Of a stretch of 64,000 nucleotides of DNA, positions 1 through 64,000 are shown in pieces. Origin of the DNA: Primorskyibacter aestuariivivens (GTDB lineage Bacteria; Pseudomonadota; Alphaproteobacteria; Rhodobacterales; Rhodobacteraceae); assembly GCF_028023675.1 (NCBI RefSeq), contig NZ_JAQIOZ010000010.1:1-64000 (forward strand), read 5' to 3'. The first letter of the stretch is position 1. Each line of letters begins with the position of its first letter. A program made the translations under genes and the position numbers. Under the pieces are notes generated by a model that saw only the letters and a program-made list of their open reading frames with translations, was not told the DNA's origin and did no database searches.

Positions 1-633
1 CACCGGCTCCGCCCTCGCCGAAAAGTTTTGCGATCCTTGACGCGGGCTGATTTGGGGGCCATCCGGAGGATATGCTTCCGCACTCATGTGTGTGTGTTTT
101 GACGGTAGGTTTGCCCGACCCGAGCAGGCAAACGGCCCGACCGGACGCGGGAGACGGATGAAGCGGCGGGATCGTTTTGCCCCGCAAAACAGACCAGAGC
201 GCAATCCGGCGGAGCGGCCGGGGAGGGACGTGCTCGCGAGGCGGGCAAACCGGGGGCCTAGGTGCGACGCCGCGGTGAGGCCGCATGGCCGAATGCGCGA
301 CGGACCGAAGGGCCGTTCTCCCTTGCGACACGCAAAGCCGAGCTGGGGAGCCCGCAAGGCTTAGCCCAAGGTCAATGTGCAGGTGACTCCGCTGCCGACT
401 ATAAGGATTACTTGTCTAAGCATTCGACGTGATGGGCGGGAAGCAGACTTTCGCTGCTATCGAATTTTGAGAAGTACCTATTTGAGATATGAAGAGTTCG
501 TCCCAAACACCGGGACAAGCATCGACAACCTTGGCTTTCTATTTGGAGCCTGTACGTCCTTTGAGTCAGGTTACCCCGACGACGGACACTCACGACACAG
601 GTTTGTCAAATATACAATCGCCTTAAGTTGGCC
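1..633. other. Left edge, no supported gene
   Basis: I see no convincing coding sequence here. The first 370 bases are GC-rich; an open frame at 86-364 on the plus strand has low-complexity Arg/Pro/Gly composition and no ribosome binding site. A small perfect inverted repeat, GTTTTGC/GCAAAAC with a 3-base loop, sits at 174-190. The part from about 370 to 633 is more AT-rich and lies downstream of the enolase stop. A transfer origin or the flank of a gene outside the window is possible but not shown. Confidence 0.4.
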
Positions 634-1917
<1,284 letters not shown>

Positions 1918-1936
1918 TCAGCCTTGTTCATTTTGA

Positions 1937-3349
1937 TCAGCGGAAGGTCGCGACACGGATGTTGTTGGTGCTTCCCACTTGCCCGAAAGGGACACCTGAC
2001 AAGACCACCATCTTGTCCCCGACATTCGGTGCCAGAAGGCGCTGGCATTCCGACCTGGCTGTTTCGACCATGCTGTCATAGTCCTCCGCTGTCGCCTCCA
2101 GAACCGAGCGGGCGCCCCAGACCAAAGCCATTCGGCGCGATACGGATTGGTCGCGAGTCATCACGATCAAAGGCAGTTTTGGACGTCGTGCCGCAATGCG
2201 CAGGCCTGTCAACCCTGACATGGAATAGGCCATGATGCACTTTGCGTGCAGTGCGCATGCGAGCGTTGCACCAGTATCGGCAATGGCATCGGCATCCGTC
2301 TGTGATGGCTCGCGCGAGGCTGTCATCGCCTTGGTGTAAAACGCATGACTTTCGGTTGATCGGATGATCCGGTCCATCACCTCGACGGCCTCAGACGGAT
2401 AGGCTCCGGTCGCGCTCTCCGCCGACAACATCACGGCATCGGCACCATCATAGATTGCGGTGGCGACGTCTGACGCTTCGGCGCGGGTGGGCGCGGGGGA
2501 GGCTGTCATGGATTCCAGCATTTGCGTGGCCACGATCACCGGGCGGCAGGCGCGGCGGCACAGCGCGATGATTTCCTTTTGCCGCGCGGGCACGTCTTCG
2601 GGCGGGATTTCCACGCCGAGGTCGCCACGGGCAATCATGATGGCATCGGACCGGTTGATGATCGCGTCGATGCCGTCGAGCGCGGATGGCTTCTCGATCT
2701 TCGAGATCAGACCAGCCCGGCCGTCGATGATCCGGGCGATTTCATCGAGATCGGAGGATTTCTGCACGAAAGACAGCGCCACCCAGTCGACGCCGTGGGC
2801 AAGGCCGAACTCAAGATCTGCTCGGTCCTTTTCGGTTAGCACCGGCAAGTCGAGCACGCAGTCGGGCAGGTTGACCCCTTTGCGGTCGCTGACCTTGCCG
2901 CCTTCGATGACTTCGGCCTCAAGTTTGCCCGCCTGCTTGTCGGTAATTCTAAGTCGCACGCGCCCATCGTCGATGAACACCCGATGGCCCAGCTCAATAG
3001 CCGCGAATATCTCAGGGTGAGGCAAAGGCAGACATGTATCGTCTTTGGCCGTTTCAACGGGTAGAAAGCATACCTTCTCATGTCGGTCGAGAATACGAGC
3101 GCCACCGGCAATTCGCCCAAGTCTGATCTTCGGTCCCTGCAAATCCTGGAGGATCCCAATCGGCACGCCGACCTCGCTTTCCAAAGCACGGATTGCTGCG
3201 ATGGTGGTCGCATGAATGTCATGTTCGCCATGGCTGAAATTCAGCCGGAAGGTATCAACCCCCTTGTTGAACAGGCTGCGTAACATGAACGGCGAGGCGC
3301 TGGCTGGCCCAACGGTTGCAACGATCTTGGCGCGTCTTTCGCGGATCAT
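1937..3349 (-). CDS. ttuE: Pyruvate kinase, TtuE-like
   Basis: Pyruvate kinase of 470 residues, PEP + ADP to pyruvate + ATP. It begins RRAKIVATVGPAS and carries the family signature around SKIEKPSALDGIDAI, MIARGDLGVEIP and VATQMLESM. The start at 3349 is chosen because AAGGA sits 7 bases upstream and homology begins there; the frame stays open a further 20 codons without family similarity. It lies 31 bases after the glycerate kinase stop and 25 bases before eno. In Agrobacterium vitis a pyruvate kinase gene (ttuE) likewise follows ttuC and ttuD, which supports the name by synteny; the catalytic assignment is firm, the ttu role is inferred. Confidence 0.93.
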   Translation of the reverse strand: MIRERRAKIVATVGPASASPFMLRSLFNKGVDTFRLNFSHGEHDIHATTIAAIRALESEVGVPIGILQDLQGPKIRLGRIAGGARILDRHEKVCFLPVETAKDDTCLPLPHPEIFAAIELGHRVFIDDGRVRLRITDKQAGKLEAEVIEGGKVSDRKGVNLPDCVLDLPVLTEKDRADLEFGLAHGVDWVALSFVQKSSDLDEIARIIDGRAGLISKIEKPSALDGIDAIINRSDAIMIARGDLGVEIPPEDVPARQKEIIALCRRACRPVIVATQMLESMTASPAPTRAEASDVATAIYDGADAVMLSAESATGAYPSEAVEVMDRIIRSTESHAFYTKAMTASREPSQTDADAIADTGATLACALHAKCIMAYSMSGLTGLRIAARRPKLPLIVMTRDQSVSRRMALVWGARSVLEATAEDYDSMVETARSECQRLLAPNVGDKMVVLSGVPFGQVGSTNNIRVATFR

Positions 3350-3380
3350 GGGATGTCCTTCGGTTAGGCCTGAGCAGGCG

Positions 3381-4637
3381 TCAAAGCACCACGACGGCGC
3401 GGAAATCATTCACATTGGTTAGGGTCGGCCCGGTGCGAATCAGGTCACCAGTGGCCTCGAACAGCGAATAGCTGTCGTGGTTCCTCAGATTGACAGTGCC
3501 ATCCAGGCCTTTTGTTTGCGCGCGCTCCAGAAAGTCTGGGCCGATCACAGCACCAGCGGCATCTTCGGTGCCGTCGATTCCGTCGGTGTCCACCGCCAGG
3601 GCGTGAATGCCGGGATGGCCGTTCAGGGCAATCGCGAGGCTCAGCAGGAACTCGGTGTTCCGTCCGCCGCGCCCCGAGGAAGTATCGCCAATGGACACGG
3701 TTGTCTCACCCCCTGACAGCAAGACCACCGGGGCACGCGCTGGCGCAGCGTGACGGGCAACAGATTTCGCGATGCCCGCCATGGCAATGCCCAACTCGCG
3801 CGCCTCGCCTTCCAAGGCGTCCCCCAGCAGAACCGGCGTCACTCCAGCCTCTCGCGCCACCGTCGCTGCGGCCTCCAGCGACATCTGCGGTGTCGCGATC
3901 ATCCTGAAATCGACCTCGAAATCAGTGGTTTTCTCGGCTTTAGCTAAAAGGATTTCACGCGCAGTCAACGGCAGGTCCGGGCCAAGCCGGTCGACCAGCT
4001 GCGAGAGGTCGTCGCCCGAAGAGGGGTCAGGCACAGTCGGTCCAGACGCAACAGCCGCAGGATCGTCGCCAGGGACATCGGAGATCGCAAGAGTCACCAA
4101 TCTCGCTGGACTTGCAGCCTGAGCCAACCCGCCACCCTTGATCTTCGACAGCCTGCGCCGAACGCGGTTCATATCGTCGATGGTCAGGCCGGATTTCAGC
4201 AGCAGCTTGTTGACCGTGATCTTCTCTTCCAAGGTCAGCGGCGGTGTCGGCATCGGCATCAGCGCCGATCCGCCGCCCGAGATTAGCGCAATCACCAGAT
4301 CGCCCTTTCTGGCGGCTTTTGCCGTTTGCAGAATGTCGCGTGCCGCTTCCAAGCCTGCCGCATCGGGTACGGGATGGGAGGCTTCTCGCACCGAAATGCG
4401 ATCGGTGGGGACCGCGTGGCCAAAGCGGGTTACGACGATGCCCGAAAGCTCGACATCGGGCCAGGCTTTCTCCAGGGCACGCGCCATAGCCGCGGCTGAC
4501 TTGCCCGCGCCGATGACGATGCAGCGACTCGTGGGCTTTTCAGGCAGGTGCCGTGCCAGAACCATCGCCGGGTCAGCTGCCGCGATGGCAGCCGTCATCA
4601 TGCGGCGCAGCAGCGCCTTTACATCGTCCTCGGTCAT
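3381..4637 (-). CDS. ttuD: Glycerate 2-kinase / hydroxypyruvate reductase family (TtuD, MOFRL)
   Basis: A 418-residue member of the GckA/TtuD family: an N-terminal nucleotide-binding glycerate kinase domain (IVIGAGKSAAAMARALE near residue 45, LISGGGSALMPMP near 120, MNRVRRRLSKIKGGGLA near 160) and a C-terminal MOFRL domain (LLSGGETTVSI, GRGGRNTEFLLSLA, DTDGIDGTEDAAGA). Genes of this family were first called hydroxypyruvate reductase (TtuD) but several members are ATP-dependent glycerate 2-kinases. With pyruvate kinase and enolase downstream, a kinase giving 2-phosphoglycerate makes the better pathway. The start at 4637 lies 10 bases after the ttuC stop; the longer open frame overlaps ttuC and is not supported. 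Confidence 0.9.
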   Translation of the reverse strand: MTEDDVKALLRRMMTAAIAAADPAMVLARHLPEKPTSRCIVIGAGKSAAAMARALEKAWPDVELSGIVVTRFGHAVPTDRISVREASHPVPDAAGLEAARDILQTAKAARKGDLVIALISGGGSALMPMPTPPLTLEEKITVNKLLLKSGLTIDDMNRVRRRLSKIKGGGLAQAASPARLVTLAISDVPGDDPAAVASGPTVPDPSSGDDLSQLVDRLGPDLPLTAREILLAKAEKTTDFEVDFRMIATPQMSLEAAATVAREAGVTPVLLGDALEGEARELGIAMAGIAKSVARHAAPARAPVVLLSGGETTVSIGDTSSGRGGRNTEFLLSLAIALNGHPGIHALAVDTDGIDGTEDAAGAVIGPDFLERAQTKGLDGTVNLRNHDSYSLFEATGDLIRTGPTLTNVNDFRAVVVL

Positions 4638-4647
4638 TTGGCTGTCC

Positions 4648-5796
4648 TCAGATATTCTCGCCGCGGATCGCGTCGCAGACCGCATCAGTGACGTCCTGAG
4701 TGGTCGCTGTGCCGCCCACATCCGGGGTCATGATGCCTTCGGCGCACACCTTTTCCACGGCGCGCATCAGACGTTCCGCCGCAGCGGTCTCGCCCAGATG
4801 CTCCAGCATCTGGCTTGCGGTCCAGAAGGTGGCAACTGGATTGGCGATCCCCTTGCCGGTTATGTCGAAGGCCGAACCGTGGATTGGTTCGAACATTGAC
4901 GGATAGCGGCGCTCGGGGTCAATGTTGCCGGTGGGCGCAACGCCGAGAGACCCCGCCAACGCGCCGGCAAGATCAGACAGAATATCTGCGTGCAGGTTGG
5001 TGGCCACAATCGTGTCGAGCGATTTCGGGTTCTTAACCATGCGAACGGTCATGGCGTCGACCAGCATTTTGTCCCAAGTCACATCCGGGAAATCCTTGGA
5101 TACTTCCAGCGCAATTTCGTCCCACATCACCATGCCGTGGCGCTGTGCGTTGGACTTGGTCACGACAGTCAGGAATTTGCGAGAGCGCGACTGTGCCAGT
5201 TTGAAGGCATAGCGCATGATCCGCTCTACGCCGACGCGGGTGAAGATCGACACTTCAGTCGCCACTTCCTCCGGCATTCCCCGATGGGCGCGACCGCCTA
5301 CGCCGGAATATTCGCCTTCTGAGTTTTCGCGCACGATCACCCAGTCAAGATCGCCCGGGCCAACTCCGGCCAGCGGCGAGGAAATTCCCGGCAGGATCTT
5401 AGTTGGGCGCACGTTGGCGTATTGGTCAAAGCCCTGGCAGATCGGCAGGCGCAGACCCCAGAGCGTCACGTGATCGGGCACGTCCGGCGCGCCAACCGCA
5501 CCGAAAAAGATTGCGTCGAAATTTTTCAGCTGTTCGGTACCGTCCTCCGGCATCAATGCCCCGGTCTTCTTGTAGCGCTCTGAACTCCAATCGAACTCGG
5601 TAACATCGAACGCAAAACCGCCGTCACGGCGTGCCAACGCTTCCAGCGCCTGGTGCCCGGCGGCGATGACTTCGGGGCCGATACCATCGGCGGGAATGGA
5701 GGCGATCTTGTAGGTTTTCATTTCCTGGGTCCGTTCGTTGAGTTCCTGCGACTGCACTGATGCGCCATTTGCAGGGGCTGTTTGCTGGATCGTCAT
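4648..5796 (-). CDS. ttuC: Tartrate dehydrogenase/decarboxylase or D-malate dehydrogenase
   Basis: NAD-dependent beta-decarboxylating dehydrogenase of the isocitrate/isopropylmalate family, closest in pattern to TtuC/DmlA. Visible are IPADGIGPEV, the substrate-binding RENSEGEYSGVGGR stretch, the catalytic Lys-Asp region VDAMTVRMV and the NAD-binding end GSAFDITGKGIANP. Members act on tartrate, D-malate or meso-tartrate, giving oxaloglycolate, pyruvate or D-glycerate. Family similarity begins at an internal Met (5721, 357 residues), but the strongest Shine-Dalgarno, AGGAGG, lies 7 bases before the ATG at 5796, so a 25-residue Gln/Ser-rich N-terminal extension may be translated. First gene of the four-enzyme operon, divergent from the LysR gene. 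Confidence 0.9.
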   Translation of the reverse strand: MTIQQTAPANGASVQSQELNERTQEMKTYKIASIPADGIGPEVIAAGHQALEALARRDGGFAFDVTEFDWSSERYKKTGALMPEDGTEQLKNFDAIFFGAVGAPDVPDHVTLWGLRLPICQGFDQYANVRPTKILPGISSPLAGVGPGDLDWVIVRENSEGEYSGVGGRAHRGMPEEVATEVSIFTRVGVERIMRYAFKLAQSRSRKFLTVVTKSNAQRHGMVMWDEIALEVSKDFPDVTWDKMLVDAMTVRMVKNPKSLDTIVATNLHADILSDLAGALAGSLGVAPTGNIDPERRYPSMFEPIHGSAFDITGKGIANPVATFWTASQMLEHLGETAAAERLMRAVEKVCAEGIMTPDVGGTATTQDVTDAVCDAIRGENI

Positions 5797-5866
5797 CTTA
5801 TCTCCTCCTGTGTGACGTCAGTCCGACACTTGACATGACGCTACAGCTCTGGACTTGCCGCCCTCA

Positions 5867-5890
5867 ATCTGCGTATGATTATATACAGAT
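5867..5890. promoter_or_regulatory. Dyad between ttuC and lysR, likely LysR operator
   Basis: An interrupted inverted repeat ATCTG-N14-CAGAT, with inner TAT/ATA also matching, sits in the divergent intergenic region. LysR-type regulators usually bind such dyads beside their own gene. An ATG at 5875 that could open the LysR frame lies inside the dyad, which argues for the later start. No binding data. Confidence 0.45.
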
Positions 5891-5919
5891 GTGAAATAGT
5901 GGCTATTGGAGCCGCGAGA

Positions 5920-6834
5920 TTGGATACCGACCAGATCAGATGCTTCCTTGCGGTCGCGGAAACCTTGCATTTCGGGCGGGCCGCGCAATCGCTCGATATG
6001 TTGCCTGCCTCTCTGGGACGGCAAATTCGCTTACTTGAGGACAAGCTTGAAACGCGACTGTTCCTCCGGACCACGCGCAGCGTATCCCTTACCGAAGCGG
6101 GCACCAGCATTCTCGAAGAGGCTCGCGCTCTGGTCGCGCAGGCTGAGCAATTTGAAGAAAAGGTGCGCAACGTGCGCAAGTCAGAGACGCCGGTCCTGAA
6201 AGTTGGCGCCATCGATAGCGCGGCCGCAGGATTGATCCCGCAACTCTTGAAGCTGGTGCGTGAGGAGCAACCTGATCTCGAAATCCAGCTCTTCGAACAG
6301 AAGACCATCCACCTCTTGCCGAAACTGCTGAGCGGCTCGCTCGATATCGCTTTCTGTCGACCTCCGGATGTGCGCGATCAACGGCTCAACTTCCGGACGC
6401 TGTTTTTCGAAACCGCCGTAGTCGCCTTGCCAGAGAACCATCGGTTGGCTGATCAAAGCAGTATTGCGATCTCTGATCTGGCAGACGAACCTCTGATCGT
6501 GCCGGATCGCCGGTCCCGTCCACATTCGCACGATCTGACAATCAAGCTCTTTGTCGATGTCGGACTGACCGCGCGCATTGCCCAGGTGGCCGAAGAAAAG
6601 CAAACCATCGTCAACCTGGTCGCGGCGGGGACAGGCCTTGCCATCGTCCCGCGCTGGACGTCGCGGCTTCAGGTTCCCGGCGTCTCTTTCGTTCCCCTGT
6701 CCATTCCCGATGGAACGACGCGGTCAAAACTGATCCTCGCGGCGGCATGGACGCGCGGTACAAGAGATTCGGCACGCGACGCATTTCTTGCCGTGCTTGA
6801 AAGCCGTCTGCCAGAGTTGGAAGCTACGGCCTGA
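5920..6834 (+). CDS. LysR-family transcriptional regulator of the tartrate module
   Basis: LysR-type regulator, 304 residues from the chosen start. The N-terminal winged helix-turn-helix (DQIRCFLAVAETLHFGRAAQ, then QIRLLEDKLETRLFLRTTR) is followed by a type-2 periplasmic-binding-like effector domain from about residue 90. I prefer the TTG at 5920, preceded by GGAG at a good distance, because family similarity starts at its second residue; the frame is open from an ATG at 5875, inside a likely operator dyad. It is divergent from the ttuC operon and just upstream of the TAXI transporter genes, so it probably controls both. A ttuA-like role is inferred from position only. Confidence 0.88.
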   Translation: MDTDQIRCFLAVAETLHFGRAAQSLDMLPASLGRQIRLLEDKLETRLFLRTTRSVSLTEAGTSILEEARALVAQAEQFEEKVRNVRKSETPVLKVGAIDSAAAGLIPQLLKLVREEQPDLEIQLFEQKTIHLLPKLLSGSLDIAFCRPPDVRDQRLNFRTLFFETAVVALPENHRLADQSSIAISDLADEPLIVPDRRSRPHSHDLTIKLFVDVGLTARIAQVAEEKQTIVNLVAAGTGLAIVPRWTSRLQVPGVSFVPLSIPDGTTRSKLILAAAWTRGTRDSARDAFLAVLESRLPELEATA

Positions 6835-6960
6835 TTATTTCATAATTGAATATAAAATTTGGCGCATAGCCCAAGGCCGCCCATCCCCGCATGATCTGTT
6901 TATTGTTGCGGCCCCCAAAATACGGGGCGCATCGGAGGACTCATCGGAGGAGGAAGTTCC

Positions 6961-7932
6961 ATGAAATTCAAGACCATTTCCGCAGTCGCGGCACTGTGCG
7001 CCACGATCGCAATGCCCGTCGCCGCACAGGATCGCGACGGCTGGCCGAACAGCATCACCATCGGCACCGGCAGCCAGGGCGGCACCTATTTCACCTATGG
7101 CAGCGGCTTTGGCGCCATGCTCAGTGAAGTTCTGGGCCTGAACGCGGGTGTGGAAATCACCGGTGGCCCGGTTCAGAACGTGACGCTGGTGGAAACCGGC
7201 GAGCATCAGCTTGGCTTTGTCACCCTGGGCCCGGCAGACGAAGCGCGCCGCGGCGAAAGCCCGTTGATGCCCGGCGTCCCGCACGAGAATGTGCGCGCCC
7301 TGTTCCCGATGTACCAGACACCGCTTCAGGCCGCAGTGCTGGCCAGTTCTGACATCCAGAACTTCCAGGACCTCGTTGGTAAACGGATCGGGGTCGGCCC
7401 GGCGGGCGGCACCTCGGCGACCTACTGGACGCGCTATTTCAACGCCACCGACGACACCGCCAACATCTCAAACGCTGGTGGATCGGACACCGCAGGCCAG
7501 CTCAAGGATGGGCTGATCGACGCCTTTGTCTATGCCGCAGGTCTGCCCACGGGTGCCTATGCACAACTCGCCGTGGAAAACGACGTCCGCTTCCTGTCGA
7601 TGGGCGACGAGACGTTGGCGACGATCAAGGAACTCGCGCCGGCGATGCAGGATTTCACGATCCCGGCCAACACCTACGAAGATCAGCCCGAGGACCTGCG
7701 CACGGTGTCGCTCTGGAACTTTGCCATCGCGCATCAGGACATGCCGGAAAGCCTGGCCTACGAGATCACCGCGATTGCGATGGAAAACCACGACCGCATG
7801 GTTCAGAACCACGCCGCCGCCAAGGAAACGCTGGCGGAAAACGTTCTGAAGAATGCCGTCATTCCGTTCCACCCCGGTGCCGTGCGCTGGTTCGAAGAGA
7901 ACGGCTACGCGATCCCGGCGGACCTCAAGTAA
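6961..7932 (+). CDS. TAXI-family TRAP transporter solute-binding protein
   Basis: Periplasmic binding protein of 323 residues. It opens with a signal peptide (Lys-containing start, hydrophobic core, AAQD cleavage region near residue 22) and the family hallmark TIGTGSQGGTYFTYGSGFGAML, typical of TAXI (TRAP-associated extracytoplasmic immunogenic) proteins rather than DctP. A very strong ribosome site, GGAGGAGGAAG, lies before the ATG. The fused membrane component follows after a hairpin. The substrate is unknown; neighbouring enzymes suggest a tartrate-like hydroxydicarboxylate, although the best known A. vitis tartrate transporter (TtuB) belongs to another transporter class. Confidence 0.9.
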   Translation: MKFKTISAVAALCATIAMPVAAQDRDGWPNSITIGTGSQGGTYFTYGSGFGAMLSEVLGLNAGVEITGGPVQNVTLVETGEHQLGFVTLGPADEARRGESPLMPGVPHENVRALFPMYQTPLQAAVLASSDIQNFQDLVGKRIGVGPAGGTSATYWTRYFNATDDTANISNAGGSDTAGQLKDGLIDAFVYAAGLPTGAYAQLAVENDVRFLSMGDETLATIKELAPAMQDFTIPANTYEDQPEDLRTVSLWNFAIAHQDMPESLAYEITAIAMENHDRMVQNHAAAKETLAENVLKNAVIPFHPGAVRWFEENGYAIPADLK

Positions 7933-7950
7933 ACGTCCTCGCGTTTGCAT

Positions 7951-7988
7951 GACACGGGCGGTCGAGTACGCTCCTGCCCGTGTCCCTT
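7951..7988 (+). terminator. Hairpin between TAXI binding protein and TRAP permease
   Basis: Perfect 9-bp arms GACACGGGC (7951-7959) and GCCCGTGTC (7976-7984) followed by CCTTTT. It sits between the binding-protein stop and the permease start, the usual place for a stabilising or partly terminating hairpin that leaves more binding protein than permease. Confidence 0.55.
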
Positions 7989-8016
7989 TTCAATCCCATT
8001 TCCCGGATGGCACATC

Positions 8017-10218
8017 ATGTCCAATGCTCAACACCAAGAAGGCCCGTCCAGCGCGGATCCGGATCTTTCGCTGATCGAACAGGAAACCGCAAAGGCAAGC
8101 GTCGATGAAGATCCGCTTGCCGGTAACCAGCGGGAATTCACCGGCACGCGTAACCTGGTGGTTGCCGCCATGTGCGTCGCCTACTCTGTCTTTCATCTCA
8201 TGGTCATGAACGTCTATCCGCTCGAGACCTGGGCCTACCGCCTGAGCCATGTCGGCGGGGGGCTCTTTCTCGGCTTTCTGCTGTTCGGCGCAAGCGCGTT
8301 GTCCGAAAACACCCGGGACGAAAACCGCAACCCGGCATCGCTGGCTCTGCTGGGATTTGCCGCTGCGGGAATTGGCTATGCGCTTGTCGCTGTTGCCGCG
8401 ATCTGGATCAATGGCACTCTCACGGGCGTGGCGCTGCCCCCTGCCTGGGCCATGTCCACCTTCGGAATTCCGCTGGCCGCGGGTTCGGCGCTGGCCATCC
8501 TGCATGGCTGGCTTTTCCCGCAACGGGACCGTCACGCATTTTCCGCCGGAGACATCCTGCTAGCCGTCGCCGCGCTGGTCGCGACCGCCTACCTGATCTT
8601 TTTCGCGCGCCAGTTGCAGCTGCGCGCTGGCATGCCCATGGCGCTGCCCGGAGATATGTGGGCGGCGATCACCGGCGTGATCCTTATCATCGAACTGACC
8701 CGCCGCCTTGCAGGTATGGCGCTGGTGATCATCGCGTCGATCTTTGTTGCCTATTCCTTCCTCGGCCCGTGGCTGCCGGGAATCTTCGAACACCGCGGAT
8801 ATGACGCTAAGCGCTTCTTCTCCTACATCTTCACCGACAACGGCATCCTTGGCGCACCCATCGCGATTTCGTCGACCTACATCATCCTCTTCGTGATCTT
8901 CGCCGCCTTCCTGCAAACCACGCGGGTCGGCGAATACTTCGTCAACCTCGCCTTTGCCGCTGCCGGTCACAAGCGCGGTGGCCCGGCAAAGGTGGCGATC
9001 TTCGCTTCAGGCCTCATGGGCATGATCAACGGCACTTCGGCCGGCAACGTGGTGGCCACCGGATCGCTGACGATCCCGATGATGAAAAAGGTGGGCTACA
9101 AGCCGCAGACCGCCGCATCGGTCGAAGCCGCAGCATCGACTGGTGGGCAGATCATGCCCCCGATAATGGGCGCAGGTGCCTTCATCATGGCCGAAATCAC
9201 CGGCATTCCCTACATGGAAATCGTCTCTGCCGCGATCATTCCGGCGGCGCTTTATTTCATCTCCGTTTACTTCATGATCGATCTGGCGGCCCAGAAAGCG
9301 AACCTCAAAGGTCTCCCGCGCGATCAACTGCCCAAGCTTGGCGCGTTGATCCGCCAGATCTATCTTCTGACCCCCATCATCGTGCTGATATATGCCCTCT
9401 TCGCTGGATACTCGGTGATCCGTTGCGGAACCCTGGCGATGATTACGGCCGCCGTGGTTTCCTGGCTCACGCCGCACCGGATGGGGCCGAAGCAGCTGTT
9501 TAACGCGCTCGACAATGGCGCGCGCATGGTTCTGCAACTGGTGGCGGTCTGCGCGACCGCGGGCATCATCGTGGGTGTCATCGCCCTGACTGGTATCGGC
9601 TCCCGCTTCTCGACAGTTCTGCTGGCGCTTGCGGACCAGAGCCAGATCTTGGCGCTGTTCTTCGCCATGGTCGTTTCCATCGTGCTAGGGATGGGAATGC
9701 CCACAACCGCAGCTTATGCTGTCGCAGCAAGTGTCATCGCACCGGGCGTCGTCAATCTTGGCGTAGAGCCGTTGATTGCTCACCTGTTCATTTTCTACTT
9801 CGCTGTGATGTCGGCGATCACCCCGCCTGTCGCCCTGGCGGCTTACGCCGGATCTGCGTTGGCAGGGTCCGACCCGGTAAAAACCAGCGTCGAGAGTTTC
9901 AAGATCGGCTTAGCGGCCTTTGTGGTCCCTTATATGTTCTTCTACTCCCCTGCGATGCTGCTTGAAGGCACTTGGTTCGAGATCGGCCACATCGCTATCA
10001 CTGCGATTGTAGGCGTCTATCTTCTCTCCTGTGCCGTTCAGGGGTGGTTCATCGGACACGCAGGTGCTGTCGTTCGGGTTGCCCTTCTGGCAGCGGGTTT
10101 GTCAATGATCGCAGGTGGCTGGCTGACGGACGCCTTTGGCCTTGGCCTTGTTGTGCTTATTGCGGTCCTGCAGAAGCGCATTCTGACAGCGAAAGACCTC
10201 GCGCACGGCGCAGATTAG
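8017..10218 (+). CDS. TRAP transporter fused permease (4TM/12TM, DctQM-type)
   Basis: Inner-membrane protein of 733 residues with about 16 or more hydrophobic segments: an N-terminal four-helix small-subunit part (to about residue 210) joined to a DctM-like large subunit containing the conserved GLMGMINGTSAGNVVATGS, GGQIMPPIMGAGAFIMAE and MVVSIVLGMGMPTTAAYAV regions. This fused form is the normal partner of TAXI binding proteins, and works by sodium- or proton-driven symport. The start at 8017 is preferred over an in-frame ATG at 7945, which falls inside the upstream intergenic hairpin. The N-terminal 45 residues are hydrophilic and acidic. Confidence 0.92.
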   Translation: MSNAQHQEGPSSADPDLSLIEQETAKASVDEDPLAGNQREFTGTRNLVVAAMCVAYSVFHLMVMNVYPLETWAYRLSHVGGGLFLGFLLFGASALSENTRDENRNPASLALLGFAAAGIGYALVAVAAIWINGTLTGVALPPAWAMSTFGIPLAAGSALAILHGWLFPQRDRHAFSAGDILLAVAALVATAYLIFFARQLQLRAGMPMALPGDMWAAITGVILIIELTRRLAGMALVIIASIFVAYSFLGPWLPGIFEHRGYDAKRFFSYIFTDNGILGAPIAISSTYIILFVIFAAFLQTTRVGEYFVNLAFAAAGHKRGGPAKVAIFASGLMGMINGTSAGNVVATGSLTIPMMKKVGYKPQTAASVEAAASTGGQIMPPIMGAGAFIMAEITGIPYMEIVSAAIIPAALYFISVYFMIDLAAQKANLKGLPRDQLPKLGALIRQIYLLTPIIVLIYALFAGYSVIRCGTLAMITAAVVSWLTPHRMGPKQLFNALDNGARMVLQLVAVCATAGIIVGVIALTGIGSRFSTVLLALADQSQILALFFAMVVSIVLGMGMPTTAAYAVAASVIAPGVVNLGVEPLIAHLFIFYFAVMSAITPPVALAAYAGSALAGSDPVKTSVESFKIGLAAFVVPYMFFYSPAMLLEGTWFEIGHIAITAIVGVYLLSCAVQGWFIGHAGAVVRVALLAAGLSMIAGGWLTDAFGLGLVVLIAVLQKRILTAKDLAHGAD

Positions 10219-10224
10219 TAAAAC

Positions 10225-10252
10225 CGAGGCGGTCGAAATGTTGACCGCCTCG
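10225..10252 (+). terminator. Likely terminator after TRAP permease
   Basis: Perfect 10-bp inverted repeat CGAGGCGGTC/GACCGCCTCG with an 8-base loop, 7 bases after the permease stop. There is no T-run, so it may act as a 3'-end stabiliser or a weak terminator. Confidence 0.5.
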
Positions 10253-10682
10253 ACCACACAAGTTCCAGAGAAGTTAATGGGTCCAGATGATCGCGAACGT
10301 CTCTCCAGTCACCAGTAACTTACGTCACAGCTTTTTTGGGTGATGGTGGTATTGGTTAGGTTTATATATGGCGATTTCCGCATTGTTGGGTCACTGCCAA
10401 GACGCTTGAACCTAGATTCAGCTTTCCTGAAGTTTTGCTGACCTCCTTGCAGTCGCAAGACTTCAGAATTTTCGTGCAGCGCTCGATAAGACCATGTCCG
10501 CTTAGGATCGTAAACGCTCATTTCTTGCGAGGGAGTGAACTGGTGCTATGTCCGCTGACCTGGTCATTGCCCTGTTGAAAATTCTGCGCAGTTCACGAAC
10601 GGCTGGTTTGGAGAAGCTGCGTTGCAGCGCTCGTCGATTATGTGAACGGCAAGTCTGGGCCGGCAACGACAGGTGGCCCGCT
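10253..10682. other. Intergenic gap with dispersed-repeat fragment
   Basis: No supported gene. A minus-strand frame at 10309-10521 begins with a peptide like MSVYDPKRTW; I recall very similar short peptides predicted from repeated alphaproteobacterial intergenic DNA, so I treat it as a repeat-derived artefact. From about 10617 to 10670 the sequence resembles the intergenic repeat family seen at 41-47 kb (GCAGCG, then GAACGGCAAGTCTGGGCCGG). Confidence 0.4.
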
Positions 10683-11282
10683 TCAGTCCAGATCGACGCC
10701 GCCGAGGCGCGGCGCATGGACATGCGTTTGCACAAGCAATGCAGCGGCCGCGCCGGCCAAAGCGCCGAACAGATGAGCCTCCCACGAGACGCCAGGTTGA
10801 CCCGGAAGAACGCCCCAGAGAATGGAACCGTAGAGCAAACCGACCACCAGTGTCGCGCCCAGCGTGATCAGTGAGCGATCCACGAGGCCGCGCGCGACGA
10901 GGAAGCCAAACCAGCCGAAGACGAGCCCTGACGCGCCGATATGGATGGCCGAGCTTCCGAACAGCCAGACAAAACCGCCGCCGAGGCCGATCACCACGGC
11001 GTTCACCGGCAGCAAGGCTCGCGTGGTCGTTGCCACCAACAGCCCACCCATCACCAATAGCGGCGGCGTATTTGCCATAAGGTGCGCGAAACTTCCATGC
11101 AGGAGGGGCATGGCGATGACACCATCCAATCCGCTTACGTGCCGGGGGATCAGGCCGAAGGCCGGGTTCAAGCCGTAACCGATAGTCCAATTGAGGAGGT
11201 GAACCGCCCAGAGCAGTGCGACAAAGGAGACAAGCGCCGCGGTGCGCCGAAAGAAGGCGCGCATGTGATCCCGGTTCATCAT
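10683..11282 (-). CDS. Rhomboid-family intramembrane serine protease
   Basis: A 199-residue polytopic membrane protein with about six hydrophobic segments. Rhomboid landmarks are present in order: [15 protein letters not shown] (oxyanion-region His and Asn), [11 protein letters not shown] (catalytic Ser in GxSG) and [13 protein letters not shown] (catalytic His), so the Ser-His dyad is intact. It would cleave membrane proteins within or near the bilayer. The family usually starts close to [11 protein letters not shown] use the first ATG there, although no good ribosome site is visible. The gene has no clear operon partner, and its target is unknown. Confidence 0.85.
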
Positions 11283-11412
11283 GTTGGCGACAGTAGACGT
11301 CCCCACAGCGCCTTCAACGGCTTTCGCGCGCTGCACAGGGTGCCACCTTTGGGAAAGGGGGTTTGAGGCGGCCAACCTCGGTACGGCTCAAGCCAAGAGA
11401 ATGGCTCGGATC

Positions 11413-11949
11413 TTACACGGTGTTCCCCGGACGAAAGGGCTGCGGTTCACGCTCGGGGCGCTTCAAGGCTTCGGCGTATTTACGGGCATTGTCATCGATC
11501 GTGCCGTGCCAAAGCTTCGAGACGAAGGCGCGAGCGTCTTGGACAGTCATGTCCTTCAGCGAAGAGGACAGCGCCATGAAAAGCTCATCCTCGCTGATCG
11601 CAGCGGCACGGTGCATGGCTTCCGCGTAAAATGACGGGTCGTTGAGAACCTGCTCGTTCAGCGGCATCCGCGCGAGGTTCTCTTCCGGGATCGCCATGAA
11701 GATCGTGTCCTGCAGGTCGGTCAGATAAGCCCTGTGCGATGTGGACACCGGTTTTCCCGCCGCCTTGGCCTCCAGATATGCCTGCCTTGTCCTGTCGAGC
11801 TTCGCCCTTGCATGGGTCATGATGACTTCACGCTTTCGGGCGGGTAGCGCGAATCCGGTGCAGCGCTCGATATGGGCGAGGAGATCTGCAACCTCTGCCT
11901 CAACATTAAAGCTCTCGAACCATGGAACCGTCCCTGATCTAGCCGCCAC
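11413..11949 (-). CDS. Hypothetical protein, helical
   Basis: I do not recognise this 178-residue protein. It is soluble, charged and probably mostly alpha-helical, with a segment rich in Lys/Arg/Ala (KREVIMTHARAKLDRTRQAYLEAKAAG). It begins with GTG; GAGGG lies about 7 bases upstream. It sits between the rhomboid gene and the plasmid-type gene block and has codon use like its neighbours. Function unknown. Confidence 0.6.
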   Translation of the reverse strand: MAARSGTVPWFESFNVEAEVADLLAHIERCTGFALPARKREVIMTHARAKLDRTRQAYLEAKAAGKPVSTSHRAYLTDLQDTIFMAIPEENLARMPLNEQVLNDPSFYAEAMHRAAAISEDELFMALSSSLKDMTVQDARAFVSKLWHGTIDDNARKYAEALKRPEREPQPFRPGNTV

Positions 11950-12044
11950 GCGCCCGCCCTCGATGTTACGATAATATATTTATGCATCACATTTACACCT
12001 GATCGCAAGCGGGTGGCGTCCTTCACGCCAACGGACACGGAAAG

Positions 12045-12072
12045 AGGGGAACCGTGATCCCACGGTTCCCCT
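12045..12072 (-). terminator. Strong terminator after the DUF736 gene
   Basis: Perfect 12-bp arms AGGGGAACCGTG/CACGGTTCCCCT with a 4-base loop, followed on the minus strand by CTTTCC. It is 33 bases after the DUF736 stop. Confidence 0.75.
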
Positions 12073-12105
12073 TTGGGTTCAGATCGTCTCCCCCTCGCGC
12101 GCCGA

Positions 12106-12834
12106 TTAGGCGACCAAGGAGAGCCCCGCGCCTGCATCCTGCGGCTGCTCACCGCTGTCGATGAACGGGATGATCGAGAAGGTCTGGCCGCCGCGCTGTT
12201 CTTCGTTCTGCACGGCGTTCACGCGCAGGTCGCCATCGGGCGTGTTGATCAGCAGCGACAGGTAGTCATTGCCCGTGCGACTGCTTTTGGCCATCCAGGC
12301 CGAGCCGATGCGGATCGGTGTGCCCCGGGGCGAGCTGACCTCGATGCGGTAATCGGGGTGGGTCTCCTCGGATTTGTAGCTGTTCTCGATCAGTATGAAC
12401 TCCAGATCGAACATCATGTTGGCGATGTAGCCGGTGAAGGCGTTGTCAGCGTCCATGGCGGTGAGCTCGCCCGAGATCGAGCCGGATTTCATCAGGCCGT
12501 TCGAGACCAGCGGGATGATCTCGAACGCGCCGCTTTGGGCCGCGCGCGCCTCTTTCGTCTGCACCGCGTTGACCCGGCACGGGCCGAGGCCGACATCGAT
12601 CTGCATCGAGATGTAGGGGTTGCCGCTGGTATTGCCGGTCTCGTTCCAGGCCGTGCCGATACGCACCTTGCGGCCTGATTTGTTGACTGCCGTCACGTCG
12701 TAATCCGGGCTGCGTTCAGACATCTTGGCCCGTGCCTCCAACTGGATGGCGATGTCAAAGCGCGTCGAGTGGATCATGCCGGTGTACTGAACGGCTGCGG
12801 TCTCGACATTGCGGGTGAGGGTTCCTGCGAACAT
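12106..12834 (-). CDS. Tandem DUF736-domain protein
   Basis: A 242-residue protein with two copies of the short DUF736 fold. Copy one covers about residues 1-120 (GTLTRN, SPDYDVTA, RIGTAWNETG, PYISMQID), copy two about 125-240 (GSISGEL, HPDYRIEV, RIGSAWMAKS, DYLSLLINTP, DLRVNAVQNE). Single-domain DUF736 proteins of about 100 residues are common on alphaproteobacterial plasmids and integrative elements; the duplication is unusual. Start chosen at 12834 because AAGGA lies 8 bases upstream. A conserved leader element lies about 93 bases upstream. Function is unknown; the context is plasmid maintenance or transfer. Confidence 0.8.
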   Translation of the reverse strand: MFAGTLTRNVETAAVQYTGMIHSTRFDIAIQLEARAKMSERSPDYDVTAVNKSGRKVRIGTAWNETGNTSGNPYISMQIDVGLGPCRVNAVQTKEARAAQSGAFEIIPLVSNGLMKSGSISGELTAMDADNAFTGYIANMMFDLEFILIENSYKSEETHPDYRIEVSSPRGTPIRIGSAWMAKSSRTGNDYLSLLINTPDGDLRVNAVQNEEQRGGQTFSIIPFIDSGEQPQDAGAGLSLVA

Positions 12835-12926
12835 GGGATGGTTCCTTTTGGATTGGCCGGTGCCTGACGTTCTTGCCAACGCATCGGGGATTGCTTTCTC
12901 GACCCCTCTTGGGATCACAAATCAGA

Positions 12927-12943
12927 AAGCTCGCTTTCCTTTC
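12927..12943 (-). promoter_or_regulatory. Variant of the plasmid leader element
   Basis: On the minus strand GAAAGGAAAGCGAGCTT, a shortened match to the GAAAAGNNAAAGCGGGCTT element found before other backbone genes, 93 bases before the DUF736 start. Confidence 0.35.
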
Positions 12944-12958
12944 AGCCCCGCCCACGGG

Positions 12959-13261
12959 TCAGAGCTGCCGTCCGAGTGGGAATGCCCCCGCGCCTCCGGG
13001 TGCTACGCCCCTCCCCTGCCCGTCTGGTCTTGATTGGTTGCCCGGATTTTCTGCGGCGTCCTTCGATTGCGCGACGAAGAACACCGTTTCTTTTCCGTTC
13101 AACCGGTGCCCGCTCCGGTCGGTCAGGCCGATGCAGCTACCGTTCGGCTGATAGGTGATGAGGTACTGACCGAGCCGGTCCTTGTGGACAACGTAGCCGG
13201 TATTGGCCCAATGCACGGTCTGGCCGGCATCGACGGCCGCCTTGATGTCTTCGAGTGTCAT
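12959..13261 (-). CDS. Plasmid-type hypothetical protein
   Basis: A 100-residue protein starting MTLEDIKAAVDAGQTVHW, with GAGGAGG 6-7 bases before the ATG at 13261. From memory, close relatives are common on rhodobacterial plasmids and integrative elements, but no function is established. It is compact and beta-rich in its first 70 residues (NTGYVVHKDRLGQYLITY, NGSCIGLT) with a Gly/Pro-rich tail that may be disordered. Neighbours are other plasmid genes of unknown role on the same strand. Confidence 0.7.
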   Translation of the reverse strand: MTLEDIKAAVDAGQTVHWANTGYVVHKDRLGQYLITYQPNGSCIGLTDRSGHRLNGKETVFFVAQSKDAAENPGNQSRPDGQGRGVAPGGAGAFPLGRQL

Positions 13262-13300
13262 GCGATCCTCCTCAAGAAGAATGGTGGGGAAACGACGCAA

Positions 13301-13326
13301 GAAGCCCGATCGTCCAACCGGGCTTC
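13301..13326 (-). terminator. Terminator between two plasmid genes
   Basis: Perfect 8-bp arms GAAGCCCG/CGGGCTTC with a 10-base loop, followed on the minus strand by TTGCG, 36 bases after the stop of the gene at 13362-13823. Confidence 0.65.
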
Positions 13327-13361
13327 CATGCAGTATTCGTTTGGCAAACGGCCAAGAGCTG

Positions 13362-13823
13362 TCAGGCGCTTTGCGTGGCTTGCGTCGCGCGCGACGCCAT
13401 CCAATCCTTCAGGCCAAGAACCGTTCTTCCGGCGGCGACCTCGGAGGCCCAGGCAACCCTTGGGTCGCCGCAGGGCTCATTGCCGACATGCCGGTCGATG
13501 TGGCCATTTGCCATCCATGGCTCAGGCTGGATCCGTCGAAGCCAGTCCGCCATGCTCGGAATGCGGCCCTGACAGTCTTCGCGGACATGCTGCTCGCCGA
13601 TCCAGCGCACGGGGATCTCTCGACCTGCGCTATTGGTCAGGGTCAGGCCGAAGACACGTTCGGCCTCGAACAGGCCTTGAGCGTGGTGGCGCATGGCTCG
13701 GTGCGTGAAGAGCGCGAGATGCTCTTTCGAGGCGTCAAACCAATCGTGCACAGCCTGATAGTCAGACGGCACCCCGCCGAATTTCCGGGCAGAGCTTTCA
13801 GCATGATGAAGCGGATGGGCCAT
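13362..13823 (-). CDS. DUF6915-like protein
   Basis: A 153-residue protein beginning MAHPLHHAESSARKFGG, a pattern I associate with DUF6915. A His-rich central helix (THRAMRHHAQGLFEAERVFG) and the conserved WIGEQHVREDCQGRIP segment could form a metal or nucleic-acid site, but nothing is proven. The start at 13823 is placed 1 base after the upstream stop (13825), so the two genes are translationally coupled. The C-terminal half is more variable and basic. Function unknown; recurrent on plasmids of this group. Confidence 0.7.
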   Translation of the reverse strand: MAHPLHHAESSARKFGGVPSDYQAVHDWFDASKEHLALFTHRAMRHHAQGLFEAERVFGLTLTNSAGREIPVRWIGEQHVREDCQGRIPSMADWLRRIQPEPWMANGHIDRHVGNEPCGDPRVAWASEVAAGRTVLGLKDWMASRATQATQSA

Positions 13824-13824
13824 C

Positions 13825-14211
13825 TCACAGCCCCTCGTCATAGCTGTGCGAGCATTCGACATAGCGGTCGGCATGATCGAGGGTGATGCTGTCTAGTGCT
13901 ATGTCCCAGGTCAGCGTGCCGTAGCCGCCCTCGTTGTTTTCAAACCCCGGGTGATGATGATAGGCGAGCGACCAGGCGAAATCGCCAACCTCTGTGGCAA
14001 GCGCCTCCGGCAGTTGGACCTCTGCAGGCTGCACCGTCACATCCTCGACATTGCCGGAGTCGCCATAGCCTTCGTATTCGGCAGTGACCCCGCTGATGCC
14101 AAGCGCACGTAGTTGCGCGAGCAGCTCCGCTCGGGTCGCCTTCAAGGTGGTTTCGCGCTCCGCGCGCAACTGAGCCGCCATCGCGGCATAGTCGATCTGG
14201 GGATTGGTCAT
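13825..14211 (-). CDS. DUF6878-like protein
   Basis: A 128-residue acidic protein. An N-terminal helix (TNPQIDYAAMAAQLRAERETTLKATRAELLAQLRALG) leads into a compact domain with EYEGYGDSGNVEDV and FAWSLAYHHHPGFENNEGGYGTLTWD, a pattern I recall as DUF6878. Directly coupled to the DUF6915-like gene downstream. It lies 123 bases after the stop of the strawberry-notch gene, with a leader element in that gap. Function unknown. Confidence 0.7.
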   Translation of the reverse strand: MTNPQIDYAAMAAQLRAERETTLKATRAELLAQLRALGISGVTAEYEGYGDSGNVEDVTVQPAEVQLPEALATEVGDFAWSLAYHHHPGFENNEGGYGTLTWDIALDSITLDHADRYVECSHSYDEGL

Positions 14212-14316
14212 GGGTCTGTCCTCTCGTCTGAATTTGGGGGGGGCCGGGCGTGGCATTGGTCAGCGCGCGCCCGGTAAGCGCAGACCGGCAAACCCCGATC
14301 CGCGACGCCCGACCGG

Positions 14317-14335
14317 AAGCCCGCTTTGACTTTTC
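14317..14335 (-). promoter_or_regulatory. Plasmid leader element, copy 4
   Basis: On the minus strand GAAAAGTCAAAGCGGGCTT, starting inside the stop codon region of the strawberry-notch gene and 106 bases before the DUF6878-like start. Same element as at 18639, 53251 and 53751. Confidence 0.5.
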
Positions 14336-17300
14336 AGGCGGCTTGTTCTGCTGCTATGGCGGCTCGCTGCCCCACGATCCGGGCCAGAATGCTTCCCGCG
14401 TCGATCCCGTCCCCGTGCGGCAGGAACACCCGCAGCTGGAAGGCGATGATCTCGGTGAAACACCCCATGGCCTTGAGACGTTCAATCATGCCCCGATCCG
14501 CACCGCCCAGCTCGAGACGCATCTCGCCTGCGACCCGGCGACGGGTCAGGGTGAGACCCCGGCCCAGATCGACAGGTGCGGTGGTGCCGAGGGCGGCGGT
14601 CAACATCTCCTGTGGCGTTTGCGGATTGGAGACGAGGAAGCGGGCGCGCAGCGCGGCCGCACCTTCCTCGCTCAGCGTGCGCCCGATCATGGCGGCCGCC
14701 CCGTCCGGCGTGACCCGGTAGATGCGCTCATTGGTGGTCGGAATATCCTTCCAGATCGGCAGCAGAAGCCCGGTCAGCAGGTAGAGCTTGGTCGTGGTGG
14801 TTTTTGGAAGGGACGCAGCCTCGGCATCCCAAAGCCGCGCAAACTCGAGCCTGTCGATCTCTTCCCAAGCCGAGGACTCAAACCGTGCCTCTTCGAGATA
14901 GCTCGACCCGTTTGGCCGCGCCGCCTTGCGCATCAGCGTGACGATGTCCTCGTCATACATCTGCATGGGCCGCGCCGAGATGAGTGCCGCGCGGCCGGAG
15001 GCGCGATTGACCATCGGCAGCTTGTCGAAATTGCGCGAGAGGGCATCATCTGCCGAAAGCACATGGACCGGGTCGGTGACTTCAAGTCCAATGATCCGCG
15101 TCACGGCGCCGGATTTCGGGCAGGTCCAGAGATCTTCCGTGGAGACCTGTTCTATCTTGTCGCCGCGTAGGGTTTCCACGCCGAGATCGAGCGTGCCCGC
15201 CGCGCGCGCCCGTTCCGTCTGATCGGCAATCCGGCGCATGAACTCGGCAAAGAGTGCGTTCTGCATGTGGATGGGAAGGGCAAGCACCCGGTTGAGAAAC
15301 CGCTGGATCGGGGGAAGCTCCTCAAGGAGCACCCCGTCCTTGTCGATCAGCCGCAGGGCTGTCCAGTCGGTGAAGCTCTCGTAGATCATCGCCTCAGCGC
15401 GCCCGGCGGCAAGATCGGCGAAATACCCACGTAGTGCGGCCCGCGCGATCGGGCTTTCGAGATTGTCCTCTTCCCGGAACATGCCCTGCGAGCCGGTTTC
15501 GCGCTGGCCCTTGGTCAAGGCCCCCAGCTGATCGAGGCGCTTGGCTATAGTCGAGGTGAAACGTTTCTCGCCATGCACATCCGAGGTGCAGACCCGGAAG
15601 AAGGGCGCGCTGACCTGAGCCGAGCGATGCGTGCGCCCGAGCCCCTGGATGGCCGCATCCGCGCGCCAGCCGGGCTCCAGAAGATAGTGCCGCCGTCGCT
15701 TCTGGTTCTTCGCCGTTTGCGCCGCGTGATAGGACCGGCCCGTCCCGCCCGCATCGGAAAAGATAAGGATATCCTTCTCGCCGTCCATGAAGGCTTGGGT
15801 TTCGGAGGAATTGCTGCTGGCGGCGCGCTTCTCGATGAAGAGATGACCATCCTCGGCCTTCAAAGGGCGGATGGACCGACCCGTGACCTCTGCGACGGCC
15901 TCGTCGCCAAATGCCCAGAGGATCTGGTCGAGCGCCGAGGGGATCGGCGCCAGTGTCATCAACTCCATCATGGCCGCATCGCGCAGGGCCAGCGCCTCGC
16001 GCGAAACGACCAGCGCGCCGGTCTCATCCCGCAAGGGTTCCGCCACCATGTTGCCGTCGATCTCGACCAGCTTTTGCGCATGGATCGGGAAGGCCTGTTC
16101 GAGATAGCCCAACACGTAGTCGCGGGGCGTCAGCGCGCCCTCGACCAGCTCGTCCTCCGGGTCCATCGTCTCAAGCCGACGTTTCAGCAGGCTTTCGCCT
16201 GTAGAGACCACCTGAATGACGCAAGCCTTGCCCGCCGCCAGATCGTCCGCGATGGCGCGGATGATGGTCGGGGCCTTCATGCCCATCAGCAGATGATTGA
16301 AGAAGCGCTGTTTCGTGCTCTCGAAGCGGGACTTGGCCGAGGCGCGAGCAGCCGAGGCATTGGTCTCGCCCGAGGCATCGTTGACACCGGTCGCCGTCAG
16401 CGCCGCCTCGAGATTATGGTGGATGGTGCGAAACGCACCCGCATAGGCGTCGTAGATCTCGATCTGGGCAGGGGTGAGCGCGTGTTCGAGAACGTCATAC
16501 TCCACGCCATCAAAACTGAGTGCGCGGGCCGTATAGAGCCCGAGCGTCTTGAGATCGCGGGCGACCACCTCCATGGCAGCCACGCCGCCGGCTTCCATCG
16601 CCGAGACGAAACTCTCGCGGCTCGGGAAGGGGTATTCGGGGCCCTGCCCCCAGAGCCCCAGCCGCGCGGCATAGGCCAGGTTGTGCACGCTCGTGGCGCC
16701 CGTGGCCGAGATGTAGAAGACGCGAGCGCGGGGTGCTGCTAGTTGCAGCCGCAGGCCAGCAAGGCCCTGCTGGGAGGGTTTGACCCCCCTGCCCTGCTCG
16801 GACCCTGCCGCGTTCTGCATGGCATGGGCCTCATCGAAGGCAAGAACGCCGTCAAAGTCTTCACCCATCCAGGCGAGGATCTGGCTCAGTCGCGTGGTGC
16901 CGCATTTGCCCGCGGACCGCAGCGTGGCGTAGGTGACAAAGAGGATACCGTCGCCCATCGGGATCGGCTGGTCCGGTTTCCATTTGGAGAGCGGCTGGAT
17001 GTCGGCAGGCGAGCCGCCGAGATCGGTCCAGTCGCGGATGGCATCCTCAATGAGCGTGGCGGATTTGGAGACCCAGATCGCCTTCCTGCGCCCGGAAAGC
17101 CAGTTCACGAGAATGAGCCCCGCGCATTCGCGGCCCTTGCCGCAACCGGTGCCGTCGCCGAGGAAATAGCCAAGGCGATAGGCACGTGCATCCGGGTCAT
17201 TATCGGCGCGCGTCAGCTTGGTCTGGTCGTCATCGATGGTAAACCGACCGGGCAGATCACGCCCATGGGCATCATGCGCCATGATGATGGTTTCCAGCTG

Positions 17301-18596
17301 CGCCTCGGAGAGATCTCCCTCCTCGACCAACCGTGCGGGCAGGCGCAGGTCATCACGGCCCGTATTTGAGGGCATCGGCGGGGCAACCGAGGCCATGGCG
17401 ATGCTTTCAACGAGCGGCGTGGGATGTTCCTGCGCACCCGCGATCTCGATCCGCTGTGGGCGGTAGCGCGCATAGATATCCGAGATGGGCGTGTTGTCGC
17501 GCGGAGTCTCAAGGCTCTTGAAAGTGAGCGGGCGGACGGCATTGGCCCGGGGTTTGGAGGCGGCATCAGGCGCAGCGCGGCGGTTGCGCGGGGCAGATGA
17601 TGGAACGGTCGGCTGAGCATGAGGGATCGCCGCAGCCTGTTGTACGTGGCGCATCTCGGGCCGGGTTGCGGCCACGGCGTCTACATATGCCAAGGCTTCA
17701 TCCAGATCCCGCACAGGAACGCGGATCATTTCGCCGTCCTCCTGCACCTTGTCGAAGACCATCAGCTGGGTTTCGACAGAGGTGCCGAGCTTGCGGTAGA
17801 CCTGCCCCGGCATCGTCAACGCCAAGCGCGGCGTCAGGAGACCGCAGGCGCGTGACCAATGCGCGGCATCGCGTTCGGGCGTGAATCCCGGCGGCATGAT
17901 CGCCACCAGCCGCCCACCGGGCGCGAGACGCTTGGCAGCCGCGACGAGATGTTTGGCGGCGATGTGTTTGTCTCGGGAGCGATCGACCGATGAGGCGAAG
18001 GGCGGGTTCATCACCACGACGTCGGGTAGAACCGGCGACTGCAGCAGATCGTCGATATGCTCGCCGTCATGGCCCGTCACCTCGCCGCCGAAAACCGCGC
18101 GCAGGAGGCGCTGGCGAAAGGGGTCGATCTCGTTGAGCAAAAGCGTGGCACCGGCCCGGGCGGCAAAAGCGGCCAGTGCACCGGTGCCAGCCGAGGGCTC
18201 CAGCGCAGTCTCGCCCTTGCGAATGGCTGCCGCCCGCACGACCATTGCCGCGAAAGGCAACGGCGTGGAAAACTGCTGCAGCCGGATCTGCTGCTCGGAC
18301 CGGCGCGTTTCCGTCAGCAGCCGTGAGGCAAGCAGCTTTGCAGCGGCGATGTCACCTGCTGCACCGTCCCCACGCAGCAGCACCTGGATGGCCGCGGCTT
18401 GCATCAGGTCATAGGCCATGCGCCAGTCCCAGGCACCGCCGGCATCGCTGCCATGAAACGTCTTGCGCATGATGCGCGCAAGCGCCGAGCTGCGCAGGGG
18501 TTGGTGGTCGATCTCCGCGCCGATAAGCGCTAGCGCAGAGGCGAGATCGGCTTCGGAGATTGCGAGAGCCGGGTTTGCCAGTTTGGGCTTGGACAT
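14334..18596 (-). CDS. Strawberry-notch-type helicase with N-terminal DNA methyltransferase-like domain
   Basis: A very large cytosolic protein of 1420 residues. Residues about 100-260 form a Rossmann methyltransferase-like domain with ALEPSAGTGALAAFA (SAM motif I) and VVVMNPPFASS (NPPF catalytic motif IV, as in N6-adenine methyltransferases). After a linker, an SF2-type helicase follows: GDGTGCGKGR (Walker A) near 475, AFDEAHAMQN (Walker B, DEAH) near 585, ISATGATSVHNL (motif III), and a second RecA-like part with SDAGGTGRSYHA and GLGRTHRSAQ near 975 (arginine-finger region). This is the bacterial strawberry-notch family carried by alphaproteobacterial plasmids. AAAGGA precedes the ATG. Possible roles are plasmid DNA modification, anti-restriction or conjugative entry; none is established. 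Confidence 0.9.
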   Translation of the reverse strand: MSKPKLANPALAISEADLASALALIGAEIDHQPLRSSALARIMRKTFHGSDAGGAWDWRMAYDLMQAAAIQVLLRGDGAAGDIAAAKLLASRLLTETRRSEQQIRLQQFSTPLPFAAMVVRAAAIRKGETALEPSAGTGALAAFAARAGATLLLNEIDPFRQRLLRAVFGGEVTGHDGEHIDDLLQSPVLPDVVVMNPPFASSVDRSRDKHIAAKHLVAAAKRLAPGGRLVAIMPPGFTPERDAAHWSRACGLLTPRLALTMPGQVYRKLGTSVETQLMVFDKVQEDGEMIRVPVRDLDEALAYVDAVAATRPEMRHVQQAAAIPHAQPTVPSSAPRNRRAAPDAASKPRANAVRPLTFKSLETPRDNTPISDIYARYRPQRIEIAGAQEHPTPLVESIAMASVAPPMPSNTGRDDLRLPARLVEEGDLSEAQLETIIMAHDAHGRDLPGRFTIDDDQTKLTRADNDPDARAYRLGYFLGDGTGCGKGRECAGLILVNWLSGRRKAIWVSKSATLIEDAIRDWTDLGGSPADIQPLSKWKPDQPIPMGDGILFVTYATLRSAGKCGTTRLSQILAWMGEDFDGVLAFDEAHAMQNAAGSEQGRGVKPSQQGLAGLRLQLAAPRARVFYISATGATSVHNLAYAARLGLWGQGPEYPFPSRESFVSAMEAGGVAAMEVVARDLKTLGLYTARALSFDGVEYDVLEHALTPAQIEIYDAYAGAFRTIHHNLEAALTATGVNDASGETNASAARASAKSRFESTKQRFFNHLLMGMKAPTIIRAIADDLAAGKACVIQVVSTGESLLKRRLETMDPEDELVEGALTPRDYVLGYLEQAFPIHAQKLVEIDGNMVAEPLRDETGALVVSREALALRDAAMMELMTLAPIPSALDQILWAFGDEAVAEVTGRSIRPLKAEDGHLFIEKRAASSNSSETQAFMDGEKDILIFSDAGGTGRSYHAAQTAKNQKRRRHYLLEPGWRADAAIQGLGRTHRSAQVSAPFFRVCTSDVHGEKRFTSTIAKRLDQLGALTKGQRETGSQGMFREEDNLESPIARAALRGYFADLAAGRAEAMIYESFTDWTALRLIDKDGVLLEELPPIQRFLNRVLALPIHMQNALFAEFMRRIADQTERARAAGTLDLGVETLRGDKIEQVSTEDLWTCPKSGAVTRIIGLEVTDPVHVLSADDALSRNFDKLPMVNRASGRAALISARPMQMYDEDIVTLMRKAARPNGSSYLEEARFESSAWEEIDRLEFARLWDAEAASLPKTTTTKLYLLTGLLLPIWKDIPTTNERIYRVTPDGAAAMIGRTLSEEGAAALRARFLVSNPQTPQEMLTAALGTTAPVDLGRGLTLTRRRVAGEMRLELGGADRGMIERLKAMGCFTEIIAFQLRVFLPHGDGIDAGSILARIVGQRAAIAAEQAA

Positions 18597-18638
18597 GGGG
18601 TTTTCCTTTGGATCAGGGTCTGAGTTCCAAAGGACAAA

Positions 18639-18657
18639 AAGCCCGCTTTCGCTTTTC
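18639..18657 (-). promoter_or_regulatory. Plasmid leader element, copy 1
   Basis: On the minus strand GAAAAGCGAAAGCGGGCTT followed by TTTGTCC, 43 bases before the strawberry-notch ATG. It can fold as AAAAGC/GCTTTT with a T-rich tail, so it may act as a small attenuator or terminator. Confidence 0.5.
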
Positions 18658-18731
18658 GGGGTGGGGCACGGAAAACACGGATAAGGACAGGTCAGCGAGA
18701 GCGGTCTAGATCCTGCAGACCACCATAGTGG

Positions 18732-19133
18732 TCAGACCAGATCGGCCTGGGAGGCAAGGTCCCGTAGCCAATCGGCAAATGCATCTTCACTCACCTGGCC
18801 GGATGCAAGCTCTTCCATCATCCGGACGCCCATACCTGGGTCCGGCCTGAGAGGCACGCCGTTCAATCGCAAGAATGTAAAGGCTGCCACGAAAGCGGTG
18901 CGTTTGTTGCCATCGACAAAGGCATGCGCCTTGGCAATGCCATAGGCATAGGCGGTAGCGATCGCGAACACGTCCGCGTCCGCGTCCTCGTAGGCCGCGC
19001 GGTTCATCGCCCGGGTGCATCCCATTTCCAGAAGGGCCGAATCACGAGTCCCCGGCGCACCGCCGTGGCGCGCGATCTGGCGATCATGGACAACGTACAA
19101 AGCGGCCAGTGGGACCCAGACCCAATCGCTCAT
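18732..19133 (-). CDS. doc: Doc-family toxin (death on curing, Fic fold)
   Basis: A 133-residue Fic/Doc-fold toxin with the signature HAFVDGNKRTA near residue 70, matching the Doc pattern HxFxDGNKR rather than the Fic AMPylation motif HPFxxGNGR. Doc phosphorylates elongation factor Tu and stops translation. The gene overlaps the antitoxin stop by 4 bases (ATGA), a normal coupling for toxin-antitoxin pairs. It lies at the boundary between plasmid backbone genes and the metabolic block, where it could stabilise the replicon after segregation. Confidence 0.88.
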   Translation of the reverse strand: MSDWVWVPLAALYVVHDRQIARHGGAPGTRDSALLEMGCTRAMNRAAYEDADADVFAIATAYAYGIAKAHAFVDGNKRTAFVAAFTFLRLNGVPLRPDPGMGVRMMEELASGQVSEDAFADWLRDLASQADLV

Positions 19134-19354
19134 GCAAGCGCTTGGAGCAGATCGCGATTCTCATCCATGACGATCTCGGCCGCTGCAAGTGCGGCCTGCA
19201 GTTCAGGGTTTTCCGTCATCAGCTTGAGCCCGCCATCATCCGTGCGCACCGCGTAAAGGGTATCCCCTTCTTTCGCATCAAGCAGCGCAAGCAACTCGGT
19301 GCTGAGTGTCATCACGGCGGAGTTGCCGACTTTGCGGATTTTAGCTTCGATCAT
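19130..19354 (-). CDS. AbrB/MazE-type antitoxin
   Basis: A 74-residue protein with an N-terminal SpoVT/AbrB swapped-hairpin domain (IEAKIRKVGNSAVMTLSTELLALLDAKEGDTLYAV) and a C-terminal helix (NPELQAALAAAEIVMDENRDLLQALA) that should bind the toxin. Start at 19354 follows GAGG; a GTG 12 bases upstream is possible. Doc is classically paired with Phd, so an AbrB-type partner is a less usual combination. A palindrome just upstream is a plausible autoregulatory operator. Confidence 0.82.
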   Translation of the reverse strand: MIEAKIRKVGNSAVMTLSTELLALLDAKEGDTLYAVRTDDGGLKLMTENPELQAALAAAEIVMDENRDLLQALA

Positions 19355-19371
19355 GGCCGGCCTCACAAGGT

Positions 19372-19385
19372 TATACAGATGTATA
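19372..19385. promoter_or_regulatory. Palindromic operator of the Doc/AbrB pair
   Basis: Perfect inverted repeat TATACA-GA-TGTATA, 18-31 bases upstream of the antitoxin start. AbrB/MazE-type antitoxins usually repress their own promoter at such sites. Confidence 0.5.
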
Positions 19386-19405
19386 TACGAAACCTCTACG
19401 CGAGG

Positions 19406-19552
19406 TCAAGATTTCTCCCGGCGCTTTTCATCAATTAACGTCTGCACCTGATGCATCACCTTGGAGTGAGGAGTCGTGTCGCGCGGATCTTTGAGCGCCT
19501 CCTCCACCTTGGACCGAAACCAGGCATCGTGGGGTTTCGCTTCAACGGTCAC
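19406..19552 (-). CDS. Small RelB/stability-determinant-like antitoxin
   Basis: A 48-residue product starting GTG, VTVEAKPHDAWFRSKVEEAL, then PHSKVMHQVQTLIDEKRREK. The AWFRSKVEEALKDPR...PHxxVM pattern resembles the C-terminal part of RelB/stability-determinant antitoxins paired with ParE/RelE toxins. It overlaps the stop of the next upstream small frame by 11 bases. No matching toxin frame is visible, so it is either an orphan antitoxin or a remnant. Confidence 0.45.
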   Translation of the reverse strand: MTVEAKPHDAWFRSKVEEALKDPRDTTPHSKVMHQVQTLIDEKRREKS

Positions 19553-19718
19553 GGAAGCGGTCCTCGGGCTCCCTGTCCAGAAGCCCGCCTAGGTAACTCG
19601 GCATATCGGCAACGCTCAAAATGACCTGTGGCCGGTGGTCGGGGTATTGGAGTTCGGACCAGTCGACTTCGTCGTAGGCATGTTTGCGATCTGAAGGCTG
19701 TTTCAACTCGTGCTCCAC
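19542..19718 (-). CDS. Small hypothetical protein upstream of antitoxin-like gene
   Basis: A 58-residue frame starting GTG: a charged N-terminus (MEHELKQPSDRKHAYDEVDW) and a hydrophobic middle (PQVILSVADMPSYLGGLL). I do not recognise it. Its support is the 11-base overlap with the downstream antitoxin-like frame and protein-like composition; no strong ribosome site. It may be the first gene of a small decayed operon. Confidence 0.35.
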   Translation of the reverse strand: MEHELKQPSDRKHAYDEVDWSELQYPDHRPQVILSVADMPSYLGGLLDREPEDRFRDR

Positions 19719-20297
19719 TCAAGTTCGATGATCAAACATTACAGCAAAGTGTACCGAACGATACAAGCTTGCCACATCAAGACTGAGGGACATGAGCGAC
19801 GAAAAAAACTGCGTACAGGCGCCATTGCCGACATTGGCGCTGCACGCGGCGAATGACTGTTGAGAGCCCAACCCGTGAATTTAATTTTTTTGCTGCGCGC
19901 GCTCGCAAAAGGAGAGTCTTCGCTATTGCGCGGGTTTCGGCGCTGCCATGCAGCGGTCTGACCGGTCATTCATGCGAGCTGCAGCAAGGATAGGCCGTCG
20001 ATCGCACAGGTCGCGGTACAAGGAATAAACCGCCGTTTGCTCCGGCCAGTCCAATGACTGTATTACTATTCTTCCCTAGATCCGGTACCTTTTGCGTTCA
20101 GCTATGGCCTGTTGTTTCTTAAATTTCCGCGGATCGTCCACTTTGCTTCAGGAACATGGTGACAATGCGAGCCCACTATTGTTCTGCACAAAACACACTC
20201 TGCTCCAATGCTGAAAATGCTCACCGGATGCAGTTCAATTGGCAGCTTCTTGTGGCAGTTCTCTGATCAAGAGATATTGTGGCTTGATACCAGTGGA
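19719..20297. other. Gap between toxin-antitoxin region and PHA block
   Basis: No supported gene in about 580 bases. An inverse copy of the dispersed intergenic repeat lies at about 19815-19870 (the minus strand reads GGGCTCTCAACAGTCATTCG, then GGCAATGG). An imperfect small hairpin TTGAT/ATCAA overlaps the phaC stop. The rest is moderately AT-rich and featureless. Confidence 0.4.
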
Positions 20298-22073
20298 TCA
20301 AACAGCCTTAACGTATGATCCAGGTGCGGCCTCGATACCCCTGTATTTGCCTTTGGTCGCGGGTTTGCGGGCGGCAATTTTCTTTGTTTCGCGGGCCGCC
20401 AGCCATTCGGCCCAATGTGGCCACCATGAACCTTCATGTTGCTCAGCCTGCGCAACAAAATCGTCTGGAGAGGCGGGATACGTCGCGCTCGTTAAGTAGC
20501 CATATTTGGCCCGCTCGACCGGGGGATTGATCACGCCAGCAATGTGACCGGAGCCGCCCAAGACGAACTCAACATCGCCACCCAGAAAATCGGTTGCGGG
20601 ATAGACCGACTGCCAAGGCGCGATATGATCCAGTTGGGTCGCCAGAATGAAGCAGGGCGTTGTGATCTTGGTGATGTCAATCTTGACGCCCTTCAGTTCA
20701 AGCGCGCTGGGTTTGCGCAATCCGTTCCGAAGGTAAACCTTCTCAAGATACCAAAGCAGCATGGCAGATGGCAGGCGAGTGGAATCCGAATTCCACGACA
20801 GCAGATCAAAGGCGCGCGGTTTTTGTCCGCGAAGATAGTTCGATTCCACAAAGGACCAGATCAGATCCTTTTCGCGCAGCATCGAGAACATGTCCTGCAA
20901 GTGATGCGCGTCAAGATAGCCTTTGTCCGCCATGTGGTGGCGCATGCTTTCCAGCCGGTCATCATCGACAAAGACGCCAATCTCGCCGACGTTATCGAAA
21001 TCAACCATCGTTGCAAGCGTGGTGGCCGAGGCAATGCGGTCATCCCCAAGGGCTGCCAGATAGGCCAGCATTGCTGTGACCAGAATACCTCCGATGCAGA
21101 AGCCGAGGATGTTGGCTTTATCCTCACCGGTGATGTCGCGGATGGCATCAAGGGCCGCCAGCGGACCTTCGGTCATGTAATCGGCAAAATCCTTGTCGGC
21201 GTGGTCGCGTGTGGGGTTGACCCACGAGATCACAAAGACGGAATGCCCTTGATCCAGCACATAGCGGATCAGGCTGTTTTCCGGCTTCATATCGAGGATG
21301 TAATACTTGTTGATCCAAGAGGGCACAAAGAGGATTGGCGTTGCGTGCTGCTCTTTGGTGGTCGGAGCGTATTGGATCAGCTGCATCAGGTCGTTCTGGA
21401 ACACCACCTGCCCCTTGGTAGTTGCAAGGTCCACGCCAACCTCAAAGGCGGTATCGTCATTGGTGGCAATGTCGAGCCGCCCATCGCCGCGCTCCAGATC
21501 GGTCAGCAGGTTTTCAAGCCCCGCCAGCAGGCTCTCGCCCCGGCTCTCCATCAACTCCTTGCGGGCGACGGGATTGGTCATCAGGTAGTTGCTGGGCGAC
21601 AGCGCGCTGATCATCTGGCGGGTGTAGAAACTGACCCGCATGTGGTCTTTGGAGCCGTCTGGCAAGCGGTCCAGTAACCCGTTGGCGGCGCGATCAAAGG
21701 CCAGAAACACATCACGGTAGCTGCGCGCAATCGGATCATCGGACCAGCTTTGGTCCTTAAAACGCTTGTCCTTGACCGGCACATCGGAAGATAGGCCGAA
21801 CATGGACTGCCATGCGGCCATCATCTCGGTTCCAACGGTCTGCTGAATGTCCATCAATTTGCCTGGATCAGTCATCATGTCGGTCCAGAAGGTACCATAG
21901 GCCTTTGCCAGCGTTCCGGCGTCCATCAGGGCATATTCGGAACCGGACGCCTGTTTGACCGCGTGACCCTGCATTTGGGCGCTCGCGATCATGGCGCGAT
22001 TGGTCAAACGGGCAAGCCGTTCTGTCTGTTCGGCAATGTCAGCTGATTGCGCAGATGCCTTTGTGTCATTCAT
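20298..22073 (-). CDS. phaC: Class I poly(3-hydroxyalkanoate) synthase
   Basis: PHA synthase of 591 residues, polymerising (R)-3-hydroxyacyl-CoA on the granule surface. The lipase-like box GFCIGG places the catalytic Cys at 326; the partner Asp (TQLDHIAPW) is at 482 and the His (GGSGHIAG) at 510, the spacing seen in Cupriavidus PhaC (319/480/508). The length fits class I, which needs no PhaE. Last gene of the minus-strand block, 111 bases after the phasin stop; that gap contains GCAA-AA-TTGC, loosely like PhaR-type sites. No depolymerase, phaB or phaR gene is present in the window. Confidence 0.95.
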   Translation of the reverse strand: MNDTKASAQSADIAEQTERLARLTNRAMIASAQMQGHAVKQASGSEYALMDAGTLAKAYGTFWTDMMTDPGKLMDIQQTVGTEMMAAWQSMFGLSSDVPVKDKRFKDQSWSDDPIARSYRDVFLAFDRAANGLLDRLPDGSKDHMRVSFYTRQMISALSPSNYLMTNPVARKELMESRGESLLAGLENLLTDLERGDGRLDIATNDDTAFEVGVDLATTKGQVVFQNDLMQLIQYAPTTKEQHATPILFVPSWINKYYILDMKPENSLIRYVLDQGHSVFVISWVNPTRDHADKDFADYMTEGPLAALDAIRDITGEDKANILGFCIGGILVTAMLAYLAALGDDRIASATTLATMVDFDNVGEIGVFVDDDRLESMRHHMADKGYLDAHHLQDMFSMLREKDLIWSFVESNYLRGQKPRAFDLLSWNSDSTRLPSAMLLWYLEKVYLRNGLRKPSALELKGVKIDITKITTPCFILATQLDHIAPWQSVYPATDFLGGDVEFVLGGSGHIAGVINPPVERAKYGYLTSATYPASPDDFVAQAEQHEGSWWPHWAEWLAARETKKIAARKPATKGKYRGIEAAPGSYVKAV

Positions 22074-22184
22074 GTCTGATCATTCCCATTCAAGTTTCCG
22101 TTGCATTGGCCAATTTGGTCAGTCGGCCGCAAAATTGCACCAGACCTCTGATCGCTGTGGTAGCCACTGTGGGTTGCCCTTGGC

Positions 22185-22619
22185 TTACGGCTTCAAGTTC
22201 TTCATCGCTTCTGCGACCTGAGCCTCAATTGTGTCATAGGCCTGTTTGTTGGCGTCACATGCGGCGTCCGACAACTCGGTCATTAATTCGAGAGCTCTGT
22301 CAACGGCCTGCTGATAGGCGGTTACATCCTGTTGTGAGCCAGCTTTTGCCTGCTCTGCGGCTTTAGCCGTCAGGTCTTGGAAAATCTTCATCTGTTTTTC
22401 CATAAGATCACGGTAAGATTGCGCAGCGGCTTCGTTTGCCCTCGCCAACGCTTCAAACTGGCTTTTCGATTTCTCGAGTGTGTCCTGCGCGTCTGGAATG
22501 CCCGGGATCGCGGCGAACTTTTCTATCATGGCTTTCGGATCGAATGCCTTGGTTAGATTGGCAGGATCGAACATTTTGAGAAAGTGGTGATATGGGTTCG
22601 AGCTGTCTGTCTTGGTCAT
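22185..22619 (-). CDS. phaP: Phasin, PHA granule-associated protein
   Basis: A 144-residue alpha-helical, amphipathic phasin with the family pattern FEALARANEAAAQSYRDLMEKQMKIFQDL in the middle. Phasins coat PHA granules and limit their size. The start at 22619 is chosen because AGGAG lies 7 bases upstream; an ATG two codons earlier is too close to it. Placed between the thiolase and phaC in the same direction. Confidence 0.88.
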   Translation of the reverse strand: MTKTDSSNPYHHFLKMFDPANLTKAFDPKAMIEKFAAIPGIPDAQDTLEKSKSQFEALARANEAAAQSYRDLMEKQMKIFQDLTAKAAEQAKAGSQQDVTAYQQAVDRALELMTELSDAACDANKQAYDTIEAQVAEAMKNLKP

Positions 22620-22680
22620 TTTCATTCTCCTATTTCTTGTATCTACTTGGTTTTTCGAAAATCTCTTCAACCACAAAAAG

Positions 22681-23865
22681 TTAGGTCATAGCCTCAATTG
22701 CCAAAGCGATGCCTTGCCCGCCACCAATGCACATGGTTACCAAAGCGCGCTTTCCACCCGTGCGTTCCAATTCGTTCAAAGCTTTGATCGTGATGATGGC
22801 ACCGGTCGCGCCAATTGGGTGGCCCAGAGCGATAGCACCGCCATTTGGGTTCACTTTGGCGGTGTCAAAAGCCAGTTCCTTGTTCACAGCACAGGCCTGC
22901 GCGGCAAACGCTTCGTTGGACTCGATCACATCAAAATCTCCGGTGCTCATGCCAAGCTTCTTAAGCAATGTGGTCACGGCAGGAACCGGACCAATGCCCA
23001 TCACTTCGGGGCGAACACCGGCATGGGCGTATCCCAGTAGCCGTGCGCGCGGCTTCAGGCCTGCCTTTTCGGCGGCATCGGCCGACGCCAGAACCATTGC
23101 TGCCGCTCCGTCATTGAGGCCGGACGCGTTACCGGCGGTAACCGAGCCTTCCTTCCGGAAAGCCGGGCGCAACTTGCCGAGGCTTTCAGCCGAGGTCGAG
23201 GATTTGGGGTGTTCATCGGTATCAAATGGCACCATGTCACGACGCACTCTTACCTCGATTGGCAGAATCTGACTTTTGAACCTGCCCTCATTGATGGCCA
23301 CTGATGCGCGACGCTGGCTTTCAGCGGCAAAAGTATCCTGAACGTCACGCGAAATTTGATACTCGTCGGCCACGTTTTCAGCCGTCACACCCATGTGCCC
23401 GCCGCCAAATGGGTCGCTTAGTGCCGCAACCATCATGTCAGTCATGCTCATGTCACCCATTTTCTGGCCAAATCGTGGCGATTGGCTGGAATATGGCGAG
23501 CGCGACATGCATTCGGCACCACCCGCAAGGGCGAAATCGACATCGCCCAGCATGATGTGCTGGGCAGAGGAAACGATGGCCTGCGCGCCCGATCCGCACA
23601 AGCGGTTCACGGTAAGGGCTGGAGCCTCGTTGGGAACTCCTGCTTCGACCGCCGCAACCCGCGCGAGATACATGTCGCGACCTTCTGTATTGATGACATG
23701 GCCGAAAATCGCGTGACCAATCTGCTTGGGATCAACCCCGCTACGAGCGATCGCCTCTTTGGCAACCGCAGCGGCCAGTGTGGTGGGGGCATGCCCGGCC
23801 AACGCGCCTCCAAAGGTCCCAATGGCGGTCCGTACTCCGTCGAGAATTACAACGTCCTGTGTCAT
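22681..23865 (-). CDS. phaA: Acetyl-CoA acetyltransferase / thiolase
   Basis: Thiolase of 394 residues with all catalytic residues: nucleophile Cys90 (VNRLCGSG), His349 (GGAIALGHPIG) and Cys379 (TMCIGGGQG). Length and motifs fit biosynthetic acetoacetyl-CoA thiolase, but degradative use cannot be excluded from sequence. The block has no acetoacetyl-CoA reductase (PhaB) and no 3-hydroxyacyl-CoA dehydrogenase, so the thiolase must share one encoded elsewhere. AAGGA precedes the ATG at 23865. Confidence 0.92.
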   Translation of the reverse strand: MTQDVVILDGVRTAIGTFGGALAGHAPTTLAAAVAKEAIARSGVDPKQIGHAIFGHVINTEGRDMYLARVAAVEAGVPNEAPALTVNRLCGSGAQAIVSSAQHIMLGDVDFALAGGAECMSRSPYSSQSPRFGQKMGDMSMTDMMVAALSDPFGGGHMGVTAENVADEYQISRDVQDTFAAESQRRASVAINEGRFKSQILPIEVRVRRDMVPFDTDEHPKSSTSAESLGKLRPAFRKEGSVTAGNASGLNDGAAAMVLASADAAEKAGLKPRARLLGYAHAGVRPEVMGIGPVPAVTTLLKKLGMSTGDFDVIESNEAFAAQACAVNKELAFDTAKVNPNGGAIALGHPIGATGAIITIKALNELERTGGKRALVTMCIGGGQGIALAIEAMT

Positions 23866-23929
23866 CTTTTGGTTCCTTTTTCTGGTTTTCTTAGGGGGCC
23901 GGCTTGATTTCATTCCAACCCAAGGCCGC

Positions 23930-24502
23930 TCAAGAACGACCCATCAAATAGAACTCGGTGTTTGGGCGCATCGACGTGAAATTGGCCATCCGGTTGGAAA
24001 GCCCAAAGAAAGACGTCACAGCTGCGATGTCCCAAATGTCCTCGTCAGAGAAGCCATGTTCGCGCAAAGTTTCAAAATCGGCATCCTCGGTCGCCTCGGC
24101 GCTGTTTGATACCTTCAAAGCAAAGTCGAGCATCGCCTTTTGGCGCGGAGTGATGTCTGCTTTGCGATAGTTGGCCGCAACCTGATCCGCGATTGTCGGA
24201 CTCTTGGCGCGGATTCGAAGAATAGCGCCATGGGCCACGACGCAATATTGGCAGCTGTTATCGCTGGACGTGACCACGATGATCATTTCGCGGTCGGCCT
24301 GCGTCAGCCCGCTTTCGCTTTCCATGACGGCGTCGTGATAGGCCATGAAGGCGCGGAATTCGTCGGGGCGATGGGCGAGTGTCAAAAACACATTCGGGAT
24401 GAAACCAGCTTTTTCCTGCACTCCGAGCATCCGATCTTTGAGGTCCTCGGGAAGATCGTTGATGTCCGGGATCGGATAGCGGCTGATTGCGGGGACAGTC
24501 AT
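23930..24502 (-). CDS. Peroxidase-related CMD/AhpD-fold protein
   Basis: A 190-residue protein of the carboxymuconolactone decarboxylase/AhpD fold, of the type often annotated uncharacterized peroxidase-related enzyme. The redox-active CQYCVVAHG (CxxC plus His) lies near residue 84, and SFFGLSNRMANFT near the end is typical. Such proteins reduce hydroperoxides or act as small thiol-dependent reductases. In this block it may protect against peroxide from flavin-linked acyl-CoA oxidation; that is inference from position. Confidence 0.82.
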   Translation of the reverse strand: MTVPAISRYPIPDINDLPEDLKDRMLGVQEKAGFIPNVFLTLAHRPDEFRAFMAYHDAVMESESGLTQADREMIIVVTSSDNSCQYCVVAHGAILRIRAKSPTIADQVAANYRKADITPRQKAMLDFALKVSNSAEATEDADFETLREHGFSDEDIWDIAAVTSFFGLSNRMANFTSMRPNTEFYLMGRS

Positions 24503-24553
24503 CTGAATTCCTTGGCCTTTGTCACCAGCTTCTGATGACTGGATGTTTGACGG

Positions 24554-25003
24554 TCACGCTGCCTCGGCGGCGCGTTTGGCAGCAGACGTGGTTTTGACGG
24601 TGGCTTCGCCTTCAACAACGACGGCCCCGCCTACCCGGCACGTGGTCGCCAGAACAACACGGCTGCGCCCTGCAATCAGTTCCTTGACCACAACTTCGGC
24701 GTGGACGGTATCGCCTGGGCGTACCGGGCCAGTAAAACTCATCGCCTGAGAGATATAGATGGTGCCCGGCCCAGGCAGCTTGTTTGCGATGGCCGCGGAA
24801 ATGGTGCTCGCGGTCAGGAAGCCATGCGCGATCCGCCCCTTGAAGGGCGTTGTCTGGGCAAATTCCTCATTGATGTGAATGGCATTGTTGTCCCCCGAAG
24901 CACCGGCAAACAGGACAATGTCGGCTTCGGTGATTGTCTTTGAGAACGTGGCTGACATGCCAATTTCCAGGTCCTCGAAATCGTATCCGTTCAATTCATT
25001 CAT
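24554..25003 (-). CDS. phaJ: (R)-specific enoyl-CoA hydratase, MaoC fold
   Basis: A 149-residue single-hotdog MaoC-like hydratase. The hydratase motif FAGASGDNNAIHIN holds the catalytic pair Asp38 and His43, with the same five-residue spacing as in Aeromonas PhaJ, followed by RIAHGFLTAS. It turns trans-2-enoyl-CoA into (R)-3-hydroxyacyl-CoA, the PhaC substrate, and so links the acyl-CoA dehydrogenase upstream to polymer synthesis. The start at 25003 is preferred: family similarity begins there and AAGGAG is upstream. Confidence 0.9.
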   Translation of the reverse strand: MNELNGYDFEDLEIGMSATFSKTITEADIVLFAGASGDNNAIHINEEFAQTTPFKGRIAHGFLTASTISAAIANKLPGPGTIYISQAMSFTGPVRPGDTVHAEVVVKELIAGRSRVVLATTCRVGGAVVVEGEATVKTTSAAKRAAEAA

Positions 25004-25034
25004 GGCGTGACGCTCCTTCTGAGAACTTCTTGGC

Positions 25035-26660
25035 TTACATATTCGGATAGTTCGGACCGTCCCCACCCTGGGGCGTGGTCCAGACGATGTTTTGACTGGG
25101 GTCCTTGATGTCGCAGGTTTTGCAGTGGACACAGTTTTGGAAGTTGATGACGAATTTTTCGTCGACAACTTCGTAGACGCCCGCCGGACAATAGCGTTGG
25201 GCGGGTTCCGCATAGTCAGGCAGGTTCACGGCTATTGGTACGTCTGGATTGATGAGTTTGAGGTGCGCAGGTTGGCTTTCCTCATGATTTGTCATCGAGA
25301 ACGAGACGTTTGTCAGGCGGTCAAAGCTGAGCGTGCCATCGGGTTTCGGGTAATCGATGGGCTTGAAATCGGCCGCTTTTCCGGTTGCAGCGGCGTCAGA
25401 TTTGCCGTGTTTCAGGTTCAGGGGCGAGGTCCCGAAAAGGGTGTTGCACCACATGTCAGCGCCCCCCACGACTAGTGACGTGACGAGACCCCATTTGGAC
25501 CATAACGGTTTGACATTGCGCACGGGTTTGAGGTCCTGACCGATTGGGCCGGAGCGCACTTCGGTGTCATAATCCGCAAGCGTATCACCCGAGCGGCCAG
25601 CAGTGATGGCCTGGTGTGCGGCCTCGGCGGCGGCCTTGCCCGACAGCATGGCGTTGTGATTGCCCTTGATGCGCGGCACGTTGACCATTCCTGCCGAACA
25701 CCCCAACAGCGCGCCACCCGGAAAGGCGGTTTTGGGCAAGGATTGCCATCCCCCCTCGGTGATCGCGCGCGCGCCATAGGCGACGCGCTTGCCGCCCTTC
25801 AACAGGTCGGCGACCATCGGGTGATGCTTGAACCGCTGGAACTCCATGTATGGGTAAAGGTGCGGATTCTTGTAGTTCAGGTGAACGACAAGCCCGACAT
25901 AGACTTGATTGTTATCAAGATGATAGATGAACGATCCGCCGCCAGCGTTTTTGCCAAGCGGCCAGCCCATTGTATGCGTGACGGTGCCTTCACAATGTTT
26001 GGCTGGGTCAATCTCCCAGATTTCTTTCATACCAAGGCCGTATTTTTGAACCCCTGACTCGGCGGCAAGGTCGAATATTTCGATGGCCCTTTTTGACAGC
26101 GAACCGCGCACACCTTCGGACAGGAAAACGTATTTGCCGTGAAGCTCCATACCCGGCTCATAGGCTTCAGACGGGGTGCCATCGGCGTTCAGACCAAATT
26201 CGCCAGCGACGACACCTTTGACCTCACCCTCGTCACCGAAGACGAATTCGGAACAGGCCATGCTAGGGAAAATCTCGACACCTAGAGCTTCGGCCTGTTC
26301 GGCCATCCAGCGACAGACATTGCCCATCGAAACGATGTAGGCTCCGTGATTGCTCATTATCGGGGGCATGACGAAATTGGGGATGCGCACTTTTCCGGCC
26401 TCGCCCAGCATGTAGAAGTTGTCTTTCCTGACCGGCACCGTGATCGGTGCGCCCATCTCGCGCCAATTGGGCAGCAATGCGTCAAGCCCGCAAGGATCAA
26501 GCACCGCGCCCGAAAGGATATGCGCACCAACCTCAGACCCTTTTTCCAACACAACGACGCTGAGGTCTGCATCGAGCTGTTTCAGGCGGATGGCGGCGGA
26601 CAGACCCGCAGGCCCTGCCCCCACAATCACCACATCATATTCCATGCTTTCTCGGGTCAT
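25035..26660 (-). CDS. etfD: Electron transfer flavoprotein:ubiquinone oxidoreductase
   Basis: ETF-QO of 541 residues, a membrane-associated enzyme passing electrons from reduced ETF to ubiquinone. N-terminal FAD-binding [18 protein letters not shown], a middle [19 protein letters not shown] region, and a C-terminal 4Fe-4S domain with RYCPAGVYE and [17 protein letters not shown]. Start 26660 lies 8 bases after the acyl-CoA dehydrogenase stop. Together with etfA and etfB this gives the block its own electron route from acyl-CoA oxidation to the quinone pool. Confidence 0.95.
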
Positions 26661-26667
26661 GTTGGCC

Positions 26668-28467
26668 TCACGCCTCCTGCAGCAGGTCGTCAGCCGACAG
26701 TCCAAGGACCGCGCCGGCTCCATTCAGCACCGCGCTAAGGCGGGCCTGTGCATCCGGGAAAACCTGGCGTGCAAAGAACTCGGCCAAACGGATCTTGCTT
26801 TGCGCACTTGCCGGATTTTCACCACCGGCAATCTGTTTGGCGGCTGCCAGCGCGGCGTCACCCATCGCCCATGCGCCAAAGGCCGTGTTAAACAACTCCA
26901 GCACATTGGCCGCCGAGGCCAAAGGCGCGCTCCGGTCTTTTTGGACGCTTGCCAATATCCATGCCGTTGCCCGTTCCACGGCGTCCGCGCCTTGGGCCAC
27001 GGTGCGGGACAACATCGCCCAATCGGCGGCATCACCGCTTGCGGCTTTGAGCGCCTTTGCACTGGCGCGCATGTCGGTCACGATCTCGGCCACGGCTGCG
27101 CCTTTGTCGCGCAGGATTTTGCGGCCGATCAGGTCAAGCGCCTGAATGCCGGTTGTGCCTTCGTAAATTGTGGTGATCCGGGCGTCACGCAAATGCTGTG
27201 CAACACCAGTTTCTTCGACGTAGCCCATGCCGCCGTGAACCTGCATGCCCAGCGACGCAACTTGGATCGACATTTCCGTTGAGCCGCCTTTGACCACCGG
27301 GATCAGCAGATCGACACGTCGCTGATGGAAGGCGCGGGTTTCCGGGTCTGTCGAGCGGTGGGCGAAATCCAGTGAGGCAGCAGCGCGGTAGGCAAGGATG
27401 CGCGCGGCCTCTGTCCGGCTTTTCATTATGCCGAGCATCCGGCGGATGTCAGGATGCAGGATGATCGGCGCACTGCCTTCTACGCCGGGTGCGCCGCCTT
27501 GCTTGCGATCGGCGGCATAACGTGCGGCGTCCTGCAACGCGTGTTCGGCAACGCCGATGCCCTGCAGGCCCACATTGAGGCGCGCGCTGTTCATCATGGC
27601 AAACATGTACTCAAGACCACGGTTGGGCTCGCCAATCAGATAGCCAATCGCTCCAGCATTATCACCAAAGGACAGCGAACAGGTCGGGCTCGCGTGAATG
27701 CCCAGCTTGTGTTCGATGGACACACAGCGCACATCGTTTGCTTCGCCTGGTGCGCCAGCAGCGTCGAGAAGGATCTTTGGCACCAAGAACAACGAGATGC
27801 CTTTGACACCGGCAGGCGCATCCGGCAACCGCGCCAACACCAAGTGGATGATGTTGGCGGTCAAGTCATGTTCACCATGGGTGATGTAAATCTTTTGACC
27901 TTTGATGCGATAGTGATCGCCGTCGGGCGTAGCCTTGGACCGGATCGCTGCCAGATCGGATCCAGCTTGCGGCTCCGTCAAGTTCATGGTGCCGGTCCAT
28001 TCGCCAGTGACCAGCTTGGGCAGGTAGGTGTTTTGCAACTCTTCCGAGGCGTATCCTTCAAGCGCCTCAATCGCGCCTTGGGTCAGCATCGGACACAGTT
28101 GGAATGCCATGTTCGCGCCCTGGAACATTTCCTGAATGCAGGCATTCACCACATAAGGAAGGCCCATTCCACCATGCTTCGGGCTGGCGGAGGGGCTGTT
28201 CCAGCCCATTTCGACCAGCGTTTCATAGGCTCCAGCCCAACCTTCGGGCATTGTGACCTTGCCTTCATCAAATCCCAGACCAGCCAGGTCTCCGACCCGG
28301 TTCAGTGGCGAAAGCTCCTGACCGGCGTATTTTGCGGCTTCGTCGAGAATGGCGTCGATCATATCAGGCGTTGCGTCTTCAAGCTCCGGCAGTTGGGAGA
28401 TTTCGTCGAGGTTGCACAGGTTGTGCAGCACGAAACGCATGTCTTGAACGGGGGCGGCATAGGTCAT
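26668..28467 (-). CDS. Acyl-CoA dehydrogenase, DmdC-like long form
   Basis: FAD-dependent acyl-CoA dehydrogenase of 599 residues, in the long subgroup with a C-terminal extension that also contains DmdC (3-methylmercaptopropionyl-CoA dehydrogenase). Visible are [16 protein letters not shown] (FAD contact), [11 protein letters not shown], the substrate region SPTCSLSFG, and [20 protein letters not shown] with the catalytic Glu near residue 430. Members vary widely in substrate, so the acyl chain is not predictable here. Situated between etfA and ETF-QO with 15- and 7-base gaps, hence one transcript. Confidence 0.9.
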
Positions 28468-28482
28468 ATCAGGAGCTCCTGC

Positions 28483-29409
28483 TTACAGTTTTTCAGTGAG
28501 TTCAGGCACGGCGTCGAATAGGTCAGCGACCAGTCCGTAGTCGGCAACTTGAAAAATTGGGGCTTCTTCATCCTTGTTGATGGCAACGATGATCTTGCTG
28601 TCCTTCATGCCTGCGAGGTGTTGAATGGCACCTGAAATGCCCACGGCAATATAGAGATCAGGTGCAACAACTTTGCCGGTCTGGCCGACCTGCCAGTCAT
28701 TCGGAGCAAACCCGGAATCGACTGCGGCGCGCGAGGCCCCCACAGCCGCGCCAAGCTTGTCCGCCAGCGCTTCGATGATATTGAAATCGTCCTCGGAGCC
28801 AACGCCACGTCCGCCAGACACCACTATACCTGCAGATGTAAGCTCCGGACGGTCGCTTTCGGCAAGCTTGTCTTCGACCCATTCCGAAAGACCAGGATTG
28901 GCGGGAGTTCCTATGGTCTCGATGGAGGCGGCTGCCTGTTCGCTTGCGGCATCGAATGTCGATGTGCGGAACGAGACAACCTTGGTGGCATCAGATGATT
29001 TCACTGTTTGAATGGCGTTGCCTGCATAGATTGGGCGCTCGAAAGTCTCGCCGTCCACGACATCGGACACATCGGAAATCACCATCACATCCAACAAGGC
29101 AGCAACGCGGGGCAAAACGTTTTTTGCGTCTGTCGTCGCAGGTGCAACGATGTGGCTGTAGTCACTTGCCAGTGACACGATCAGTGCCGCCGTGCTTTCC
29201 GCCAGGCGGTGCCCAAGGGATGCATCCTCGGCGCATAGCACTTTGGTGACGCCCGCGATTTTCGCAGCTTCATCCGCCGCACCGCTGGCCGAACCACCAG
29301 CACAGAGTACCGTGACAGGACCTAACGAAGCCGAAGCCGTCACGGCCTTGGCGGTTGCGTCCCGCGCCAAGACGCCATCATTCACTTCTGCCAAAAGAAG
29401 AACAGCCAT
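28483..29409 (-). CDS. etfA: Electron transfer flavoprotein alpha subunit
   Basis: EtfA of 308 residues. The C-terminal FAD domain carries [56 protein letters not shown] and the final [10 protein letters not shown]...[16 protein letters not shown]. It accepts electrons from acyl-CoA dehydrogenases as a heterodimer with EtfB. Its ATG shares a base with the etfB stop (TGATG), so translation is coupled and stoichiometry is likely 1:1. Confidence 0.95.
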
Positions 29410-30167
29410 CACACAGCCCCCGCATCTTTGAGTTTCGCCACCAGTTCATCGACCGAGCCGACAATCATTCCCGCCGCGCGTACTGCAGGCTCTTCGGTTT
29501 TCAGGACTTCAAGCCGTGGGGAGACGTCTACGCCGTAATCAGCAGCGGTCTTTTCATCCAGAGGCTTGCGCTTTGCCTTCATGATGTTGGGCAGCGACGC
29601 ATAGCGCGGCTCATTCAGGCGCAAATCCACCGTGATCACAGTTGGCATCTTGGCGCTGATGGTTTGAAGCCCGCCGTCCACTTCACGGGTGACCTTTGCA
29701 CTATCGCCCTCGATCTCAACTTCCGAGGCGAATGTGGCCTGTGACCAGCCGAGCAATGCCGATAGCATCTGGCCCGTGGCGTTCATGTCGTTGTCGATGG
29801 CCTGTTTGCCACAAAGCACCAGGCCGGGGGTTTCTTCGGCAACAACGGCCGCTAGGATTTTGGCCACGGCAAGTGGTTCGAGATCGGTATGCACATCATC
29901 TGCCGCGATCACGAGAATGGCCCTGTCTGCCCCCATCGCCAATGCGGTGCGCAGGGTTTCCTGTGCTTGTTTGACACCAATGGAAACGGCCACGATCTCG
30001 TCAACCTGACCGGCCTCTTTCAGGCGGATCGCCTCTTCGACGGCAATCTCATCGAACGGGTTCATCGACATTTTGACATTGGCCAAATCGACGCCGCTGC
30101 CGTCTGCTTTGACGCGGACCTTTACGTTGTAATCAATCACGCGTTTGACTGGTACGAGGACCTTCAT
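29409..30167 (-). CDS. etfB: Electron transfer flavoprotein beta subunit
   Basis: EtfB of 252 residues with [18 protein letters not shown] at the start, [17 protein letters not shown], and the AMP-binding/recognition loop region around [25 protein letters not shown]. Partner of EtfA. The 51-base gap to livM contains a compact GC-rich hairpin GCGCGCC/GGCGCGC (30192-30209), which may separate transporter and catabolic expression levels but lacks a T-run. Confidence 0.95.
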
Positions 30168-30218
30168 TTTTCTTCTCCGCTGTCTGGGGCCGCGCGCCGT
30201 GAGGCGCGCCGCAAGTCA

Positions 30219-31142
30219 TCAGAAGGATTTTTTCAACATGGCGTGCAGTTCTCCGATGATCCCGCGCCGGAAGGCCAACACGCAGACCACAAAGATCGTG
30301 CCCAACACCACCGGCACCCAAGCGCCGAGCGGGCCAGAGGCCAGATAGTTTTGCAGCGTGACAATCACCCCGGCGCCCACTGCAGGACCGGCGATGGTGC
30401 CAAGACCGCCTAGCAGTGTCATCAGGACAACCTCGCCCGACGTGTGCCAATGCACATCCGTCAGCGACGCAAGTTGAAATACAACTGTCTTGGTGGACCC
30501 GGCCAATCCGGCCAAGGCGGCGGACAGAACGAAGGCCAGATGCTTGTAGCGATCAACATCATACCCAAGCGATGTGGCGCGATCTTCGTTGTCGCGGATC
30601 GCGCCAAGGATCTGACCAAAGGGCGAGTACACGGCACGCGCGATGATCAGGAAGCCGATCACGAACACTGCCAGAACGAAGTAGTACATGGTCAGGTTGT
30701 CCTGCAGATCGAAGATGCCCAGCGCATAGCCGCGCGGCACACCCTGCAGACCGTTTTCGCCGCCTGTGAAATCGGCACTGATGAAGATGAAATACACCAT
30801 CTGGGCCAGCGCCAGGGTGATCATCGCGAAATAGATGCCCTGACGGCGGATCGCCAGCATACCGATCAGGTAGCCAAGAGCGGCGGCAGATCCGGCGCCT
30901 ACCAGCAGGCCAAGTTCCGTGGGCAGACCCCAGACCTTGATCACATGTCCGGTGATATAGGCAGCCCCGCCAAAAAACGCGGCATGACCAAAGCTGAGCA
31001 GCCCGCCATATCCCAGGATCAGGTTGAACGCACAGGCAAACAAGGCAAAGCACAGCAGCTTCATCAGGAAGACCGGGTAGATCATGAACGGTGCAACCAG
31101 CAACAAGGCCAGAGCGATACCGTATCCAACTTTCGTATTCAT
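30219..31142 (-). CDS. livM: Branched-chain-type ABC transporter permease LivM
   Basis: Permease of 307 residues with about nine hydrophobic segments and the family signature GYGGLLSFGHAAFFGGAAYI near residue 48 and LLGGLGTIAGPAVGAG near 250. Start taken at 31142 (MNTKVGYGIALALLLVAP); the longer frame overlaps livH. One of two membrane subunits of a Liv/HAAT-type importer. These systems import branched amino acids but also many carboxylic and aromatic acids; with the acyl-CoA synthetase alongside, an organic acid is more likely than an amino acid. Confidence 0.92.
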   Translation of the reverse strand: MNTKVGYGIALALLLVAPFMIYPVFLMKLLCFALFACAFNLILGYGGLLSFGHAAFFGGAAYITGHVIKVWGLPTELGLLVGAGSAAALGYLIGMLAIRRQGIYFAMITLALAQMVYFIFISADFTGGENGLQGVPRGYALGIFDLQDNLTMYYFVLAVFVIGFLIIARAVYSPFGQILGAIRDNEDRATSLGYDVDRYKHLAFVLSAALAGLAGSTKTVVFQLASLTDVHWHTSGEVVLMTLLGGLGTIAGPAVGAGVIVTLQNYLASGPLGAWVPVVLGTIFVVCVLAFRRGIIGELHAMLKKSF

Positions 31143-31152
31143 CTCATGTACC

Positions 31153-32043
31153 TCACGCAGATTTGCCAAACAGGCCCGCAGGACGCAGAACCAGCACGAT
31201 GGCCATTACAAGGAAGATCACGGTGGCAGAGGCTTCGGGCCAGAACACCTTGGTCAGCCCTTCGACAACGCCCATGGCAAGCCCGGTGACAACCGCACCG
31301 ACGATCGACCCCATGCCGCCGATCACGACAACCGCGAACACCACGATGATCAGGTTCGACCCCATAAGCGGGCTGACCTGGGTAATGGGTGCGGCCAGCA
31401 CGCCGGCAAAGGCCGCCAGTGCAACGCCATAGCCATAGGCAAGCGTGGTCAGGACCGGAACGTTCACGCCGAATGCCTGCAACAGTTGCGGATTTTCGGT
31501 GCCGGCGCGCAGATAGGAGCCGATCTTGGTGCGTTCGAACAGGACCCATGTGGCGATGCACACGATCAGCGACGCGACAACGACCCAGGCGCGGTAGTAG
31601 GGCAGGAACATGAACCCGAGGTTGATACCGCCGGTCAGTTGTGGCGGTGTCGGGTACGGGATGCCGGAAGCTCCGAACAGCTTGACAAAGATACCCTCGA
31701 TCACAAGCGCCAGACCGAATGTCAGCAACAGGCCATAAAGGTGGTCGACACCGGTCAGTCGGCGCAACAGGTACCGTTCGATCACTATTCCCAGGGCACC
31801 AACGATCAGTGGCGCCAGGATGAGCGCGCCCCAATAGCCAACACCGAGGTACTTCGCGAGGAAGTAAGTCGAGAACGCGCCAAGCATGTAAAGCGCGCCA
31901 TGGGCGAAATTGACGATATTCAGAAGTCCGAAAATCACCGCGAGACCGAGCGACAGCACGGCGTAAAATGCGCCGTTGATCAGGCCCAGCAGCAGTTGTC
32001 CGAACAACACTTGTGGCGGTATTCCAAGAAGGTCGGTGAGCAT
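31153..32043 (-). CDS. livH: Branched-chain-type ABC transporter permease LivH
   Basis: Permease of 296 residues. LivH pattern: GLINGAFYAVLSLGLAVIFGLLNIVNFAHGALYMLGAF at the N-terminus and VVVIGGMGSIVGAVVTGLAMGVVEGL near 240. About eight hydrophobic segments. It ends 10 bases before the livM start and begins 70 bases after the binding-protein gene, a gap that holds a stable hairpin. Confidence 0.92.
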   Translation of the reverse strand: MLTDLLGIPPQVLFGQLLLGLINGAFYAVLSLGLAVIFGLLNIVNFAHGALYMLGAFSTYFLAKYLGVGYWGALILAPLIVGALGIVIERYLLRRLTGVDHLYGLLLTFGLALVIEGIFVKLFGASGIPYPTPPQLTGGINLGFMFLPYYRAWVVVASLIVCIATWVLFERTKIGSYLRAGTENPQLLQAFGVNVPVLTTLAYGYGVALAAFAGVLAAPITQVSPLMGSNLIIVVFAVVVIGGMGSIVGAVVTGLAMGVVEGLTKVFWPEASATVIFLVMAIVLVLRPAGLFGKSA

Positions 32044-32077
32044 CTCGCGGCGTCCTGTCTCTTAGTATTGTGAGGGG

Positions 32078-32105
32078 TCCGCCCGGGCGACAAGGCCCGG
32101 GCGGA
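32078..32105 (-). terminator. Intercistronic hairpin between livK and livH
   Basis: Perfect 11-bp GC-rich arms TCCGCCCGGGC/GCCCGGGCGGA with a 6-base loop and no T-run. Its position just after the binding-protein gene fits mRNA stabilisation or partial termination, giving more binding protein than permease. Confidence 0.65.
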
Positions 32106-32113
32106 GTATGGTC

Positions 32114-33319
32114 TTACTTGGTCGGGCAGTTGCTTTCCGACAGCGGGCCAAAGGCCTCTTCACCGGGGATGGTGCGGACGATGTCGTAGTAGTCCCACGG
32201 GCCGGTGCTTTCGGCGGGGGCTTTCACGCGGGCAAGGTACATGTCGTGCACCATGCGGCCGTCGCTGCGCACTTCGCCGCCCTTGGCAAAGAAGTCATCG
32301 ACAGGCATTTCGCGCATTTTCGCCAGAACCGCGTCGGTGTCATCGGTGCCGGCCGCTTCAACCGCTTTCAGGTAGTGCATGACGGACGAGTAGACACCGG
32401 CCTGAACCATTGTCGGCATGGTGCCGGTCTTTTCGTTGAAACGCTGCGACCAGGCGCGGGTTTCATCGTTCAGATCCCAGTAGAAACCGGTTGTCAGCTG
32501 AATGCCCTGGGCGGTGTCCAGACCAAGCGCGTGGATGTCGGTGATGAAGGTCAGCAGCGCGGCAATCGACTGACCGGCGGCAACAAGACCAAACTCGTTC
32601 GCTGCCTTGATCGCGTTCACGGTGTCGGCGCCGGCATTGGCCAGACCAACAACCTTGGCACCCGATGCCTGGGCCTGCAAAACAAACGACGAGAAGTCCG
32701 ACGACGGGAACGGGTGCTTGATCGAACCCAGAACCTGACCACCTTCGGCTTCGACAACGGCCGCGACGTCACGCTCGAGGCTTTCGCCGAATGCATAGTC
32801 GGCCGTCAGGAAGTACCAGGTGTCGCCGCCTTCTTTCACAACGGCAGATCCTGTGCCAACGGCCAGGGCGCGGGTGTTGTAGGTCCAGTGAATGCCGGTC
32901 GGGATGCAGGCATCGCTGGTCAGCGGGGAAGATGCGGCACCGGACACGAGCGCGAGCTTGTTCTGCTGTTTCGCAATCTCGAAGACCGCCAGTGCAACCG
33001 AGGTGGTGACCAGTTCGGCGAACACGTCGACCTGCTCGCTGTCGCCCCATTGGCGGGCCTTGTTGGCTGCGATGTCAGCCTTGTTCTGGTGATCGGCCGA
33101 GATCAGCTCGATCGGCGCGCCGGCAGCTGTGCCGCCAAAATCCGCAATTGCCATTTCGGCAGCAACAACCGAGCCGTTGCCGGCCAGATCGGAATAGGTG
33201 CTGGACATGTCCGTCAGCACGCCGATTTTGACCTTGCCATCGCTGACTTCGGCTGCCGCAGCCGACGCGATCATCGCGGTTGCTGAAACGCCGAGGGCGA
33301 GTTTCTTAAGAATATTCAT
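32114..33319 (-). CDS. livK: Liv-type ABC transporter substrate-binding protein
   Basis: Periplasmic binding protein of 401 residues (peripla_BP_6 family). A signal peptide (NILKKLALGVSATAMIASAAAAEV, cleavage near 23) precedes VKIGVLTDMSSTYSDLAGNGSV. An excellent ribosome site, AAGGAGG, lies 6 bases before the ATG. Sequence pattern resembles the subgroup annotated for organic acids and amides rather than LivK of Escherichia coli (substrate contacts cannot be read by eye). It sits between the ATPase and permease genes. Confidence 0.9.
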   Translation of the reverse strand: MNILKKLALGVSATAMIASAAAAEVSDGKVKIGVLTDMSSTYSDLAGNGSVVAAEMAIADFGGTAAGAPIELISADHQNKADIAANKARQWGDSEQVDVFAELVTTSVALAVFEIAKQQNKLALVSGAASSPLTSDACIPTGIHWTYNTRALAVGTGSAVVKEGGDTWYFLTADYAFGESLERDVAAVVEAEGGQVLGSIKHPFPSSDFSSFVLQAQASGAKVVGLANAGADTVNAIKAANEFGLVAAGQSIAALLTFITDIHALGLDTAQGIQLTTGFYWDLNDETRAWSQRFNEKTGTMPTMVQAGVYSSVMHYLKAVEAAGTDDTDAVLAKMREMPVDDFFAKGGEVRSDGRMVHDMYLARVKAPAESTGPWDYYDIVRTIPGEEAFGPLSESNCPTK

Positions 33320-33343
33320 GGTCTTCCTCCTTGGGGTGATAGT

Positions 33344-34096
33344 TCAAACGCTCAGATATTGATCAAAGACATCGCTCTTCGTTTCGAGCTCGTCCGCTTC
33401 GACGGTCTCGACGATATGTCCGTGATCCATGATGAAATGCCGGTCCGCGAGCGGCGCGGCGAAGCGGAAATTCTGCTCAACCAGAATGACGGTGTAGCCG
33501 CGCTTTTTCAGCTCGATCAGGATTTCGGCAAGCTTGTCGACGATCACCGGGGCCAGACCTTCGGTGATCTCGTCCAGCAGCAACACGGTCGCACCGGTCC
33601 GCAGGATCCGCGCCATGGCCAGCATCTGCTGTTCGCCACCCGACAGCCGCGTGCCCATGCTCTTGCGGCGCTCCGCAAGGTTGGGGAACATGTCATACAG
33701 CTCTTCGACCGACATACCGCCCGGCGCGATGGTTGGCGGCAGCATCAGGTTTTCCTCGACATTCAGGCTGGAGAAGATGCCGCGTTCCTCGGGACAATAG
33801 CCGACACCAAGCCGTGCAATGGCATGCGGCTGCGATTTGATGACTTCCTCGCCCTTGAGCACGATGGACCCGGTGCGATGGCCAATCAGACCAACGATCG
33901 AACGCAGTGTCGTGGTGCGCCCGGACCCGTTGCGGCCCAGAAGCGTGACCAGTTCCCCCTGGTTCACGGTCAGGTCGATGCCGTGCAGCGCATGACCTTC
34001 GCCATAGAAGGCATGCAGATCGGTGATGCGAAGTTCTTCGATATGTTCCGATACGTGCTGGCCGCCGATTTCGGTGTTCTGGACGGAGGTGTTCAT
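33344..34096 (-). CDS. livF: Liv-type ABC transporter ATP-binding protein LivF
   Basis: ATPase of 250 residues with LSGGEQQMLAMARIL signature and Walker B VLLLDEITEGLAP. The Walker A reads LLGRNGSGRTTT: the usual invariant Lys is Arg (codon CGC). I recall similar Arg-bearing LivF sequences in alphaproteobacteria, so this is probably a tolerated family variant rather than loss of function. Overlaps livG by 4 bases. Confidence 0.92.
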   Translation of the reverse strand: MNTSVQNTEIGGQHVSEHIEELRITDLHAFYGEGHALHGIDLTVNQGELVTLLGRNGSGRTTTLRSIVGLIGHRTGSIVLKGEEVIKSQPHAIARLGVGYCPEERGIFSSLNVEENLMLPPTIAPGGMSVEELYDMFPNLAERRKSMGTRLSGGEQQMLAMARILRTGATVLLLDEITEGLAPVIVDKLAEILIELKKRGYTVILVEQNFRFAAPLADRHFIMDHGHIVETVEADELETKSDVFDQYLSV

Positions 34097-34851
34097 GCCG
34101 CTTTCCCCATATAGGCTTCCTTGACGCGTGGGTCGGAGGACACTTCGTCGTAGTTTCCTTCGGTCAGAATGGCGCCGCGTTGCAGAACCGTGATGCGGTC
34201 ACACAATGTGGACACGACACCGAGGTTGTGCTCGACCATCAGGATTGTGCGGTCCTTGGACACTTTGCGGATCAGCTGGGTGATGCGTTCCACATCTTCG
34301 CGACCCATGCCCTGGGTCGGCTCGTCGAGCAGCATCAGTTCCGGTTCGAGCGCCAGCGTCGTGGCAATCTCGAGCGCGCGTTTGCGGCCATAGGGCATAT
34401 CGCCCACCACCGAGTCGGTGAACCGTTCAAGGCCAACCATGTGCAGCAATTCATCGGCGCGTTCGTTCAGCACGTTCAAGGACGACAACGGCTTCCAGAA
34501 ATGGAAGGACGTGCCCAGTTTGCGTTGCAGGGCCACGCGCACGTTCTCGCGGGCTGTCATGTGCGGAAACACGGCGGAAATCTGAAACGAGCGGATCACG
34601 CCCATGCGCGAGATTTCGGCAGGTTTCGAGGCCGTGATGTCGGTGCCATTGACCTTGATCGTGCCGCGCGTCGGGACCAGGAACTTGGTCAGCAGGTTGA
34701 AAACGGTGGTTTTTCCCGCGCCGTTCGGACCGATCAGCGCGTGAATATCATGGCGTTTGACCTTCAGGTTAACGTCATCAACCGCAGTGAAACCTTTGAA
34801 TTCCTTGGTCAGGCTTTCGGTCTCAAGAATATATTTGGCCGTGTCATTCAT
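34093..34851 (-). CDS. livG: Liv-type ABC transporter ATP-binding protein LivG
   Basis: ATPase of 252 residues with a canonical Walker A (LIGPNGAGKTTVFN), a signature region altered to YGRKRALEIATTLALEP as is usual for LivG, and Walker B LMLLDEPTQGMG. It overlaps livF by four bases (ATGA). Upstream lies the terminator of the acyl-CoA synthetase gene, so either readthrough or an own promoter in the 73-base gap must drive the transporter genes. Confidence 0.93.
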   Translation of the reverse strand: MNDTAKYILETESLTKEFKGFTAVDDVNLKVKRHDIHALIGPNGAGKTTVFNLLTKFLVPTRGTIKVNGTDITASKPAEISRMGVIRSFQISAVFPHMTARENVRVALQRKLGTSFHFWKPLSSLNVLNERADELLHMVGLERFTDSVVGDMPYGRKRALEIATTLALEPELMLLDEPTQGMGREDVERITQLIRKVSKDRTILMVEHNLGVVSTLCDRITVLQRGAILTEGNYDEVSSDPRVKEAYMGKAA

Positions 34852-34865
34852 CGTTTCTCTTTCTG

Positions 34866-34906
34866 AAAAAAATGGGTGGAGCAGAGGAAGGAGATTGCTC
34901 CACCCA
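34866..34906 (-). terminator. Rho-independent terminator after acyl-CoA synthetase
   Basis: Perfect 11-bp arms TGGGTGGAGCA/TGCTCCACCCA with a 12-base loop, followed on the minus strand by seven T. This is the clearest intrinsic terminator in the window; it lies inside the apparent 15-gene block. Confidence 0.9.
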
Positions 34907-34924
34907 GTTCAGGGAGGTTCTGTT

Positions 34925-36553
34925 TCAGAGCGCCCGTGCGCGATCCCGGAGGAGGAACTTCTGGATCTTGCCGGTCGACGTCTTTGGAAGATCCCCGAAC
35001 ACCACGGTCTTGGGCGCCTTGAATGTCGCCATGTTCTGACGGCAAAAGGCGATGACGCTGGCTTCATCCAGGGTTTCCCCGGGCTTGACGGCGACAAAGG
35101 CACACGGCGTTTCGCCCCACTTTTCATCCGGGCGCGCCACAACGGCCGCTTCCAGAATGGCGGGGTGCTTGTAGAGCACGTCCTCGACCTCGACCGACGA
35201 GATGTTCTCGCCGCCGGAGATGATGATGTCCTTGGACCGGTCCTTGAGTTCGACGAACCCGTCGGGGTGCATCACACCAAGGTCGCCCGAGGCAAACCAG
35301 CCGCCCTTGAACGACTTGTCGGTCGCGCTCGGGTTCTTGAGGTAGCCGCGCATGACGTTGTTGCCGCGCATGAAGATCTCGCCCAGCGTTTCGCCGTCAT
35401 GGGGAACCGGTTCCAGGCTTTCGGGATCGGCAACCATCAACCCGTCCAGGGCCAGGTTCTTGACCCCCTGACGCGACTTGAGCTTGGCCCTGGCTTCGCC
35501 GTCCAGCCCGTTCCACTGGTCTTTCCAGGCGCAGACAACCGACGGGCCATAGGTTTCGGTCAACCCGTACACATGGGTCACGTCGATGCCCATCGCTTCC
35601 ATTTTCTCGATCACCGCTGCGGGCGGCGAGGCCCCGGCGGTCATGACCTTGACCTCATGCGAGAAATCTTTCAGCTCATCCGGGGCATTGGCCAACATGT
35701 TCAACACAATCGGCGCGCCGCAGAAATGGGTCGCTTTCTCGTCGCGGATCAACTGATAGATCGGCTCGGCGCGCACGGCACGCAGACACAGGCACACGCC
35801 CGCATTTGCCGCGATGGTCCAGGGGAAACACCAGCCGTTGCAATGGAACATCGGCAGCGTCCAGAGATACCGCGAATGCTGGGCCATGCCCCAGGTGACG
35901 ATATTGGAGGTCGCGTTCAGCATGGCGCCGCGGTGGTGATACACGACACCCTTGGGATCGCCGGTGGTGCCTGACGTGTAGTTCAGGCTGATCGCGTCCC
36001 ATTCGTTTTCAGGCAGCGACCATTCGAATGCGGCGTCGCCCTCGGCAAGCAGTTCATCATAGGTGAGTTCACCGACACGCGCACCGCCGTCAAAGCTGGC
36101 ATCTTCGATATCCACCACAAGGATGTCATCGCGGCCCGACATTTTGACGGCGCGGCTGACCACTTCGGAAAACTCGACATCGACCAACAGAACCTTGGTT
36201 TCGGCGTGGTTCAGGATGAAGGCAATCGCTTCGGCATCGAGCCGGGTGTTGACCGTGTTCAGCACGGCACCGGACATCGGCACACCGAAATGGGCCTCGA
36301 ACATCTCGGGGAGGTTGGCCGCGATCACCGTGACGGTGTCACCTTTGCCAACACCGCGTGACGTGAGCGCGCCGGCAAGCTGACGGCAACGTTGATAGGT
36401 GGTCTGCCAATCGCGGCGGATATCGCCATAAATAACTGCTGGATAATCCGGGTAAATCGATGCCGTACGCTCGATAAAGCTTAGTGGAGACAAAGCGACA
36501 AAATTTGCCGGCGTCATGTCCAACCCATGTTCGTAAATGGTGGTGTGCTGCAT
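34925..36553 (-). CDS. Acyl-CoA synthetase (AMP-forming, medium-chain type)
   Basis: Ligase of 542 residues of the ANL superfamily: carboxylate + ATP + CoA to acyl-CoA + AMP. The P-loop NYTSGTTGDPKGVVYHH lies near 180, GLTETYGPS near 330, the hinge region ASGDLGVMHPDGFVELKDRSKDIIISGGENISS near 420, and the catalytic Lys in KTSTGKIQKF near 530. The pattern resembles short/medium-chain and DmdB-like ligases rather than long-chain FadD. GGGAG precedes the ATG. First gene of the block, followed by a terminator; divergent from the histidine kinase. Confidence 0.9.
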   Translation of the reverse strand: MQHTTIYEHGLDMTPANFVALSPLSFIERTASIYPDYPAVIYGDIRRDWQTTYQRCRQLAGALTSRGVGKGDTVTVIAANLPEMFEAHFGVPMSGAVLNTVNTRLDAEAIAFILNHAETKVLLVDVEFSEVVSRAVKMSGRDDILVVDIEDASFDGGARVGELTYDELLAEGDAAFEWSLPENEWDAISLNYTSGTTGDPKGVVYHHRGAMLNATSNIVTWGMAQHSRYLWTLPMFHCNGWCFPWTIAANAGVCLCLRAVRAEPIYQLIRDEKATHFCGAPIVLNMLANAPDELKDFSHEVKVMTAGASPPAAVIEKMEAMGIDVTHVYGLTETYGPSVVCAWKDQWNGLDGEARAKLKSRQGVKNLALDGLMVADPESLEPVPHDGETLGEIFMRGNNVMRGYLKNPSATDKSFKGGWFASGDLGVMHPDGFVELKDRSKDIIISGGENISSVEVEDVLYKHPAILEAAVVARPDEKWGETPCAFVAVKPGETLDEASVIAFCRQNMATFKAPKTVVFGDLPKTSTGKIQKFLLRDRARAL

Positions 36554-36724
36554 GGTGGTTTCTCCCGAACTGTCGTGTTGGGGAGTGTTTGCCAGACAGA
36601 TGTTGTCGAAGTTTCAGTCAAATGTACCCAATTGTACGGCCATCTGGTTTGAGCGCGTAGAAGCCGCTAGATTCGTGTAAATTGAAGCTTGCCGAAGTCT
36701 CTTTCCCAATTGGGGCACTTGACC

Positions 36725-38701
36725 ATGAACAATGAAAACAAACGGGTAGCCGCCGACAGCCTGGTCCGGGAGAGCCTGGATCATATGGGGCAAGGCGTGA
36801 CGATATTTGACGGCGACCTGAAGCTGGTCAGTTGGAACCACCGGTTTCTGGACCTGCTGAGTTTTCCGGCGGAACTGGCTTTCGAGGGCGCGGATTTCGA
36901 GAGCTTCATTAGGCATAATGCCCTCAGCGGAGAATATGGACCAGGCGATGTCGATGCCCAGGTTGCCGAACGCGTTGAACAGGCACGCGCCTTCGAACCC
37001 CATGATTTCGAACGTGAATCCAAGAACGGCAAGACGCTGCGTGTTGTCGGCTCACCTTTGCCGTCCGGTGGATTTGTAACGGTTTATACGGACATCACCG
37101 CAGAGAAGAACCGCAAGAAGGATCTGGAACTCAAGGTCGAGGAACGCACCACCCAGCTGCGCCTGAGCGAATCGCGGCTCCAGTTGATCGCGGATGAAGT
37201 CCCCGCAGGCATCGCGCACATAGATCGTGACATGAACATCCTGTTCGTGAACAAGCGGTTTGCACGTGCCTATGGCCGTGAGCCGTCGCAGATGATTGGC
37301 AAGCCCTGCAAGAAGATATTGCACCACCAGACCCTTGAAAGATCCTCCCGGTTCTTCGAACAGGCGCGCCGCGGCAAAATGGTGGATTTCGAGATGGAGA
37401 TCACACTTCCGAACGGTCTCCGCCGGGAAATCCGGACCTATCTGCGTCCGGAACACCCGTCTGACGGAGAGGTGATCGGTTTCTATCTGCTGTCTTTGGA
37501 CGTCACCCGGCTCAAGATCGCCAATTCCGCGTTGCTTCAATCGCAGAAAATGGACGCCCTCGGCCGGATGTCCAGTGGAATATCCCACGATTTCAACAAT
37601 GTCCTGGCGATCATCCTCGGCAACCTCGTTCCATTGACGGAACGTCTGGACGACAAGGAAATCCTGGAGGAATACCTCGATCCGGCGATCGCCGCCGCGC
37701 GTCGTGGCAGCGATCTGACACGCAGGCTGCTGTCACTTGCCAAAAGCGAACCGGTTCATCCGAGTGCCGTGGATGTCGGGGCGCTGATCTCGGGGATGAT
37801 CGAACTCCTTCAATCGACATTTCCACGAGATATCGACATCGTTTTCTCTGACAAGACCAGTTCCCGTACCGCTATGGTGGATCCGGCACAGCTGGAAATG
37901 GCCCTGCTCAATCTGTTCATGAACGCGCGTGATGCGATCGGCAGTCAGGGGTGCCTGACAATCGAGATCAAGCCTGAGGAACTGGGCCCGAGCGAAGCGC
38001 AACTGAACAAGCTGCCGGTCGGGTCGTATATCAAGATCCGCGTTACGGATGATGGTGGCGGTATAACGAAAGAGGCGCAGGAACGCATCTTTGAACCCTT
38101 CTATACCTCCAAGGGAAGCAGCGGCGGCACCGGGCTCGGGTTGTCGATGGTCTTCGGGTTTGTCAGGGAATCGAACGGGACCATTTCGGTGGCCAGCGAA
38201 CCGGGGGTCGGCACAACGTTTTCGATCCTGCTTCCCGTCGCTGAAAGCGAGGCCACCGGCGCGCGAGACCTGTCCGCCCCGGACTCGGAAGAACCCGCGG
38301 ACGGCCCCGAGAATCCGCTGGTGTTGTTGGTGGAAGATGACGAAGGTGTCCGCACAGTTGTGCGCCGCCATCTGATCGCACTCGGATACCCGCTGATCGA
38401 AGCCGAAGATGCGGCGGTGGCCCTCGAACTCTTTCGGTCGATTCCAGAAATTGAACTGATGCTCAGCGATATTTCGATGCCGGGCGAAATGGATGGCATC
38501 GCCCTCGCCGAATGCCTGAGCCGCGAAGAACCTGGCCTCGGCATCGTTCTCATGAGCGGTCAACGCGCGTCGCTATCGGACCTTGGCAAGGCCAATACCT
38601 ATCCCTTCCTGGCAAAACCGTTCGAAAAAAGCGATCTGGCCAACGTTCTATCCTCCGTTCAAAAAAATCGTGAACTGAAAAACGGACCCGAAATGCAATG
38701 A
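36725..38701 (+). CDS. PAS-containing hybrid sensor histidine kinase
   Basis: A 658-residue hybrid kinase without obvious membrane segments, so probably cytosolic. An N-terminal PAS-like domain (DHMGQGVTIFDGDLKLVSWN, residues 10-110) and a second PAS (IADEVPAGIAHIDRDMNILFVN, about 155-270) precede the HisKA box RMSSGISHDFNNVLAIILGN (near 285), the ATPase domain with NLFMNARDAI, DDGGGI and GTGLGLSMV, and a C-terminal receiver with phospho-Asp in LMLSDISMPG and AKPF. Its stop overlaps the response-regulator ATG. The cytosolic PAS pair suggests an internal cue, and the divergent arrangement suggests it controls the acyl-CoA/PHA block; both are inferences. Confidence 0.9.
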   Translation: MNNENKRVAADSLVRESLDHMGQGVTIFDGDLKLVSWNHRFLDLLSFPAELAFEGADFESFIRHNALSGEYGPGDVDAQVAERVEQARAFEPHDFERESKNGKTLRVVGSPLPSGGFVTVYTDITAEKNRKKDLELKVEERTTQLRLSESRLQLIADEVPAGIAHIDRDMNILFVNKRFARAYGREPSQMIGKPCKKILHHQTLERSSRFFEQARRGKMVDFEMEITLPNGLRREIRTYLRPEHPSDGEVIGFYLLSLDVTRLKIANSALLQSQKMDALGRMSSGISHDFNNVLAIILGNLVPLTERLDDKEILEEYLDPAIAAARRGSDLTRRLLSLAKSEPVHPSAVDVGALISGMIELLQSTFPRDIDIVFSDKTSSRTAMVDPAQLEMALLNLFMNARDAIGSQGCLTIEIKPEELGPSEAQLNKLPVGSYIKIRVTDDGGGITKEAQERIFEPFYTSKGSSGGTGLGLSMVFGFVRESNGTISVASEPGVGTTFSILLPVAESEATGARDLSAPDSEEPADGPENPLVLLVEDDEGVRTVVRRHLIALGYPLIEAEDAAVALELFRSIPEIELMLSDISMPGEMDGIALAECLSREEPGLGIVLMSGQRASLSDLGKANTYPFLAKPFEKSDLANVLSSVQKNRELKNGPEMQ

Positions 38702-39420
38702 GCCAGGTCATCTACATCCTGGAAGACGAACGGGAGATGGCGCGGATCATGCGACGTGCCCTCGAAGGGCTGGGCTTCAAAACGCAGGACTTCCGTCTCT
38801 GCAGCGACTTCGAGAAGGCGTTGGAGAAAAATCGACCCGATCTGTGCCTCATCGATCTGAGCCTACCGGACGGTGACGGATTGTCGGTTGTGTCCGACAG
38901 CCTCAAACAGCGCGGCATTCCCGCGATCATCGTGACCGGCAGGGGGGACGCAACCGACAAGATTGTCGGGCTGGAGCTTGGGGCGGATGACTATATCGTC
39001 AAACCGTTTGAACCACGCGAGATGGTGGCCCGCGTCCGCGCGGTGCTAAGGCGCGGACAGGCGAAATCAGGTGTAATGCAACAGGCCCCCAGCCCGAAGA
39101 TCGCTCAATTCGACGGCTGGAGCGCTGACTTTTCCTCCTGCACGCTCACCGATCCGGAGGGCGAAACCGAGAACCTCAGTTCGGCCGAGGCCGCTTTGCT
39201 GGAAACGTTTCTCTCCTCGTCAGGCCGCGTGCTGAGCCGGTCCAAGCTTCTTGATATCGGCAGCCCCGATGACCTTGACCCCTATGACAGAAGCATCGAT
39301 GCGCGCATTTCGCGCCTCAGGCGCAAACTTGGAGACGATCCAAAGTCACCCAAGATGATCCGGACGGTTTACGGGTCCGGATACGTTTTTGTTGCGAAAG
39401 TGCAGTGGGGGGATGAGTAA
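38698..39420 (+). CDS. OmpR/PhoB-family response regulator
   Basis: A 240-residue two-domain regulator. The receiver has the acidic pair LEDE, phospho-acceptor Asp in CLIDLSLPDGDG, the switch Thr in IIVTGRGD and KPFEP. A winged-helix DNA-binding domain follows (SSAEAALLETFLSSSGRVLSRSKLL, DRSIDARISRLRRKLGDD, IRTVYGSGYVF). It starts four bases before the kinase stop (ATGA), so the two are coupled. The kinase carries its own receiver, so a branched phosphotransfer may exist; no HPt domain is visible. Confidence 0.93.
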   Translation: MSQVIYILEDEREMARIMRRALEGLGFKTQDFRLCSDFEKALEKNRPDLCLIDLSLPDGDGLSVVSDSLKQRGIPAIIVTGRGDATDKIVGLELGADDYIVKPFEPREMVARVRAVLRRGQAKSGVMQQAPSPKIAQFDGWSADFSSCTLTDPEGETENLSSAEAALLETFLSSSGRVLSRSKLLDIGSPDDLDPYDRSIDARISRLRRKLGDDPKSPKMIRTVYGSGYVFVAKVQWGDE

Positions 39421-39568
39421 AGCATGTCGCAGATCAACCAGAAGTTCGAAGCACACGCATTGCATTCCACCTCTACCCGTCGAAGGCCTGCACGGCAAGC
39501 CAAGTTAACGCCTCCCTGCACATTGCTAGCAGAGCTACGCCAATTTCAAAAGATCAAGGAACACACGA

Positions 39569-40555
39569 ATGTCACGCCCACGACTAAAGGTCATTGTTAC
39601 GCGCCGCCTGCCCAAGCCAGTTGAAAAGAGATTGGCTGAGTTTTTTGATGTCACATTGCGCGACTCTGATGAGCCGATGACGCGTACCGAATTGGTTGAG
39701 GCCGTGCAGACCTGTGACGTTCTGGTGCCCACGCTGAATGATCGGATCAATTCCGGTCTGATCGGGCAAGCAGCCGAACGGTTGAAATTGATCGCGAACT
39801 ATGGTGCCGGGATCGATCATATTGATGTCCACACTGCGCGGCAAAACGGTATTCTTGTCTCCAACACCCCCGACGTGCTGACGGACGATACGGCAGACAT
39901 GACAATGGCTCTGATATTGGCAGTAACGCGCCGCCTACCAGATGGATTGGCCAAAATGCAGTCAGGAGATTGGCAAGGCTGGTCCCCGACCGACTTGTTA
40001 GGACGGCGTATCACGGGCCGACGGCTCGGAATCATTGGCATGGGCCGGATTGGGCAAGCCGTCGCGACCCGCGCGCGCGCCTTTAGCATGCAGATACATT
40101 ATCATGACCGTCAACGACTTCGTCCGGTGGTCGAGGAGGGCATTGGTGCGAATTATTGGGAAGACCTCGATGATATGATCGCTGGTATGGACGTGATCAG
40201 CATCAACTGCCCATACACAACCGAATCCTACCACTTGATGAACGCTAGGCGGCTAAGATTGATGAAACCAGATGCGGTGATTGTAAACACATCGCGCGGA
40301 GAACTCATTGATGAAGGCGCGCTTACACGAATGATCAGCAGGGGCGCGATCGCCGGGGCGGGATTGGATGTTTTTGAACACAGAAGTGCTGCAAACCCCG
40401 ACCTCAAACCGCGCGGCAGTGTCGTCCTGATGCCGCATATGGGATCGGCTACTGTTGAAGGACGGCTTGAAATGGGTGAGCGGGTAGTTCTGAACATAAA
40501 GACCTTCCACGATGGCCACCGCCCACCTGATCAGGTGATCCCATCAATGGTCTAG
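39569..40555 (+). CDS. D-2-hydroxyacid dehydrogenase (GyaR/GhrB type)
   Basis: NAD(P)-dependent reductase of 328 residues. The Rossmann motif is GIIGMGRIGQAVATRARAF; catalytic residues are visible as Arg (NTSRGELIDEG), Glu (GLDVFEH) and His (LMPHMGSAT). The pattern fits glyoxylate/hydroxypyruvate reductases, although the substrate loop could suit other 2-ketoacids. AAGGA lies upstream of the ATG. It follows the two-component genes after 148 bases. A hydroxypyruvate reductase could interact with the glycerate module at 3-6 kb, but distance makes this speculative. Confidence 0.9.
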   Translation: MSRPRLKVIVTRRLPKPVEKRLAEFFDVTLRDSDEPMTRTELVEAVQTCDVLVPTLNDRINSGLIGQAAERLKLIANYGAGIDHIDVHTARQNGILVSNTPDVLTDDTADMTMALILAVTRRLPDGLAKMQSGDWQGWSPTDLLGRRITGRRLGIIGMGRIGQAVATRARAFSMQIHYHDRQRLRPVVEEGIGANYWEDLDDMIAGMDVISINCPYTTESYHLMNARRLRLMKPDAVIVNTSRGELIDEGALTRMISRGAIAGAGLDVFEHRSAANPDLKPRGSVVLMPHMGSATVEGRLEMGERVVLNIKTFHDGHRPPDQVIPSMV

Positions 40556-41477
40556 GATAAGCGGATTGCCCCCCCAAATACTATTTCGTCTGGGGCCCGA
40601 CGCTTCTTAGACATAGGCGTGAAAGTACCATTTATGCAGGTCGATTCCTCATAGCCATCCGAACAAATCTCTCGGACCAAGTGCTGCACATCAGGAGTGC
40701 TGCAGAAAGCGGTCGGCTCCAACGCTACTCAAGTGCAAAGAACCCCATTTGTCCCGGATCAGCACCTGTGGGCCTTATTGGGTGGTCTGCATGACGCTGG
40801 TGGGTTTGCGTGGTGAAGAGAGCATCGCGGTCCGAAGCGACGGCGCTAAAGGAGGGGGTTGCGGACCCCGCCCCGGAAACCCGATTGCTCAAAAGAAACA
40901 TGTCCGTGGATGAGGACAACGACATATGAGATGCTCCCATTGGAGATCCGCGACCATGCCAGATGGGACGTGTGTGAGTTCGTTAAGATGTCCTGAGAAC
41001 CATAACGCAAGCACACCAAAACGACATGCTGTCGCCTGTTGGCTTCGCAATCAAACGGCAGAAACTGTTAAAGTCACGTGTCTTGAAAACTAGGGGAACC
41101 TCTCTTCTCGCTCTAGCAGAGTCACTTGAAGCGCTGCAGATTGGACTTTGCTGGCAATCAATCAACGACCGACTTGCCAGTGGTTCATCTATCAACGCTG
41201 ACCTCAGAGAAAAGGCTACTGGAACTTCACCGTTTTGCGCGGCAAAGAATGACCAGAAACGGAAAATGCGCTGCGCTGCAGAAACCATCGCTTTGGGATG
41301 GCAAGGAGATGCTGCGATAGCGAAGATCGAAAATCCAATGTCAGCAAAGTCCGCAGAGCGCTAGTTCGACCACCGCCCGATTTTGCTCTCGCAGCGAATG
41401 ACCGCAAAGCGGGCTGCGACCGCAGCATCCGGAATGCGGGTCGAGAGTCTGCTCTGGGCCGTGTGCGAAAGCATAAG
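40556..41477. other. Long intergenic region with degenerate sequence
   Basis: About 920 bases with no supported gene. Short frames on both strands lack ribosome sites, family similarity and consistent codon use. An intergenic repeat copy occupies 41391-41461 at the right end. The segment at about 40780-40940 looks like a decayed coding remnant, but I cannot assign it. I see no inverted-repeat ends or transposase motifs. Confidence 0.4.
41391..41461 (+). repeat. Dispersed intergenic repeat, copy A
   Basis: Core GCGGGCTGCGACCGCAGCAT, containing GCTGCG-AC-CGCAGC, preceded by GCAGCGAATG and ending TCTGGGCCG. Copies B-E at 42101, 43825, 45821 and 46542 share the same order of blocks. Confidence 0.7.
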
Positions 41478-42023
41478 CTACATCTGAGGTAGTTTGCGAT
41501 TGTCTCGCGTTGCCTCAACAACTTTCGCGATACGCGTAGCCCGTGTCGGAGGCGTTTTCGCGATCTTGATCCAGCGCAGTACGTTACGCCTATATGAAGG
41601 TGCGAAAGCGTCCCAATGGTCTTCATCCAAATCCTTAGCAAGGTCTTTTGGAACAATCAGCGCGTCAACATCGTCAAAAAATGACCAAAGCCCAGATGCC
41701 CTACCAATAGCAACCATTTCCTCGCCAGCCGGATGCATACGACCTTCTCGACGCAAACGCTCTACTCTGTCTTTGTAAGTCTTTGACCAGGCCTGTTGCT
41801 TGCGACGCGAAATCAATTGGGCTGTTCGATTGTCATCCACAACAAATCGCCTACCGTCGATCCAGCCGTGCGCAATGAGTGCATCTAGCACGTCTTCCCG
41901 GCCGACGTATTTCTGAGGATGTGCAGCCTTCCACGTGACCAGTCGAATGCTATCGTCCAGCGCGTGGTTTTCAGCCAACCAGGCCCAAAGTTGAGCCGAT
42001 GTTGTAACTTCCAAATCTTCCAT
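41478..42023 (-). CDS. YdeI/OmpD-associated family protein
   Basis: A 181-residue cytosolic protein of the YdeI/OmpD-associated family. Recognisable are LDALIAHGWIDGRR, TAQLISRRKQQAWSKTYKDRVERLRREGRMHPAGE and the C-terminal RNVLRWIKIAKTPPTRATRIAKVVEATRDNRK. Molecular function is not established; Bacillus YdeI is linked to antimicrobial peptide tolerance. Stand-alone gene with a dispersed repeat on each side. Confidence 0.85.
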   Translation of the reverse strand: MEDLEVTTSAQLWAWLAENHALDDSIRLVTWKAAHPQKYVGREDVLDALIAHGWIDGRRFVVDDNRTAQLISRRKQQAWSKTYKDRVERLRREGRMHPAGEEMVAIGRASGLWSFFDDVDALIVPKDLAKDLDEDHWDAFAPSYRRNVLRWIKIAKTPPTRATRIAKVVEATRDNRKLPQM

Positions 42024-42100
42024 AGGTCACAAATAGGGGCGGCTCATCGAGAGTCTAGCGTGACCTAATAGAGGTGTCTCTAACGCCTAGAAGCCGTCTC

Positions 42101-42170
42101 CAGCAAAGGTCTGCTATGCGGGCTGCAACCGCAGCATCTTGAAAAGTCGGTCAAAGGCCGCATAGGGCCG
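42101..42170 (+). repeat. Dispersed intergenic repeat, copy B
   Basis: Reads CAGCAAAGGTCTGCTATGCG, then GGCTGCAACCGCAGCATCTT and ends ATAGGGCCG. Lies between the YdeI-like gene and the transaminase gene. Confidence 0.65.
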
Positions 42171-42233
42171 CTCGGAACTTTCTGTTCGCCAGAGCCATTG
42201 GTTTGACCCCGCAAAACGAGTACTCATTCTGGT

Positions 42234-43178
42234 ATGCGTAGTCTTCCTACACTTTCTGATCGTCATACCGACATTGCACGGTTTCCGCCTGGCGTGGCAT
42301 ACTTGGATGGGCAGTATTTGCCGATCAGCGAAGCAAAGATCTCCGTGCTTGACTATGGGTTCCTTCACTCGGACGCGACCTATGATGTGGTCCACGTCTG
42401 GGAGGGAGCCTTTTTCCGGTTGGATGACCATCTTGATCGGTTCTTCACTGGTCTGGACAAGCTGCATATGTCGATCCCTTATAACAAGAAGCAGGTCACA
42501 GATATCTTGCGCAACTGCGTCGCGCTTTCCGGCCTCAAGAACGCCTATGTCGAGTTCATTTGTACGCGCGGGACGTCGCCGACCTTCAGCCGTGATCCCC
42601 GTGATGCCGTCAACCGCTTTATCGCATTCGCCATACCGTTTGGTTCCGTGGCCAATCCACAGCAGATGAAACGCGGGTTGCACGCGTCCATCACACCGCT
42701 TCAACGCATTCCGCCCGAGTCTGTCGATCCGACAGTCAAGAACTATCATTGGTTGGATTTGGTGAAGGGGCTCTATGCGGCTTTTGAAGTTGGCGCCGAC
42801 ACAGCCATGCTTGTTGATGCGGAGGGCAACGTGTCAGAAGGTCCAGGGTTCAACATCTTCGCGGTGACGGATGGGAATATCCTGACTCCGAAGTATGGCG
42901 TCTTAAGGGGCATTACCCGCCAAACGATATTCGACATCTGTCACACGTTGGGGATCGCGTGTTTGGCAGGGGACCTGTCGCCTGCGAAGCTAAAGCAGGC
43001 TGACGAAGTGTTTGTGACGTCGACGGCCGGAGGCGTCATGCCAGTCACGAAGATTGATGCAGAGCCGATTGGGCGGGGATCACCTGGGCCGCTAACAGGG
43101 CAGATCACTGAGAGGTATTGGGGGATGCATCGTGACGATAAGTATCGGCTTTTAGTCGAGTATCCCGCGACGACGTAG
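42234..43178 (+). CDS. Fold-type IV aminotransferase, (R)-amine transaminase-like
   Basis: PLP enzyme of 314 residues. The catalytic Lys is 169 in DPTVKNYHW; GFLHSDATYDVVHVWEGAFFRL lies near residue 42-62, AYVEFICTRG near 104-113, and SEGPGFNIF and TSTAGGVMP follow. From memory, this arrangement (HSD.TYDV, .VE..VTRG, PGAIDPTVKN..W.DLVRG, MCTTAGGIMP) matches the (R)-selective amine transaminase of Aspergillus terreus more closely than branched-chain or D-alanine aminotransferases. The reaction would be amino transfer between an (R)-amine or D-amino acid and a ketoacid. No ribosome site is strong at 42234. Single gene, no operon partner. Confidence 0.85.
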   Translation: MRSLPTLSDRHTDIARFPPGVAYLDGQYLPISEAKISVLDYGFLHSDATYDVVHVWEGAFFRLDDHLDRFFTGLDKLHMSIPYNKKQVTDILRNCVALSGLKNAYVEFICTRGTSPTFSRDPRDAVNRFIAFAIPFGSVANPQQMKRGLHASITPLQRIPPESVDPTVKNYHWLDLVKGLYAAFEVGADTAMLVDAEGNVSEGPGFNIFAVTDGNILTPKYGVLRGITRQTIFDICHTLGIACLAGDLSPAKLKQADEVFVTSTAGGVMPVTKIDAEPIGRGSPGPLTGQITERYWGMHRDDKYRLLVEYPATT

Positions 43179-43292
43179 TACCTTGGTACCGGCAGGCATT
43201 TGAGAACGAAACGTCTGGAGACACTGTCTGCCCATGCTAAGGCGACATTAGTCTACAGGATAGATCGCGCCCAAACTTTGAGAGGAAGAGTC

Positions 43293-43712
43293 GTGACTGA
43301 AGATATCGAATTGAGGGGTCAGTGCATGTGCGGCTCGGTACAAGTGCGCGCTGTCTCCAACCGAAATCGTGTAGCAGTATGTCATTGCGACATGTGCCGC
43401 CGCTGGTCGTCAGGGCCGTTTATGAGTGTCAATTGCGGCGAGGTGGCATTCAACGATGAGGGCTCTGTTAGGCGGATTCGCTCGTCGGACTGGGCGGAAC
43501 GGGGGTTTTGTCGGGAATGCGGTTCCAACCTATTCTATCGCATAGTCGGCCAAACAAATTATCAGATGGCCGCGGGGATCTTTAACAACCAAGATCAGTT
43601 CCGGATGGCGCTGCAAGTCTTTGTCGACGAGAAGCCTTCTTACTATTCGTTCTCAGAGCTAACGAAGTGCATGACCGCGGCGGAAGTCCTAGCGATTCAA
43701 GCGCCCAAGTAG
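43293..43712 (+). CDS. GFA-family (CENP-V/GFA) zinc protein
   Basis: A 139-residue GFA-fold protein. The Cys ligands are in CMCGSV (residues 11-16), CHCDMC (near 34) and CRECGSNLFY (near 75). The family contains glutathione-dependent formaldehyde-activating enzymes, but most members have unknown substrates. GTG start at 43293, with GAGGAAG at a good distance; the frame continues upstream without family similarity. Confidence 0.85.
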   Translation: MTEDIELRGQCMCGSVQVRAVSNRNRVAVCHCDMCRRWSSGPFMSVNCGEVAFNDEGSVRRIRSSDWAERGFCRECGSNLFYRIVGQTNYQMAAGIFNNQDQFRMALQVFVDEKPSYYSFSELTKCMTAAEVLAIQAPK

Positions 43713-43824
43713 GACTAACGAGAACCAAGCAGTCACGTGTCGGGCACCAGTAGCAGGACGGTCCCTGTTGGACTTCGGTCGTGGCCAACAGACTGTGAAT
43801 TTGAACGGAGCGATACCTTGCTAC

Positions 43825-43896
43825 CGCAGCGAATGGCAGCAATGCGGGCTGCGACCGCAGCATCGAGATCAGCGGTTGGATGTCGGCAATGGGCCG
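43825..43896 (+). repeat. Dispersed intergenic repeat, copy C
   Basis: Starts GCAGCGAATGGCAGCAATGC, contains GGGCTGCGACCGCAGCAT and ends GTCGGCAATGGGCCG. Lies between the first GFA gene and the His-rich gene. Confidence 0.7.
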
Positions 43897-44003
43897 CGAA
43901 TTCGGCGAGAGGCTGCGCAATGCTCTGCACTCACTTGTTCGACAGCGCATCTGCCGATAATTTCGGCCAAAAGCGGTGTTCGACCGCCAAGAGCAGTAAA
44001 CCT

Positions 44004-44357
44004 ATGACCGGCACAACCGACCTCATGAAACGCCTCTTTGCCATGCTGACTTGCGTGGCACTGGTCGTCTGGTCCGTGATGCCGTCCTTTACCCATGCGC
44101 CGACCGTCTTCGAGACGATCCAAGATCATCTGGAAATGGTCGAAGCCCACGGCCATTCGCATGGGTTCGAAGAAGACCTCTACTGGGCGATGCACGGGCA
44201 CAGCCACGATGTGACAGACCACGATCACAATCAGGCGTTTCTAACGCCTGGCCGAAGCTCAGAGCCGTCTACGGAGTTAAGCGAACCTTGGATGAGAATA
44301 GCATCAACAAGCGGCGCGACCCGACACTTCCGAATAGACCGACCTCCGCGCGTCTGA
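44004..44357 (+). CDS. Small exported His-rich protein
   Basis: A 117-residue protein with a signal peptide (MKRLFAMLTCVALVVWSVMPSFTHA; an ATG at 44025 gives the classical start) followed by a metal-ligand-rich stretch, HGHSHGFEEDLYWAMHGHSHDVTDHDHN. Such proteins often bind zinc, nickel, cobalt or copper in the periplasm. It is 57 bases upstream of the HupE gene in the same direction, so it is likely part of a metal-handling cassette. Confidence 0.7.
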   Translation: MTGTTDLMKRLFAMLTCVALVVWSVMPSFTHAPTVFETIQDHLEMVEAHGHSHGFEEDLYWAMHGHSHDVTDHDHNQAFLTPGRSSEPSTELSEPWMRIASTSGATRHFRIDRPPRV

Positions 44358-44414
44358 TCGGCGCGGCACAAGCCGCGAAGAAACGATCAGTCACAACATA
44401 AGCGGAGTAACTCC

Positions 44415-45131
44415 ATGAAGACCCTCACTGAGGGCGTCGGGCGCATGTCATTGCGTTTAGCGATCCTCGTTCTATCGGTGCTTGCCCTCACAACAAGCGC
44501 CGCCCTTGCCCATGACGTCACCCCCGGTGACGCGGGTTACATCCAAGAGATTTGGGGAGTGCATATTATCCCCTTCATCTACCTTGGCGCAAAGCACATG
44601 ATCACGGGATACGACCATATCCTGTTCCTCTTGGGCGTCGTGTTCTTCCTCTATCACATGAAGGATGTGGCGGTTTACGTCAGCCTGTTCGCTATCGGGC
44701 ACTCGGTCACGATGCTTCTGGGCGTGTGGTTCGGCTGGGGGATCAACGCCTATATCATCGACGCCATCATCGGACTGTCGGTGGTCTACAAGGCGGTTGA
44801 TAACCTCGGCCTGTTCCAGAAATGGTTTGGCTTCCAGCCCAACACCAAATGGGCCACGCTGATCTTTGGCCTGTTCCACGGTACCGGCCTGGCGACCAAG
44901 ATCCTCGAATATGAGATCGCAGAAGATGGGCTGTTGGCCAATCTTCTCGCCTTCAATGTCGGGGTCGAAGTAGGCCAGCTACTGGCGCTCTTCGTCATCC
45001 TGATCGTCATGGGATACTGGCGGCGCAGCCCGAACTTCATGCAACAGGCCACCTATGCCAACTGGATCATGGTCGGTCTTGGTGCCATGCTGACCTACGT
45101 TCAGGTCGCAGGGTACTTGGCCAGCACATAA
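44415..45131 (+). CDS. HupE/UreJ-family membrane protein
   Basis: A 238-residue protein: signal sequence ending ALAHDV, then about six hydrophobic segments with the HupE/UreJ-type motif GYDHILFLLGVVFFLYH, FAIGHSVTMLLGVW and LFGLFHGTGLATKI. The conserved HxxxGxDH and His residues are presumed metal contacts; relatives carry nickel or cobalt. GGAG precedes the ATG. Middle gene of the three-gene cassette, 11 bases before the membrane-anchored protein gene. Confidence 0.88.
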   Translation: MKTLTEGVGRMSLRLAILVLSVLALTTSAALAHDVTPGDAGYIQEIWGVHIIPFIYLGAKHMITGYDHILFLLGVVFFLYHMKDVAVYVSLFAIGHSVTMLLGVWFGWGINAYIIDAIIGLSVVYKAVDNLGLFQKWFGFQPNTKWATLIFGLFHGTGLATKILEYEIAEDGLLANLLAFNVGVEVGQLLALFVILIVMGYWRRSPNFMQQATYANWIMVGLGAMLTYVQVAGYLAST

Positions 45132-45142
45132 GGAATGAGAAC

Positions 45143-45757
45143 ATGCACAATGCACCAAAACCCAAGCTTGAAGACCTGCCCACCAAGGCGCAGCTTCGCC
45201 GCTCCTCTGTCATTGCGGGCATCGGAGCCGTCTTCATCGGCGTAGCTGTCTACATGCCCGCCGAACTTGGTCAGGACCCAACTGGCATCGGCACCATCCT
45301 CGGCCTGACAGAGATGGGCGAAATCAAGCAGCAACTCGCAGCGGAAGCCGCAGCAGATGCCGAACTGCACGGATCGGACGAGTCCTCGTCGCTGATGGAT
45401 GACATCTTCAGCCTATTCGTCTCGACGGCCCACGCGCAGGAGGCATGGCAGGACGAGATCATATTTACGCTCGAACCCGGGGAGTTCACCGAGATCAAAG
45501 CAACGATGGAGGAAGGAACGACGCTCTTCTACGCTTGGAAGTCTACTGGCGGACGGGTGAACTTCGACCTTCATGCCCACGCCGGGGGGCAAGACGTCAC
45601 CTACGAGAAGGGCCGCGGCCAGACTGAAGGCGAAGGCAGTTTTGAAACCCCATTTGCAGGCAACCACGGCTGGTTTTGGCGCAACCGCGACGACGAGGCG
45701 GTGACCGTCACATTGCAACTGCGCGGTGACTACAGCGCCATCGTCCGGGACGAGTAA
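45143..45757 (+). CDS. Single-span transmembrane anchor protein
   Basis: A 204-residue protein with a cytosolic N-terminus, one membrane span (VIAGIGAVFIGVAVYMPAEL, residues 24-43), an acidic/Ala linker (about 60-100), and an extracytoplasmic beta-rich domain (ITFTLEPGEFTEIKATMEEGTTLFYAWKS... WFWRNRDDEAVTVTLQLRG). Similar proteins are found beside HupE and metal-efflux genes in Rhodobacteraceae (from memory). Strong AAGGA site. Probably the periplasmic accessory of the HupE protein. Confidence 0.78.
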   Translation: MHNAPKPKLEDLPTKAQLRRSSVIAGIGAVFIGVAVYMPAELGQDPTGIGTILGLTEMGEIKQQLAAEAAADAELHGSDESSSLMDDIFSLFVSTAHAQEAWQDEIIFTLEPGEFTEIKATMEEGTTLFYAWKSTGGRVNFDLHAHAGGQDVTYEKGRGQTEGEGSFETPFAGNHGWFWRNRDDEAVTVTLQLRGDYSAIVRDE

Positions 45758-45820
45758 ACCGAGCAAGTGGGCCCACACTGTCGCAGGGCGGGCCCATGAG
45801 ATCGGACAGGCATGCAGGTG

Positions 45821-45893
45821 CAGCGAATGGCAGCTCTGACGGGCCGCACTGCAGAAACTCAAAAGTCGGTTCAATGTCCGGATTGGGCCGTCC
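45821..45893 (+). repeat. Dispersed intergenic repeat, copy D
   Basis: Divergent copy: CAGCGAATGGCAGCTCTGAC, then GGGCCGCACTGCAG and AAAAGTCGGTTCAATGTCCG, ending ATTGGGCCGTCC. Confidence 0.55.
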
Positions 45894-46044
45894 TTGCCGA
45901 GCCAATTTGATCTACCATGTGTAGATGCTGCGAACGATCTAAGGGCAGCAAGGAGCCCAAACCTGCCAACCTCATTGCATGCTCATTGGTATTGTCACAT
46001 GCTGGACGCCTTGATTGCCACGAGATGTGTTGAAAGGCCTCAGA

Positions 46045-46452
46045 ATGAAAGTTGATGGCGCTTGTCTTTGCGGGAACATCAAGTATGAGGCCGAAATAGA
46101 CCCAGACAGAGTCGCCATTTGTCATTGTTCAGACTGCCAGACGAATTCGGGCTCTGCTTATGGGGTTGTGGCCAGCATCACGAACGGACAATTTCGATTA
46201 CTCACCGGAGCTCTTCAAGAGTTTGAGAAAACTGCTGAAAGCGGGCGTGTCAGACACCTAAGCTTCTGTCCGAATTGCGGGACAAGAATTCACGCCTGCA
46301 CCAAGGACGATCCCTCAGCATTTTTCGGATTGCGTGTCGGCACCATTCGGCAGCGTGCGCAATTAAAGCCAAGACTTCAGGTCTGGTGCAGTTCAGCGCT
46401 GCCTTGGGTGTCGGATCTGTCAAGCATCCCAAGACGCGACGATCAGGGCTAG
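46045..46452 (+). CDS. GFA-family zinc protein, second copy
   Basis: A 135-residue GFA-fold protein: DGACLCGNIKYEAEIDPDRVAICHCSDCQTNSGSAYG and FCPNCGTRI. It shares the Cys framework with the protein at 43293-43712 but is clearly diverged. Start at 46045, the first residue of family similarity. The C-terminus (LPWVSDLSSIPRRDDQG) is close to that of typical members (LPWVxDLxxIP), so the gene looks complete. Substrate unknown. Confidence 0.85.
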   Translation: MKVDGACLCGNIKYEAEIDPDRVAICHCSDCQTNSGSAYGVVASITNGQFRLLTGALQEFEKTAESGRVRHLSFCPNCGTRIHACTKDDPSAFFGLRVGTIRQRAQLKPRLQVWCSSALPWVSDLSSIPRRDDQG

Positions 46453-46796
46453 AGATTGTCCGGTTCAGGGAAAGATTAACCAAACTGCAATGGTCACTTT
46501 GTCCCGCATTGTTAGCTTACCATCCGCTCGATTTTGCGACAGCAGCGAATGTCGGCAATGCGGGCTGCGACCGCAGCATTGGGAACCACCGCTGGATGTC
46601 GGCTCTGGGCCGTCCATGGCAGGGGCGGCCAGGTCAGCCAAGCGATATGCTGCGGTAGATCTAACGGCAGGAGAGAGCCCAAACTTCCATAGTTCCGCAG
46701 CGCAGCCAACGTCTGCTCTGGCGCGCGACAGACCCGCATTTGTCATAATCGCTGCTAGCCCTTACAAATGTGGGCGCAGCATAACAGGCATGACTA
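46453..46796. other. Gap before RpiR gene
   Basis: No gene seen. It contains repeat copy E (46542-46614) and otherwise unassigned sequence. Confidence 0.4.
46542..46614 (+). repeat. Dispersed intergenic repeat, copy E
   Basis: GCAGCGAATGTCGGCAATGC, GGGCTGCGACCGCAGCATTG, then TGGATGTCGGCTCTGGGCCG. Closest to copy C. Confidence 0.7.
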
Positions 46797-47597
46797 ATGA
46801 ACGTCCCGCGCATAAACGGTTCGATCTTGAACGAACTTCACCATCGTTTTGAAGCTCTCCCAAGGGCTCTAGGGCGCGTCGCTCAGTATGTACTGACCAA
46901 CCCCGAGAAGGTCACAACGCAGTCAATCGCCGCCTTGTCGGAACAGTCTGGCAGCGGACAAGCCAGTGTTATCAGGCTTGTCCAATCCCTCGGTTTTGAT
47001 GGGTTCAGTGAATTTAAGACCGCTCTCAGCATCGAGCTTTCGCACACCCCGCTGCAAGTCGAGTGCGACGCCGCCGAACCTCAACAAATTGCCAACGTGT
47101 TGGCTTCTGCGACCAGCGCGGATGCTGCTGAGACAGCAAGGCTAATCGGCATTGGACCTCTTGAAGAGGTCGCGAAGCGTGTCATCCAATCAAGGCGCGC
47201 ATGGGTCTTCGGGTCAGGGATAGCCGGTCTGTGCGGTGAGCTTCTGGAGTATCGTCTTCTAAGGTTAGGAATAGCTACCACTGCGATCCGCGATCCGATC
47301 CTGTTGCGTGAGTTGGCCGACCAACTGGACGCACAGGACGTGGCCGTCGCTGTCAGTGACTCGGGCAGTACGCCACATGCCGTCGCCTTTCTTCGCGACG
47401 CCAGAGAGAAGGGACTGTTCTCTGTTGGGATCAGCACGCGCGCCAAGAGCGCACTTGCCGATCAAGCAGACGCATTACTGCAAACCGGCACGACGGGAGG
47501 CGCTGACAAGGCTGGCAATGTCCTCGGTGTCGTTGCCCGAAATACGCTCGTGATCGAAACGCTGGCGCAGCGCATCGAGAAGTTGGCTCAGCAGTAG
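46797..47597 (+). CDS. MurR/RpiR-family transcriptional regulator
   Basis: A 266-residue regulator with an N-terminal RpiR helix-turn-helix (ITTQ/TTQSIAALSEQSGSGQASVIRLVQSLGFDGFSEFK, residues 40-80) and a C-terminal SIS sugar-phosphate binding domain (AWVFGSGIAGLCGELLEYRLLRLG, then VAVSDSGSTPHAVAFLRDAREKG). These regulators sense phosphosugars and control sugar catabolism. It is 120 bases upstream of an ABC sugar permease, its likely target. Confidence 0.88.
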   Translation: MNVPRINGSILNELHHRFEALPRALGRVAQYVLTNPEKVTTQSIAALSEQSGSGQASVIRLVQSLGFDGFSEFKTALSIELSHTPLQVECDAAEPQQIANVLASATSADAAETARLIGIGPLEEVAKRVIQSRRAWVFGSGIAGLCGELLEYRLLRLGIATTAIRDPILLRELADQLDAQDVAVAVSDSGSTPHAVAFLRDAREKGLFSVGISTRAKSALADQADALLQTGTTGGADKAGNVLGVVARNTLVIETLAQRIEKLAQQ

Positions 47598-47717
47598 GCC
47601 ACATCCAACTCCAGCCCCAATTTGTGAATGGTGCAAAACTCCACTATTGTAGAGATTATGGAGTGATTCAGCGACAGCGGTCCCGGTGTCCTCCTGTATC
47701 GTGGAGAGTCAACGATT

Positions 47718-48542
47718 ATGGCAAGAGCGGTCCCCAAGACCCACAAGCTGCTGTTCACGATCATCGGCTGGACTGTTGGTGGGATCATCTTCTTTCCGGT
47801 CCTTTGGATCATCCTGACAAGCTTCAAATCACACTCAGACGTGTTGGCCTCTCCACCGGTTTTTCTGAACTTTGAATGGACGATGGATGCTTATCGAACC
47901 CTTTGGGACGGGATTGACATCCGACGATATCTACTAAACTCCATTATGATTTCTCTCGGATCGACCATTGCCGCCCTGCTTGTCGCGATACCAGCCGCAT
48001 GGTCGATGGCTTTCACCCCATCAAATTGGACCAAAGCAATTCTTCTTGGAATGCTCGCGACGAAGATGATCCCAGCGGTCGCACTCTTGATGCCCGTATT
48101 CCTCATCACGATCAATCTGGGATTGCTCGACACGAGGTTCGGGCTGGGGTGCATCCTGATGCTCATCAACCTTCCGATTGTCATCTGGATGCTCTTTTCG
48201 TTCTTCCGAGACATCCCGTTGGAGATACTGGAGGCCGCAAGAATGGACGGGGCAAGCCCTCTGAAAGAAATCGCTCTCATTTTGATGCCGCTGTCATGGC
48301 CAGCAATCATGTCCACGTTTGCGTTGGCCGTCATACTCTCCTGGAATGAGTCATTTTGGGTTTTGAACTTCACAGCCTCGGAAGCAGGAACGATGTCGGC
48401 CTTTCTCGCCAGCTATTCAAACAGCCCATACTGGGCACAGATCAGCGCCGCGTCGGTGGTCGCAATACTCCCGATCATGGTTCTGGGATGGCTCTGTCAG
48501 ATGCAAATAGTTCGCGGGCTGACGTTTGGTGCGATCAGGTAA
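47718..48542 (+). CDS. Carbohydrate ABC transporter permease (MalG type), orphan
   Basis: A 274-residue permease with six hydrophobic segments and the EAA loop EILEAARMDGASPLKEIALILMPLSWP, the MalG/SmoG class for sugars and polyols. Its partners are absent: no second permease, binding protein or ATPase lies within the window. It is intact and not truncated. Either it works with components elsewhere, or it is the leftover of an operon broken at this point, next to the plasmid backbone genes. Confidence 0.88.
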   Translation: MARAVPKTHKLLFTIIGWTVGGIIFFPVLWIILTSFKSHSDVLASPPVFLNFEWTMDAYRTLWDGIDIRRYLLNSIMISLGSTIAALLVAIPAAWSMAFTPSNWTKAILLGMLATKMIPAVALLMPVFLITINLGLLDTRFGLGCILMLINLPIVIWMLFSFFRDIPLEILEAARMDGASPLKEIALILMPLSWPAIMSTFALAVILSWNESFWVLNFTASEAGTMSAFLASYSNSPYWAQISAASVVAILPIMVLGWLCQMQIVRGLTFGAIR

Positions 48543-48789
48543 AGCGGACGTTGCTACTTTTTGGGGGGACGGCAGCAAAGTCCCGCATCTTACCAGTTCG
48601 TACACGACGCAGCGAACGGCAGGTGTACGGATATGGTGGGACTTCTGAGAATTTCTTCGTACCAGCCATATGACACACCAATGTCGCCTATTTCACTTGG
48701 CCCAAGGGTGACGGCAGATTGAAACGCATAATGCCCACTCACTGGCAGCCTTAGCGTGGGATTCCGCCCCTTCGGGCATTCGACCCCAC

Positions 48790-49308
48790 TTACCGATCGG
48801 GCGCTGCTTCAAGGGACGTCTCGAACCGCTTGCCCGCCGCTGCAGCTTCTTTCAAGAGCGCGTCGAAATTGTCAGGTGGATTGCCATATTCCAACATCCC
48901 TTTGAACGTCGCATAGGCATCCGTCTTACTGCCGTAGGCGCGCAGGGTCTTTTCGTCGTTCACCCAAGCCACCACGATGACCTTCGCATCGCTGTTGAAC
49001 CGATAGAACAGCCGATACTGCTGGAAGAATTTCGCCCGGAACCAGTGCTTGCGGTGATCGCCGAGTGTGCCGCCTTGCCGGAAGGCGGCGGCACCCGGAT
49101 CCGTCGGTATGGCCTCGGTGACCAGCTTGAAGATGGCGGCCAGCCGTTTCGTGGAATTTTTCTTGCGCCAGATCTTGGGATCGCGTGCCTTACGCGCTTC
49201 GACCTCCAGGATCAGCCCTTCGAGCTGGTCCAGAAAGAGAGGATGCGCATAAATCGACCATCCGTTTACGACAAGGGGCGCTTGGGCGGGCACGCTATCG
49301 CCGCTCAT
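48790..49308 (-). CDS. yhaV: YhaV-family toxin (RNase)
   Basis: A 172-residue type II toxin: VNGWSIYAHPLFLDQLEGLILEVEA at the N-terminus, KNSTKRLAAIFKLVTEAIPTDP, HWFRAKFFQQYRLFYRF and VIVVAWVNDEKTLRAYGSKTDAYATF, a YhaV pattern in a RelE-like fold. YhaV is a ribosome-dependent endoribonuclease. ATGA overlap with the antitoxin gene. A 34-residue C-terminal tail is less conserved. Confidence 0.9.
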   Translation of the reverse strand: MSGDSVPAQAPLVVNGWSIYAHPLFLDQLEGLILEVEARKARDPKIWRKKNSTKRLAAIFKLVTEAIPTDPGAAAFRQGGTLGDHRKHWFRAKFFQQYRLFYRFNSDAKVIVVAWVNDEKTLRAYGSKTDAYATFKGMLEYGNPPDNFDALLKEAAAAGKRFETSLEAAPDR

Positions 49309-49631
49309 TCATCCTCAAGCGAAAGCGGCGCATCGAGATCGACGTCAACGTCTCCGACCAGTGCTGCAAGACGGTCATGCAAAGCCCCATCGAACGCCCG
49401 AATGCGGTCCGGATGCGCCTTGATATCGGCTTCGACAAAATCGAGAAAGGCTCCGAGCACGGGATCTTCCTCGTCGCTGCGCACGGGCTCGATATAGACC
49501 CTGCCACTCGGCTCGGTGCAGTAGCGAATCCGGTCGCCCTTGCCCAGCTTGAGCTGCTTGCGCACACCCGCCGGCACGGTCGTCTGATACCGATCCGTGA
49601 GTTTCGAGACATCTTGTGCGAGCGCTGTCAT
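49305..49631 (-). CDS. prlF: PrlF/SohA-family antitoxin
   Basis: A 108-residue AbrB-fold antitoxin: SKLTDRYQTTVPAGVRKQLKLGKGDRIRYCTEPSGRVYIEPV, then an acidic tail (DFVEADIKAHPDRIRAFDGALHDRLAALVGDVDVDLDAPLSLEDE) that wraps the toxin. AGGAG precedes the ATG. The promoter has a TTGACA box overlapped by palindromes, fitting autorepression. Confidence 0.92.
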   Translation of the reverse strand: MTALAQDVSKLTDRYQTTVPAGVRKQLKLGKGDRIRYCTEPSGRVYIEPVRSDEEDPVLGAFLDFVEADIKAHPDRIRAFDGALHDRLAALVGDVDVDLDAPLSLEDE

Positions 49632-49672
49632 GGCCGTCTCCTGAAAGAAAGGGGGGTCTTTGCTGCCCGCGA

Positions 49673-49707
49673 TAGGTAATGCATTTGCATTGCCTTGTCA
49701 AGACAAG
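49673..49707 (-). promoter_or_regulatory. prlF-yhaV promoter with two palindromic operators
   Basis: Minus strand: TTGACA (49696-49701), a 17-base spacer and TACCTA (49673-49678). Palindrome CTTGTC-AA-GACAAG (49694-49707) covers the -35 box, and AATGCA-TT-TGCATT (49678-49691) covers the spacer. This is a typical autoregulated toxin-antitoxin promoter; the -10 match is weak. Confidence 0.6.
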
Positions 49708-49758
49708 CCGCAGGATCTGCTGTCGCCGGGCAGGTCGATCAACCGTCCGGCGCAGCAC

Positions 49759-50412
49759 CTAATTTCGCCCCGCGAGATACTCCGCCAGCACCGGACTGGC
49801 CGCGCCCTTTGCGGAGCTCAGCAGCTCCGAGCCCGCAAGCGAGGCCTTCGACAGGCGTACGAGCCCACCGGTTTCCTCGATGCGGTAGCAGCGGCGTTTT
49901 TGCCGCCCCCGCCTGTAGTGCGTCGCAGTGACGATCTGGCAGGTGCTGCCATCGGTGAGCGTCACAGGGGTGGCGAGCTTGATCTTGTCGCCTTCCTCGT
50001 AGTCTGGAATCGATGCCCAATCCCGGCAGCGCTGACGCCAGTCCTGGGCGTAGCTGTCCGGGTTTTTCAGGTCGGAGAGGAGCTCGATCAGCCCAAGCGG
50101 AGCACGAGACTCGTTCGGGCCAGCACTTTCCTCCATGTCCTTGTAGCCCCAGCAGCCGTCATCGTATCGGGTGAGGAAGACAGCCCCGAAAGTGATGGAG
50201 CCATCCGCATCGGTGACATAGGTCGTGTCTTCGACAGGGGTGCCGTCGCGATTGGTAACCCTAGCCGCTGCATACCAGGTGGAACCGACCTTGCAGGCCT
50301 TGACCAGTTCCGTCTTGCGCCTTTCGCTCTCGAAGGTGCAGAGCCGGGCAATCTCCGCTTTCTCATCCGCGTAGGTCTGGACGCGGCCGTCGGTGTAGAA
50401 AAGCCAACCCAT
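49759..50412 (-). CDS. DUF6927-like plasmid protein
   Basis: A 217-residue protein starting MGWLFYTDGRVQTYADEKAEI, a pattern I recall as DUF6927. Middle section VGSTWYAAARVTNRDGTPVEDTTYVTDADGSITFGAVFLTRYDDGCWGYKDMEESAGPNE suggests a beta-rich fold. AAAGGA precedes the ATG at 50412. Recurrent on rhodobacterial plasmids and integrative elements; function unknown. Confidence 0.72.
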   Translation of the reverse strand: MGWLFYTDGRVQTYADEKAEIARLCTFESERRKTELVKACKVGSTWYAAARVTNRDGTPVEDTTYVTDADGSITFGAVFLTRYDDGCWGYKDMEESAGPNESRAPLGLIELLSDLKNPDSYAQDWRQRCRDWASIPDYEEGDKIKLATPVTLTDGSTCQIVTATHYRRGRQKRRCYRIEETGGLVRLSKASLAGSELLSSAKGAASPVLAEYLAGRN

Positions 50413-50515
50413 TTCAGAGTCCTTTCTCTCGTTTGGGAAAATTGTTGTCGCCAATGTCCCGAGAGGGCCGCAGGCCCGGCAGGGTATTGGCGATGCGTGT
50501 TTGATAAAGGGCGCG

Positions 50516-51109
50516 TTACGCCACCCTTCGGTCATCGAGTTCCATCAGCGCATCGAGCGGCACGCGGTAGGGCTGCATGGCGTCGAAATCCTCGCAATTG
50601 CCGCAGTTCTGCACGATCGCGAAGGTGTCGCAGGCATCCTTGAGGATGACCCGGAAGGTGCCGCCGAGGCCCGAGGGCACCTCGTAGGTCCCGCCGATGA
50701 GATAGTCCGAGGCCCGGCGCACAAAGACGCGGATGCTGTGGCCATCGGTGGCGAGCCGGATCGCACCCCGCCCCCGGTCGATGAGCACCTGCACGTCATC
50801 CAGGATGTCAGTGTAGAACTGGCCGGTCAGATCGCGAAACGCCATGCGGCGCTGCGCCATCCAGTCGGTGTCCCGAAACGGGTTCATGCCGTCGGCGAAG
50901 GCGAAGGAGGGATCGGCCTGCTCGGTGGTAACGATACGGGTGGTCGTGCCATCGATGCCGTTCGAGCGCAGATGCACACCATTGCCGACGATGAGGATCA
51001 GGGCGGGCCTGTCCACGGGCCCGTTCCAGTTGGGCAGGAAGGTTTTGCAGGCGCGTGCATGGGCGATCTGCGCCGCAACAGCGGACGCAGAGAACTTGAG
51101 AATAGCCAT
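50516..51109 (-). CDS. Hypothetical plasmid protein
   Basis: I do not recognise this 197-residue protein. It begins MAILKFSASAVAAQIAHARACK and looks mixed alpha/beta, with several short hydrophobic strands (PALILIVGNGVHLRS, TFAIVQNCGN). The start at 51109 is where protein-like composition begins. It lies 77 bases after the ParB-like gene stop in the same direction, so may be co-transcribed with it. Confidence 0.65.
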   Translation of the reverse strand: MAILKFSASAVAAQIAHARACKTFLPNWNGPVDRPALILIVGNGVHLRSNGIDGTTTRIVTTEQADPSFAFADGMNPFRDTDWMAQRRMAFRDLTGQFYTDILDDVQVLIDRGRGAIRLATDGHSIRVFVRRASDYLIGGTYEVPSGLGGTFRVILKDACDTFAIVQNCGNCEDFDAMQPYRVPLDALMELDDRRVA

Positions 51110-51185
51110 GGGGATGTCTTTCCGTTGGGTGTGGGAGGGTCGACCCGCGCGGGCGGCGTGGTCCACGCGCGGGTCGCGTGAGGAC

Positions 51186-53168
51186 TCAGGCCGCTTGCGC
51201 GACCTCGCTGTCAGGCTCGGGGGTTTCCGCAGCGGGCTCCGCCTCATCACAGGCGACACTGTTGGTCTGCATCATGGGCGGGCACCAGGCGGCCACGGCA
51301 GCGCGCTGCGCGTCCGTGAGCGTGGCGAAGGGCTCGGCGAAGAGCTTGTCACAAAAGGCGACGATCTCCTTCTTGCTCGACGAGGCCAGCGTCACCGCCT
51401 CCTGGGCGAGACCCAGATCCTCGCCGAGGATCTTCAGGAGCCACGCCTTTTTAAAGCGATTGAAGAGCGCCGCGTTCGGCGTCCAGTGGGCGCGGATGTC
51501 GGGCATGATCTCGATCTCGAACGCATGCATCAGGCTGTCGCGTTGCCGGTCCCGCGCGAAGCAGGACTGCGTGGTGCTGGCCGTGGCATAGGCGACGAGC
51601 TTCGCCTTCTCGCCGGCCTCCAGCGCGCGAAACGCCGCGAACTGATCGGCGGGCGCGCGGGTGTCATCGAGCCACGAGAGATCAAGCGCATCATGCGCTG
51701 CCGCCACCTGCTCGAGCGAGGTTGCGTCGATCTCGTCCATCTTGGCATGGCTGCGGTATTCCTTGCGGGCATCGATCTTGATCGCCTGCGTGACACTCAT
51801 TCCGCTGGCCAGAACGTCGCCCACCAGCTTGAAGAGCGTGAGATCGAGCGTGGCTTCCGGATGCAGCGCCATCGCGGCCCCCAGTGCCATGGCCCGCTCG
51901 GTCTTGAGATCCTCGGCCAGCGAGGCCGGATAAGTGATTTCGCTGGAGTCCGAGGCCCCCTCCCCTGTCGGATTACTCGAGGCGCCGCGCACGCCTTCCT
52001 CTTTCGCGGTGTCCTCCGGGCGCACGAGGCCAATATGGAGCGTCACCTTCCCATTCGACCACGAGGCGACAACCCCGGCGCGCGCCAGGTCCTCGGTGCT
52101 ATAGGCCTCCTGCAGGTCGCGGCATTCCTCTTCCAGTGCGTCCACGCGGTCGTAGAGAGCGTTGTAGGCACCGTCATCGAGCCCCTCATCTTCCATCTCG
52201 AGTTGCAGTTGCTCAAGCTCGGCGGTGATCTCGTCGATGCGCTTCTGGGCGGCCTCATCGGGCTCGATCGGACCGGGATAGACGCGGCCGTAGTCGGCCA
52301 TGGTCGCGTAATCATAGCGGACCAACGCATCGGCCCAGGCAAAGCCCAGCCTCATACGGGCGTCCTCGGCGGCTGCACCGAGCTTCTCAAGCAGGATGGT
52401 CTCGACCAGCGCCGCATCCTCGAGCACGGAATGCTCTTCCAGAAGGTCAGCCGCGACGGCGCCACCGCGTGCCTCGTAGTCTTCGCGCACGAAAGCCCCG
52501 ATGTCGTCGCTAACCTGCACCCCGCGGGATTTGAGCGCCTGACGGACGGTATAGGCCTGCAGATAGCCGCCGTCCTTCGTGAGCGCCTCGAAAACCTCGC
52601 GCTGCGCCTCCTGGCTCGGGTGCTCGGCGAAGGCCTTCATCGTGTCGAGCGTAATCACCTTGCCCCGAGCCGCAGCGCGGATGTCGGGGTGGATCAGGCC
52701 ATAACGCAACCGGCCTTTTACGGCCGCCACCGTGGTGCCGAAGGTCTTGGCGATGGTCTCGGGCGTCTGGCCGTCGACCTCCATCATCCGGGCGAAAGCC
52801 TCGAACTCGTCAATCGCGTTCATGGAGGCCTGGGTGATGTTCTCGGCCAGCGACAGGGCCGTGGTGACGTCGCAGTCTTCCGGCACAAGGCGGCAGTCGA
52901 TCTTGGTTTTCGCCGTGAACCCCTTGCTGGCCTTGTCAGCGATCAGCTCCTTCAGGGCTGCATGGCGCCGGCCACCGGCGAGGACAGCGTATTTGCCGTC
53001 AAGCTTCTGGACGAGGAGCGGCTGCAGGAGGCCCAGCACAGCGATGCTGGCCTTCAGATGCGCGATGTTCTCAGGATCATAGGTTTCTGGAGAGTTGCTG
53101 CGCACATTGGCGGGATGCGGGACCAGATCGCCGATGGCGACGGTTAGAGGGGCAAAGCTTGTGGTCAT
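51186..53168 (-). CDS. Long ParB/RepB/Spo0J-domain protein
   Basis: A 660-residue protein with an N-terminal ParB/sulfiredoxin-like nuclease domain (VGDLVPHPANVR, GLLQPLLVQ, YAVLAGGRRHAALKEL, SLAENITQASMNAIDEFEAF) and a following helix-turn-helix (TPETIAKTFGTTVAAVKGRLRYGLI). The remaining 430 residues are unique to these plasmid proteins and include a coiled-coil-like acidic segment (EITAELEQLQLEMEDEGLDD, near 330-370). It is distinct from plasmid RepB at 60-61 kb, being twice as long and lacking a ParA partner. GGAAGGA precedes the ATG. Likely a DNA-binding or nuclease accessory; role not established. Confidence 0.85.
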   Translation of the reverse strand: MTTSFAPLTVAIGDLVPHPANVRSNSPETYDPENIAHLKASIAVLGLLQPLLVQKLDGKYAVLAGGRRHAALKELIADKASKGFTAKTKIDCRLVPEDCDVTTALSLAENITQASMNAIDEFEAFARMMEVDGQTPETIAKTFGTTVAAVKGRLRYGLIHPDIRAAARGKVITLDTMKAFAEHPSQEAQREVFEALTKDGGYLQAYTVRQALKSRGVQVSDDIGAFVREDYEARGGAVAADLLEEHSVLEDAALVETILLEKLGAAAEDARMRLGFAWADALVRYDYATMADYGRVYPGPIEPDEAAQKRIDEITAELEQLQLEMEDEGLDDGAYNALYDRVDALEEECRDLQEAYSTEDLARAGVVASWSNGKVTLHIGLVRPEDTAKEEGVRGASSNPTGEGASDSSEITYPASLAEDLKTERAMALGAAMALHPEATLDLTLFKLVGDVLASGMSVTQAIKIDARKEYRSHAKMDEIDATSLEQVAAAHDALDLSWLDDTRAPADQFAAFRALEAGEKAKLVAYATASTTQSCFARDRQRDSLMHAFEIEIMPDIRAHWTPNAALFNRFKKAWLLKILGEDLGLAQEAVTLASSSKKEIVAFCDKLFAEPFATLTDAQRAAVAAWCPPMMQTNSVACDEAEPAAETPEPDSEVAQAA

Positions 53169-53247
53169 GGGATATCCTTCCAGGTGGGTGAGGTGTGGCC
53201 CGCGCGCGCGCGTAACCAATCCCCGGCTTCAGGGATCACCACGACAA

Positions 53248-53284
53248 AAGGCCCGCTTTGCCTTTTTGAGGGGCAGCGGGCCTT
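53248..53284 (-). terminator. Terminator after DUF3768 gene, containing leader element copy 2
   Basis: Perfect 10-bp arms AAGGCCCGCT/AGCGGGCCTT with a 17-base loop, followed on the minus strand by TTGTC. The conserved element AAAAAGGCAAAGCGGGC (53251-53267) is part of the loop and the 3' arm, 83 bases before the ParB-like start. Confidence 0.75.
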
Positions 53285-53323
53285 CATCGTCTCAGATGTC
53301 AGGGGGAGGAGTCCCCTGCCCTT

Positions 53324-53713
53324 CTACCAGTCGCGCGCCAGCATGATGGTCAGCACGCGCATGGTGGTCGTGGGGTTGTCCGGGGTCTCGGCCCCGTAGC
53401 GGAAGTCCGAATCCGCCTCATAGAGATCGATTTTCCAGAACACGGTCTCGCTCCGGATCTCGACTGCCCCGAAATCGTGCCAGCCTTCCGGGTCATTCTC
53501 AGGCTCGAACGTAGCAAACTCACCGGTGGCCTTCACCGCCTCGGCCATGAAGCCGTCGCTGGCCTCCATAAGCGAGCGGGTGACATGCATGCGGCCCTGG
53601 ATGGGCTGCGCGGGCGGCACTCCAAGGCACGCGAGCTTGCGAAACGCGTCATTCTGCGCCGCGATCACACTCGGATCCGGACGGTCTGGCTGGGGTTGAA
53701 CGGTCATGGACAT
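53324..53713 (-). CDS. DUF3768-domain protein
   Basis: A 129-residue protein with the DUF3768 pattern: VIAAQNDAFRKL, IQGRMHVTRSL, FATFEPENDPEGWHDFGAVEI, VFWKIDLYE and TMRVLTIMLARDW. Abundant on alphaproteobacterial plasmids, no known function. AAAGGAG lies 5-6 bases before the ATG at 53713 and sits directly after a perfect 9-bp hairpin, so translation may be structured-RNA controlled. Confidence 0.85.
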   Translation of the reverse strand: MSMTVQPQPDRPDPSVIAAQNDAFRKLACLGVPPAQPIQGRMHVTRSLMEASDGFMAEAVKATGEFATFEPENDPEGWHDFGAVEIRSETVFWKIDLYEADSDFRYGAETPDNPTTTMRVLTIMLARDW

Positions 53714-53723
53714 GGGGATCTCC

Positions 53724-53751
53724 TTTGAGAAGTTGAAACACCCTTCTCAAA
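53724..53751 (-). promoter_or_regulatory. Hairpin next to the DUF3768 ribosome binding site
   Basis: Perfect inverted repeat TTTGAGAAG (53724-53732) and CTTCTCAAA (53743-53751) with a 10-base loop. On the minus strand the 3' arm ends in AAA of the AAAGGAG ribosome site, so folding would partly hide it. Confidence 0.55.
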
Positions 53752-53768
53752 GCCCGCTTTTTCTTTTC
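53751..53768 (-). promoter_or_regulatory. Plasmid leader element, copy 3
   Basis: Minus strand GAAAAGAAAAAGCGGGCT, 38 bases before the DUF3768 start and directly upstream of the hairpin arm. Confidence 0.5.
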
Positions 53769-54016
53769 CGCCTGGCGGAGGAGAAACCCAGAAAAAAACT
53801 ACCCGGCCCGAATACACCCAAAAATCAGGTGAGCGGGATATGCGGCTATTGGGGCTTTCGGAAGCAACGACCGCTCCCATCCCGAAGCGGACTCGCAGCC
53901 TTTGGTTCGAATTGGCGACAGCCGACCTTCGCCGCGTGGATCGCGAACTCGTAAGGTGCAGACTTTGCAGACGTTGTTCTTTGATGAATTTATGTCTGCT
54001 TTTGTAACAAGTTTGG
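53769..54016. other. Intergenic gap before LysR stop
   Basis: No gene seen. A stretch at about 53860-53945 loosely resembles the dispersed intergenic repeat in inverse orientation, too diverged to be sure. Confidence 0.3.
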
Positions 54017-54892
54017 CTAACTAGTCATTAAATCATGGCTGAGCCAATCAATGAATGCATCTGATCGACGCTTCCGTCGCCCGTGTGCTTGTGCAACGTA
54101 AACGTAGCCGCTTTGTTGAAATCCAAATGGAGCGATTAGACGTCCACTGCCAATATCACTTTCGACCAGATGTTCTGGCGTTACGCAAACACCCAATCCG
54201 TTTGCTGCAGCTTCAATAGCAAGTGAAAGATGCTCAAACTCATTTTGGTTCGTCAGTTGAATGGGGCGCGAACCAAGCTGTGCTTGCCATTCTTGCCAGG
54301 CTTGCGGGCGAGTCTTTGTTGTTAACAATGGCAGGCTACTTAAATCGTCGGGGCCCGAACAATGGCATAGCAGCCCGGGTTTCAATACTGGCCCAAGAGA
54401 TTCTGCAAACAACACTGTATCCTGCGGTCTAAGCGATGCCGTCGGAGGCAGGACAGAAATTGAAACATCTATTCGATTGCGTAAACGGTCGGGGCTGCGC
54501 GGACTGGTCGAGAGCCGCAAATCAATATTCGGGTGTTCTGAACGAAAGCGGTGCAGGCGCGGTATAAGCCAACGAACGGCCATCGTACTAAGGCAGGCAA
54601 CATCTAAAATCGTATCGCGCGTTTCATCTAACGCCAGAAGGGTTGCGTCTATTTCATCCAAAGCTGACGTCAGTGTGGCTGCCAGTTGCCGGCTTTCATC
54701 CGTCAAAACACGATTGGTTCGAGGACCACTAAATAGATTAAAACTCACAACTGATTGCAGTTCGGAAATCTGACGGCTAACGGCACCGGGCGTCACTCCA
54801 AGTTCAATCGAAGCGTTTGACATGTTATTATGGCGCGCGACGGCCTCAAACGTCTTAAGTGCATTTAGTGATATCTTAGATCGGGACTTCAT
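54017..54892 (-). CDS. LysR-family regulator (GcvA-like)
   Basis: A 291-residue LysR-type regulator: LNALKTFEAVARHNNMSNASIELGVTPGAVSRQISELQ at the N-terminus, then an effector domain ending GRLIAPFGFQQSGYVYVAQAHGRRKRRSDAFIDWL, the layout of the GcvA subgroup. Start at 54892; an ATG 15 bases upstream is equally possible. It is divergent from the tautomerase gene, with a palindrome between, and probably controls it. This gene is noticeably more AT-rich than the neighbouring plasmid genes. Confidence 0.88.
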   Translation of the reverse strand: MKSRSKISLNALKTFEAVARHNNMSNASIELGVTPGAVSRQISELQSVVSFNLFSGPRTNRVLTDESRQLAATLTSALDEIDATLLALDETRDTILDVACLSTMAVRWLIPRLHRFRSEHPNIDLRLSTSPRSPDRLRNRIDVSISVLPPTASLRPQDTVLFAESLGPVLKPGLLCHCSGPDDLSSLPLLTTKTRPQAWQEWQAQLGSRPIQLTNQNEFEHLSLAIEAAANGLGVCVTPEHLVESDIGSGRLIAPFGFQQSGYVYVAQAHGRRKRRSDAFIDWLSHDLMTS

Positions 54893-54920
54893 TTGAGAAA
54901 TACTCACAAGATGACGGCTA

Positions 54921-54932
54921 ATAACTCGTTAT
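54921..54932. promoter_or_regulatory. Palindrome in the LysR/tautomerase intergenic region
   Basis: Perfect ATAAC-TC-GTTAT, with a flanking TA matching the T-N11-A LysR box. Midway between the two divergent starts. Confidence 0.5.
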
Positions 54933-54984
54933 CCCATATCTCGTTGAAGGGCTACTTAGAAGCCACATCAAAGGAGAGAACGCC

Positions 54985-55392
54985 ATGCCAATCGTACGCA
55001 CTGCTGTTAAGTCAGGCACAACATCTGAGATCAAAGAAAAGATCGTTATGGGTATCCATTCGGCTTTGGTCGAGGGTATCGGCATGCCGCAAGATGAGCT
55101 TTTCAATTTGGTCCAAGACTACGATCCAGCCGATTTTTTCTACAGCCGCAGTTTCAACGGCGTCGCGCGATCCGATAATGTCATAGTGGTCGAGATTACT
55201 ATGCGACGCGGGCGTAGCGACGCTATGAAAACGGCACTCTATGCAGCGATTACAAGAAATCTAGAACAAGATGCCCAAGTGAGTCCCAAGGATGTCCTGA
55301 TATTTATGCACGAAAATGACTACTCAGACTGGTCTGTTGGAAACGGAAAATTTGCAATGAAGATCGTCCAACAACCCGGTGACGATGCCTAA
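54985..55392 (+). CDS. Tautomerase-family protein
   Basis: A 135-residue member of the tautomerase superfamily (Tautomerase_2 type). It begins MPIVRTAV, so Pro is the second codon and becomes the catalytic N-terminal base after Met removal. EIKEKIVMGIHSALVEGIGMP and FIVVQ-like DYDPADFFYSRSFNG support the assignment, as does PKDVLIFMHENDYSDWSVGNG. AAAGGAG precedes the ATG. Substrate is unknown; the divergent LysR gene suggests an inducible small-molecule response. Confidence 0.85.
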   Translation: MPIVRTAVKSGTTSEIKEKIVMGIHSALVEGIGMPQDELFNLVQDYDPADFFYSRSFNGVARSDNVIVVEITMRRGRSDAMKTALYAAITRNLEQDAQVSPKDVLIFMHENDYSDWSVGNGKFAMKIVQQPGDDA

Positions 55393-55499
55393 AGTTGACT
55401 GCAACTCAAAGCAGACATTCATGCACGACGCGGCATCGGTCATTTTGGGCTCCTACCGGCATTCGCCGCAAGCTGCGCGAAGGACCGCTGTCGGGAAAA

Positions 55500-55570
55500 C
55501 GCTGAGACTTTGCAAACTCCGCTTTCTGCGCATTGCCGCCATTCGTGGTCATCACCACATTCGTCACGCC
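55500..55570 (-). repeat. Possible inverse copy of the dispersed intergenic repeat
   Basis: The minus strand reads ACGAATGGCGGCAATGCGCAG and then AAAGCGGAGTTTGCAAAGTC, resembling the start of copies C and E, but without the full core palindrome. Confidence 0.35.
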
Positions 55571-55612
55571 GGTCTCACACCTGCCATTTTCCGCTTCGCA
55601 GCAACAAGTCTG

Positions 55613-56551
55613 TTAGGCGGCCTCGGCGCTGCCCCCTGCCCTGCCCGTCTCCGATCTGGCGATCAGGTAGTCGCAAGCGCGTTGCGCGTCGGCCGCATGC
55701 TTGAAGATCGCGGTTTTGTCCGAACGCAGAACGCGCAGCCAGTTGTAGAGATACGCCGCGTTCATCTCGAGCGTATGCGCTGTGAACCCAAGCTCCTGCC
55801 CGAGGAAGCAGGAGGTCAGCTCGGCCACGATTTCTTCGCGGGCATAGGAGGTGTTGCCAAACCGCGAGAGACCATAATCGCGGTTGAGCCGATGCGGCGC
55901 CTTTGTGGCATGCGCCAGCTCGTGCGCCCAGACCCCGTAGAAATTCCGTGGGTCCTGGAACCTCTCGATAGAAGGCATGAAAACTTTATCGACGGGCGGC
56001 AGATAGTAGGCCTCGCCGCCCGCGAATACCGTGGTGATGTCGATCGCATCGAAGAATGTCTGCATATGCGGGATGGGCGCAGCTGGCGTGTGGTCAGGGA
56101 CCGGCTCCGGGTCGGGATGGAAGCTCTCGGGCAAGCCCTCGATCTGGCAGGCATTGAACACACGGTAGGATTTCTGGAAGCGGAAGATGCGGGCTTCCTC
56201 GGAGTGATCATCCCCGTCGCTGCGGTCGTCCTCGCCGCCCGCGTCTTTCCGGCTTTGGCCGTAATAGACGACGACAGAGGATTTCTCGCCTTTGCGGACC
56301 TTTGCGTCCAACGCATTGGCCTGCGGCAACGTCATCCAGAAGGGCGAGCTGTGGCCCGCCATCACGGTCCGCATCGTCAGCAGGAAGTTGTTCACTCCCT
56401 GGTAGGGTTCCCCGCCCACGCGCAGGGGACGAGAGCTGCCACCTGCGGTCCATGGCTTGCGCCACGGCAGGACGCCGCGCTCAATAATACGGATGATTTC
56501 GTTTGTGATGACCTCGGAGGCATCGAATTTGGGCGTGCGGGATCGGGCCAT
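55613..56551 (-). CDS. ardC: ArdC-family antirestriction protein
   Basis: A 312-residue protein: N-terminal single-stranded DNA-binding domain (EVITNEIIRIIERGVLPWRKPW, RVGGEPYQGVNNFLL, YGQS) and C-terminal zincin-like metallopeptidase domain with HELAHATKAPHRLNR (HExxH) and EEIVAELTSCFL (third ligand Glu). ArdC proteins protect incoming conjugative DNA from restriction. AAGGAGG precedes the ATG. Placed near the replication region, as on many transmissible plasmids, although no mobilisation genes are visible in this window. Confidence 0.92.
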   Translation of the reverse strand: MARSRTPKFDASEVITNEIIRIIERGVLPWRKPWTAGGSSRPLRVGGEPYQGVNNFLLTMRTVMAGHSSPFWMTLPQANALDAKVRKGEKSSVVVYYGQSRKDAGGEDDRSDGDDHSEEARIFRFQKSYRVFNACQIEGLPESFHPDPEPVPDHTPAAPIPHMQTFFDAIDITTVFAGGEAYYLPPVDKVFMPSIERFQDPRNFYGVWAHELAHATKAPHRLNRDYGLSRFGNTSYAREEIVAELTSCFLGQELGFTAHTLEMNAAYLYNWLRVLRSDKTAIFKHAADAQRACDYLIARSETGRAGGSAEAA

Positions 56552-56591
56552 GGCTGGCCTCCTTTCGAGTTTTGGTGAGAGGGAATGGTGA

Positions 56592-57062
56592 TCAGATTGA
56601 CTGACGGGGTCGCGGATCGTTGATGATCCTGGCGCCGAGCCCTTCGACCATGTCGATGTAGGTGGTCAGCGAGACGGACCTGCCAGGATCCGAAGAGTCA
56701 GGGTCGGCCGATCCGTCCCGCGCCACGCACGGCAAGTTCGCGAAGGCGATGACGTCACTGATGGGTCGGATATCGATGAACGGGGTTCCTCGTGCGACCG
56801 CGAGGGCGGCCAGGGGAAAGCGCTCGATCGGCGCGAAGGTCGAGACGGTGGTCCAACCGAGATGGATGAATGTCCCGCCCTCGCCGCAGATCACATGCGC
56901 GTTTGGCAATGACGCCGCCTGCTTCAGATAGCCGAGATCACGCAGGACGGTCTGGCGCTCGAGCCGCTGTGCCAGCGCCGTCTGGCCGGTTCGGCGTAGT
57001 TCCTTGTGTCGCCACCACGAGGCAGCGGTCGCGCGCAACACGCGCAAGACACCTGTTTGCAT
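56592..57062 (-). CDS. Hypothetical protein, basic N-terminus
   Basis: I do not recognise this 156-residue protein. A basic helix (GVLRVLRATAASWWRHKELRRTGQTALAQRLERQTVLRDLGYLKQA) is followed by a compact mixed segment (HVICGEGGTFIHLGWTTVSTFAPIERFPLAALAVARGTPFIDI). GAAGG lies 9 bases before the ATG. Possibly DNA-binding by its charge. In the upstream flank the minus strand has GAAAAGAGAAAG, a partial match to the leader element. Confidence 0.6.
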   Translation of the reverse strand: MQTGVLRVLRATAASWWRHKELRRTGQTALAQRLERQTVLRDLGYLKQAASLPNAHVICGEGGTFIHLGWTTVSTFAPIERFPLAALAVARGTPFIDIRPISDVIAFANLPCVARDGSADPDSSDPGRSVSLTTYIDMVEGLGARIINDPRPRQSI

Positions 57063-57250
57063 GGGAATGCCCTTCGTCAGGAACGGCAGACCGGAACCCG
57101 GCCCGGACCCATCCGAGGGACCGCAAAGGCCCTCATCCGGCAGTCACAAAACCCGAAGAACACTTTCTCTTTTCCTAGGCCCTTTCTGCACACAACAGAA
57201 CTGAAACCTGGCCCATCTGCCGAAGCCATTGATTTCATGCAGCAATTTCA

Positions 57251-57289
57251 GATCGGCAGGCAAGATCGGCAACGCATATCGGCAAAACC
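57251..57289 (+). repeat. Three 13-bp direct repeats upstream of fic
   Basis: GATCGGCA at 57251, GATCGGCA at 57264 and TATCGGCA at 57277, exactly 13 bases apart, followed by a fourth GATCGGCA at 57343, just before the fic ATG. They could be regulator sites for fic or iteron-like protein-binding units. Confidence 0.6.
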
Positions 57290-57353
57290 TTGCTTGAAAG
57301 TACGAAATGTGTTTATTTTTCAGATACTTTGCAAACATAGAAGATCGGCAAAA

Positions 57354-58556
57354 ATGCTGGAAACACTCGCCAGGATCGAACCCTGCTTCTTCGAGGAGCA
57401 TATTCCAACAGAACTGGCAGACCTTTCGGTCGACATCCAGAGGGAAGCCACCGGGCTGGGACAAGGGTTGCATCCTGACAGCGCAGCCGAACTTGCCGAT
57501 CTCGTCCGTGTGATGAACTGCTACTACTCCAACCTGATCGAAGGACACAACACGCGCCCCCGCGACATCGAAAGGGCGCTGGCTGGTGCCGAGCTTGAGG
57601 AAGAAACCCGTCCCCTCGCCCTTGAGGCCCGGGCGCACGTCATCGTTCAACGGACCATCGACGAGATGCATCGCAAGGGCACCCTGCCCCGCCCCACATC
57701 CGTCGAATTCCTGACTTGGGTCCATAAGAGCTTCTACGACGAGATGCCGGATGAGTTTCGGGTCATCGAACATCCCGACGGCACACAAGAGCCCATCGTT
57801 CCGGGACGCATGCGCCAGGATGATGATCGGGAAGTTGCGGTCGGGCGCCACCTACCTCCTTCATCGTCGCGCGTCGCGGCATTCATGGACCATTTCGACA
57901 AACGGTTTCAGATTGCGGCGCGGTCTTCGAGCGGACGGATCATCGCGATCGCGTCTGCACATCACCGGCTGAACTACATTCACCCTTTCCCGGATGGCAA
58001 CGGCCGTGTCAGCAGACTGATGTCTCATGCCATGGCCCTCACAGCCGGGATTGGTGGCCAAGGGCTCTGGTCCGTATCACGTGGGCTGGCCCGCGGGCTA
58101 ACCGATCGGGGCGAGTACAAACGGATGATGGATCTGGCCGACAGTCCACGCCGCGGAGACCGCGACGGACGGGGGAACCTGTCAGAAGCGGCACTGAAGA
58201 CGTTTAGTGAATGGTTCCTAAAGGTGACGCTCGACCAGATCACCTTCTCAGCAAGATTGTTCGATCTCGGCGGACTGGACCAACGGTATCGTCGTCTTGT
58301 TGCAGATACCATCGATGACAAGCGAGCGCCGGAATTAATCTCGGCGGTTCTTCGGCATGGCGCATTGGAACGAGGCGATGCGCAGATTGTGCTCAAGACG
58401 TCCGAGCGTACTGCTCGCAACACGCTGAGTAAACTGACCGCCGCTGGATACCTGACGTCCGCCTCGCCGAAGACGCCAGTTCGGTTGGCGTTTCCGTTGG
58501 ATTATCGAGAGCGGCTCTTTCCAAACCTCTTTGGAGACGGTGACCTCCCACAATAA
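57354..58556 (+). CDS. fic: Fic-family protein (AMPylation motif, class II)
   Basis: A 400-residue Fic-domain protein. The active motif HPFPDGNGRVSR starts at His210, a full HPFxDGNGR match for nucleotidyl transfer (AMPylation). An inhibitory helix SNLIEGHN (Ser59-Glu63-Gly64) fits the (S/T)xxxE(G/N) motif N-terminal to Fic, i.e. class II, self-inhibited. A C-terminal winged-helix-like part (LKTSERTARNTLSKLTAAGYLTS) follows near 350. Start at 57354; the frame is open far upstream but without family similarity. Codons are like the neighbours. Downstream 83 bases lies the first likely centromere palindrome. Confidence 0.88.
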   Translation: MLETLARIEPCFFEEHIPTELADLSVDIQREATGLGQGLHPDSAAELADLVRVMNCYYSNLIEGHNTRPRDIERALAGAELEEETRPLALEARAHVIVQRTIDEMHRKGTLPRPTSVEFLTWVHKSFYDEMPDEFRVIEHPDGTQEPIVPGRMRQDDDREVAVGRHLPPSSSRVAAFMDHFDKRFQIAARSSSGRIIAIASAHHRLNYIHPFPDGNGRVSRLMSHAMALTAGIGGQGLWSVSRGLARGLTDRGEYKRMMDLADSPRRGDRDGRGNLSEAALKTFSEWFLKVTLDQITFSARLFDLGGLDQRYRRLVADTIDDKRAPELISAVLRHGALERGDAQIVLKTSERTARNTLSKLTAAGYLTSASPKTPVRLAFPLDYRERLFPNLFGDGDLPQ

Positions 58557-58641
58557 CTTTAGGCATTTAGGGTGTAATGCCTGGCGGCCGATTTCTTCCA
58601 TGGCCGGCCAGATTTTCATCAAGGCTTGCTCGTGTGTCACT

Positions 58642-58659
58642 TGTCCACCGCGGTGGACA
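58642..58659. other. 18-bp palindrome, likely partition site (parS-like), copy 1
   Basis: Perfect palindrome TGTCCACCGCGGTGGACA, between fic and the repC stop. The inner 16 bases recur exactly at 58752-58767. Palindromes of about 14-16 bp near repABC genes serve as RepB centromeres in the family. The sequence here does not match the rhizobial consensus GTTNNCNGCNNNNAAC, but sites differ between compatibility groups. Confidence 0.65.
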
Positions 58660-58751
58660 TCTGCTGGTCTGAGATAAACTGAAGAACCACCACGCGCCGC
58701 TAGGTGCGTTTGGACAGTTTTGGTTGCCACAAGCGCCGCTCCTCGTTCGAA

Positions 58752-58767
58752 GTCCACCGCGGTGGAC
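58752..58767. other. 16-bp palindrome, likely partition site (parS-like), copy 2
   Basis: GTCCACCGCGGTGGAC, identical to the core at 58643-58658, 1 base before the repC stop codon region and 109 bases from copy 1. Confidence 0.65.
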
Positions 58768-58768
58768 A

Positions 58769-59824
58769 TTAGACAGTTCGCTCATTGTTTTCGGACAGTC
58801 GCTTGATCAAAGCTAATGGATCAAATTGGTTTTGCCTTTGACCCAGGGTGATACTGTGAAAATACGCTCCAAAATCCCTGATGCGTTTTCCAAGCTGTAG
58901 CATGATGAAGATCGCGCATGACGCTTTCTGAGCTCCTACAGCATTCTTGGCTTTCTCGAAAGTCTCTGGGTGAATGCCCATCATGGGTGCAAGTGTTCGA
59001 GCATGGTTTTCAATGTCCAACCAGTTTCTAAGTCTCTCTGTGGAGAACGATGTCGCCTGATCGCAGACTGAGGTCAGCAAGTCTGGTTTCAGGGCCTCAA
59101 GGCCTATGTTGCTATCTAAATCTTTTTTTTCTTCTTCAGACTTAGATTGATGCCGGACAGTTTGTCCGTCATTGGCGGGCAATTCCATAGTTTCAGGCGG
59201 GTCATCCGGGGCAGACAAACTCTGGCATTCTGCATCTGTATTGGCGAGCAGAGCGTGGTATTCGGGGAGGCTCAGCTTCCTGCGTAGAGCTTTCCGTGCG
59301 TGGTTGATGAATGCGTTGCTAGGATCGTGCTCTTCCAAATGGGCGAGCTTTGTAAGGATCTGTTTGCGGACAAATATCCGATCTCGCCGGTTATTCTCCA
59401 TCTCTTGCGCGATGGCTATAAGCTCGCTCGCACGTTGGAGCAGGGGGGTGAGAGACAATCCATAACTGATGCACTCCCCGCCGGATGAGCGAACGCGGTA
59501 GCGCTTTCGGTTCGAGCTGTCATTGCGCTTGATGAACCCGAGTTCAACGAAGCGGTTGATGTGCCTCCGGAGTGTCCGTTCGTCGATTCCGCCAACGCGC
59601 TGGCAAAGTGAATTGTTAGACGCAAAAACCGTTTCGCCATGGCCAGGTTTCAGAAAACTGAGCATTGCTTGAAGTGTCTGTATGTGGCCAGGACGTAGAC
59701 CAAACACGCCGCGTGCATCTCTCAGGGCTCTGAAGATGATCCAGACGTCGGTTTCAGACGGGGGAAATGAGCCGCGGGTTGCATCAGCACCTGCGACTTC
59801 GATCGAGAGTTTTGTAAATGCCAT
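58769..59824 (-). CDS. repC: Plasmid replication initiator RepC
   Basis: RepC of 351 residues: AFTKLSIEVA..., WIIFRALRDARGVFGLRPGHIQTLQAMLSFLKPG, then a helix-turn-helix region NNSLCQRVGGIDERTLRRHINRFVELGFIKRNDSSNRKRYR, and C-terminal QATSFSTERLRNWLDIENHARTLAPMMGI. RepC starts replication at an origin within its own gene; the AT-rich T-run near 59105-59150 (coding for KSEEEKKDLDSN) is a plausible melting site. Start at 59824. Expression is normally limited by the antisense RNA encoded upstream. Confidence 0.94.
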   Translation of the reverse strand: MAFTKLSIEVAGADATRGSFPPSETDVWIIFRALRDARGVFGLRPGHIQTLQAMLSFLKPGHGETVFASNNSLCQRVGGIDERTLRRHINRFVELGFIKRNDSSNRKRYRVRSSGGECISYGLSLTPLLQRASELIAIAQEMENNRRDRIFVRKQILTKLAHLEEHDPSNAFINHARKALRRKLSLPEYHALLANTDAECQSLSAPDDPPETMELPANDGQTVRHQSKSEEEKKDLDSNIGLEALKPDLLTSVCDQATSFSTERLRNWLDIENHARTLAPMMGIHPETFEKAKNAVGAQKASCAIFIMLQLGKRIRDFGAYFHSITLGQRQNQFDPLALIKRLSENNERTV

Positions 59825-59905
59825 GGCTTGTTCACGACGACCGTTCGGCCCACAACTTCCCCGTCTCTTTCCTCGAATTTTCGCGGAAAAAGGCAAAAAA
59901 TATCA

Positions 59906-59923
59906 GTCCACCGAATCGGTGAC
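59906..59923. promoter_or_regulatory. Degenerate third copy of the parS-like palindrome
   Basis: GTCCACCG-AAT-CGGTGAC: the left arm matches the palindrome arm at 58643 over 8 bases, the right arm lacks one G. It also contains the perfect inner palindrome CACCGA-A-TCGGTG. It lies 3 bases before the -35 box of the predicted antisense RNA. Confidence 0.5.
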
Positions 59924-59925
59924 TC

Positions 59926-60021
59926 TTGACCGGTATGCTGGAGGTTGCTACATCAAAGATGCTAATCAGATGATGAGGGCTCTCCAGGGGAAACTTTGGG
60001 GGGCTCTTTTCTTTCGGGTCT
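59926..60021 (+). ncRNA. Predicted repABC counter-transcribed RNA with its promoter
   Basis: The repB-repC gap of repABC plasmids encodes a small antisense RNA on the opposite strand. Here the plus strand has TTGACC (59926-59931), 17 bases, TACATC, then about 50 bases ending GGAAACTTTGGGGGGCTCTTTT-like sequence: a G.U-rich stem and four T. Start and end are estimates from promoter and terminator-like positions; the -10 match is poor. Confidence 0.5.
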
Positions 60022-60062
60022 TCGCTTTTCTCCTCTGCTCGTGTTGCTCTGTGTGGCCTGGG

Positions 60063-61031
60063 TTAGGACCCAGAGCCTCTCTCATTCCGCCACTGTACGA
60101 AGAGTTGCAAAAGCGTAGCTTCCGCGTGCTCTTCGAGCCATTGGCCGAATTCTGGATTGTCCTTTTTGGTGACCTTGAGCGCGATCGCCTTCTCATCGAT
60201 TGTCAGCGTGCCCAATGAACTGCCGTTCTCATCATTGATGACCGAAGTCAGCCCACGATTGGGCGGCTTCTTGTCGCTACGTGCTTTGCTCGAGCAAGCC
60301 GAATAGACCGCTTGGAACTTTTCGGAACTAGGAGTGTCGTCGGGCAGGGCGGCGAGCGCCTCTTTGGCGATGTCTACCAAATCTACCTTCACCGACAAGG
60401 CAGCTAGATCACCCCACTGCCGTCGTCCGATCCCATGTGCTGGCCCGATGAGTTGAACAAGACCGTCTGGCAGTTGTTCTATGACGACCCTGTGGTTGGA
60501 TACGCCTTGCCGGGTCAGACCTAGAGCATCTTGAATGACACCGGGTTTGTACCCGGATTCTTGCATCTCTTGGATAAAAAGAGACTTTTCTATAAAAGAC
60601 GGATCAAGCCTGAGGTTGTTCTCCTGGCCTTGAGCGATCAGAGATGCGTCATCGTCCAAGGTTCGAACAATTGCCTTGACCGTTCCACCGACCTTACGGA
60701 TCGCCGCAAGCCTGCGGCGGCCGTAGATGATGCGATATCTGTCCGGTTGGGCTGATGGACGGACCATGATGGGCACTTGTTGGCCATGCTTGCGAATGCT
60801 CTCGGCCAACTCATCGATACTGGAATCTTCCAGCACCAACCGATCGCGCAGCCCATCCATGTCAATCTGATCGGGTTCGATATCGCGAATCGAGTTTGCT
60901 GTGATCTCGCGCAAAGAGTCGCGCAATCCTCCAACAGATCCCGGCAGCTTTGCCGCTTTTGGCGGGGTAGGGGAGGGGCCTCCGCTCTCCGTCTCATTCC
61001 TTGGAGGCTGGTTGAAGATGTTTCGGGCCAT
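60063..61031 (-). CDS. repB: Plasmid partition protein RepB (ParB family)
   Basis: RepB of 322 residues. ParB domain: LRDRLVLEDSSIDELAESIRKHGQQVPIMVRPS, RYRIIYGRRRLAAIRKVG, GQENNLRLDPSFIEKSLFI; helix-turn-helix GVIQDALGLTRQGVSNHRVVIEQLP. The ATG at 61031 shares its A with the repA stop (TGATG); an in-frame ATG at 61046 inside repA is an alternative. It loads on centromere palindromes and works with RepA in segregation. Confidence 0.94.
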   Translation of the reverse strand: MARNIFNQPPRNETESGGPSPTPPKAAKLPGSVGGLRDSLREITANSIRDIEPDQIDMDGLRDRLVLEDSSIDELAESIRKHGQQVPIMVRPSAQPDRYRIIYGRRRLAAIRKVGGTVKAIVRTLDDDASLIAQGQENNLRLDPSFIEKSLFIQEMQESGYKPGVIQDALGLTRQGVSNHRVVIEQLPDGLVQLIGPAHGIGRRQWGDLAALSVKVDLVDIAKEALAALPDDTPSSEKFQAVYSACSSKARSDKKPPNRGLTSVINDENGSSLGTLTIDEKAIALKVTKKDNPEFGQWLEEHAEATLLQLFVQWRNERGSGS

Positions 61032-62230
61032 CAGCGACGCCCCCATGCCATTTGGATCGTCTGCTCTAGCTCATCGCCAACGCCATTCACGCTGGTCAGG
61101 GCGCGATCAATTGTCTTTCTGATGAATTGGTTTGGATCGACTTCGTAGACGGTCTGCTGGGTCATCCCCGCGTCGGAGATCGCCGTAGACTTCAGCATCG
61201 GCTCTGTCATGACCTGACCTGCCAGAATTGATCTCAGGTAGCCTGCCATTTGGGTTTGCGGACCGTCCGACGGTTCATATCTGGTAATCAGGAACTTGAC
61301 AAAATCCCATGTGACACGCCGACCGATGGCTTCCTCCACGGCCTTGACCGTTTCTGAAGCAAGCTTCAGGAATTGGCTCATGGATGCGATGTCAAGCATG
61401 CCAGGTACCACGGTAACCAAAAGCCCCGTCGAGGCTGCCAGCGCAGTCAGGGTTAGAAACCCAAGCTGAGGCGGGCAATCGATCAGGACGATGTCGTAGT
61501 TTGCCTCAACCTCTTCAAGCGCCAAGGCGAGGCGCTCTGCAAAGATGGGCTGTACGCGACGGGCGAGAGCGTTTGCGGTCTCGGTTTCGTACTCCGAGAG
61601 CATCAAACCGGCGGGCACCATGTCGAGCTTATGGAAGTAGGTCTTCTGGATGACGTTCGAGAGAGGAACTTGGTCCTCATATCTCAAAGCATCATAGATT
61701 GTGCCGCCATCGGCGAACTCAAGCTCGGGCCGAAAGCCGAAAAACGTGGTCAAACTTGCTTGCGGATCGAGGTCTAGGACCAGCACGCGGTAACCGCGCA
61801 GGGCATACCTTTGCGCAAGATGAATCGTTGCAGTAGTCTTTGATGAACCGCCTTTGAAGTTGACGACGGATATCACCTGGAGACGATCGCCATCACGTCG
61901 ACCTGGGCGGTAGCTTTCTGCGTTCTTTCCAGTGCGTCCAAGAACATCGCGCAACTCATCAATCTCTTGGGCTGTGTAGAACCGGTGTCCGCGGTTGTCT
62001 GTATGCACTTCCGGGAAGCTGCCGTCCTTGTGCCGGTTGCGCAGGTTAGATGTGCTTACGCGCAGGAGGCCGGCGACTTCGGTGGAACTGAAGCGGCGTA
62101 GGGACTTTCGTTCTTCGGGTTCGAAAGCGATCTTCATCTGGCGATCCAAAGACTCAGCCAGATTGTCGGCAAATGCTCCGATATCGGAAGAGCCTATGCC
62201 TTGCGTGTATCCAATGTTACGATCATCCAT
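61031..62230 (-). CDS. repA: Plasmid partition protein RepA (ParA family)
   Basis: RepA of 399 residues. N-terminal MerR-like helix-turn-helix (RRFSSTEVAGLLRVSTSNLRNRHKDGSFPE) followed by a ParA ATPase domain: deviant Walker A NFKGGSSKTTATIHLA, LVLDLDPQASLTTFFG, and Walker B DIVLIDCPPQLG. First gene of the repABC operon; autorepressor in this family. Upstream DNA contains an 11-bp inverted repeat, an 18-bp palindrome and a DnaA box. Confidence 0.95.
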   Translation of the reverse strand: MDDRNIGYTQGIGSSDIGAFADNLAESLDRQMKIAFEPEERKSLRRFSSTEVAGLLRVSTSNLRNRHKDGSFPEVHTDNRGHRFYTAQEIDELRDVLGRTGKNAESYRPGRRDGDRLQVISVVNFKGGSSKTTATIHLAQRYALRGYRVLVLDLDPQASLTTFFGFRPELEFADGGTIYDALRYEDQVPLSNVIQKTYFHKLDMVPAGLMLSEYETETANALARRVQPIFAERLALALEEVEANYDIVLIDCPPQLGFLTLTALAASTGLLVTVVPGMLDIASMSQFLKLASETVKAVEEAIGRRVTWDFVKFLITRYEPSDGPQTQMAGYLRSILAGQVMTEPMLKSTAISDAGMTQQTVYEVDPNQFIRKTIDRALTSVNGVGDELEQTIQMAWGRR

Positions 62231-62270
62231 GTCCTGCCGCCCACTCTCGGCCTCTGTTGAGGCTCTTAGT

Positions 62271-62317
62271 CATTCTGACGGTGTACAGCGTGTCTGACGC
62301 GTTTTGCCGTCAGAATG
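62271..62317. promoter_or_regulatory. 11-bp inverted repeat, likely repA operator
   Basis: CATTCTGACGG (62271-62281) and CCGTCAGAATG (62307-62317), perfect arms 25 bases apart, 41 bases before the repA ATG. TCTGACG also recurs at 62293. Position fits RepA autorepression. Confidence 0.6.
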
Positions 62318-62371
62318 GGAATGCCACGATCCAGTGAGTCCGGCAAGAAGAATCTAAATGTAGTGTGAAAG

Positions 62372-62396
62372 TTATCCACAACACCTATAGGTGTTG
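62372..62396. promoter_or_regulatory. DnaA box overlapping an 18-bp palindrome
   Basis: TTATCCACA (62372-62380) is a perfect DnaA box. It overlaps by two bases the perfect palindrome CAACACCTATAGGTGTTG (62379-62396). About 150 bases upstream of repA. Either an operator/partition site or a host-initiator contact. Confidence 0.65.
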
Positions 62397-62571
62397 CCGC
62401 GTAAAAAACTCAGCAAGTCATTGATATAGATATATTAAATGCAGATCTAACCGAATCGAGCCGCTACTCTGTTGAGTTGGCACATTAGCAGCTAACCCCA
62501 AGCAACTAATGGCACTTTCTGCCTCCTGCGGAGTTTTCTCCCGGTGAAATTTTTTGGATTCGGGTCAGAAG

Positions 62572-63480
62572 CTACATCTGATCTTGGCTCGATTCGTACG
62601 GCATGAGGCCAAGTCGTTCCGCCCGCTCCAACAGCATTTTCACCGAAGACGGCTGCCATCTTGTTCGGCCACGAGGCGTGCGTTCGCGCATAGATTCCAG
62701 CCGTTCACAGATCGCTTGAAGCGTGATGTCGGGATCTGCGCCCTTGATGCCAGCAATAATGGCGGGCAGGCGATCGTCCGTTTCGCGGCGCCCGGCGCGG
62801 GCCAGCACCTCGGTAGGCAGGAAGCCGTCGCGGACATAGGCCTTCACAGCGCGCAGCAGGCGGCTTTGGGTCCAGCGACGCGCCTCGGGCAAGGGGCCGT
62901 TGATGATGCGCAGCACGTCCTCCCAAGCCAAGTCGGGTCGCAATCGGCGCACGTGGGGCACCCAATCTTGTGCCGTTTCGTTCAAACGCTCCATGTAGCC
63001 GTCCTGTCGCGCCAGCCGCACTTTGCGAAGAGCAGCAGGGTCTTTGGCACGCAGCCCAGGGTTCCCGCCCACGCGGCCCTTTGTGCGCGCGCTGGCGAGG
63101 CCGGCCTTGGTGCGTTCCCGGATCAGGGCGCGCTCGAACTCGGCCGCAGCGCCCAAGACCTGCAGCGTGAACTTGCCTTGCGGGGATCCGGTGTCGATCG
63201 GGTCCTGAATGGAACGAAAGAACGCCCCCTTGGCCTCCAGCCGCTCGATCACCTCCAGCAGATGCGACAGGGATCGCGCGAGGCGGTCAATCCGCACGAC
63301 CACCAGCGTGTCGCCCTTGCCGATGCGCTCCAACACCCGCGCAAGCACCGGCCGCGCACGATTGCCGCCGGAGGCCTGTTCTTCATGGATCTCGGCGCAG
63401 CCTGCGGATTTCAGGGCCTCAGACTGGGGCAGGGGGGTTTGATCCTCGGTTGAAACGCGCGCGTAGCCTAGCAATGGCAT
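62572..63480 (-). CDS. Serine recombinase (resolvase/invertase family)
   Basis: A 302-residue site-specific recombinase. The catalytic domain begins LLGYARVSTEDQ (Ser nucleophile near residue 10) and continues DTLVVVRIDRLARSLSHLLEVIERLEAKGAFF and GKFTLQVLGAAAEFERALIRERTKAGLASARTKGRVGGNPG. The C-terminal extension of about 150 residues is longer than in Tn3 resolvase (about 185 in all) and has several helix-turn-helix-like parts. It is beside repABC, so plasmid multimer resolution or insertion is likely. A start one codon earlier is possible. Confidence 0.92.
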   Translation of the reverse strand: MPLLGYARVSTEDQTPLPQSEALKSAGCAEIHEEQASGGNRARPVLARVLERIGKGDTLVVVRIDRLARSLSHLLEVIERLEAKGAFFRSIQDPIDTGSPQGKFTLQVLGAAAEFERALIRERTKAGLASARTKGRVGGNPGLRAKDPAALRKVRLARQDGYMERLNETAQDWVPHVRRLRPDLAWEDVLRIINGPLPEARRWTQSRLLRAVKAYVRDGFLPTEVLARAGRRETDDRLPAIIAGIKGADPDITLQAICERLESMRERTPRGRTRWQPSSVKMLLERAERLGLMPYESSQDQM

Positions 63481-63523
63481 CAAAACAGTCTTCTTGCAGT
63501 TTCATATAGCGCCAATAAACGAC

Positions 63524-63535
63524 CGTTTGTAAACG
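63524..63535. promoter_or_regulatory. Small palindrome upstream of the recombinase
   Basis: Perfect CGTTT-GT-AAACG, 44 bases before the recombinase start, in the divergent gap. Possible recombination (res) subsite or operator. Confidence 0.35.
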
Positions 63536-63706
63536 AATGCAAGCAAGTGCTCTCTCGTCGTGTTCGTCCAAAATCCCTTGGTTTCCTTGCGCAGAGCGCG
63601 ATCTGAGAGGTTCCACCGGCAATCGCGCGCGCATACTATATAAAGAGCATGGGCAACGGCCAGAAAATCGCTTGGGTAATATGCATAATATAGGTATTTT
63701 GCACAT

Positions 63707-64000
63707 ATGAAGCCGCAAGAGTCTACTTTGCCTGATGATTTTGACGACCCCCGCATCACCACCGAGGGGGATGAGGAGTCTCACGAGGACGACCTCTGGT
63801 TCCTGCCGGGGCCGCTCGAAGAAGAACCGGATGATTTGCCCCCGGGGCCACGGGCGGAACCGCCTGATAACGCGCTCATCAACGACTGGGCAAAGGCGGA
63901 AGCGGCTCACGCTGCGCGGCTGGCAAAGGTGGCTGGACGCCTGGGTGCGCTGGATGACCGGTTGCTGCGTGGCCCGGATGGCTGGCGACACAGACTGGCA
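63707..64000 (+). CDS. Partial gene, N-terminus of a DUF1612/RHE_PE00001-like protein
   Basis: Runs off the window after 98 codons. Asp/Glu/Pro-rich start (DDFDDPRITTEGDEESHEDDLWFLPGPLEEEPDD), then ALINDWAKAEAAHAARLAKVAGRLGALDDRLLRGPDGWRHRLA, a segment I recall from plasmid-borne RHE_PE00001-family proteins with a DUF1612 domain and a C-terminal helix-turn-helix. No ribosome site is visible before the ATG; AT-rich TATGCATAATATAGG lies just upstream, so a leaderless transcript is possible. Divergent from the recombinase. Confidence 0.6.
   Translation, partial: MKPQESTLPDDFDDPRITTEGDEESHEDDLWFLPGPLEEEPDDLPPGPRAEPPDNALINDWAKAEAAHAARLAKVAGRLGALDDRLLRGPDGWRHRLA

Follow-up and report, generated by a model that had tools for sequence, protein, structure and literature searches.

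Several described systems couple an (R)-specific enoyl-CoA hydratase (PhaJ) to polymer synthesis. In Aeromonas caviae, PhaJ of the phaP-phaC-phaJ cluster supplies C4-C6 monomers from β-oxidation, according to the excerpted text of PMC4823750. For Rhodospirillum rubrum, a route from butyrate via crotonyl-CoA and PhaJ to PHB has been proposed and granules were found increased on butyrate, with PhaJ, synthase and phasin dispersed (Rru_A2964, A2413, A2817), in contrast to the single block considered here (excerpts of PMC7238569). In Burkholderia, as far as the excerpts of PMC8231600 go, phaC genes of group B stand beside phasin and/or PhaJ and always accompany a second, canonical phaC cluster, and those of group D1 lie beside a fused PhaJ-Pta and AckA, with two strains lacking the canonical cluster. 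The locus of Primorskyibacter aestuariivivens analysed here, contained in a window of 64,000 nucleotides, resembles the A. caviae cluster in having PhaJ, PhaC and phasin together in one same-strand gene run; it differs in adding an importer, ligase, dehydrogenase, ETF, ETF:ubiquinone oxidoreductase (ETFQO) and regulator pair, which the A. caviae cluster as described in those excerpts is without. Importer, dehydrogenase and ETF are likewise absent from the Burkholderia clusters as described in the excerpted source. Our search of the open-licence literature found no description of the combination from importer to PhaC in one block.

The initial annotation had proposed fifteen consecutive minus-strand genes at 20298-36553, and the named families as well as their order were confirmed from open reading frames, NCBIfam/Pfam profiles and refined starts (Table 1). 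The block is compact and runs in a single direction, with gaps of -4 to 111 bp; refined starts depart from the longest open reading frames for PhaJ (25003), phasin (22625), thiolase (23865), ETFQO (26645), EtfA (29409) and LivM (31142). Parts of the gene order recur in other genera, and the order is therefore more than chance. A promoter/terminator scan returned match counts within chance. Divergent from the block lies a hybrid kinase and OmpR-type regulator pair (36725-39420) that the initial annotation did not include.

Table 1. Features of the block and of the divergent regulator pair (window coordinates).
Feature	Position	Strand	Evidence
Acyl-CoA synthetase, AMP-forming, PRK08162 subfamily (block's gene 1)	34925..36553	-	PRK08162 922 bits, cut-off 677
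LivG-type ATPase	34093..34851	-	family match
LivF-type ATPase	33344..34096	-	family match
LivK-type periplasmic binding protein (Peripla_BP_6)	32114..33319	-	closest solved chains 3i09, 3n0w
LivH-type permease	31153..32043	-	family match
LivM-type permease	30219..31142	-	family match, refined start
ETF beta subunit	29409..30167	-	89% identical second copy elsewhere in genome
ETF alpha subunit	28483..29409	-	84% identical second copy elsewhere in genome
Acyl-CoA dehydrogenase, ~600 residues, FadE1/FadE2-like	26668..28467	-	catalytic Glu retained
ETF:ubiquinone oxidoreductase (ETFQO)	25035..26645	-	4Fe-4S + UQ-binding domains
PhaJ, (R)-specific enoyl-CoA hydratase family	24554..25003	-	Asp/His dyad retained
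CMD-fold peroxidase-related protein	23930..24502	-	above TIGR01926 cut-off
Thiolase, BktB subfamily	22681..23865	-	PRK09051
Phasin	22185..22625	-	PF09361
Class I PHA synthase (PhaC), accessory lineage	20298..22073	-	Cys/Asp/His triad aligned
Candidate regulator site, direct repeat TACAATT-NNN-TACATTTG	36619..36636	-	upstream of ligase
Hybrid histidine kinase	36725..38701	+	PAS_7, PAS_4, HisKA, HATPase, receiver domains
OmpR-type response regulator	38698..39420	+	family match

The block is understood as probably representing a regulator-run accessory operon for monocarboxylate uptake, activation, one oxidation into ubiquinone and polymerisation by PhaJ and PhaC. In the proposed pathway, the kinase and the OmpR-type regulator would switch on a single promoter before the ligase; the Liv-type importer would bring in a short- or medium-chain monocarboxylate, which the PRK08162-type ligase would convert into its CoA ester. 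The dehydrogenase would then form the 2-enoyl-CoA, its electrons reaching ubiquinone via the EtfBA and ETFQO encoded in the block, and PhaJ, with its catalytic residues aligned, would provide the (R)-3-hydroxyacyl-CoA that the accessory class I PhaC would polymerise on granules coated by the block phasin. The BktB-type thiolase may handle 3-ketoacyl-CoA with enzymes encoded elsewhere. The acid-to-PHA chain of the initial annotation holds insofar as families, catalytic residues and order fit it, but relatives mostly carry parts of it only.

All five subunits of the Liv-type importer, annotated earlier as complete, were found by family profiles (binding protein, two permeases, two ATPases), each scoring under the cut-off of the listed NCBIfam Liv/Urt models, so that no substrate name follows from the models. 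Naming the substrate via the binding protein failed as well: its closest solved chains carry no ligand in the search output, and neither 3i09 nor 3n0w was named among the open-licence literature matches listed. Our best guess from sequence is that the imported substrate would be a short- or medium-chain monocarboxylate, C4-C6. The dehydrogenase has Met at the position of Met130 in the C4-C8-specific FadE2 and, at the position of FadE2 Glu296, a FadE1-like Ala, making the pocket a mixed one. Since, in addition, FadE1 with the Met change alone still prefers long chains (PMC11890623), any chain-length assignment for the dehydrogenase is tentative.

Second copies of EtfB and EtfA (Table 1) and of ETFQO (79-80% identity) are encoded elsewhere in the genome, all of them overlooked by the initial annotation. 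The block ETFQO carries FAD, UQ-binding and 4Fe-4S domains (PF05187, PF21162). A single origin of the block ETFQO was considered and is unsupported: block copies are intermixed with housekeeping copies in the tree, the best tree needs three changes and one change suffices in 0% of 200 bootstrap trees, starred branches leaving room for a single origin.

In the polymerisation part, PhaC passes the class I model TIGR01838 (650.6 bits, cut-off 622.65) and combines PhaC_N, an α/β hydrolase domain and a Cys-Asp-His triad, read from the alignment at what we take to be the triad positions of PHA synthases. PhaJ has the MaoC fold and the Asp/His dyad, and its closest solved relatives are PhaJ enzymes, 5cpg the nearest. 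Mapped by eye, Ile/Val occupy the pocket positions equivalent to Leu65/Val130 of the A. caviae enzyme, residues whose role is taken from the excerpted PMC4823750; by its sequence, PhaJ resembles C4-C6 enzymes. The thiolase lies above the cut-off of the BktB subfamily PRK09051 and at 598 bits falls below the 725 of the BktB equivalog NF042999. Homologues of the CMD protein (68% and 75%) are found near related genes at two other loci (L162, L040). PhaA-PhaB and another phaC are encoded at separate loci elsewhere in the genome, which makes the block a second PHA locus. The initial annotation took a missing PhaB to fit a PhaJ route; the organism does have a PhaB, encoded outside the block, so that a route through PhaB is possible.

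Of all loci examined, this one alone has the full chain without interruption; a contig of 97% identity covers LivH to thiolase. As judged from gene order, the block is a joint of two recurring modules that meet at EtfBA-dehydrogenase, one for uptake, activation and oxidation and the other a polymerisation tail. In Fluviibacterium, the kinase, ligase, Liv importer, EtfBA and acyl-CoA dehydrogenase are present as a front half alone at the locus; Maritimibacter has EtfBA-dehydrogenase-ETFQO-PhaJ-PhaC. Genes in all relatives were called with a codon score trained on twelve block genes, which may miss or shift genes. In two further genera (G019, G355), block pieces meet at contig ends inside the ETF genes, a hint that the halves may be linked there; both genomes carry LivK and PhaC. 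Leaving own genome and kinship out of account, dehydrogenase and LivK, each present in 6 of 393 genomes, co-occur in three (hypergeometric 4e-5), and LivK (6 of 393) and PhaC (8 of 393) in two (hypergeometric 5e-3). At the thresholds used, dehydrogenase and PhaC occur together in the own genome only in the 394-genome set. The PhaC lineage is present in 3/10 other genomes with dehydrogenase loci of at least 63% (a Silicimonas contig set aside), absent in 7/10, and found in 0/6 other family genomes carrying the dehydrogenase; the PHA genes are therefore seen as an optional tail. Synteny is thus largely confined to parts, with halves separate in relatives, and this is the pattern that the initial annotation had named as speaking against a self-contained block. 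No named plasmid carried the whole block in the 13 neighbourhoods opened (one unannotated) of 122 matches listed.

The exact candidate site is single-copy in the genome, located at the block's front end; three further genomic sites appear at two mismatches, and the reversed control gives one match. Its sole match within the window lies at the block's front, which supports the reading of the initial annotation. The core ACAATT is conserved in 10/10 and TACAATT in 9/10 kinase-ligase intergenic regions examined, these ten loci being chosen by us for kinase and ligase side by side, with same-direction loci left out of the alignment; no kinase was seen at two other loci (L054, L161). We infer that the pair would be a dedicated controller of the block promoter, binding at the conserved site. 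A wider regulon was sought from the site pattern, and with one exact genomic site no further target is named.

A possible, if rather doubtful, alternative is that the front half serves to break down an acid for growth, with the PHA genes captured downstream as hitch-hikers and polymer coming mainly from the genome's other phaAB/phaC loci. Fluviibacterium, Poseidonocella and two Mangrovicoccus have the front half but no tail, and the PhaC lineage is absent from them (best 37-39%); DNA similarity to Fluviibacterium stops at the dehydrogenase end, and GC drops to 0.550 at 20-24 kb vs 0.58-0.60 at 24-36 kb. However, PhaJ, dependent on enoyl-CoA from the front half, sits in the tail, and its adjacencies recur: it lies directly 3' of ETFQO in the block, Maritimibacter and two other genomes (G156, G355), and directly 5' of PhaC in Maritimibacter, G355 and one Paracoccus MAG. 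The same PhaC lineage, moreover, ends complete lactate operons. Oxidation of medium- or long-chain fatty acids or of alkane-derived acids, which we consider unlikely, would account for dehydrogenase relatives (65-67%) in a Phaeobacter plasmid cluster with an annotated alkane monooxygenase and, named by eye, in similar-looking neighbourhoods of two further genomes (G179, G287), but no alkane gene was found among the block-region genes scanned, the pocket has Met vs Leu/Val in the alkane clusters, and the likeness of PhaJ to C4-C6 enzymes argues against it.

Polymer turnover, with PhaJ working mainly in reverse so that (R)-3-hydroxyacyl-CoA derived from stored polymer enters oxidation, is very improbable: the fifteen block genes include an importer, synthase and phasin instead of a depolymerase, even though a PhaJ of Haloferax mediterranei is reported to mediate PHA mobilisation (excerpts of PMC4823750) and FadB-like genes adjoin PhaJ in G156 and PhaC in G019. 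Least credible of all is DMSP-type degradation of methylthiopropionate by DmdB/DmdC-like enzymes. The dehydrogenase does match 6ijc, which we take to be a DmdC, at 447 bits, but FadE1 and FadE2 chains outscore it (470 and 465), the 6ijc-like pocket Gly is missing here and found in an own-genome paralogue on C3, and the ligase reaches 322 bits where the 3-(methylthio)propionyl-CoA ligase model requires 822. These scores and the pocket led us to reject a DmdB/DmdC identity.

The favoured reading, of an operon leading from external acid to polymer, gains from comparison with two groups of loci. In Azospirillum thermophilum (L141), Thioclava (L139) and Hyphomicrobiaceae MAGs (L065, L067), orthologues of the kinase and regulator adjoin those of the ligase (63-75%), of EtfBA (62-67%) and of the dehydrogenase (52-62%); unlike the block, these stretches are devoid of PHA orthologues, have ETFQO in the Hyphomicrobiaceae MAGs only, and show in place of Liv an ActP-type symporter (L065, L141; L067 by look-alike) or, in Thioclava, no transporter seen. 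The symporter also stands beside kinase, regulator, ligase and dehydrogenase orthologues in a Phaeospirillum MAG (L084; ligase 63-66%, dehydrogenase 51-54% over L084, L065 and L141), where the kinase has a dCache sensor domain; Azospirillum has an annotated cache-domain protein. In Paracoccus zhejiangensis, P. tegillarcae and P. marinaquae, the block's PhaC lineage (59-60%) closes operons made up of lactate permease-LutABC-PDH-PhaAB-phasin (with PntAB in addition in P. marinaquae), its separation from housekeeping PhaC in the tree being partly by construction as rows were picked by similarity. Like the block, these lactate-to-PHB operons extend in content from transporter to polymer and include a phasin-like protein (26-29% identical to the block phasin), but they use lactate and a PDH plus PhaAB route instead of dehydrogenase and PhaJ. 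Because the same accessory lineage ends other substrate-to-polymer operons, the substrate-to-polymer reading of the block is supported.

Lastly, we tentatively propose, as an idea more speculative than the operon itself, that Rhodobacterales may possess a mobile class of substrate-to-polymer operons, in which an accessory PhaC lineage, in many cases accompanied by a phasin of its own, would be joined to complete uptake-oxidation modules for substrate-regulated polymer formation rather than overflow storage. The modules would serve an acid here (EtfBA/ETFQO), lactate in Paracoccus (PDH/PhaAB) and perhaps propionate in a further genome (G165); the lactate counterpart suggests a general design. 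If the block is one unit, a transferable operon would make polymer from an acid taken up from outside, passing the electrons directly to ubiquinone and needing none of the PHA genes of its host. PHA formation could then be put to the test as a pathway that is specific to one substrate and driven by a regulator, and the block could yield a ready cassette for polymer from volatile fatty acids.

Gene calls together with NCBIfam and Pfam scans bear out the fifteen consecutive minus-strand genes of the initial annotation, namely ligase, LivG, LivF, LivK, LivH, LivM, EtfB, EtfA, acyl-CoA dehydrogenase, ETFQO, PhaJ, a CMD protein, thiolase, phasin and PhaC. Gaps within the block range from -4 to 111 bp, and the promoter-like (5 against a chance mean of 6.5) and terminator-like matches (22 against 18.4) of a promoter/terminator scan are both within chance. 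Absent from that annotation were a hybrid kinase and an adjoining OmpR-type regulator, both divergent from the ligase. The block packs genes of known families closely together next to a regulator of its own, and no description of the combination was found in the open-licence literature searched. Since its low side carries a strawberry-notch-type helicase with a Fic/MazE-like pair, and its high side a YhaV/PrlF pair with ParB-like, ArdC-like and resolvase genes, the flanks appear consistent with an accessory or mobile region.

Aligned kinase-ligase intergenic regions from ten loci (the window, L047, L052, L053, L158, L159, L160, L162, L163, L139) contain ACAATT in all ten and TACAATT in nine, within a direct repeat in 10-bp register. 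When the window is searched with three mismatches allowed, this candidate regulator site is the sole match (shuffles of the window give a mean of 0.59), and the block itself contains no copy. In the P. aestuariivivens genome, searched at up to two mismatches, it is the sole exact match; three other sites carry two mismatches, and a reversed control gives one match.

Features and loci with their positions
Feature	Sequence	Position	Remark
Helicase, Fic/MazE-like pair	window	14334-19354	low side of block
Fifteen-gene block	window	20298-36553	minus strand
End of DNA similarity to L047	window	26665	
Candidate regulator site	window	36619-36636	direct repeat, upstream of ligase
Hybrid kinase	window	36725-38701	
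OmpR-type regulator	window	38698-39420	
YhaV/PrlF, ParB-like, ArdC-like, resolvase genes	window	48790-63480	high side of block
Probable membrane protein	L066	3658-5016	Paracoccus
Probable membrane protein	L050	2595-3983	Paracoccus
Lactate loci	L192, L193, L199 with L204		three Paracoccus species

The whole gene chain proposed to lead from acid uptake to polymer, which the initial annotation had read as one block, is present in the window, but neighbourhood comparison finds its halves apart in relatives; the chain is therefore modular and not a fixed system. In Fluviibacterium sp. MJW13 (L047), kinase, ligase, LivGFKHM, EtfBA and dehydrogenase are present at 81-96% protein identity; the DNA similarity to the window (84.5% over 11.8 kb) ends three bases beyond the dehydrogenase gene, and the sequence thereafter bears no relation to the block. 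The arrangement regulator-kinase/ligase-LivGFKHM-dehydrogenase, lacking EtfBA, is found in Poseidonocella and one Mangrovicoccus (L052, L053); a second Mangrovicoccus (L054) shares it except that the stretch read shows no kinase pair. Maritimibacter harenae (L048) carries EtfBA-dehydrogenase-ETFQO-PhaJ-PhaC at 67-85% identity, its nearby Liv-like and ligase-like genes being only 25-34% identical to those of the block, and a short contig of a Paracoccus MAG (L066) carries dehydrogenase-PhaJ-PhaC. Among the ten other genomes behind dehydrogenase loci of 63% identity or better (L047-L054, L066, L072), three have the block's PhaC lineage (59-67%) and seven only a distant PhaC (best 37-39%); the PHA tail is optional. 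P. aestuariivivens itself has phaA-phaB on piece C5 of its genome (PhaB exceeds the TIGR01829 cut-off; phaA named by eye) and a phaC-phaP-phaP-phaR run on piece C1 (phaP and phaR named by eye), whose PhaC is 35% identical to that of the block.

Several side observations concern these loci. L048 shares a near-identical PhaC stretch with a Phaeobacter sp. G2 plasmid (L196), where the PhaC gene is shorter and adjoins Tn-type transposition genes; the stretch adjoins a second, different Liv-plus-ligase operon. In Paracoccus, a conserved probable membrane protein of ~450 residues follows PhaC or PhaJ and matches no Pfam (1e-8) or NCBIfam (1e-40) model. An Acinetobacter baumannii plasmid (L202) has MFS transporter, dehydrogenase, MaoC/PhaJ and EtfB side by side, a gammaproteobacterial counterpart to part of the block.

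Regarding distribution, a genome_contigs scan of 84,980 species confirmed 90 dehydrogenase relatives, of which 80 loci were kept. The dehydrogenase orthologue is missing from all three same-genus genomes sampled (E<=1e-150). Among 394 family genomes, own included, the dehydrogenase occurs in seven (E<=1e-185), LivK in seven (E<=1e-165) and PhaC in nine (E<=1e-180). With the P. aestuariivivens genome set aside, dehydrogenase and LivK coincide in G156, G363 and G414 (hypergeometric 4e-5, kinship ignored), LivK and PhaC in G019 and G355 (5e-3, kinship ignored), and dehydrogenase and PhaC in none at these thresholds. A Silicimonas MAG contig (L046), cut at both ends, matches LivH to thiolase at 97.1% DNA identity over 8.8 kb; because G106, which has the 99% match on a contig as long as L046, is placed in another genus, this copy possibly reflects recent transfer or misbinning.

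LivM is followed by EtfB at a contig end in G363, with EtfA-dehydrogenase-ETFQO on another contig; LivM then EtfB likewise stand on one contig in G355 and G019, the other holding the ETFQO end with PhaJ-PhaC-ligase or PhaC-FadB-like-ligase, respectively. Contigs of different assemblies (L132, L136, L158, L159, L161, L162, L168, L169, L049, L050) end inside etfB, etfA or ETFQO, which suggests near-identical duplicated ETF genes as an explanation. Judged from contig ends, the full chain may be present in G355 and G019; no dehydrogenase orthologue was found in either at E<=1e-185. In G156 the halves are separate, since they occupy distinct contigs, LivM being the last gene of the Liv operon.

As to substrate, the dehydrogenase scores 470 and 465 bits against solved FadE1 and FadE2, compared with 447 for 6ijc, and its catalytic Glu is conserved. 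According to excerpts of PMC11890623, FadE2 acts on C4-C8, through a tunnel narrowed by Met130, Glu296 and Gln303, and FadE1 on C8-C18 with little activity on C6. The pocket signal is mixed, because Met and Gln match FadE2 but Ala replaces Glu296. In PhaJ the Asp/His dyad is intact, and Ile/Val occupy the positions, mapped by eye, of A. caviae Leu65/Val130, whose roles come from excerpts of PMC4823750. Phaeospirillum and Hyphomicrobiaceae MAGs, like Azospirillum thermophilum, have an ActP-type symporter next to their orthologues of kinase, regulator, ligase and dehydrogenase, which points to small monocarboxylates. From pocket, PhaJ residues and these neighbours, our best guess for the substrate would be C4-C6.

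Lastly, the block's PhaC lineage, one side of a branch (16 of 25 tree rows picked by similarity; 100/100), recurs in other operons. Paracoccus zhejiangensis and P. tegillarcae carry it on plasmids, as the last gene of operons that comprise thiolase, PhaB, the three PDH subunits, phasin-like protein, lactate permease and LutABC; in P. marinaquae a single contig has this gene series, interrupted by PntAB and preceded by a divergent GntR-like regulator (named by eye). The phasin-like proteins are 26-29% identical to the block's phasin (pairwise E 2e-8 to 2e-14) and match no Pfam model at 0.001. By gene content, these loci are apparently self-contained lactate-to-PHB routes. The lineage stands without such context, in the stretch read, in G223, G151 and a second P. 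marinaquae copy. In G165 it follows PhaB-like (by eye), ligase-like and thiolase genes and precedes look-alikes, named by eye, of propionyl-CoA carboxylase and methylmalonyl-CoA mutase. Such parallels speak for a self-contained polymer route being a recurring design.
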